DNA from: a virus
Strand: one strand, 5' to 3'
Virus record (IMG/VR): IMGVR_UViG_3300031773_000053
Coordinates: 1 to 21,019 of that record
DNA: 21,019 bases
The notes below the pieces were generated by a model, which made no database searches, was not told where the DNA came from, and was given only the letters and a program-made list of their open reading frames with translations. This document shows, one piece after another, positions 1 through 21,019 of the stretch. Made by a program: the position numbers and the translations under genes. How positions within the stretch are numbered: the first letter of the stretch is position 1; the number at the start of each line of letters is the position of its first letter.

Positions 1-118
1 CCCTTCCGTTTTTTTCCCCGCTTATGGCTGAAACCCCTATTTTTATAGTGTTATACGTAAGGGCATTTAAGCCCGTAGTAGTTTTTTTTAATGTGTACGG
101 AATTTTGGAGGCTACATA
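1..118 (+). other. Leader upstream of the packaging operon
   Basis: No gene is supported here. The stretch is AT-rich with several T runs. A short inverted repeat (GGGC at 61-64, GCCC at 71-74, 6-nt loop) is followed six bases later by a run of eight T at 82-89, so it could be a weak terminator of an upstream gene or leader structure. A good Shine-Dalgarno, GGAGG at 107-111, sits 7 nt before the first gene. ACGGA at 97-101 and the GGA of the Shine-Dalgarno form a possible CsrA-type double site. A packaging (cos or pac) site often lies next to the small terminase gene, but nothing in the bases proves one. Confidence 0.4.
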
Positions 119-571
119 ATGACTAGAGGACGTAAACGGATACCCGACGAGATTAAAAGACTGCGCGGTATTGATAAGAAGAACCCCCAGAGAATGAATT
201 ACGCATCGCCGAAGCCAGAGCGAAAAAAGCACAGGCGCCCAGCATGGATTAAAGATAAACATGCTATAGAGGCTTGGAAATGTTACGGAGAGCTGCTAGA
301 TAAGCTAGGCGTATTAACCACTACGGATAAAATGGCACTAGAGCAGCTAGCGGTAGCTTATGCCAACTGGCGGCGATACCAGACAATAAGCGAAGAAGAA
401 GGCTTAATAGTAGACGGTCGGCGTAACCCCGCAGACGTCGCTAGCCGTGACTGGTTTGACCGTACCCTAAAGATACTTGTAGAATTTGGGCTAACGCCAG
501 TTAGTAGAGGTAAAATAATAATAGACAAACCTAGCGACGCTGTTAAAGCCATTAACCCTAGAGAGCGATAA
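119..571 (+). CDS. terS: Phage terminase small subunit, P27 family
   Basis: Small terminase subunit, which recognises phage DNA and delivers it to the large subunit to start packaging. The 150-aa length and order match the P27 family: a basic N-terminus (TRGRKRIPDEIKRLRG, then a KKHRRPAW segment) followed by helices (about residues 50-125) with the typical pattern of an alpha-helical DNA-binding and oligomerisation domain, ending in a short tail. It is the first gene of the packaging/head operon, with GGAGG 7 nt upstream of the ATG. Its TAA overlaps the ATG of the large subunit (TAATG), so translation is probably coupled. P27-type systems often have an HNH nuclease nearby for cos cleavage; none is seen in this window. 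Family call is from pattern and position, and is fairly secure. Confidence 0.85.
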   Translation: MTRGRKRIPDEIKRLRGIDKKNPQRMNYASPKPERKKHRRPAWIKDKHAIEAWKCYGELLDKLGVLTTTDKMALEQLAVAYANWRRYQTISEEEGLIVDGRRNPADVASRDWFDRTLKILVEFGLTPVSRGKIIIDKPSDAVKAINPRER

Positions 572-2208
572 TGGTAGATAAGATTACTAAGCGATGGATA
601 GAAAACGCAGCAGACGAAAAAGCAGCGGCGGCGGGGTACTTTATAGATGAAGCGCGCGGCGCGCACGTCTGCGAGTTTATAGAAAAAAACTTGAGATTAT
701 ATGAGGGAGACTACGCAGGTAAGAAAGTATCCTTGATGGATTGGCAGGTTAATTTATTCTATCGTCTATTCGGCTGGGTTAAGTATTCAGACTTCTACAG
801 CCGTGACCTGCGCCGCTTCCGTATTGCGTCTTGCTGGCTTCCGAAGAAAAACGGTAAAAGCCCAGTAGGCGCTTTTGTCGGTTTATACCTACTGGCAGCA
901 GATGGCGAGCCGGGTAACCATGTATATAGCTGCGCGCGAGATTCTAAACAGGCGAGCATTGTACATAAAAATGCTAGAATGATGGTCGAACAGTCGCCAG
1001 CTCTAAACAAGCTATGCATGATTAATAATTCTACCGGCGTAATATCCTACGAGCCTACGCACTCAAACTATCAGATTGTCGCAGGCTCTAACTACCAGAG
1101 CCTAGAAGGTTTAAACGGTAGTTGTATAGTAGACGAAGTACACGTATTAGACAGCCGAACAGCCAGCGCTATAGAGCATGCAGGCATCAGCCGCAGCGAG
1201 TGGCTGCGCTTCGAGATTAGTACAGCGGGTAATAACCCTACGGGCTACGGTCACAAACAATGGGAGTACGGCGAGAAAGTAAACAGCGGAGAGATAGACG
1301 ATAACGAGTTTTTATTTATTAAGTATGCAGCAGATGAAAAGCTAACAGACGACGAACTACTAGACCCGAAGGTATGGCGCGCCGCTAATCCCTCTATGGG
1401 TACTATCATTAGCGAAGACGAATTTAGTAAGTCTTTACACAGAGCTAAGCGCAGCTTAACGGACTGGCAAAACTTCAAGATGTACCGCCTAAATATGTGG
1501 GCTACTTCTGAGGCTACGTGGTTACGTATAGAAGACTGGAAAGCCTGCAAAGTATCATTTACAGAAGACGACCTAGCCGGTAGAGAGTGCATACTAGGGC
1601 TAGACTTATCACGTACTAGAGATATGACAGCCGCAGTACTTGTTTTCACAGATGGAGACGAGTATACAATATTACCTTACTTTTTTTACCCAGAGACAGC
1701 GGCGAAGAATAACGACCATATAGCGCCTTTCTTACAATGGTCTAATGACGGATACCTAGAGCTGATACCGGGCGACGTAATAGACTACGCCTACGTAGAA
1801 AATCGTATTCTACAATTAGCCGAAAAGTATATAATAGGCGAGATAGTTTACGATAGAATGTATGCGGAAGATATTACAACGCGCCTAGAGAATGAGCTAG
1901 GCTGCTTACGTACTAGCTTCCCGCAGACTATTATGCATTTTGCTGGACCGACTGCTGAGTTTGAGCGCTTGGTATTGGCACAGAAGCTAAGACATAACGA
2001 TAACCCTATAATGAATTGGCAGGCTGCTAGCGCTTCCGTTAAAATAGACGTCAACAATAATAAAAGACCCGTTAAGCCGGGAAGTGAAAGCCAGCGTAAA
2101 ATTGACGGAATAGTAGCCGCTATCATGGGGTTAGGTCGTGCCATAGCGGAAGCAGAGCCAGAGGCTACCTACGATTACTACAACGATAACCCGATAGAGC
2201 TATTATGA
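571..2208 (+). CDS. terL: Phage terminase large subunit
   Basis: ATP-driven DNA packaging motor and nuclease acting at the portal. At 545 aa it is normal for the Terminase_1 family of HK97-like phages. The N-terminal ATPase has a deviant Walker A (LPKKNGKS, residues 90-97), as is usual in these proteins, a Walker B (CIVDEVH, 185-191) with the catalytic acidic pair, and a coupling-type segment near 217-223 (STAGNNP). The C-terminal RNase H-like nuclease shows acidic residues at the expected places: GLDLSRTRD (D345, D351), IVYDRMYAED (D428) and KIDGIVAAI (D512). The start overlaps the small subunit stop by one base and the stop overlaps the portal start as ATGA, which indicates strong operon coupling. 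No motif is missing, so it should be active. Confidence 0.95.
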   Translation: MVDKITKRWIENAADEKAAAAGYFIDEARGAHVCEFIEKNLRLYEGDYAGKKVSLMDWQVNLFYRLFGWVKYSDFYSRDLRRFRIASCWLPKKNGKSPVGAFVGLYLLAADGEPGNHVYSCARDSKQASIVHKNARMMVEQSPALNKLCMINNSTGVISYEPTHSNYQIVAGSNYQSLEGLNGSCIVDEVHVLDSRTASAIEHAGISRSEWLRFEISTAGNNPTGYGHKQWEYGEKVNSGEIDDNEFLFIKYAADEKLTDDELLDPKVWRAANPSMGTIISEDEFSKSLHRAKRSLTDWQNFKMYRLNMWATSEATWLRIEDWKACKVSFTEDDLAGRECILGLDLSRTRDMTAAVLVFTDGDEYTILPYFFYPETAAKNNDHIAPFLQWSNDGYLELIPGDVIDYAYVENRILQLAEKYIIGEIVYDRMYAEDITTRLENELGCLRTSFPQTIMHFAGPTAEFERLVLAQKLRHNDNPIMNWQAASASVKIDVNNNKRPVKPGSESQRKIDGIVAAIMGLGRAIAEAEPEATYDYYNDNPIELL

Positions 2209-3848
2209 GCGAGACTTATATAATTGGCGCAGGTATCGACGCTAGCCGCGCAATAGAAAACCCTAACATACCGCTAGGCAGCCCAGAAATATTTAACGAA
2301 GTCTTTAACACTAACATAAGCGGTACGGGTATTAGCGTTAGCCCAGAGCGCGCGCTAAGTATCGCCCCAGTCTTTCAGGCTGTAAACTTAATAAGCGGCG
2401 ACGTAGCGAAGCTACCGCTGAACGTATACCAGCGGCGCCCAGACTTAGGGAATAAAGGGCGCGCCGTCGCAGATAATCACGCAGCGCAGCAGCTTATCAA
2501 GTTTAGACCTAATGCGGAGATGAGCGCTTTTAAGTTTTGGCGGCGCTTAATGACCCACGCGCTACTATGGTCTAACGCATACGCGCTAATAGAGAGAGAC
2601 GACGCCGGGCGACCCGTTGCGCTTTTGCCACTATTACCAGATAGAACTAGCCCACAGCGAGCAGAAGACGGTAGCTTATTCTATGTATCAGAGATAGGCG
2701 GCGAGCTTCAAGGCTTCGCAGCTTCTAACATTCTACACATAGAACAGATTAGCGTATCAGGGCTGCAAGACTGCCAAGTAATCTACAAGGCGCGCGAGAG
2801 CTTCGCGCTAGCTATAGCCGCTGAGCAATTCGCTAGTAAGTACTTTTCTAATGGTGGGCGCATTGGCGGTATTCTGGAAATGCCAGCCGGTATGCAGAAA
2901 CAAGGCGCAGATAATCTAGAAGCGGGCTTTAGAAAAACATACGATAGCATAGACGCCAGCTTTAAGACGGTTATTTTAAGAGACGGCGCTAAGTTTCATC
3001 AAGCGCAGTTTACGCCAGAACAGACACAAATGACAGCGGCGCGTACCCAGCAAGTAAGAGAAGTAGCGCGCTGGTTCAATATACCGCCGCATAAGCTGGG
3101 AGACGATGCGCGAGCGTCTTACAATTCTCTAGAGCAGGAAAACAGAAGCTACCTTAACCATTGTCTAAGCGCGTGGCTAAAGACTATAGAAAGCGAATGT
3201 TACCTAAAACTACTAGCGCCGCTTGAACAAGAGGCTAACAGCCACTTTATAGAGTTTAACGTAGGCGCACTTATAGCAGCAGATATATCTACACAGTACC
3301 AGATATACAGAACAGGCATAGAAGCCGGGATACTATCGCCCGACGAAGTGCGCGCTATGCAAAACTTGAACCCGCGCACAGACGGGCTAGGCGGTAAGTA
3401 TCTACGACCGCTTAATATGGAGTATGCCGACTTCGAGCCGGAAGTAGTCGAAGCAGAGCGCGGGCTAGAAGAAAATAGCTATAAAGTATTAGACGCCAGC
3501 GTAGCGCGTTTTACTGGCTATCTATCCCGTAAGGTAATTAGAGAGGGTAACAAGAAAAACCTAGCGCGCTTTTTAACTTGGATAGAAAGTCACCTAGACG
3601 AAGAAAAGAAAAACCTAAGAGACGAAGTAAAAGACGCTATAGAGTTACTGGCGGCGATTACTGGCAAAGACGCAGCGGCGCTACAGGACAATCTAGCGCG
3701 GCATATATTCGGCTCTATGGGCGAGACTATAGAAGGCGTACTAACTACAACAGAAACAGAGCAGCGTAGCGCAGCTCTGAAAGCAGTACTTAAAGACTTT
3801 ACTAAAGATATTCTAGCGAGTTATCGCAGGGAGTTAGACAGTGAGTAA
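2205..3848 (+). CDS. Portal protein, HK97 type, with extended C-terminus
   Basis: Forms the dodecameric ring at the capsid vertex through which DNA passes. The region after about residue 45 has the typical HK97-type pattern: VFQAVNLISGDVAKLPLNVYQR, then LLPLLPDRTSP, ILHIEQISVSG, GGILEMP, FHQAQFTPEQTQM, and VAREVARWFNIPPHKLGD-like sequence close to residues 285-300, which is very characteristic. At 547 aa it is longer than the common 380-450 aa; the extra part is a C-terminal charged helical region (about residues 420-547: KKNLARFLTWIESHLDEEKK and following). Such extensions occur in some HK97-like portals and may act in scaffolding or cargo contact; that is inference. Starts with ATG overlapping the terL stop and ends overlapping the protease GTG. 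Confidence 0.92.
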   Translation: MSETYIIGAGIDASRAIENPNIPLGSPEIFNEVFNTNISGTGISVSPERALSIAPVFQAVNLISGDVAKLPLNVYQRRPDLGNKGRAVADNHAAQQLIKFRPNAEMSAFKFWRRLMTHALLWSNAYALIERDDAGRPVALLPLLPDRTSPQRAEDGSLFYVSEIGGELQGFAASNILHIEQISVSGLQDCQVIYKARESFALAIAAEQFASKYFSNGGRIGGILEMPAGMQKQGADNLEAGFRKTYDSIDASFKTVILRDGAKFHQAQFTPEQTQMTAARTQQVREVARWFNIPPHKLGDDARASYNSLEQENRSYLNHCLSAWLKTIESECYLKLLAPLEQEANSHFIEFNVGALIAADISTQYQIYRTGIEAGILSPDEVRAMQNLNPRTDGLGGKYLRPLNMEYADFEPEVVEAERGLEENSYKVLDASVARFTGYLSRKVIREGNKKNLARFLTWIESHLDEEKKNLRDEVKDAIELLAAITGKDAAALQDNLARHIFGSMGETIEGVLTTTETEQRSAALKAVLKDFTKDILASYRRELDSE

Positions 3849-4473
3849 GATATTTCCTAATGAAAAGCCGGTTACAGTAGAGACACGCGCAGATGGTAAG
3901 CAAATGGTAACGGGCTACGCCGCCGTCTTTCATCGTAGCGACGATAGCGGTACGCAGTACCAGCTCATGGACAATTACTACGAGCGTATACAGCCGGGCG
4001 CTTTTGATAGAGCGCTAGCAGAGATGCAAGACGTAAGAGCGCTATTTAACCATGATGCTAATATAGTTTTGGGTCGCACAAAATCTAATACGCTGCGGCT
4101 TACGACAGACTCTACAGGGCTACGCTACGAAGTAGACTTGCCAGAGACACAGCAAGCCGCAGACTTAGCTAAAAGCATTACGCGCGGCGACGTCTCCGGC
4201 TCTAGCTTCGCCTTTAGTGTAACCGCAGAGGGGCAAGAGATAGAGCGCAGCGACGGGCAGACATATAGAAACATAACAGACGCTAACTTATTTGATGTAT
4301 CGGTAGTAACCTACCCAGCATACGAAAGCGCTACAACTGGGCTTCGCAGTAGTGAAAATCTAGAAGAAGCTAAAGCCGCTTTATCTAAGTGGGAAGCCGA
4401 AGAAAACAGAGAGCGCGACGCAGTAAAGAAAAGATTAGCACAAATTAAACTTGACGCTAACGAAGATTTATAG
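3841..4473 (+). CDS. Prohead protease, HK97 (U35) family
   Basis: Serine protease that matures the procapsid by cutting the delta domain from the major capsid protein and then itself. The 210-aa length fits. Landmarks are GYAAVFH (25-31), ERIQPGAFDRAL (48-59), the catalytic His context LFNHD (H71), the Ser context GDVSGSSFAF (116-125; candidate nucleophile in SGSS) and DLFDVSVVTYPAYESA-like sequence near 150-163. Start is GTG at 3841, overlapping the portal stop by 8 nt, with GGGAG about 8 nt upstream; no better ATG exists before the conserved region. The C-terminal 40 residues are charged and helical. Followed by a 148-nt gap before the capsid gene, the largest in the head module. Confidence 0.92.
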   Translation: MSKIFPNEKPVTVETRADGKQMVTGYAAVFHRSDDSGTQYQLMDNYYERIQPGAFDRALAEMQDVRALFNHDANIVLGRTKSNTLRLTTDSTGLRYEVDLPETQQAADLAKSITRGDVSGSSFAFSVTAEGQEIERSDGQTYRNITDANLFDVSVVTYPAYESATTGLRSSENLEEAKAALSKWEAEENRERDAVKKRLAQIKLDANEDL

Positions 4474-4621
4474 ATAATTCTCAATAGTCGAAGCGCTTAG
4501 CTTCGCTACCACATTCTAAAGCGAACCCGTACAGGCTGTAGCTATAGCGTATTACACGTATATAGGTATGGCTTTTTTTTGGCGCATACCTTAGAAAATT
4601 CTATTTTTAAGGACTTATACA
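4474..4621 (+). promoter_or_regulatory. Structured leader of the major capsid gene
   Basis: A 148-nt non-coding gap before the most highly expressed gene of the module. It holds a perfect 6-bp hairpin with a 5-nt loop (CGAAGC 4489-4494, GCTTCG 4500-4505), and a second inverted repeat GGTATG 4565-4570 / CATACC 4585-4590 whose loop contains eight T. The capsid Shine-Dalgarno AAGGA is at 4609-4613, 8 nt before the ATG. An AT-rich segment around 4545-4570 could hold a -10 element but I cannot pick one confidently. Likely roles are a capsid promoter, a transcript-processing or stability element, or a partial terminator; the sequence alone does not decide. Confidence 0.45.
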
Positions 4622-5941
4622 ATGGCAGTAGATAAAGTACAAGAGCTGCAAGAGCAGCGAAACGGCTTAGCCGCAGAAATTAAAGAGCTAGGTAACACAC
4701 AGGAAAGCTGGACAGACGAACAGCGCGCGCGCTGGGAAGATGTGAACGCAGAGTACGATAGCGTACTAGAGCGACAGCAGGCAGAAAAAGAAAAGCTAGA
4801 CGTCTCCGCACGTCTGGACACTATCAGCGAAGAAAGAGAGCGCAGCGAATGGCAGGCGAAGCGCAATAATGAGCCTACGCCAATTAATGACGATACGCGC
4901 TCTAAGGCTTTACTGGCATGGTGTCAGCACCAGTCCGGCATGGAAGTAGGCAACGAACTTAACGAAGCAGCTACCCGCTGCGGAGTAGACCCGCGCCGCA
5001 GCTTCTTTGAGATTAATTTACGCGCTGCTGAGACGTTTAATAATCGTGGCTTCGGCAGCGAATATCGAGCGCAGAGTACGAGCAGCACCGAAGGCGGATA
5101 CACTATTCCAGAGGGCTTTAGTAATGAGCTAGAGCGAGCTTTGCTGGCTTTTGGTGGACCGCGCCGTGTAAGTCGTATTTTGCGTACTGCTTCTGGTAAT
5201 ACTATTCCGTTTCCAACCGTAAACGACTCTGGAAACAAGGGCGCAATTTTAGCCGAAAATACGCAAGTGTCAGAGCAAGATGTTGTATATGCTAGTATAA
5301 ATTTATCGGCGTATAAATATTCTAGCCGCCTTCTGCGCGTTTCGGCTGAGCTAATGCAGGATTCTGCATTTAATCTAGGCGCGGAATTAGGCAGCATGAT
5401 AGGCGAACGTCTAGGGCGTATTACCGCTGAGCATTTTACTACAGGTACAGGCTCTAGCCAGCCCGAAGGTATCGTAACTGGTTCTACTTTAGGCGTAACG
5501 GCAGCAAGTGCTACCGCTATTACTATGGACGAGCTAATTGACCTTCTAGCTAGTATCGACCCAGCCTATCAGGATTCGCCTAGCTGTGGATTTATGATGC
5601 ACAACAGCGTAAAATCTGCGGTGCGTAAGCTGAAAGATTCTAATAACCAGTATCTATGGCAGCCCGGTTTAACTTCCGACGCGCCAGATGTGCTACTTGG
5701 CAAGCCCGTAGTAGTTAATCAAGAGATGGCTAGCAGTATCGCAGCGAGCGCTAAGACGGTACTCTGCGGCGATTTTAGTAAGTTCTTAATTCGAGATTGT
5801 GGGTCTATACGACTCGCCCGTATGGACGAGCGCTATCGTGATTACGACCAGACAGGCTTCGTCGCCTTCTCCCGTCATGATTCGGTATTATTAGACGCTG
5901 GTACTAATCCTGTTAAGCACTTAGTACAGGCAGCTAGCTAA
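4622..5941 (+). CDS. Major capsid protein, HK97 fold
   Basis: Main shell protein of the head. The 439-aa precursor has the classic arrangement: an N-terminal helical, charged delta (scaffold) domain of about 100 residues (VDKVQELQEQRNGLAAEIKE onward, rich in E/K/Q, predicted coiled coil), a linker, and then the folded domain starting around GGYTIPEGFSNEL (about residues 158-170). Downstream are typical family segments such as GNTIPFPTVND, the E-loop region with ILAENTQVSEQD, the spine-helix type sequence VSAELMQDSAFNLGAELGSMIGERLGR, EGIVTG, and VLLGKPVVVNQEM. The protease cleavage site should lie between about residues 100 and 150, probably not far before the GGYTIPEG segment. ATG is supported by AAGGA at the proper distance. 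Confidence 0.95.
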   Translation: MAVDKVQELQEQRNGLAAEIKELGNTQESWTDEQRARWEDVNAEYDSVLERQQAEKEKLDVSARLDTISEERERSEWQAKRNNEPTPINDDTRSKALLAWCQHQSGMEVGNELNEAATRCGVDPRRSFFEINLRAAETFNNRGFGSEYRAQSTSSTEGGYTIPEGFSNELERALLAFGGPRRVSRILRTASGNTIPFPTVNDSGNKGAILAENTQVSEQDVVYASINLSAYKYSSRLLRVSAELMQDSAFNLGAELGSMIGERLGRITAEHFTTGTGSSQPEGIVTGSTLGVTAASATAITMDELIDLLASIDPAYQDSPSCGFMMHNSVKSAVRKLKDSNNQYLWQPGLTSDAPDVLLGKPVVVNQEMASSIAASAKTVLCGDFSKFLIRDCGSIRLARMDERYRDYDQTGFVAFSRHDSVLLDAGTNPVKHLVQAAS

Positions 5942-5958
5942 TTACTAAAGGGGAAAAA

Positions 5959-6177
5959 ATGAAAGTTAAGCTATTAGTAAGTCGAGCCGGTACTAACTTT
6001 ACGCAGTCAGTAGGCGACGTAATAGAAGTATCAGACGACGAAGGTAAGCGCTTAATTGATTCTCTACAAGCTGTAGCGGCTGGGGGTAAAGCCCCCAGCC
6101 GTAAGGCTGTAGTAGAAGCAGCCGCGCTAAAGCCACCTAAGAAACGAAGTAAAAAGAAAGTAACCCGTAGTGAATAA
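5959..6177 (+). CDS. Small protein between capsid and connector genes
   Basis: A 72-aa protein with a strong Shine-Dalgarno (AAAGGGG, about 6 nt upstream). The N-terminal half (MKVKLLVSRAGTNFTQSVGD, then VIEVSDDEGKRLI) looks like a small beta fold seen in short head proteins that sit just after the capsid gene; such proteins are often annotated as head fibre, decoration or Rho-like N-terminal proteins. The C-terminal 30 residues are Ala/Lys/Arg-rich (ending PPKKRSKKKVTRSE), probably disordered and nucleic-acid binding. Its middle codons encode an exceptionally strong RNA hairpin (see separate feature). Its end overlaps the next gene's GTG by 8 nt. Function unknown. Confidence 0.7.
   Translation: MKVKLLVSRAGTNFTQSVGDVIEVSDDEGKRLIDSLQAVAAGGKAPSRKAVVEAAALKPPKKRSKKKVTRSE
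6076..6102 (+). other. Very strong RNA hairpin inside a coding region
   Basis: Nine perfectly paired bases, GGCTGGGGG (6078-6086) and CCCCCAGCC (6092-6100), enclose the loop TAAAG; C6077-G6101 and a G-T wobble at 6076/6102 extend it to 11 pairs. The stem includes five consecutive G-C pairs, unusual in this genome where G5 and C5 runs are rare. It is not followed by a T run, so it is not a standard terminator. It lies in the small gene between capsid and connector genes, where a pause, RNase stop or 3'-end stabiliser could set capsid mRNA above connector mRNA. Confidence 0.7.
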
Positions 6178-6781
6178 GTACGCTATAAAAACTATAACAG
6201 CGCCGACAGACGAGCCGATAGACTCGACAGAAGTTAAGCGCCATATAGCCGTAGATACCGCAGACTTCGATACCTTGATTAATGACTATATCAAGGCTGC
6301 GCGCATGTATATAGAAGCCAAGACAGGGCGCCAGATATGTACTGCTACTTACGACCTAATAACGGATAGGCTACCCGCTGGGCGTAATGTAATTAACCTA
6401 CCTAAAGGCGAACTACAGAGCGTAACACATATAAAATATATAGATATAGACGGCGCGCAGCAGACGCTAAGCAGCTCTAAGTATAAAGCATCGGATAGTA
6501 GAGAGCCTGCAATAATCCAGCCTGCATATAATGAGGTCTGGGCTGTTAGCCGCCGGGAGATAGACGCTGTAGAGATTCGCTTTGTATGTGGCTATGGCGA
6601 TTCGGACGCTACGCCGGAAGGTATCAAGCAAGCCGCGCTTATGTTAGTGGCGCACTGGTTCGAGAATAGAGAAGCGGTAATAGTTGGCACTAATGTAGCT
6701 ACCGTACCGCTAGCCGTAGACGCGCTTTTAACACAGTACCAACTTGGAGACGCCAACACATGGTACGAGCCGGTAAGCTAA
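6170..6781 (+). CDS. Head-tail connector, gp6-like
   Basis: Adaptor ring protein that attaches to the portal and extends the DNA channel. The 203-aa sequence has the family pattern: PIDSTEVKRHIAVD followed by DTLINDYIKAARMYIEAKTGR (about residues 20-56), the well known helical start of HK97 gp6 / phage_conn proteins, then a beta segment (NVINLPKGELQSVTHIKY) and a C-terminal helix PEGIKQAALMLVAHWFENRE (about 155-175). Start is GTG at 6170, overlapping the previous stop by 8 nt. The stop overlaps the start of the adaptor gene by 22 nt. Position between capsid and adaptor agrees with the call. Confidence 0.88.
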   Translation: MNKYAIKTITAPTDEPIDSTEVKRHIAVDTADFDTLINDYIKAARMYIEAKTGRQICTATYDLITDRLPAGRNVINLPKGELQSVTHIKYIDIDGAQQTLSSSKYKASDSREPAIIQPAYNEVWAVSRREIDAVEIRFVCGYGDSDATPEGIKQAALMLVAHWFENREAVIVGTNVATVPLAVDALLTQYQLGDANTWYEPVS

Positions 6782-7089
6782 GGCACAGAGTAGCCTTACA
6801 AAATAATACAGGTACAGCAGACAGCGCCGGGCAAGTGTCGGAAAGTTGGACTACATACAGTACAGTCTATGGCGAAGTTATAGACACTGGCGGCGTAGAG
6901 AAGGTGAGAGGACAGCAAGTAGACGCAACGATAAGCGCGCTAGTACGCATACGCTACCCAGCCTCTGGCACGTTTCCTACAGCAGAGCATAGGGTAAGCT
7001 GGGATAGTCGCATCTTTAATATCGAAACCGTACAGCGAAAAGACACGCACGAGCGCGAGCTATGGCTATTATGTCGGGAGGCTGTATAA
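6760..7089 (+). CDS. Head-tail adaptor (head closure) protein
   Basis: A 109-aa protein of the phage head-tail joining family (SPP1 gp16 / HK97 gp7 type), which closes the head after packaging. Visible family features are the start AGKLRHRVALQNNTGTADSAG (reading: small basic start, 'RV.LQ'), then ESWTTYSTVYGEV (about residues 28-40), and the late beta strand part RVSWDSRIFNIETVQRKDTHERELWLLC (about 78-106). The first 22 nt lie within the connector gene. The stop is directly followed by the next ATG (TAAATG). Confidence is high from combined sequence and order. Confidence 0.85.
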   Translation: MVRAGKLRHRVALQNNTGTADSAGQVSESWTTYSTVYGEVIDTGGVEKVRGQQVDATISALVRIRYPASGTFPTAEHRVSWDSRIFNIETVQRKDTHERELWLLCREAV

Positions 7090-7626
7090 ATGGCTAAAGC
7101 CTTCGAGTTAGTTAATCGAGATATACCGCTAGTAGAAGCTAGTTTTAAGAAGCTAACGCCTTCGCTACAGCGACAGGTAACTAGAAAAGTGGTAGGCGCG
7201 ATGAGTACGCTACTTAAAGGCGAGTATAGAAAACGCACACCGCGCTCTAAGATTACAGGTACGCACTTACTAAAGGGTAAGACTAAACAGTGGGGAGGCG
7301 GTAAAGACCAGCTTAAAAAAGCTATAACAGATAAGCGCTCTCCAAAATGGAAAAATCAAGCAGCTATACGTAAAGCCGGTATTATTGGTGTAGCTGCTGG
7401 TTATGATTACACGAAGGGCAGCCCTAAAGCAGCAAACTACGCGCACTTAGTAAACGATGGACACGTAGCCGTCTATTGGGGTAATCGTGGCGGCGGTATT
7501 GTTAAAGGGCTACACTGGCAGAAGGTAGCCCGTGCAGCAGCCGCAAGTAAAGGTAAGAGTGTAGTAGCTGCGAAAGCAAAAGCAGCAGTAACAGCAGCAG
7601 TACTAAAGGTAGCTAAGAAGGGTTAA
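7090..7626 (+). CDS. HK97 gp10-like / tail completion protein
   Basis: A 178-aa basic protein in the gp10-family slot between head closure and tail terminator. Features include KLTPSLQRQVTRKVVGAMSTLL (a helix starting near residue 22), KGEYRKRTPR (about 42-51; the 'R.PR/K.TG.L' pattern is typical), and NYAHLVNDGHVAVYWGNRGG (about 117-136), matching the 'Y...vE.G' C-terminal motif of the family. The last 40 residues are Ala/Lys-rich and probably flexible. It likely helps to join the completed tail to the head. The sequence is somewhat diverged, so the exact role within the neck is less certain. Confidence 0.75.
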   Translation: MAKAFELVNRDIPLVEASFKKLTPSLQRQVTRKVVGAMSTLLKGEYRKRTPRSKITGTHLLKGKTKQWGGGKDQLKKAITDKRSPKWKNQAAIRKAGIIGVAAGYDYTKGSPKAANYAHLVNDGHVAVYWGNRGGGIVKGLHWQKVARAAAASKGKSVVAAKAKAAVTAAVLKVAKKG

Positions 7627-7628
7627 GC

Positions 7629-8051
7629 ATGGCGGGTATTGGTACAGGATTACGTACTTACTTACTAACTGTAACAGACGTTACAGACTTAGTTAGTAGT
7701 CGTATGCGACCTGATGCACTGATACAGAATGAGACTTTCCCGGCGTTAGTCATAGAAGAATTTAGTAGCGACCATAGCCACACAATAAGCGCTAGTAGCG
7801 GTATAGTTACAAGTGATATAAACATTAGCTGTTACAGCGAGAGCAGACTAGAAGCAGAAAACGTAGCAGAGAAAGTAAGAGCAGCACTACAGGGCTACAC
7901 GGGTAGCGCGGGTAGTGAAACAATCCAGAGCAGTATTTTACGAAACAGAGCTAGCGCGTATATGGTTCCAGCCGACGGCAGCGACGGCGGGCTATACGTT
8001 ACGGCTTTACTATTCGAGATTGTCTTAACTGAGGCAATCCCAACTTTTTAG
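7629..8051 (+). CDS. Tail terminator (DUF3168-type)
   Basis: A 140-aa protein with the pattern of the minor tail U / DUF3168 family, which caps the growing tail tube: GIGTGLRTYLLTVTDVTDLVSSRMRPD (residues 3-29), FPALVIEEFSSDHSHT (37-52), then DINISCYSESRLEAENVAEKVRAAL (67-91; the 'D..v.cws.s...a..la..v..al' helix is the family hallmark) and LYVTALLFEIVL near the end. It precedes the tail tube gene as expected. ATG starts 2 nt after the previous stop. Confidence 0.85.
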   Translation: MAGIGTGLRTYLLTVTDVTDLVSSRMRPDALIQNETFPALVIEEFSSDHSHTISASSGIVTSDINISCYSESRLEAENVAEKVRAALQGYTGSAGSETIQSSILRNRASAYMVPADGSDGGLYVTALLFEIVLTEAIPTF

Positions 8052-8062
8052 GAGTTTTTGAG

Positions 8063-8470
8063 ATGGCACAGACAGGAAACGGCGCAACGATTACCTTTGC
8101 TACTTCGGGCTTTACCGCTAATTATCAGCGCATAAGCGGTACTACGATTACACGGGAAAGCCTAGAGACTACGCACTTAGGCACTACTGACTATATGACC
8201 TTCCAGCCTGCCGACCTAGCAGACGGCGGAGACTTTAGCTGCGAATTCTTTTGGAATCAATCAGCTTCTACCTTCCCACCTATTACGGGCGCCGCTGAGA
8301 CTATTACAGTAACTTACCCTATGAAGTCCGGCGAAAGCACAGCCGCTACTGTTAGCGCTTCTGGCTTTTTGGTATCGTCTAAAGCTGGCGACTTAGAAAA
8401 CGGTTCGTTAATGTCTGGTGAATTTAGTATTCGCTGGAGTGACCAACCAGTTTACACGGCGGGCAGCTAA
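8063..8470 (+). CDS. Major tail tube protein
   Basis: Subunit of the tail tube. At 135 aa it has the all-beta, Ser/Thr/Gly-rich composition and strand pattern of siphovirus tube proteins: GNGATITFATSGFTANYQRISG at the start, RESLETTHLGTTDYMTF (about residues 30-46), DGGDFSCEFFW (54-64), and ITVTYPMKSGESTAATVSASGFL (84-106). AGGAG 10 nt before the ATG is one of the strongest ribosome sites in the window, consistent with high expression. The stop overlaps the next ATG (TAATG). Position directly after the tail terminator and before the chaperones supports the call. Confidence 0.88.
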   Translation: MAQTGNGATITFATSGFTANYQRISGTTITRESLETTHLGTTDYMTFQPADLADGGDFSCEFFWNQSASTFPPITGAAETITVTYPMKSGESTAATVSASGFLVSSKAGDLENGSLMSGEFSIRWSDQPVYTAGS

Positions 8471-8715
8471 TGAGAGTTAAAATAGATAGTCACCCAAACG
8501 ACCTTATAAAAGATGTAAAGCTAATACGTATTAACGGAGTTGGCGCGGGGTACTGCGGAATAGAGCCTAATAGCCCTATCTGCTTTTTAGCGCCGCAATC
8601 CGACGAAGTTAAAGAAGCCGTAAGAGCGAAAGTAGAGAAAGCTATAGGCGGTAGCATCTCTAAAATCCATGAGCCGCCAACAGAGGAAGATATAGAAAAT
8701 GGAGACGACGACTAG
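8470..8715 (+). CDS. Small acidic protein between tube and chaperone genes
   Basis: An 81-aa protein that I do not recognise. It has an N-terminal beta-like part (VKLIRINGVGAGYCGIEP), a middle helix (SDEVKEAVRAKVEKAIGG, about 44-61) and an acidic tail ending EEDIENGDDD. It begins in the stop of the tube gene and its last 17 nt overlap the start of the chaperone gene, so it is well integrated into the operon and likely real. A role in tail assembly is inferred from position only. Confidence 0.65.
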   Translation: MRVKIDSHPNDLIKDVKLIRINGVGAGYCGIEPNSPICFLAPQSDEVKEAVRAKVEKAIGGSISKIHEPPTEEDIENGDDD

Positions 8716-9082
8716 AGAAGCATTGTTAAGCTGTACTGGTAAGCGCTATAAAACCGCAGAAATAGCCGGTATGGTGTTTAGGTTCCAAAACTTAACAGAG
8801 CGCGCTAAAGGTAACTTCGAGAAAAAGATACTTAATAATAAAGGCGGCGTAAATATCGAAGCACGTAAGCTATTAATAATTGCTACGCTAGTAGACGACG
8901 ACGGCGCGAAGCTGCTAGAGAATAACGACCTAAACAAGCTAGACGACTTAGACGGAAACATAACCGGGCGGCTATTTGAGATAGCTAGCGCGCATTGTGG
9001 ATTCGGAGAAGACGAAGTAGACGAATTAGAAAAAAATTGCGCAGCGCTAGCGGCAGCCGCCGCAGATTCGCCTACCGTCTAG
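8699..9082 (+). CDS. Tail assembly chaperone (G-like)
   Basis: Short form (127 aa) of the tail assembly chaperone pair found directly before the tape measure gene in most long-tailed phages. It starts METTTREALLSCTGKRYKTAEIAG, continues with helices (FRFQNLTERAKGNFEKKIL) and ends shortly after an acidic segment (GFGEDEVDELEKN) and an Ala-rich tail. A slippery heptamer at 9031-9037 lies 46 nt before the stop, in the same relative place as in lambda G. This form is not part of the virion; it coats the tape measure protein during assembly. The call rests on position and the frameshift layout more than on sequence similarity. Confidence 0.8.
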   Translation: METTTREALLSCTGKRYKTAEIAGMVFRFQNLTERAKGNFEKKILNNKGGVNIEARKLLIIATLVDDDGAKLLENNDLNKLDDLDGNITGRLFEIASAHCGFGEDEVDELEKNCAALAAAAADSPTV

Positions 9083-9360
9083 CGCTGGCTTTAGGGTTCG
9101 TTAATGTAGACGAGATGCTAGAGAGGATTACTAGCGAACAGTTCGCAGAATGGGTAGCGTTTTATAGATGCGAGCCTTTTGGCGAACGATGGCTACAGAC
9201 TAGCTACGTATGTAGCATGATAAATAACGTAGTAGCTAGTAAGGCTAGCGAGAGCGTAGACCTAGACTACTTTTTACCGGCTTACGCAAGAGGACAGGGC
9301 GAAAAGAAAGTAATAGACGTAAACCAAGACGAAGCAGAAATGATAGCGAGATTTGGATAG
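8699..9360 (+). CDS. Tail assembly chaperone fusion (GT-like, -1 frameshift)
   Basis: Reading shifts by -1 at A_AAA_AAT (9031-9037) and continues in the other frame to the TAG at 9358-9360, giving a predicted 220-aa fusion: 113 residues from the first frame plus 107. The second part (RRRFAYRLALALGFVNVDEMLERITSEQFAEWVAFY across residues about 123-158, then EPFGERW) is the typical T domain of phage chaperones, which confirms that it is coding although it lacks a convincing own start (the ATG at 8995 lies inside the first ORF, gives a non-family Arg-rich start, and has no good ribosome site). The fusion recruits the tape measure and tube subunits. The stop is adjacent to the tape measure ATG. 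Confidence 0.82.
9031..9063 (+). promoter_or_regulatory. Programmed -1 ribosomal frameshift site
   Basis: In the frame of the first ORF the codons are GAA AAA AAT; the last A plus AAA AAT make the canonical X_XXY_YYZ heptamer A_AAA_AAT. After slipping, the tRNAs read AAA AAA and the T-domain frame follows at once. A GC-rich hairpin, GCGGC (9050-9054) / GCCGC (9059-9063) with a 4-nt loop, starts 13 nt after the heptamer and may act as stimulator. The run of seven A at 9030-9036 is otherwise a simple homopolymer, so an assembly indel should be excluded, but the family layout argues for true recoding. Confidence 0.78.
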
Positions 9361-10755
9361 ATGGCACTAAGCATAGGTAGCATAGCTACGACCTTCGTAG
9401 CGCGTACTAAGCCTTTTGAAGCTGGGGTAGGGCGAGTTAATAAGAGCTTGCGCGGCATGTCTGGTAATTTCCGCAAGCAGACTACGAGCGCGGGCGCAGT
9501 CTTTCAGAAGTTTACCGCCGGTATTATTAGACAGCTAGCAATACTAGGTAGCGCGCTACTAGGTATACAAGCTATAAAGCTAGTGATAGTAGCGACCGCC
9601 ACGCTAGAGCAAGACTTAATAGCTATAAAGACCTTCGTAGGGAGTTTAGAAGAAGCGCAAGCGCTGGTAATGGAAATACGAGAATTTGCGGCGGCTACGC
9701 CTTTTCAGCTAGACGACTTAATAAAAGCTACCAAAATTCTATTGTCTTTTGGCTGGACAGCCGAAACGGTAGGCGCGCAATTATTTATGATGGGTAACAT
9801 GGCTTCCGCTATCGGTATGCCCATAGACGAACTAGCTAAAATAATGGGTAAGATAAAAGCCGTAGGCAAGCTAACAGGTGAGACGCTAAACCAGTTACAA
9901 GAGCGCGGCGTACCAGTTTTAGCGATGTTAGCTGCGCATTTAGGTATTACGGAAGCGGCTGTACAGAGTATGATTAGTCAAGGCGCTATTAGCTTTAATA
10001 TGTTACAGCAGGCTATGTGGGAGACAGCAGGCGTAGGCGGCGAAATGTCTACGGCGATGGCTGAGCAATCGCAAGCGCTAATTGGTCTATGGTCTACATT
10101 AAAAGATAATCTTTTAGAGCTGGGTATGCTGATAGCTTCGGGCTTCGCTGAAGACTTAAAGTACGCGCTGCGGGTAATGATTCACATAGTGAAGAAGCTA
10201 AAAGACTGGATAAAAGTAAATGCTGTAATGATTAAGCAGATGGTAGTATTAGTAGCGAAATGGATAGCTTTTGTAGCGCTCTGGGGTATGTTCTTAAAAA
10301 TGATACCTTTAGCTATTAAGGGTCTAGCGTTACTCGCTAAAGCTATGCGCTCTTTAGCAGCAGCACAAGTAGCCATGAAAGCCGCTAGCGGTAATATAAC
10401 TAGACTGCTAGTAGCCGCAGCAGCAGCAGCGGGCGCGGTGCTTGCTATTAATGAAGTTTTCGACGAAATAGACCGGCAAATGTCAGAGTTAATAGATGAA
10501 GCAGAAAAGACATTTAAGCTAGAATTAGACGACACGGCAGTAGATGAGCTAGACGCTAAGATAAAATCTTTAGACATTAGCGTAGGGGCTGTTTTGAAAG
10601 GTACGAGCGCGGAAGTATCGGCTAGGATTAGAGAGAAACAGCAGCGAGCTATGGAAAAGCTATTGACTTCTATTGCTGGCAGCGGCGCTACTACTGTTAC
10701 TTTGTTAAAAGAAATAAACCAGAAACCGGGCGCAACAGTAGCGGGGATTGCATAA
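9361..10755 (+). CDS. Tail tape measure protein
   Basis: Sets tail length and is ejected with the DNA. The 464-aa protein begins with KPFEAGVGRVNKSLRGMSGNF (about 17-37), typical for tape measure N-termini, followed by the conserved lambda-like segment: TFVGSLEEAQALVMEIREFAAATPFQLDDLIKATKILLSFG (about 90-130), GNMASAIG, and the GETLNQLQERGVPVL motif near 176-190. It has hydrophobic stretches around residues 54-78, 295-330 and 345-362, which in this family can enter membranes. At 464 aa it is short; with the usual 1.5 angstrom per residue for an extended helix, the tail would be near 70 nm. The start follows the chaperone stop without a gap. Confidence 0.93.
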   Translation: MALSIGSIATTFVARTKPFEAGVGRVNKSLRGMSGNFRKQTTSAGAVFQKFTAGIIRQLAILGSALLGIQAIKLVIVATATLEQDLIAIKTFVGSLEEAQALVMEIREFAAATPFQLDDLIKATKILLSFGWTAETVGAQLFMMGNMASAIGMPIDELAKIMGKIKAVGKLTGETLNQLQERGVPVLAMLAAHLGITEAAVQSMISQGAISFNMLQQAMWETAGVGGEMSTAMAEQSQALIGLWSTLKDNLLELGMLIASGFAEDLKYALRVMIHIVKKLKDWIKVNAVMIKQMVVLVAKWIAFVALWGMFLKMIPLAIKGLALLAKAMRSLAAAQVAMKAASGNITRLLVAAAAAAGAVLAINEVFDEIDRQMSELIDEAEKTFKLELDDTAVDELDAKIKSLDISVGAVLKGTSAEVSARIREKQQRAMEKLLTSIAGSGATTVTLLKEINQKPGATVAGIA

Positions 10756-10756
10756 C

Positions 10757-11932
10757 ATGGCGGTAGTTGCAGTAACGATAGATAGAAACAGCCGCGCGGC
10801 TACTACTAGTTGGACTTCATCGGCAACAGAGACGACTTATCGAGTACGTTTTATTGTCGAGACAGACGACGTAAACGACGGTATAGACGGCTTAGGCTAT
10901 CCCAGCGACCCTAGTACGGGTGTATCTGTTCCACTTCCCGGCGGCTATTATGAAAATATCGGTAATGATACTAACCGCTCAATGGTCGCGCGAGAGATTA
11001 ACGTAAGCCAGTTATCGGCTATGCGCTGGGCTTACGACGTAACCTACAAGCCGCTAAAGATAGGCGGCTTAGATTTAGGCACTACCAACCAGCCCGGCGA
11101 GCCAGACCCTAAAGACAAAGACGGCAAGAAAAAAGATTGGGAGTTAGTCGGACCCGATATTAATATTCAGCTAATACAGCGTACACGACCCGCAGAGAAA
11201 GCCGCTTATATTGGTAAACAGACATTTGATACTAAGAGCGATAGGTTAAACTTATTTCAAGCCATGCCATTACACCCAGCACTGGGTCCGAAAAATTCAA
11301 CCTACGCTAACCCAGCCGACGGCTTCCTAACTGGCGAATTAAAAAACGGTAAGCCAGTTATCAACTCCGCCCATAAGCGCTTCGACCCTCCGCTAGAGAT
11401 AGAGTACAGCCGGTTACAGGTAAACATAACGCGCAACCATTCAGAGTTCCCAGTATGGGCGCTCAAATATCAAGACAGCGTAAATAAAGCCGCATTTTTT
11501 ATAGATATAAACGGCTTCAAAATGAACGTTCCGCCATTTGCAGCCAAGATAAACGGTATAACGGGGAATCGCCGCTGGCAGAATTTGCGTAAACCATTTT
11601 GGCGCGTAGATTATGTATTAGAAATAGACCTTTATAGAGGCTGGCGCTTCGATATTCTGGATAGAGGAAAAACGACGCTAGTAAAGAAAGTTGATAAAAC
11701 TACCAATGCTGTAAGCTATGTAGATGAGCTTATAGTAGACGAGAAGGGACACCCGATAGACGAGCCAGCATTATTAGACGGGCGCGGAGACGTCGCGCAT
11801 AAAACCGGCGCCGCTGCGCCCTCTAATAATGATATAGGGGCTTACTTACGCTATGCAGCATATCCAGAGCGCAATTTTCGCCCGTTAAAATTTCACGTAG
11901 CACAACCGATTAAGAAGTTAAGAAAACCGTAG
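10757..11932 (+). CDS. Probable tail-tip or minor structural protein
   Basis: A 391-aa protein from ATG 10757 (a TTG at 10748 would add three residues but overlaps the tape measure stop; GCGGGG around 10741-10746 supports the ATG). I do not recognise a named family. It is rich in beta-type sequence with several Trp/Tyr-rich segments: NVSQLSAMRWAYDVTYKPL (about 79-97), a Lys/Asp-rich linker near residues 113-125, LEIEYSRLQVNITRNHSEFP (about 212-231), and PFWRVDYVLEIDLYRGWRFDILDRG (about 276-300). The position directly after the tape measure is where distal tail and tail-tip proteins lie. Structural role is inferred from position and composition. Confidence 0.6.
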   Translation: MAVVAVTIDRNSRAATTSWTSSATETTYRVRFIVETDDVNDGIDGLGYPSDPSTGVSVPLPGGYYENIGNDTNRSMVAREINVSQLSAMRWAYDVTYKPLKIGGLDLGTTNQPGEPDPKDKDGKKKDWELVGPDINIQLIQRTRPAEKAAYIGKQTFDTKSDRLNLFQAMPLHPALGPKNSTYANPADGFLTGELKNGKPVINSAHKRFDPPLEIEYSRLQVNITRNHSEFPVWALKYQDSVNKAAFFIDINGFKMNVPPFAAKINGITGNRRWQNLRKPFWRVDYVLEIDLYRGWRFDILDRGKTTLVKKVDKTTNAVSYVDELIVDEKGHPIDEPALLDGRGDVAHKTGAAAPSNNDIGAYLRYAAYPERNFRPLKFHVAQPIKKLRKP

Positions 11933-11956
11933 GCATTTTTTTAGAAAGTATAGACA

Positions 11957-12748
11957 ATGACAGTACGCATCTGGAAAGGTGATGTATCTACATCATTTGC
12001 GCTTAATTCGAACTGGGTAGGAAGTGTAATTCCGGTAGCCGGTGACGATATTTATTTAGTCGCAGACTACCCTAATGAAATTAGTGGCAGCTCTGGTACT
12101 GAGTTCGGCGCGCTTGTAGTAGAAGAAGGCTACACGGCAGAGTGTAGCTTAAATATGAGCTTTACTAGCGTAGACTTTGCGGGTACTGGGCAGACGACCC
12201 TAGACGTTAGAGGCGCCGCTATAACTATGGAGATTCAGCAGACAGCTAGCGGCGGCGATGGCACTAGAGGGCTATACATTAGAGGCGACGCGCTAACGGG
12301 TATTAATATAGAAAGCGGTAGCGTAGGCATAGCCCATAAGCCCGGCGACACTTCCGTAGTTGGCGAGATACGCGCGCTAGCTGGAGAGGTAGAAGTAGGC
12401 AGCGGTGTTACTTTAACTACCTGCTATAACTTCGGCGCAGATGTAGAGATAGCCTGTAGCTTAACGACAGCACACATAAAAAATGGTAAGACAACGCTAG
12501 TAGGTTCTGCGGCTGCGACTACTGTAGACTGCTTGCGCGGCGAGTTTGTGCTAGACTCTAGCGGTACGATAGCTAGCGCTTTTATAGACACAGATGGAAT
12601 TTTAACGGCTACCGCTGGCGAAGATAAAACGATAACAGCGCTTAGCTTTGAACCCGGCGCTACATTAAGCTGGTATCCGTCTAATACGACTATTACGACT
12701 TTTACGCTACCCAGCGACCCAGTGACACTTAGTACAAGCGGGATTTAG
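11957..12748 (+). CDS. Probable beta-rich virion or tail-fibre protein
   Basis: A 263-aa protein with a start (RIWKGDVSTSFALNSNWVGS then PVAGDDIYLVAD) like the first repeat of bacterial beta-helix/autotransporter-type surface proteins ('W.G......W..W..g..P...D.v'). The remainder is a series of short strands rich in Gly, Ser, Thr and Val with regular turns, consistent with a beta-solenoid. No signal peptide or membrane segment is visible, which fits a virion protein and not a host surface protein. It lies between probable tail proteins, so a fibre, spike or appendage with carbohydrate binding is plausible; enzyme activity cannot be seen. Confidence 0.6.
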   Translation: MTVRIWKGDVSTSFALNSNWVGSVIPVAGDDIYLVADYPNEISGSSGTEFGALVVEEGYTAECSLNMSFTSVDFAGTGQTTLDVRGAAITMEIQQTASGGDGTRGLYIRGDALTGINIESGSVGIAHKPGDTSVVGEIRALAGEVEVGSGVTLTTCYNFGADVEIACSLTTAHIKNGKTTLVGSAAATTVDCLRGEFVLDSSGTIASAFIDTDGILTATAGEDKTITALSFEPGATLSWYPSNTTITTFTLPSDPVTLSTSGI

Positions 12749-12752
12749 TCAA

Positions 12753-13349
12753 ATGGCAGAGGGCTACTTACTTAATGCGCGCGCTATAGCGCTGCTTAAA
12801 AAAGACCACCAGCTACTACATAGTCAATTGAGTATGTTGAGAGCTGGTGTAGCGGCTGCGCCTAATAATACTATCAGGCTTAGAGAAGAAGCCGTATTAG
12901 TAAAAGTAACAGAGATAATTACAGGCAGAAGTACAACGCAACTAGGTAAGGGTAAGGCTGAAATCTGGAAGATAGACGAAGACGGAAAACTAGAAGACGC
13001 GCAGCGAGACGAGATAGAGATTTATAACGATTCGTTAATACCTATACCAGTAGATAGCTATATAAGAGTTAGCCGTAACTTTCGTAGTGGGTTATGGATA
13101 CCCGTGATAGGGGTACAAACTGCGATAGCTAAAACGGTAGGCGCTATAGCTGCGCGCTCTGGTAGTACAGCCGGTAGCGGTACTGTAGACATCTACTATA
13201 TGTCATCTGCGGGCGTGCTTACGGATTCTGGCGAAAAAGTAACGGCGTACAATATAGCTAGCGGCGCTATTAATTATGCCACGTTTATAACCATTAAGCG
13301 CGTAGAAGGCTCTGGCTTCTGGGTGGTCGATATGGAAGACTGCGGCTGA
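12753..13349 (+). CDS. Probable structural protein of unknown family
   Basis: A 198-aa protein that I cannot assign. The first 40 residues are helical (NARAIALLKKDHQLLHSQLSMLRAGVAA), perhaps an oligomerisation helix as in trimeric fibres. The rest alternates beta segments: LVKVTEIITGRS, GKAEIWKIDEDGK, EIEIYNDSLIPIPVDSYIRVSRNFRSGLWIPV (about 93-125), then a Gly/Ser/Thr-rich half ending in GFWVVDMEDCG. The 'y.....SG.W.v' pattern is one I associate with phage regions of Planctomycetota, where such proteins sit after the tape measure. The stop overlaps the next start by one base. Confidence 0.55.
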   Translation: MAEGYLLNARAIALLKKDHQLLHSQLSMLRAGVAAAPNNTIRLREEAVLVKVTEIITGRSTTQLGKGKAEIWKIDEDGKLEDAQRDEIEIYNDSLIPIPVDSYIRVSRNFRSGLWIPVIGVQTAIAKTVGAIAARSGSTAGSGTVDIYYMSSAGVLTDSGEKVTAYNIASGAINYATFITIKRVEGSGFWVVDMEDCG

Positions 13350-14095
13350 TGGCTGGTATCTCTAGACATTCTCCCGGCTGCTCTTGTTGTCAAGGCGACC
13401 CGCCAGACCCGCCACCGCCGCCGCCTAGCGATTGTTGCGACGATTGTAGTGATAGTTTTCCCGGCACGCTATGGACTGGAGAATTTGACGTAACTTTTAG
13501 CGGCTTCACAGATTCGACAGACTGCGATAAGTGCGACTTTCTCAACGGTACATTTACGCTACAGTGCATTGGGGGTAATTCTTTATGTGTAGCAGCTAGG
13601 CACGACTTGCCTACAAACTATGTTCCCGGCGCTACTTGTTATTATGGTGTATCTTTTAATGACTATATCGGAGATAGAATGTGTAGCAGCTCTGAGCTAG
13701 ACGAAGACACGGGCTATACTACTTATAAGTCCTTCGGCTGGAGTGCTTTAGTATTAGCGCGCTACAAGATAGACGACGGCGTAGAGCTAGGCACAGAATG
13801 GCGGCTACATATTGGCTATAAAATGGAGTTGTCACTAACAGAGACAGTACTAGACGACGAAGGCAACCCAGTAATTAGAGGCGAGTTTAACGGCAAGTGC
13901 GACGACTTCTACTACTATCACGAGATGTACCACAACTACCCTAGCCAATGCGGATTACATAGCGGGCATACGTTCAGTAAATTTGAAGATATAGGCACTA
14001 TTAGTGTAAACTATGGCGGTGAAGTCGCTACGACTAGCTTTACGGACTGGTGCAGCGCTTCGGGTAGCGTGGTAGTAGAGGCGGTAGAGGTATAA
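13349..14095 (+). CDS. Cys-rich, proline-hinged probable virion protein
   Basis: A 248-aa protein with an unusual N-terminus: SPGCSCCQGDPPDPPPPPPSDCCDDC within residues 8-33, i.e. clustered Cys on both sides of a seven- to eight-proline hinge. More Cys pairs follow (CDKC near 59-62, C73, C80, C98, C111). The rest is beta-rich and aromatic (SFNDYIGDRM, EFNGKCDDFYYYHEMYHNYPSQCG). At least 15 Cys in a cytoplasm-made phage protein suggests metal binding or disulphides formed outside the cell. Together with its neighbours it is probably a tail appendage or adhesin. No enzymatic motif is visible. The start overlaps the previous stop as TGATG. Confidence 0.55.
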   Translation: MAGISRHSPGCSCCQGDPPDPPPPPPSDCCDDCSDSFPGTLWTGEFDVTFSGFTDSTDCDKCDFLNGTFTLQCIGGNSLCVAARHDLPTNYVPGATCYYGVSFNDYIGDRMCSSSELDEDTGYTTYKSFGWSALVLARYKIDDGVELGTEWRLHIGYKMELSLTETVLDDEGNPVIRGEFNGKCDDFYYYHEMYHNYPSQCGLHSGHTFSKFEDIGTISVNYGGEVATTSFTDWCSASGSVVVEAVEV

Positions 14096-14096
14096 T

Positions 14097-15089
14097 ATGC
14101 GGTGCATATGGGAAACAAGCGAAGCGGGCGTAGTCTGTATTAATTGTGGACACAAGAAAAAGCGCCCTAGCTATCGTAACTGCGCACTAAAGAAAGGGCT
14201 CGGCGATACCATACAGCGCCTAACTTCCGCGCTAAATATCCCTACCTGCGGCGGCTGTAGGTCTAGGCAAAGTAAGCTAAACTCTGCGACGGCTACGCCA
14301 GCTTTCAAAAATGCGCGCCTTATCCAGACCGTAGAGCTAGTACATAAGGCTATTAAATTTTGCGCTGAAGTACCGCCAGAGATAGACGCTATATGTGCTA
14401 TTCCGCGCTCTGGTATGATACCCGCTAGCGTGATGGCGACCCAGCTACACCTACCTCTATATAGTTTACATAAAGGGTATGTAACTAATGTGGGCGCTGG
14501 GCAGCGCTTCAAGGCTACGCCAGAGCCTACCCGCTTATTATTTGTAGACGACACGGTAGCCAGCGGCGCAGCCATGAAAAAGCTAGAAGCCTTTAGAGGT
14601 GTTACCGCTGCTATTTATGTTAATCCGCGCGCGGAGAATCTACCGGATTTACAATGTAGTGAGCTAGAGCTACCCCACTTACTAGAATGGAACTTGTTCA
14701 ATAGTGGCTATGTTAGCCGTATGGCTTTTGACTTCGACGGCGTGCTATGCCATGACATGCCATACAATAAACCATTAGAGACGGCGCAGCCTAGATATCT
14801 AGCAAGACGCGCAGAGCTACCGGCGATTATCACGGGTAGACTGGAGAAAGACAGGGCGATAACTGAGAGCTGGCTACAGAGACACGGCATAAAATGTAAG
14901 CGGCTTATAATGTTTAATGGTACAGATTCGGACAGACAGAAGCCGCGCGCTATTAGTGATTATAAAGCGCGAGAATTTAGCAAGTTAGAATTAGATTGGT
15001 TTGTAGAGAGCTGCGCTATTCAGGCGAGCGAGATAGCAGAGCGTAGCGGGGCATGGGTAATATGTACAACTAATGGAGAGGTTTACTGA
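14097..15089 (+). CDS. Cys-cluster + phosphoribosyltransferase + HAD fusion
   Basis: A 330-aa three-part protein. Residues 1-62 hold six Cys (C3, C14, C17, C29, C51, C54) around GLGDTIQRLTSALNIP, a likely zinc-binding module. Residues about 75-200 form a type I phosphoribosyltransferase: AICAIPRSGMIPA (98-110) and the PRPP loop LLFVDDTVASGAAM (147-160), with both acidic residues intact. Residues 208-330 form a HAD-type domain: motif I DFDGVLCHD (212-220), motif II TGR (246-248), probable motif III lysine at K282 or K290, and a C-terminal motif IV-like part near DWFVES (300-305). Substrate is unknown; nucleotide or nucleobase salvage, or removal of a phosphoribosyl product, is possible. It lies between structural and lysis-type genes, not with replication. 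Confidence 0.75.
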   Translation: MRCIWETSEAGVVCINCGHKKKRPSYRNCALKKGLGDTIQRLTSALNIPTCGGCRSRQSKLNSATATPAFKNARLIQTVELVHKAIKFCAEVPPEIDAICAIPRSGMIPASVMATQLHLPLYSLHKGYVTNVGAGQRFKATPEPTRLLFVDDTVASGAAMKKLEAFRGVTAAIYVNPRAENLPDLQCSELELPHLLEWNLFNSGYVSRMAFDFDGVLCHDMPYNKPLETAQPRYLARRAELPAIITGRLEKDRAITESWLQRHGIKCKRLIMFNGTDSDRQKPRAISDYKAREFSKLELDWFVESCAIQASEIAERSGAWVICTTNGEVY

Positions 15090-15340
15090 TGGGGCGTAAA
15101 CGTAGAGAGCGTAATAGCGAAGGTAAGTTAGTTATGGTCGAGGATAAAAAGACAGAGAGACGAGAGGGTAAAGCTGATATAATTTTGGCTAAAGCAGAGC
15201 TAAAGACTAGTAAGGGCTACGCGCGTAAATGGTTATTTATGTTAATAGCAATTTTGCTAGGGGCTTACCTGCTATTATCTAGCGGCGCAGGTGGTGGCGC
15301 GTTAGATATGATTAAGCAATTTTTACCGGGAGGCGAGTAA
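15089..15340 (+). CDS. Small membrane protein, possible holin-like
   Basis: An 83-aa protein with a very basic and charged N-terminal half (MGRKRRERNS, KKTERREGK) and one clear membrane helix at about residues 48-64 (WLFMLIAILLGAYLLLS), followed by a Gly-rich hinge and short amphipathic end (ALDMIKQFLPGGE). It overlaps the previous stop as TGATG and is directly followed by the next gene. A small one-TM protein in a run of three membrane proteins after the tail genes is typical of a holin/antiholin/spanin-associated block. No enzymatic function is visible; exact role unknown. Confidence 0.6.
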   Translation: MGRKRRERNSEGKLVMVEDKKTERREGKADIILAKAELKTSKGYARKWLFMLIAILLGAYLLLSSGAGGGALDMIKQFLPGGE

Positions 15341-15544
15341 ATGATAAAAGAGATATTAGCCGCAGCAAAATCTAAGCGCACAGTAATAGCTGTGCTTACT
15401 GCATTTTTTGCGGTAGTCAATGCACAGCTTAGCGAGCCGCTAGTAGATGAAGAATTATTAAACAAGCTGGTAGTAATTATCACGGGTCTAGTAATCGGCG
15501 ATAGTCTGCGACCCGTCGTAAAGAAAGAAGACGCGCCACAGTGA
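15341..15544 (+). CDS. Holin-like small membrane protein
   Basis: A 67-aa protein with two hydrophobic segments, about residues 14-29 (TVIAVLTAFFAVVNAQ) and 42-53 (KLVVIITGLVIG), and a charged C-terminus (KKEDAPQ). The amphipathic start MIKEILAAAKSKRT plus the phrase 'KRTVIAVLTAFFAVVN' resembles small class II-type phage holins or the membrane proteins that accompany them. It starts right after its neighbour's stop and its TGA overlaps the GTG of the next gene (GTGA). Holin assignment is inferred from size, topology and location. Confidence 0.6.
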   Translation: MIKEILAAAKSKRTVIAVLTAFFAVVNAQLSEPLVDEELLNKLVVIITGLVIGDSLRPVVKKEDAPQ

Positions 15545-15792
15545 CAGAGCTACAAGAGTTGCGCGACGAAGTAAAGCGGATAGACGTAAAGGTAGAGCGC
15601 ATACTATGCCAGCTTGAGCCTATTAGCAATCTCTACGCCGGTAACGGTAAGAAGTCTCTAGAGGCGCGGGTAAGTGTTGCGGAGAATGACATAGCCGACA
15701 CTAAAGACTCTACGCGCTGGGCTATGCGTACCGCAGTAACAGCTATTCTAGGCGCGCTATCTTCTGTAGTGCTTTATCTACTGAAAAAGTAA
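15541..15792 (+). CDS. Coiled-coil, tail-anchored membrane protein (XhlA-like)
   Basis: An 83-aa protein with GTG start overlapping the previous stop by 4 nt. Residues 1-25 (ELQELRDEVKRIDVKVERI) and about 38-57 are heptad-patterned, and residues 60-81 (WAMRTAVTAILGALSSVVLYLL) form a C-terminal membrane anchor ending in KK. This is the organisation of XhlA / haemolysin-XhlA-type phage proteins that work beside holins in host lysis. It closes the rightward structural operon, with a likely terminator hairpin overlapping its stop codon. Confidence 0.68.
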   Translation: MTELQELRDEVKRIDVKVERILCQLEPISNLYAGNGKKSLEARVSVAENDIADTKDSTRWAMRTAVTAILGALSSVVLYLLKK

Positions 15793-15814
15793 GTCTAGAT
15801 ACTTTCTCTTTTTT
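15783..15814 (+). terminator. Probable rho-independent terminator of the late operon
   Basis: A 9-bp stem with one A-C mismatch, GAAAAAGTA (15783-15791) and TACTTTCTC (15800-15808), has an 8-nt loop and is followed directly by six T (15809-15814); another run of six T occurs at 15819-15824. The stem is AT-rich, so it may be leaky. It includes the stop codon of the last late gene, a common economy in phages, and the next gene starts more than 100 nt later. Confidence 0.6.
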
Positions 15815-15919
15815 CTGGTTTTTTGTTTCGCTGGGCTTGTGTTTATCCGATGGTATTAATATATTAATAGAGTAAGAAGTAAACGAAGTTAAAACCTTAA
15901 AAGAAAGATAGTATCCAAG
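15793..15919 (+). promoter_or_regulatory. Intergenic control region with 16-bp palindrome
   Basis: The 127-nt gap between late and replication operons is the clearest place for a promoter. It contains the perfect 16-bp palindrome TATTAATATATTAATA at 15854-15869, which is as expected for a dimeric repressor site and also offers TATATT/TAATAT -10-like hexamers. No convincing -35 is visible at 16-18 nt upstream. Downstream is an A-rich leader up to the start at 15920. GATACT (15798-15803) and AGTATC (15910-15915) could pair across the region, but this is short. Confidence 0.5.
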
Positions 15920-16528
15920 ATGGCTACAGAAGAAAAAGAAGCAGATAGCGCGCGCGTTATTATTCCGCAATACGTGATAAAGTGCGCAGATAGATACGCG
16001 CAAGATAAAGGCACAGATAGGACACACCCAGCAGAGCGACCGCGCGAGCCGTGCGACATCTTCGCAGATAGTATCTGCTGTTGGGCTGTATCTAAATGGC
16101 TAACGTCTCTTAATATCTGGCATGAGACGACCTACGTAGACGACTGCGACAGCGACATAATGCTAGAGTGTCACGAAGGCATAAAAGGCTATGGCGTCTG
16201 CGCTGAGTGGCTTAATCCCGGTAACATAACTAACCGAATTACTAAAGGTCTATGTATTAGCCACTATCGCACACAGACAGAAGAAGTAGGCGGCTGGATA
16301 GCCTGCGGCTATTGGGATAGCGTAGTTACTATCTATGGTATCGTACCGAAAGGTACAGACTTTACCGGCTGGGAGTTATTACCTAACTTTACGCCGCTTA
16401 TTTATAACTACCCAGCGCGGCAGGCGTGGGCTGTTATAGACGCCGCATCTATAGAGCTAATGGCAGTGCGCACTAAAGAGCCGCAAGAGGTTTTTAGCGG
16501 GCTATTCGTAGAAGGTGAGGTAGCATAA
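15920..16528 (+). CDS. Unknown protein, first gene of the replication operon
   Basis: A 202-aa protein that I do not recognise. After a charged start, DIFADSICCWAVSKWLTSLNIWHETTYVDDCDSDIMLECHEGIKGYGVCAEWLNPGN covers about residues 43-99. A helix followed by D-(D/S)-D-I and then a strand ending in an acidic residue (GYGVCAEW) is loosely like the core of PD-(D/E)XK-fold phage proteins, but the catalytic Lys is not evident. Later Trp/Gly-rich strands (GGWIACGYWDSVVTIYGIVP) follow. The start is weakly supported (A/G-rich AAGAAAGA about 11 nt upstream). The stop overlaps the CsrA gene start as TAATG, so the two are made together. Function open. Confidence 0.65.
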   Translation: MATEEKEADSARVIIPQYVIKCADRYAQDKGTDRTHPAERPREPCDIFADSICCWAVSKWLTSLNIWHETTYVDDCDSDIMLECHEGIKGYGVCAEWLNPGNITNRITKGLCISHYRTQTEEVGGWIACGYWDSVVTIYGIVPKGTDFTGWELLPNFTPLIYNYPARQAWAVIDAASIELMAVRTKEPQEVFSGLFVEGEVA

Positions 16529-16710
16529 TGAGCTTAAACCTAACCCGCAAAAAATCGCAGATAATACACATAGGCGAAGACATAACTATAAAGATTATCA
16601 AGCTACGCGCGTCTAGTGTACTTGTAGGCGTAGACGCGCCAGCAGATATAAGAATTGTAAGAGGCGAACTACGCCAGAAAGATATAGAAAATGCGAGAGC
16701 TAAAAGCTAA
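16528..16710 (+). CDS. csrA: CsrA-family RNA-binding regulator
   Basis: A 60-aa homologue of CsrA/RsmA, the dimeric protein that binds GGA motifs in mRNA leaders and blocks or helps translation. The alignment to bacterial CsrA is visible along the length: LTRK (5-8; typical 'LTRK/R' start), IIHIGEDITIKIIKLRASSVLVGVDAPADIRIVRGEL (12-48), matching the 'I.IG..I.I.vl.i.g..V.iGi.AP..v.v.R.El' pattern. The two RNA-contacting Arg positions seem to be kept (R7 and R45). One extra residue is present near the N-terminus. A GGTGAGG ribosome site precedes it; it overlaps both neighbours. Phage-encoded CsrA proteins are known but uncommon. It could reprogramme host mRNA or time the phage's own late genes. 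Confidence 0.85.
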   Translation: MSLNLTRKKSQIIHIGEDITIKIIKLRASSVLVGVDAPADIRIVRGELRQKDIENARAKS

Positions 16711-17560
16711 GCCCCCAGTAGGGAAAGATAAACGCGCACAGATTATACTAAGCGGAGAGGCTGGCGTAGGTAAAACGTACTTTGCGCTAGACTTCCCAGA
16801 CTGCTACTACATAGACATAGAGGGAAGCGCTGAGCGCGACCACTACGCTAAGAAGTTAGCCGCTGGCGGTGGCGTCTATTTTGGGCAGTCTGAGGGTAGC
16901 CAAGATTACTACACGGTAATAGAGGAAATACAGACACTAGCTACGATAGAGCATAACTATAAAACGGTAGTTATAGATAGCTTTTCTAAGCTCTATTCTA
17001 TAGCCGCCTCTATCGCAGAGGAAAAAGTAGGTAACGATTTTGGGCGCGATAAGAAAGAGGCTAATAGACCTACGCGCAGGCTCATACGCTGGCTAGACCG
17101 CCTAGACATGAACGTAGTTTATATATGTCACAGCGCCGACAAGTGGGGGAAAGACGCAGACGGACAGCAGAGCGTAGTAGACACGACTTTCGACGGCATG
17201 AAAAAGCTAGACTACGAGCTGGACTTATGGCTAGAGATTTTAGAAGAAGGGCGCAGCCGTAAAGCGAGAGTACGTAAGAGCCGCCTAGAAGGCTTCGTAA
17301 AGGGCGAAAAATTCGACCTTATCTACGCAGACTTCGCAGAGCGATACGGCAACAAGATAGACGCTAAGCGGGAGATACTGCACGAACTACCAGCGGCGGA
17401 AGATGTAGCGAAGCTAAAAGAGCTTTTGACTACTGCGGGTATCGGGTCTAGCACTACAGACGGCTGGCTAGAAAAAGCTGGCGTAGAAAAGCTAGAGCTA
17501 ATACCAGCGGAAGACTTCGCTAAATGTATTAGCTACGCACAGGGGCGACTAAATGCGTAG
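16691..17560 (+). CDS. Sak4-like RecA-fold ATPase (recombinase)
   Basis: A 289-aa AAA/RecA-fold protein. Walker A is GEAGVGKT (residues 22-29), followed by the short 'FALDFPDCYYIDIEG' typical of phage Sak4/AAA_24 proteins (about 31-45); Walker B is TVVIDSF (92-98); RRLIRWLDRLDMNVVYICHS (about 128-147) is the sensor-type strand. The later VDTTFDGMKKLDYELDLWLEILEE and RKARVRKSRL also fit. Sak4 proteins anneal or exchange single strands and work with an SSB, here encoded 174 nt downstream. The C-terminal 80 residues are helical and acidic. The start overlaps csrA by 20 nt; the first Met is only 21 residues before Walker A, so no shorter start is likely. Confidence 0.85.
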   Translation: MRELKAKPPVGKDKRAQIILSGEAGVGKTYFALDFPDCYYIDIEGSAERDHYAKKLAAGGGVYFGQSEGSQDYYTVIEEIQTLATIEHNYKTVVIDSFSKLYSIAASIAEEKVGNDFGRDKKEANRPTRRLIRWLDRLDMNVVYICHSADKWGKDADGQQSVVDTTFDGMKKLDYELDLWLEILEEGRSRKARVRKSRLEGFVKGEKFDLIYADFAERYGNKIDAKREILHELPAAEDVAKLKELLTTAGIGSSTTDGWLEKAGVEKLELIPAEDFAKCISYAQGRLNA

Positions 17561-17801
17561 CAGTAGAAAACTAATAGACGCTTGTAAAGCCTCTACACAG
17601 ATATACGAGCTTAGCGCAGGGCTTCACGGCTTAACACTACAGCAGATACGACTAATAGTATGGCGTACCGCTGGAGTAAAAATAGGACTTTTAACATTAA
17701 CTAGAATCTGTAATTTACATAGGATAAGAATAAAATGGACTTCGACCCAAATGACGCAGGCAATAGAGTACTCGGCGATGGCTGCTACGACTTCGAGATA
17801 G
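17553..17801 (+). CDS. Small HTH-like protein
   Basis: An 82-aa ORF that starts 8 nt inside the upstream gene (ATGCGTAG) and whose last 67 nt overlap the DUF669 gene in another frame. The central part LTLQQIRLIVWRTAGVKIGLLTLTRICNLHRIRIK (residues about 27-61) has the spacing of a helix-turn-helix with a basic end. The non-overlapping 60 residues fill what would otherwise be a 174-nt gap, which supports reality. The C-terminal 22 residues are constrained by the overlap. It could be a small DNA-binding regulator. Moderately sure that it is expressed, unsure of function. Confidence 0.5.
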   Translation: MRSSRKLIDACKASTQIYELSAGLHGLTLQQIRLIVWRTAGVKIGLLTLTRICNLHRIRIKWTSTQMTQAIEYSAMAATTSR

Positions 17802-18187
17802 TCGCTAGCGAAGACTGTACAAGCCGCCTAGAAGGACACGAAGGCGAGCAGCAGGTAAAGATAGTGCTAAAGGTGTACCACGATGGCGGCAATATGCTAC
17901 TTAATCAATGGCTAAGCCCTTCTAAAATGTGGAAGGTGAAACAGTTTGCGCACTGTACCGGGCTGGTTAAGCAGTTTGAAGACGGGCGCATAGTCGCCGC
18001 AGACTGCGAAGGTAAAGCCGGTAAAGTCGAGATAAAGAGCTACCATGATAGTAAGGACATTAAGCGCAATAGCGTATATAGATACTTAGAGAGCGAGACT
18101 AGCGACGCAGAAGTTAGAGAGCAGCTTAAAGAGTTTAAGGCTACGGCTACTTCACAGTCTAACATGCCAGACGACCCACCATTTTAA
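17735..18187 (+). CDS. DUF669-type single-strand DNA-binding protein
   Basis: A 150-aa protein matching the phage DUF669 family, which takes the place of SSB next to Sak4/Sak recombinases. It has DGCYDFEIVASEDCTSR (about residues 15-31), QQVKIVLKVYHDGGNMLLNQWL (39-60) and GKAGKVEIKSYHDSKDIKRNSVYRY (about 91-115), the beta-rich OB-like part with the typical 'G..g.v.i......g..r..v..y'. It ends SNMPDDPPF, an acidic tail with terminal aromatic residue like the DDDIPF of bacterial SSB, which recruits repair and replication partners. AGGA with a 10-nt spacing supports the ATG. Confidence 0.85.
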   Translation: MDFDPNDAGNRVLGDGCYDFEIVASEDCTSRLEGHEGEQQVKIVLKVYHDGGNMLLNQWLSPSKMWKVKQFAHCTGLVKQFEDGRIVAADCEGKAGKVEIKSYHDSKDIKRNSVYRYLESETSDAEVREQLKEFKATATSQSNMPDDPPF

Positions 18188-18198
18188 GAGGTATAGTA

Positions 18199-18942
18199 AT
18201 GCAGATTATGTTATCAAATAACACAGGTAAAAAAGTACGCGCATTGTGGGCTAAATATCCTACCCGCTTCGCTTGTCTTTTCGGTATAGATGGCTGGCGT
18301 AATGTAGATATGCCATATGCGCTAGATAATGGTCGCTATGCTGCGACGACAAAAGGTAAAGACTGGGAGGTAGATAAGTTTAGGCTGTTATTGGATAAGG
18401 CGGCAGCTCATAAAAAGCCGCCTATATTTGTGGTGGTTCCCGATGTAGTAGCAGATAGGGAGGCGACTTTAGCAGAATGGGATACTTGGACAGACGGCGC
18501 GCACTGGTTCAAGCGGTATAAGTTTAAGCTGGCTTTTGTTGTCCAAGACGGCATGGCGCCGGAAGATGTACCTCCTAGCGCTGAATGGGTATTTATTGGC
18601 GGTAGTCCAAAATGGAAACGGGCTAACATATGGCGCTTTTGTAATAAATTCGAGAATGTACACGTAGGCGGTGTAAATTCGCCTCGTACTTTATGGGTAT
18701 GTCATAAAAGCGGCGCTAAAAGCATAGACGGTACGGGCTGGTTTAGAGGCGACGAGAGACAGTGGCGCGGCTTGCTACAGTATTTATACCGTAGCGAAAA
18801 TGCGCTAGGCGAGAAACAGGGGCGGCTTTTTGATTTATACGAAGCAGACGCTATGGGCGCTAGATTCTATCAAAAGTTTATAGAAGAACTTAAAGAGGAT
18901 TGCATAGAAGGGTATAGCGGGGAAGGCATTACTTTAAGATGA
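18199..18942 (+). CDS. TGT/DpdA-like 7-deazaguanine transglycosylase
   Basis: A 247-aa protein with features of tRNA-guanine transglycosylase-like enzymes that exchange guanine for a 7-deazaguanine base; DpdA members act on DNA. In order: ALDNGRY (41-47), VVVPDVVADREATL (78-91), FVVQDGM (113-119; like the VQGG substrate site of TGT), FIGGS (132-136; like the following GG), HVGGVNSPRTL (155-165) and GAKSIDGTGWFRGD (172-185), in which D177 is the likely nucleophile by comparison with the late 'S/D-x-D' of TGT. It is shorter than TGT and lacks the usual Cys3-His zinc site, as expected for small phage members. No preQ0 pathway gene is in the window, so a base precursor would come from the host or other phage genes. 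AAGAGG precedes the start. Confidence 0.65.
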   Translation: MQIMLSNNTGKKVRALWAKYPTRFACLFGIDGWRNVDMPYALDNGRYAATTKGKDWEVDKFRLLLDKAAAHKKPPIFVVVPDVVADREATLAEWDTWTDGAHWFKRYKFKLAFVVQDGMAPEDVPPSAEWVFIGGSPKWKRANIWRFCNKFENVHVGGVNSPRTLWVCHKSGAKSIDGTGWFRGDERQWRGLLQYLYRSENALGEKQGRLFDLYEADAMGARFYQKFIEELKEDCIEGYSGEGITLR

Positions 18943-19499
18943 TACTACTACAGAAGCAAAAGCTAGTACTGGTGACACCGCCGCATACCGCTAGCGGCGC
19001 ACTACATAAAATACTATGTAGCCCAGAGCATGGCGGTATTTGGGTTAATGGCGAGAATCCAGACGGCGGGATAGACCACCACTACGGGCGAGTACATGAC
19101 GGCTGGATACACGACGGCTACAAGGTAATACTAGTCATCAGAGAGCCGCTGGCGCGGGCTTACGGATTGTATAAACATTATCTATGGTGGCTAGAGAAGA
19201 AAGGGCTAGACCATGATATACCTTTTAATAGCTATCTAAAGTCGCCGCCTAACCACTACATGCACACAGAGACACAGCTACAATTTTACATACGCAATAA
19301 TCTAGACGACTGCGACACGGAAGTAGTAAGCACGACTAACATAGACGACGTTTTAGACTTCGACTACGGGCTAAACATATTACCAGCCTTCGACCATACA
19401 GCGCTACTATGCGACCTAGATAGAGAAAGTGTAAAGATACCATACGGGGAGAGCTGGCAAGACGAGTACAACTTTTGGAAATACTACGACGCTGTTTAG
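18939..19499 (+). CDS. Sulfotransferase-like protein (copy 1)
   Basis: A 186-aa protein with sulfotransferase-fold landmarks: a first strand and PAPS-loop, LVLVTPPHTASGALHKIL (residues 9-26, equivalent to 'P.T.ST.l'), a 3'-phosphate-binding segment VILVIREPLARAYGLYKHY (63-81; 'v.ivRdPl.R..S.y.hy'), and a C-terminal SWQDEYNFW (172-180). It is short for the family (usually 230-300), so some acceptor-side parts may be reduced. It resembles the protein encoded from 20541, also in the glycine/aspartate part (GENPDGGIDHHYGR). ATGA overlap couples it to the transglycosylase. The acceptor is unknown: glycan, protein or small molecule. Tandem terminators follow. Confidence 0.65.
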   Translation: MILLQKQKLVLVTPPHTASGALHKILCSPEHGGIWVNGENPDGGIDHHYGRVHDGWIHDGYKVILVIREPLARAYGLYKHYLWWLEKKGLDHDIPFNSYLKSPPNHYMHTETQLQFYIRNNLDDCDTEVVSTTNIDDVLDFDYGLNILPAFDHTALLCDLDRESVKIPYGESWQDEYNFWKYYDAV

Positions 19500-19511
19500 T
19501 GTCGGTATATG

Positions 19512-19547
19512 CCTAGCGGTATTCTCTCGATACGCTAGGTAGTTTTT
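19512..19547 (+). terminator. Rho-independent terminator, first of a tandem pair
   Basis: CCTAGCGGTAT (19512-19522) pairs with ATACGCTAGG (19530-19539) over 10 bp with one bulged G and a 7-nt loop. Five T follow at 19543-19547. It lies 12 nt after the stop of the sulfotransferase-like gene. The stem contains the CTAGC word that is also in the second hairpin. Confidence 0.72.
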
Positions 19548-19551
19548 GGGT

Positions 19552-19584
19552 AGCCCGTCTAGCTAGTGGCTAGGCGGGCTTTTT
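19552..19584 (+). terminator. Strong rho-independent terminator, second of a tandem pair
   Basis: AGCCCGTCTAGC (19552-19563) and GCTAGGCGGGCT (19569-19580) form a 12-bp stem with a single T-G wobble and a 5-nt loop, and five T follow (19580-19584). This is the most canonical terminator in the window. Only 12 nt remain before the initiator ATG at 19597, with the ribosome site GGGGAAG between. Confidence 0.88.
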
Positions 19585-19596
19585 ACAGGGGAAGTT

Positions 19597-20388
19597 ATGA
19601 AGGGATACATAAAGTTACACAGGTCGATAATAGATAGCGCAGTATTTACAGACGCTAACCTACTAAAGACATGGATATGGTTACTTGGGCGCGCAGTCTA
19701 TAAGCCGGTAAAACTGTATACGGCTAACCTTACGCTAGACGTTGGGCAGTTTGCCACTAGCTACAGAGTAGCCGCTAGAGACTTAGAGACGTCTACAGGT
19801 ACTGTAAAAAGACACTTTGATAAGTTAATTCATATGGATATGATAACGGTAGAAAGCGGTACACTCTTTACAGTGGTTACAGTCTGTAATTATAAGGTAT
19901 ATCAGCATGGCGAAGAAAAAAGCGAGACAGCAGTAGAGACGCCAGTAGAGACACCAGTAAAGACACGAGTAGAGACGCCAGTAGATACAAGAAGAAGAAG
20001 TAAAGAATATAAAGAAAGAAAGAATAACTACCCCACTTTTTCTACTAAGAGAAAAGAGAGCTTAGCGAGATGGATAGACTATAAGCGCGAGACGGGTAAC
20101 TACACAGAGATGCAGGTAGAGGCTTTTGTAAATTCAGTAGCACATTTACCAGACGGTACACTAGAATTAAAGATAACCAGAGCCATAGCTAACGGCTGGA
20201 AGGGTCTAGGCAACTACGAAAAAGAAGCAGCGCCGCTAGCGCCGAAAGTGCTAACGGCTGAACAGGTAGATAATGCTATAGCTCTGCGTGAGTTATGGCG
20301 CGAGCTGGACGAACTAAAAGCCAGAGGCGAAGGTATGAGCGACGAAGCAGAAAATATAAAGAAAGAGATGGCACACTATGAGAGTTAG
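19597..20388 (+). CDS. Replication initiator / DnaD-like replisome organiser
   Basis: A 263-aa protein with the modular form of phage replication initiators. The N-terminal winged-helix region (YIKLHRSIIDSAVFTDANLLKTWIWLLGRA, 4-33; VGQFATSYRVAARDLETSTGTVKRHFDKLIHMDMITVE, about 49-86) is the typical start of DnaD-like and 'helix-turn-helix' replication proteins. A linker of repeated VETPV/VKTRV/VETPV units (about 113-132) and a basic purine-coded stretch follow. The C-terminal domain (LARWIDYKRETGNYTEMQVEAFVN, then LELKITRAIANGWKGLGNYEKE, about 151-210) matches the 'a...GW.g' DnaB-loader-recruiting tail of such proteins. GGGGAAG supports the ATG. The linker DNA forms iterons. Confidence 0.8.
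   Translation: MKGYIKLHRSIIDSAVFTDANLLKTWIWLLGRAVYKPVKLYTANLTLDVGQFATSYRVAARDLETSTGTVKRHFDKLIHMDMITVESGTLFTVVTVCNYKVYQHGEEKSETAVETPVETPVKTRVETPVDTRRRSKEYKERKNNYPTFSTKRKESLARWIDYKRETGNYTEMQVEAFVNSVAHLPDGTLELKITRAIANGWKGLGNYEKEAAPLAPKVLTAEQVDNAIALRELWRELDELKARGEGMSDEAENIKKEMAHYES
19933..19992 (+). repeat. Five 12-bp direct repeats (iterons)
   Basis: Consecutive units: GTAGAGACGCCA (19933-19944), GTAGAGACACCA (19945-19956), GTAAAGACACGA (19957-19968), GTAGAGACGCCA (19969-19980) and the more diverged GTAGATACAAGA (19981-19992). The repeat is a multiple of three so the reading frame is kept (VETP-type repeats). Followed by a purine-only/AT-rich stretch. Confidence 0.8.
19933..20031 (+). other. 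Candidate replication origin within the initiator gene
   Basis: The five iterons are followed from about 19989 to 20031 by an almost pure A/G, AT-rich tract (GAAGAAGAAG, TAAAGAATATAAAG, AAAGAAAGAATAA). In lambda the O-binding iterons and an adjacent AT-rich, strand-asymmetric unwinding region lie inside gene O in the same order. The arrangement is seen directly; origin function is inferred. Confidence 0.55.
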
Positions 20389-20584
20389 ATATATTACAGA
20401 GGATAGACGACGGCTACGAGTGCTTACCAATGACGTAGAGCAGCTATCGAACATACATAGACAGATAGTTAAAGAAGGATTTATACAGGTGGGCTTAGTG
20501 CGGTTTTTAATTCATTTACTAACAGCCGGAAAGCGCGGTTATGATAGTACTAGACACAGAAAAACTAATAATATTAACCCCTAA
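20378..20584 (+). CDS. Small basic protein of unknown function
   Basis: A 68-aa ORF whose start lies 11 nt inside the initiator gene and whose end overlaps the second sulfotransferase-like gene by 44 nt. Sequence is basic and mostly helical (RVLTNDVEQLSNIHRQIVKEGFIQVGLVRFLIHLL, about residues 13-47). AAAGAGATGG about 8 nt upstream may serve as ribosome site. It fills the gap between two coding regions, but the heavy overlap lowers confidence. No family recognised. Confidence 0.5.
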   Translation: MRVRYITEDRRRLRVLTNDVEQLSNIHRQIVKEGFIQVGLVRFLIHLLTAGKRGYDSTRHRKTNNINP

Positions 20585-21019
20585 CGGCGTAGGGTCTACG
20601 GCATTACATGTAGAGCTATGTAATAGGGCTAATAACTATTGGGTAATGGGCGATAATGAAACAGGGGGAATAGATAGCTACATAACTCGAATACCGACGC
20701 GCTGGAAAAGCTACGAGCGCGCCGTAATGGTTCGTAACCCATATACCAGAATAGCCGCTATGCACAGCGCCTATAATGATAAGAGGCTAGCTAAAAATTT
20801 AGAGCCTATCACTTTAGGACATTACGTAGATAAAATACCGCTAATGCGTACTCCGGTTATTAGCAAATGGGCAGAAAATGTGGCGCCGTATCACATAATA
20901 CATTACGAGAGCATAGCGAAAGACATACGGAAAATAACCGGCTTACGGATTCGCTGCGCGACAGAGCAGCGGGCTAACTGGCGTAAAGACTTCGAGAGGC
21001 TAACACCCCAGCGGCTAAG
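20541..21019 (+). CDS. Sulfotransferase-like protein (copy 2, cut by window end)
   Basis: An open frame from ATG 20541 to the window edge (159 complete codons, no stop reached). It parallels the product of 18939-19499: EKLIILTPNGVGSTALHVEL (residues 7-26; PAPS-loop, closer to the canonical G-S-T than copy 1), WVMGDNETGGIDSYITR (about 34-50), and a 3'-phosphate segment AVMVRNPYTRIAAMHSAYN (about 60-78). Near the end NWRKDFERLTPQRL (about 146-159) resembles the C-terminal part of sulfotransferases that contacts the cofactor. GGAAAG lies about 10 nt upstream. The missing C-terminus is probably short if its length is as in copy 1. Confidence 0.62.
   Translation, partial: MIVLDTEKLIILTPNGVGSTALHVELCNRANNYWVMGDNETGGIDSYITRIPTRWKSYERAVMVRNPYTRIAAMHSAYNDKRLAKNLEPITLGHYVDKIPLMRTPVISKWAENVAPYHIIHYESIAKDIRKITGLRIRCATEQRANWRKDFERLTPQRL

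Follow-up and report, generated by a model that had tools for sequence, protein, structure and literature searches.

Absence of many short DNA words, and conditional loss of CGCG, in a tailed phage known from metagenome contigs

Described cases of site avoidance and the phage analysed here

The avoidance of restriction by loss of the sites themselves is already known as a viral strategy. Complete or almost complete elimination of sites is found in about one tenth of viral genomes, and avoidance is seen almost only at orthodox Type II sites (Rusinov et al. 2018, PMC6286503). In the HF1 group of haloviruses, none of the seven isolates contains GATC or CTAG and 21 six-base palindromes are missing group-wide, from which the authors infer diverse host defences (PMC7230728), and in Staphylococcus phage K the complete loss of GATC has been explained by Sau3A restriction (PMC6532042). 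A modified word can also protect an overlapping site of another enzyme, as when Dam methylation blocks NruI at TCGCGATC (PMC2890505).

Here we analysed a small bacterial virus known from metagenome contigs alone. The window, i.e. the whole stretch of 21,019 bp that was analysed, covers most of the genome of a tailed dsDNA phage whose head module is of the HK97 type (Table 1). As in the dsDNA phages of Rusinov et al. (2018, PMC6286503), short and mostly palindromic Type II words are eliminated. Here, however, many word families are gone at once from one small genome, some of them asymmetric, one word is lost only where another does not overlap it, and no host was found whose enzymes could be set against the words. 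The HF1-group viruses differ in being myoviruses of archaea, about 70-78 kb in size, and in the words that they lack (PMC7230728); CTAG, absent there, is plentiful in the window (169 copies). Phage K is a case of one word and a known host (PMC6532042), whereas here many words are involved and no host was found. The Dam/NruI effect was seen in vitro (PMC2890505), whereas here protection is read from which genome sites survive. What is less usual, then, is the asymmetric words, the footprint in proteins and the conditional loss of CGCG.

Table 1. Positions in the window of the features discussed in the text
Feature	Position	Strand	Basis or remark
Absent words: GATC, GGCC, CCWGG, CCNNGG, GGAGC/GCTCC, GGATG/CATCC, CTCTTC/GAAGAG, CGCG without overlapping GCGC	1..21019	.	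Counts and nulls
128 CGCG sites, each overlapped by GCGC	164..20960	.	Start positions 164 (first) to 20957 (last)
Terminase large subunit gene	571..2208	+	Pfam TerL_nuclease 8.4e-40, PHROG 9 3.8e-133
Terminase residues 316-317, TW	1516..1521	+	PW in 10/10 aligned relatives (PW forces CCNTGG)
Major capsid protein gene	4622..5941	+	Pfam Phage_capsid 1e-59
Capsid residues 196-197, PF, followed by P	5207..5212	+	PWP in G002, G003 and G005 (PW and WP both forced)
Head-tail adaptor gene	6170..6781	+	PHROG 442 1.8e-30, Pfam Phage_connect_1 5.2e-12
Adaptor residues 124-125, WA	6539..6544	+	WP in 12/12 aligned relatives (WP forces GGCC)
Gap where relative G003 carries a D12-type methyltransferase-like gene	20389..20540	.	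No such gene here in the window

Missing words and their possible causes

The initial annotation had described GATC, GGCC, CCAGG and CCTGG as apparently absent, and exact counts agree (0/0/0/0 in the 21,019 bp), as they do with its remark that GCGC and CCGG are common (264 and 53 copies). Its expectations of about 80 copies per four-base word and about 40 of CCWGG were too high; a dinucleotide model gives 32 for GATC, 58 for GGCC and about 17 for CCWGG. In 200 strict shuffles, which preserve the protein, the codon usage and all dinucleotides, the mean expectation was 25.9 for GATC (minimum 17), 34.0 for GGCC (minimum 23) and 17.4 for CCWGG (minimum 9), and a more severe null, matched for two flanking bases per side, still expected 10.4 GATC and 18.3 GGCC. 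Further words, beyond those first noticed, are likewise absent from the window: GGAGC (25.3 expected in the strict shuffles), CCNNGG (19.9) and GGATG (10). A pattern scan, with depletion called at log10 p < -3.7, found 61 depleted patterns in the window vs. none in each of 10 shuffled genomes, and a stepwise search, whose candidates were for the most part plain words, words containing a single internal N or palindromic patterns, returned nine patterns at log10 p of -5 or lower. A greedy search allowing free degeneracy gave uninterpretable mixtures and was dropped. By exact counts, flank-matched null, shuffles and pattern scan, the words are neither at ordinary frequency nor accounted for by codon and dinucleotide bias. 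GATC, GGCC, CCWGG, GGAGC and CCNNGG also lie beyond the avoidance threshold of Rusinov et al. (below 0.1 of expectation for words with more than 15 expected copies), with expectations taken from our shuffles instead of that paper's own formula. Two sister contigs of the same virus, each with one mismatch to the window and reaching 2,042 bp further upstream (L001) and 547 bp further downstream (L116), contain none of GATC, GGCC, CCAGG and CCTGG.

Very probably, selection has purged this genome of the words recognised by many restriction systems, for the most part Type II, that the phage encountered in its hosts. Restriction enzymes would be the selecting agent, acting on a phage presumably without a modification of its own covering these words: where there is no site there would be no cut, and the purge would proceed mostly through synonymous change, and through amino-acid change where the genetic code offers no alternative (WP, PW, WM). 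Selection by "several restriction systems", as first proposed, appears to be supported but understated, given nine patterns at log10 p of -5 or lower and if restriction is indeed the agent. Asymmetric words among the missing ones, namely GGAGC, CCGAG, CCTCG and AGGAG, would weigh against restriction, and we can name no enzyme for any of the four. A genome this clean could serve as an inventory of the words at which its hosts cut.

Other causes must be weighed against restriction. It is extremely improbable that codon usage and neighbour-dependent mutation bias alone made the words rare: the window does have an odd signature (TA rho of 1.48 vs. about 1.0 in relatives of the G002/G003 type) and strong use of NTA codons, but the nulls, which retain codon usage and every dinucleotide and left the 10 shuffled genomes free of depleted patterns, refute this for the main words, and high TA (1.29-1.44) is common to G004 and G005, yet their GATC counts are 42/43 and 58/71 (observed/expected). 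One may also consider a general avoidance of palindromes, e.g. owing to DNA or RNA hairpins, instead of enzyme words. Six-base palindromes are indeed fewer than expected (278 vs. 405) and 31 of the 64 are absent, but this idea, to which we give almost no credence, is contradicted by palindromes that are not avoided (TAGCTA 28/26.4, GCTAGC 24/24.7, AGCGCT 29/26.6, GCGCGC 36/24.9, TACGTA 11/12.1), and GGAGC is absent though asymmetric. Non-classical selection on the same words, by methyl-dependent nucleases, mismatch-repair nicking at GATC or phosphorothioate-type systems, is improbable as well, and none of our results favours the methyl-dependent form that the initial annotation had mentioned. 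In its favour, GATC and CCWGG are also the Dam and Dcm words. A haloarchaeal Mrr enzyme has, moreover, been reported to target methylated GATC (PMC7230728), but modification-dependent enzymes show only weak avoidance (Rusinov et al. 2018, PMC6286503), and a separate cause would be needed for GGCC, GGAGC, CCNNGG, GGATG and CGCG.

Relatives whose terminase or capsid is 80-83% identical (including L002-L005 and L008) have normal GATC, GGCC and CCWGG. In G002, G003, G013 and G014 (80-82% capsid identity), for example, observed/expected counts are 72/60, 69/66, 38/34 and 42/34 for GATC and 113/83, 134/106, 63/54 and 64/52 for GGCC. As these close relatives, whose G+C is similar, keep the words in normal number, the loss is particular to this lineage. 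The missing-word list differs between related phages: GGNCC is absent from G005 (0/25.2) and CCWGG from G010 (0/12), and ACGT stands at 3/32 and 0/37 in L065 and L066. Relatives with similar proteins and different missing words are a natural experiment on the rate at which such lists turn over. At least one 4- or 5-base palindromic word falls below one tenth of expectation in 36 of 105 loci of at least 8 kb, a count in which the window and three pieces of its virus are included and some single contigs enter more than once, as separate pieces. Nor is multi-word loss unique to the window, as three phage-like loci in Bacteroidales MAGs (L150, L153 and L156) equal or exceed it in the number of 4- and 5-base palindromic words that are gone, and have more of them below one tenth of expectation. 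L153 and L156 also resemble the window in being without WP. The words differ, with ACGT, CCGG, CTAG and GGCC missing in L153/L156 and CGCG, CTAG and GCGC in L150, and capsid identity between these loci and the window is only 33-41%.

Code-forced dipeptides in conserved proteins

WP, PW and WM do not occur in the window, where 4.2, 4.2 and 2.4 are expected, vs. 47, 25 and 17 occurrences in 12 related contigs. That even code-forced dipeptides are missing points to selection at the level of DNA words. Protein residues have apparently been changed to remove words in the terminase, capsid and adaptor (Table 1), the capsid position not being invariant across all relatives. Both invariant code-forced pairs are changed in the window (2/2) vs. 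73 of 713 among all invariant pairs; against this, forced pairs change in other lineages as well when these are taken as the focus, 2/4 with G007, G008, G010 or G011 and 0/2 with G002, G003 or G005.

A further point against a purge is that the relatives, too, have less PW than composition predicts (25 vs. about 42). An unusual recoding of synonymous codons was considered and rejected, codon identity at identical residues being 0.37-0.42 when the window is compared with eight relatives and 0.35-0.43 in other distant pairs.

CGCG, overlapping GCGC and the search for modification and hosts

Loss of CGCG depends on context. In the window, CGCG without an overlapping GCGC (HCGCGD) has no copies vs. 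39.3 expected in the strict shuffles, with all nine unshielded flank classes empty, and CGCG overlapped by GCGC has 128 vs. 90.7 expected. Among sister phages the same loss of unshielded sites with overlapped ones kept is weaker in G003, G013 and G014, and not clear in G002. From the sequence, this pattern suggests that GCGC methylation cross-protects overlapping sites: CGCG may also be cut, methylated GCGC on the phage DNA may shield any CGCG that it overlaps, and only unshielded CGCG would then be purged, a step held with lower confidence than the purge of the other words. We can thus propose, but only tentatively, that the survival pattern of CGCG records a second modification, its loss being complete here and partial in three of four sister phages.

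The same pattern could instead come from one enzyme whose recognition word is HCGCGD itself, without GCGC methylation, which we regard as a distinct if somewhat doubtful possibility. The nine empty flank classes are logically identical under it, and an overlapping GCGC does not spare GGAGC (0 vs. 3.2 expected). Against it, rescue by either flank that completes GCGC is what an overlapping modified word would produce, and no enzyme is known to us to recognise HCGCGD. Moreover, CGCG is avoided in either context by L065 and L066 (11/38.3 and 7/31.7; 8/32.5 and 6/31.4), so that plain CGCG avoidance exists among related phages. If cross-protection by GCGC methylation is true, phage genomes hold a readable record of steady methylation as well as of host cutting, and overlapping methylation would be one natural way past restriction, used alongside residue changes where the code forces a word; methylation and restriction could then be inferred from uncultured phage sequence, and the absent WP and PW pairs would mark the reach of restriction pressure into structural proteins that are conserved.

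Methyltransferase profiles for the C5, D12 and N6/N4 families (PF00145, PF02086, PF01555) had no match in the window or in sister contigs G001 and G012. Judging from 25 kb relatives, these leave out at most about 2 kb of the genome, which could hold a methyltransferase, and exact-pattern scans for this part found no further contigs. As the PF02086 search missed the G003 gene, which Pfam scores at 24.5 bits as a trimmed protein, absence of a methyltransferase is not proven. The family-scan matches of larger open frames in this incomplete genome included neither an integrase nor a repressor of lysogeny.

Spacer-type searches of 392, 398 and 395 genomes, scoring two candidate places per genome among the matches listed and run without a positive control, yielded no host spacer. 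The 398- and 395-genome searches gave no match at 1e-5 among the matches listed, and the sole one listed for the 392 Planctomycetota genomes was 41 bp long (window positions 16543-16583, inside a csrA-like gene). A 43 bp match to positions 5827-5869, inside the capsid gene, was seen in the genome that carries L123.

Words missing from the window

The initial annotation had described GATC, GGCC and CCWGG as apparently absent, suspecting several restriction or methyl-dependent systems, and exact counting confirms this: the window contains no GATC, GGCC, CCAGG or CCTGG. The absence goes beyond codon usage and dinucleotide bias: in 200 shuffles, in which synonymous codons were swapped between places with identical flanking bases so that proteins, codon counts and dinucleotides all stayed unchanged, GATC averaged 25.9 (minimum 17), GGCC 34.0 (minimum 23) and CCWGG 17.4 (minimum 9). 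Matching two flanking bases makes the null stricter, and it still expects 10.4 GATC and 18.3 GGCC on average. Two loci from the same virus, each with a single mismatch to the window, extend it on either side: L001 spans window positions 1-8745 and continues for 2,042 bp upstream, while L116 (= L092) spans 8619-21019 and continues for 547 bp downstream. None of the four words occurs in the added pieces.

The loss is wider than that annotation stated. Further words are missing or nearly so (observed/expected in the shuffle null): GGAGC/GCTCC (0/25.3), CCNNGG (0/19.9), GGATG/CATCC (0/9.7), CTCTTC/GAAGAG (0/9.5), CAGCTG (0/10.0), AMGCKT (1/31.1), GDGCHC (1/16.9), CCGAG (2/22.2), CCTCG (2/15.5), AGGAG (2/18.1) and GGGAC (1/9.1). 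A stepwise search of 6,912 patterns, with already explained sites masked at each step, retained 12, namely HCGCGD, GGCC, GATC, GCTCC, AMGCKT, CCAGG, CCGAG, GDGCHC, CTKMAG, CCGNTC, CAGCTG and CATCC, the last three of which (log10 p -4.1 to -3.9) lie close to the threshold. Some of these overlap in meaning; CTKMAG, for one, may be no more than CTTAAG plus CTGCAG. As a control, the same candidate rules with log10 p < -3.7 were applied to 10 shuffled genomes, none of which yielded a single pattern, against 61 for the window. Six-base palindromes are affected as well, 31 of the 64 being absent, and several of those remaining occur at expected counts.

The phage is a member of a known, site-avoiding kind. 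Rusinov et al. 2018 (PMC6286503) report that about one viral genome in ten shows elimination of sites, almost exclusively for orthodox Type II systems and chiefly in non-temperate phages; a 2025 review restates the avoidance result (PMC12707154). Other papers describe HF1-group haloviruses without GATC, CTAG and 21 six-base palindromes (PMC7230728), phage K without GATC (PMC6532042), and coliphages poor in EcoRI or EcoRV sites that withstand those systems (PMC8594841). What sets the window phage apart is that some of its missing words are asymmetric, that its proteins lack forced pairs (dipeptides whose only codons contain a missing word) and that its loss of CGCG depends on overlap.

Conditional loss of CGCG

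All 128 CGCG sites in the window are overlapped by GCGC, and the nine flank classes without such overlap are all empty, against 39.3 unshielded sites (minimum 29) and 90.7 overlapped ones expected in 100 shuffles, or 21.4 (minimum 13) and 119.2 with two flanking bases matched. Sister phages G003, G013 and G014 tend the same way, while G002 is not clear (see the table of counts). In G004 and G005 both kinds are depleted, the unshielded more (2/10.2 versus 4/6.6, and 1/17.8 versus 6/11.4), and both are also depleted in L065 and L066. In G006-G011 unshielded CGCG ranged from 26/33.3 to 55/55.0, the overlapped kind often being the scarcer. When 16 palindromic cores were scanned across 25 sequences, among them G003 as halves that fell below the strict cut but not G013 or G014, the only cases flagged were CGCG in the window and CCGG in L150.

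In our reading, these phages may face a CGCG enzyme and carry methylated GCGC in their DNA. A comparable block, in which overlapping methylation prevents cutting, is that of NruI by Dam methylation overlapping TCGCGATC (PMC2890505). Against such shielding, no GGAGC survives where GCGC overlaps it (0 versus 3.2 expected), although GCGC methylation need not block a different enzyme; nor was a GCGC methylase found.

Observed/expected counts in four relatives (capsid identity to the window 80-82%)
Phage	GATC	GGCC	CCWGG	GDGCHC	Unshielded CGCG	Overlapped CGCG
G002	72/60	113/83	55/32	1/16	38/49.9	42/43.7
G003	69/66	134/106	95/53	2/20	20/51.3	56/51.8
G013	38/34	63/54	42/22	1/11	10/27.0	29/27.4
G014	42/34	64/52	41/24	1/8	8/31.0	39/35.2

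Relatives and the protein footprint

GATC, GGCC and CCWGG stand at normal counts in these four relatives, but GDGCHC is scarce. The three words are also normal when counted directly in L002-L005 and L008 (terminase identity 82-83%). Elsewhere GGNCC is 0/25.2 in G005, CCWGG 0/12 in G010, and ACGT 3/32 and 0/37 in the more distant L065 and L066; the list of missing words therefore varies between relatives. GGWCC in L065 and L066 stood at 0/23 and 0/21. At least one 4- or 5-base palindromic word fell below one tenth of expectation in 36 of 105 loci of at least 8 kb, and losing many words at once is not unique to this phage: the phage-like loci L150, L153 and L156 (Bacteroidales MAG contigs) equal or surpass the window in the number of words purged. 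Those of L153/L156 (Alistipes contigs) are ACGT, CCGG, CTAG, GGCC, GGNCC and CCSGG, and those of L150 are CGCG, CTAG, GCGC, CCWGG and GGNCC, its CCGG being left almost only as TCCGG/CCGGA.

WP can be coded only by TGGCCN, which includes GGCC, PW only by CCNTGG, a CCNNGG word, and WM only by TGGATG, which includes GGATG. The window has none of the three (4.2, 4.2 and 2.4 by composition), whereas 12 related contigs, some close to one another, together have 47, 25 and 17 (about 42, 42 and 22 by composition); the relatives' own rates predict about nine forced pairs for the window. Two forced pairs are invariant in aligned relatives (terminase PW, 10/10; adaptor WP, 12/12), and both are altered in the window, compared with 73 of 713 invariant pairs overall (Fisher p 0.010). 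This control is not clean, since forced pairs are also altered with other focus genomes, 2 of 4 for G007, G008, G010 or G011 and 0 of 2 for G002, G003 or G005. In L153 and L156 (GGCC 0 and 1), WP is 0 (2.8 and 2.7 expected) and PW 4 and 3, which fits GGCC avoidance, though the two may not be independent.

Modification genes, host and gene content

Behind the observed absence of words, differences between lineages, missing forced pairs and conditional CGCG loss, we infer restriction as the selecting agent and a phage that lacks self-modification. C5-type methyltransferase genes were found in relatives G005, G011 and G018 (20 records searched) and N6/N4-type genes in G006 and G010 (15 records searched). 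G003 carries a D12-like gene, at whose position the window has merely 152 bp between genes. A D12 profile search of 20 records gave nothing over the cut-off and overlooked even this G003 gene, so that such searches cannot prove absence. PADLOC families gave no match among ten proteins tried.

As to the host, the top capsid match among bacterial genomes, at 47% identity, lies on a contig of a Planctomycetaceae MAG, a weak lead because the remaining 46 matching loci spread over many phyla. Spacer-type DNA searches, with two candidates scored per genome in most rows and no positive control, gave nothing useful.

The 21,019-base virus record has the usual HK97-type arrangement, and the phosphoesterase and HNH genes of L001 lie immediately upstream of the terminase genes. 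By eye, a G003 frame with the cysteine-rich stretch CNLHCWTC looks like a radical-SAM-type protein.

Genes of the window, in listed order down to the helicase loader, and further frames
Feature	Sequence	Coordinates	Remarks
Terminase small subunit	window
Terminase large subunit	window
Portal	window
Protease	window
Capsid	window
Head-tail connectors	window
Tail chaperones	window
Tape measure	window
Holin-like gene	window
CsrA-family regulator	window	16528-16710	Pfam CsrA 9.9e-15; also in G003 (1.4e-16)
Sak4-like annealing protein	window
DnaD-like helicase loader	window
330-residue protein	window	14097-15089	73% identity to G003 counterpart; PHROG weak only (polynucleotide kinase 2.7e-05); Pfam none
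Calcineurin-like phosphoesterase	L001	19-909	minus (opposite) strand; PHROG 'DNA repair exonuclease' 4.2e-18
HNH gene	L001	1619-1987
D12-like methyltransferase	G003	15145-15732
374-residue open frame	G003 (L103/L104)	18296-19420

Whereas the G002/G003 group has a TA rho of about 1.0, this dinucleotide is over-represented in the window (rho 1.48) and in the G004/G005 pieces (1.29-1.44). The signature is unusual, and the missing words alone do not account for it.

Follow-up and report, generated by a model that had tools for sequence, protein, structure and literature searches.

Sulfotransferase-like genes are already known in phages, among them many marine phages, in which their function remains unclear according to a 2023 paper (PMC10580990); our literature search found no paper devoted to phage sulfotransferase-like genes. 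Genes annotated as sulfotransferases in marine phages and giant viruses (for example in Synechococcus phage ACG-2014f, Pithovirus LCPAC201 and the OM43 phages with Sulfotransfer_3) have the same fold as the proteins described here by model comparison, but the fold similarity is distant, at 13-16% identity. In the literature on these annotated genes, we did not find a replication-module setting or a partner ORF reported. What the Lys and Ser of the loop do in NDST1 has been described (PMC3733922). Phages carrying only DpdA have also been described (PMC6884629).

The window analyzed here is a virus record of 21,019 bases. It is a fragment of a tailed-phage genome of about 25 kb, with all its main genes on the + strand: those for terminase, portal, protease, capsid and tail, and then the replication module. 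Two near-identical contigs (IMGVR_UViG_3300032011_000391 and IMGVR_UViG_3300031775_000157) extend the window on both sides. The genome size is deduced from the relative G031, whose 25,392 bases lead from the gene for the capsid all the way round to that for the protease. The best matches among isolated phages share less than 40% of terminase and capsid residues with the window phage. The end of the window carries the following features:

18199..18942, + strand: DpdA-like tRNA-guanine transglycosylase homologue, overlapping copy 1 by 4 nt (ATGA)
18939..19499, + strand: copy 1, sulfotransferase-fold protein of 186 aa (BLASTP to copy 2, E=4e-14)
19510..19585, + strand: pair of hairpins with TTTTT after the second one, terminator-like (folding energy of the RNA -40.4 kcal/mol, z=-3.3)
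19597..20388, + strand: DnaD-like helicase loader / replication initiator (PHROG 2514, E=1.7e-26)
19924..19989, + strand: 12-bp x 5.5 tandem repeat in the initiator gene, candidate origin iterons (TRF score 90)
20378..20584, + strand: small basic ORF of 68 aa, candidate partner and constant upstream neighbor of copy 2
20541..21019, + strand, truncated by the window end: copy 2, sulfotransferase-fold protein (Pfam PF03567, E=0.005, below cut-off)

Both sulfotransferase-like reading frames lie where a preliminary description of the sequence had placed them, and they share the strand, loop, GGID segment and 3′-phosphate segment ([VI]RxP) that it had listed, with 35% identity across the first ~80 residues (BLASTP, E=4e-14). 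The C-terminal halves are not reliably alignable, and a sulfotransferase-like C-terminal end was seen in copy 2 only. Relatives were gathered by whole-record searches combined with two profile scans, which recovered 11 distinct copy 2 and 5 distinct copy 1 proteins, giving 16 aligned sequences (the identical copy 2 proteins of L107 and L108 were entered once). In the tree, the division between copy 1 and copy 2 is fully supported, in agreement with the old divergence proposed earlier. The pair thus goes back to a single old split, and copy 1 was either retained or acquired in one subclade. This subclade comprises five contigs, those of the window phage, G031, G029, L097 and L098, the orthologs in G029 and G031 being 60-64% identical to the window protein. 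Copy 1 is an accessory paralog of this subclade, and copy 2, kept as 11 distinct proteins among the relatives, belongs to the core of the replication module. Full-length copy 2, as given by the near-identical contig IMGVR_UViG_3300032011_000391, has 192 aa (L003, positions 8001-8579). In both families, dN/dS ranged from 0.048 to 0.125 for the pairs close enough to measure; both copies are functional genes under strong purifying selection. No relatives were found in the bacterial and archaeal genomes scanned, and the isolated-phage collection gave no match to copy 1 or copy 2.

Fold and homology show that the two proteins belong to the sulfotransferase fold. Structure prediction, a check proposed in the preliminary description, gave a copy 2 model built from nine aligned relatives (pLDDT 84.6, pTM 0.83) that does match this fold: ranks 1-22 in the PDB are all sulfotransferases (best E=8e-3), and the top matches among viral folds are named sulfotransferases (best E=1e-3), with TM-scores of ~0.4 to 0.58 and E-values that are modest in both comparisons. 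The search with Sulfotransfer-family HMMs, also proposed there, was positive for one relative, L105, which scored 23.2 bits against Sulfotransfer_2 (PF03567), above the curated cut-off of 22 bits, but the window copies fell under it (17.4 bits for copy 2, no match for copy 1). Weak matches to PF03567 were seen in 5 of 9 members, NCBIfam gave no useful match, and in sequence searches of the PDB neither a single protein nor any of three profiles found a credible match. A match between 8etq and A4 (E=0.004) was dropped, as 8etq is a designed repeat protein and no stretch passes by itself. For copy 1, the model is of lower confidence (pLDDT 71); its top five fold matches are sulfotransferases, none of them individually significant, and the predicted family membership of copy 1 comes mainly from its homology to copy 2. 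The two genes diverged long ago within one compact (about 186-198 aa), so far undescribed sulfotransferase-fold family, which is found in small environmental tailed phages.

The closest isolated-phage relative found, gp173 of Vibrio phage Bakedbeans (PQ768826), was reached through a weak match. It carries the orthodox loop ITPPKTASTSLL, as well as RDPIYRLLSLY. The family profile matched gp173 with an hhalign probability of 96% (E=4e-9), and an HMM search of 338 ORFs gave it a full-sequence E=5e-9; these matches support homology and set the loop register. Residues were counted in the 16 aligned proteins using copy 1 numbering, with the register fixed by TPPKTASTSL of gp173. T13, P14, H23, R68, P70, R73 and Y81 are invariant (16/16). 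The Lys (or Arg) of the 5′-phosphosulfate loop expected of a PAPS-dependent sulfotransferase is present in none of the 16, the position being occupied by Gly (9), His (4), Asn (2) or Gln (1), with Gly in 9 of the 11 copy 2 proteins. The first loop Ser is present in half of the proteins (8/16: every copy 1 and three copy 2), and the second position varies. The 3′-phosphate Arg of [VI]RxP is found in all 16, and the Ser eight residues past it in two, both from the L105/L107 group, whose forms retain this 3′ Ser as well as the loop Ser; both window copies are without the 3′ Ser. This pattern indicates a donor site that is conserved in its 3′ half and remodeled in its 5′ half.

Conservation of the PAPS contacts in both copies, which the preliminary description had named as support for its reading, is not borne out by these counts (loop Lys 0/16, 3′ Ser 2/16). 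It had also named the loss of the PAPS-binding Ser/Thr and Arg residues in homologs as evidence against its reading; such a loss is seen for the loop Ser (8/16) but not for the 3′-phosphate Arg, kept in 16/16. As gp173 has Leu in place of His23, this His marks the present family. Its substitution for the loop Lys is no more than an inference.

The reading that we prefer, with a probability of about 0.5, is that of a compact sulfotransferase-fold family with a remodeled donor site, altered chemistry or a nucleotide-binding role, and an intracellular target. The proteins would be cytoplasmic and produced with the early replication genes, and the invariant R-x-P-x-x-R would still bind a 3′-phosphorylated nucleotide, PAP- or PAPS-like. 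At the 5′-phosphosulfate site, His, Gln, Gly or Asn stands in place of the catalytic Lys and a new His (His23) is invariant; this apparent remodeling makes textbook PAPS sulfotransferase activity unlikely. Changed chemistry, or a function as nucleotide-binding factors, seems more likely; the target would be intracellular, perhaps nucleic-acid-associated, and copy 2 may work jointly with its small upstream partner. Against this reading, His can in principle substitute for Lys and copy 1 could be an ordinary enzyme. The two Ser retained in the L105/L107 forms and the modest E-values of the fold matches also weigh against it. Moreover, the link to nucleic acids comes only from the gene neighborhood.

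It is possible, if less probable, that the proteins function as PAPS-dependent sulfotransferases, with His16 (in copy 1) or His23 doing the work of the loop Lys, and that they sulfate a cytoplasmic target with PAPS from host sulfate assimilation. The targets that can be named here are a protein, a nucleotide or a modified base. The fold itself, the invariant 3′-phosphate Arg and the strong purifying selection all fit such enzymes, as does the loop of copy 1, TPPHTASGAL, which differs at few positions from the orthodox TPPKTASTSL of gp173. However, Gly stands in place of Lys in most copy 2 proteins (9/11), and the loop Ser and 3′ Ser are mostly lost.

Replication genes surround both copies in all relatives. 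The replication surroundings reported in the preliminary description, as opposed to tail genes, were recovered (CsrA-like, Sak4-like AAA ATPase and SSB-like genes), and the synteny search that it had proposed found the gene order conserved among relatives. The DnaD-like initiator gene sits between copy 1 and copy 2. Its flanking by both copies, described for the window, was observed in three contigs (window phage, G031 and L097), the contigs of G029 and L098 stopping too early to show it. The gap after copy 1 was considered as an origin and dropped in favor of the repeat array. This gap, the 97 bases between copy 1 and the initiator gene, contains both hairpins and, with its T run, looks like a terminator. 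Since copy 1 precedes this terminator-like structure, the two copies are probably in separate transcription units. Arrays of 12-bp repeats were found at the same place in 7 of the 9 initiator genes of the group; the seven differ in repeat sequence and in the encoded amino acids, the pattern expected for iterons of an intragenic origin. Judged from sequence, the array would be a better candidate origin than the 97-base gap.

The small basic ORF was found upstream of copy 2 at all distinct loci (11/11). In the main group, the two genes overlap by 4-86 nt, and a PDDEXK, RusA or PAPS-reductase-like gene lies 3′ of copy 2. In L105 and L107, the ORF is still upstream of copy 2, despite terminase and other genes of a different phage type; a cytosine methyltransferase gene and another ORF intervene there.

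The region is also rich in DNA-modification-type genes, the set varying from phage to phage. The DpdA-like gene that overlaps copy 1, absent from the preliminary description, matched genes annotated as DpdA-like in Arthrobacter and Mycobacterium phages by tblastn (E about 2e-7 to 8e-7). Its best match is a hypothetical protein of Vibrio phage R29Z (E=2e-13), and nothing above cut-off was obtained against Pfam and NCBIfam. Such a gene was found in the window and in L098; a blastp search of 50 kb of Bakedbeans did not find a homolog of the window type. DpdA was considered as a required partner of copy 1 and rejected: copy 1 occurs without DpdA in L082, L089 and L097, and so does not depend on it. 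A D12 adenine methyltransferase is encoded in G031, with a homologous-looking ORF in L097, a cytosine methyltransferase in G035, G043 and L105, with a similar ORF in L107, and a PAPS-reductase-like PP-loop protein in L097, L098, L104 and G038. Every one of these modification genes is absent from some relative that retains a sulfotransferase-like gene. The neighborhood points to, but does not prove, a role that is early, cytoplasmic and perhaps related to nucleic acids.

A more specific proposal is that a phage replication module has put the sulfotransferase fold to use in the chemistry of nucleic acids or nucleotides, with His23 standing in for the loop Lys and the small ORF as partner; we regard it as unlikely in this form. 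Base modification would be one example, and recognition of 3′-phosphorylated ends or nucleotides another.

Still less probable are glycan sulfotransferases that modify the host surface or the virion and mask receptors against superinfection. Carbohydrates are frequent substrates of Sulfotransfer_2 members, and gp5.1 of Roseobacter phage SIO1, one of the fold matches, is encoded next to a tail fiber gene. However, glycosyltransferase, transporter and tail fiber genes were not found beside either copy, the setting among replication genes is common to all relatives, and the donor site is altered; the host-surface and phage glycans suggested as targets in the preliminary description received no specific support. 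The SIO1 protein was also considered as an ortholog and rejected in view of an hhalign probability of 0.4% and the nearby tail fiber gene. Finally, it is very improbable that the fold is another, P-loop-like one that resembles sulfotransferases by chance, since, although most members score under the Pfam cut-off and PDB sequence matches are not credible, the L105 protein exceeds the curated cut-off, only sulfotransferases occur among the 22 best PDB fold matches, and the family profile matches gp173 with its orthodox motif.

A genome of ~25 kb keeps such a gene, with its altered donor site and constant partner, as a conserved part of its replication module, and this combination makes a sharp test possible, both of PAPS use and of the target. 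Compared with Sulfotransfer_2 (PF03567) and the sulfotransferase fold (SULT, HS3ST, NDST), the phage family has the same succession of strand, 5′ loop, helix, 3′-phosphate VRxP and later acidic strand, and copy 2 ends in a similar Y-x-x-D-x-x-x-[FY]GY. It differs in being compact (about 190 aa), in having the loop Lys in no member and mostly no 3′ Ser, and in its invariant His23. Bakedbeans gp173 resembles the family in its start, loop register and R-x-P-x-x-R, but it has the loop Lys, Ser and Thr as well as the 3′ Ser, carries Leu at the His23 position, and its gene adjoins that of GTP cyclohydrolase I. Phage DpdA, which functions in 7-deazaguanine insertion into DNA, is comparable to the gene that overlaps copy 1 both in L098 and in the window; it concerns a neighbor of copy 1 rather than the sulfotransferase-like feature itself. 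Three things are new relative to the sulfotransferase-like genes already known in phages: the conserved place in the replication module, the small partner ORF that always accompanies copy 2, and the specific change of residues.

A DpdA-like gene overlaps copy 1, the first sulfotransferase-fold gene of the window, by 4 nt in two contigs (window 18199-18942 and L098:3226-3978), and the two DpdA-like proteins are 81% identical. The gene is missing from the corresponding place in L097, despite flanking genes nearly alike in L097 and L098, so it comes and goes rapidly.

PAPS-reductase-like PP-loop proteins are encoded near sulfotransferase-like genes in the following contigs:
L097:6501-7349, PAPS-reductase-like PP-loop protein that matches PHROG 424 at an E-value of about 1e-32
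L098:1748-2596, PAPS-reductase-like PP-loop protein
L104:3597-4364, PAPS-reductase-like PP-loop protein, directly after copy 2
L087:9373-10197, directly after copy 2, a PP-loop protein of the same PAPS-reductase-like kind that also matches PHROG 424 at an E-value of about 1e-32

Relative G031 encodes a Radical SAM protein with a SPASM-like N-terminal part (L082:6342-7421), and none was seen in the window. In Vibrio phage Bakedbeans (L124:25228-26737), GTP cyclohydrolase I directly follows the orthodox sulfotransferase-like gp173, with a 6-carboxytetrahydropterin synthase gene about 10 kb upstream; the cyclohydrolase and the synthase are 7-deazaguanine pathway genes.

Elsewhere in the window, a phage-encoded CsrA-like regulator (16528-16710; PF02599, E=1e-14) is kept in most relatives. 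A 330-aa protein (14097-15089), with a Cys-rich N-terminus followed by weak phosphoribosyltransferase and HAD-phosphatase-like parts, is shared by all relatives at 55-75% identity.

Finally, 12-bp tandem repeats were mapped within the DnaD-like initiator gene (window 19924-19989), and repeats of differing sequence occupy the same position in the initiator genes of 7/9 relatives. This array is a lambda-O-like candidate origin.
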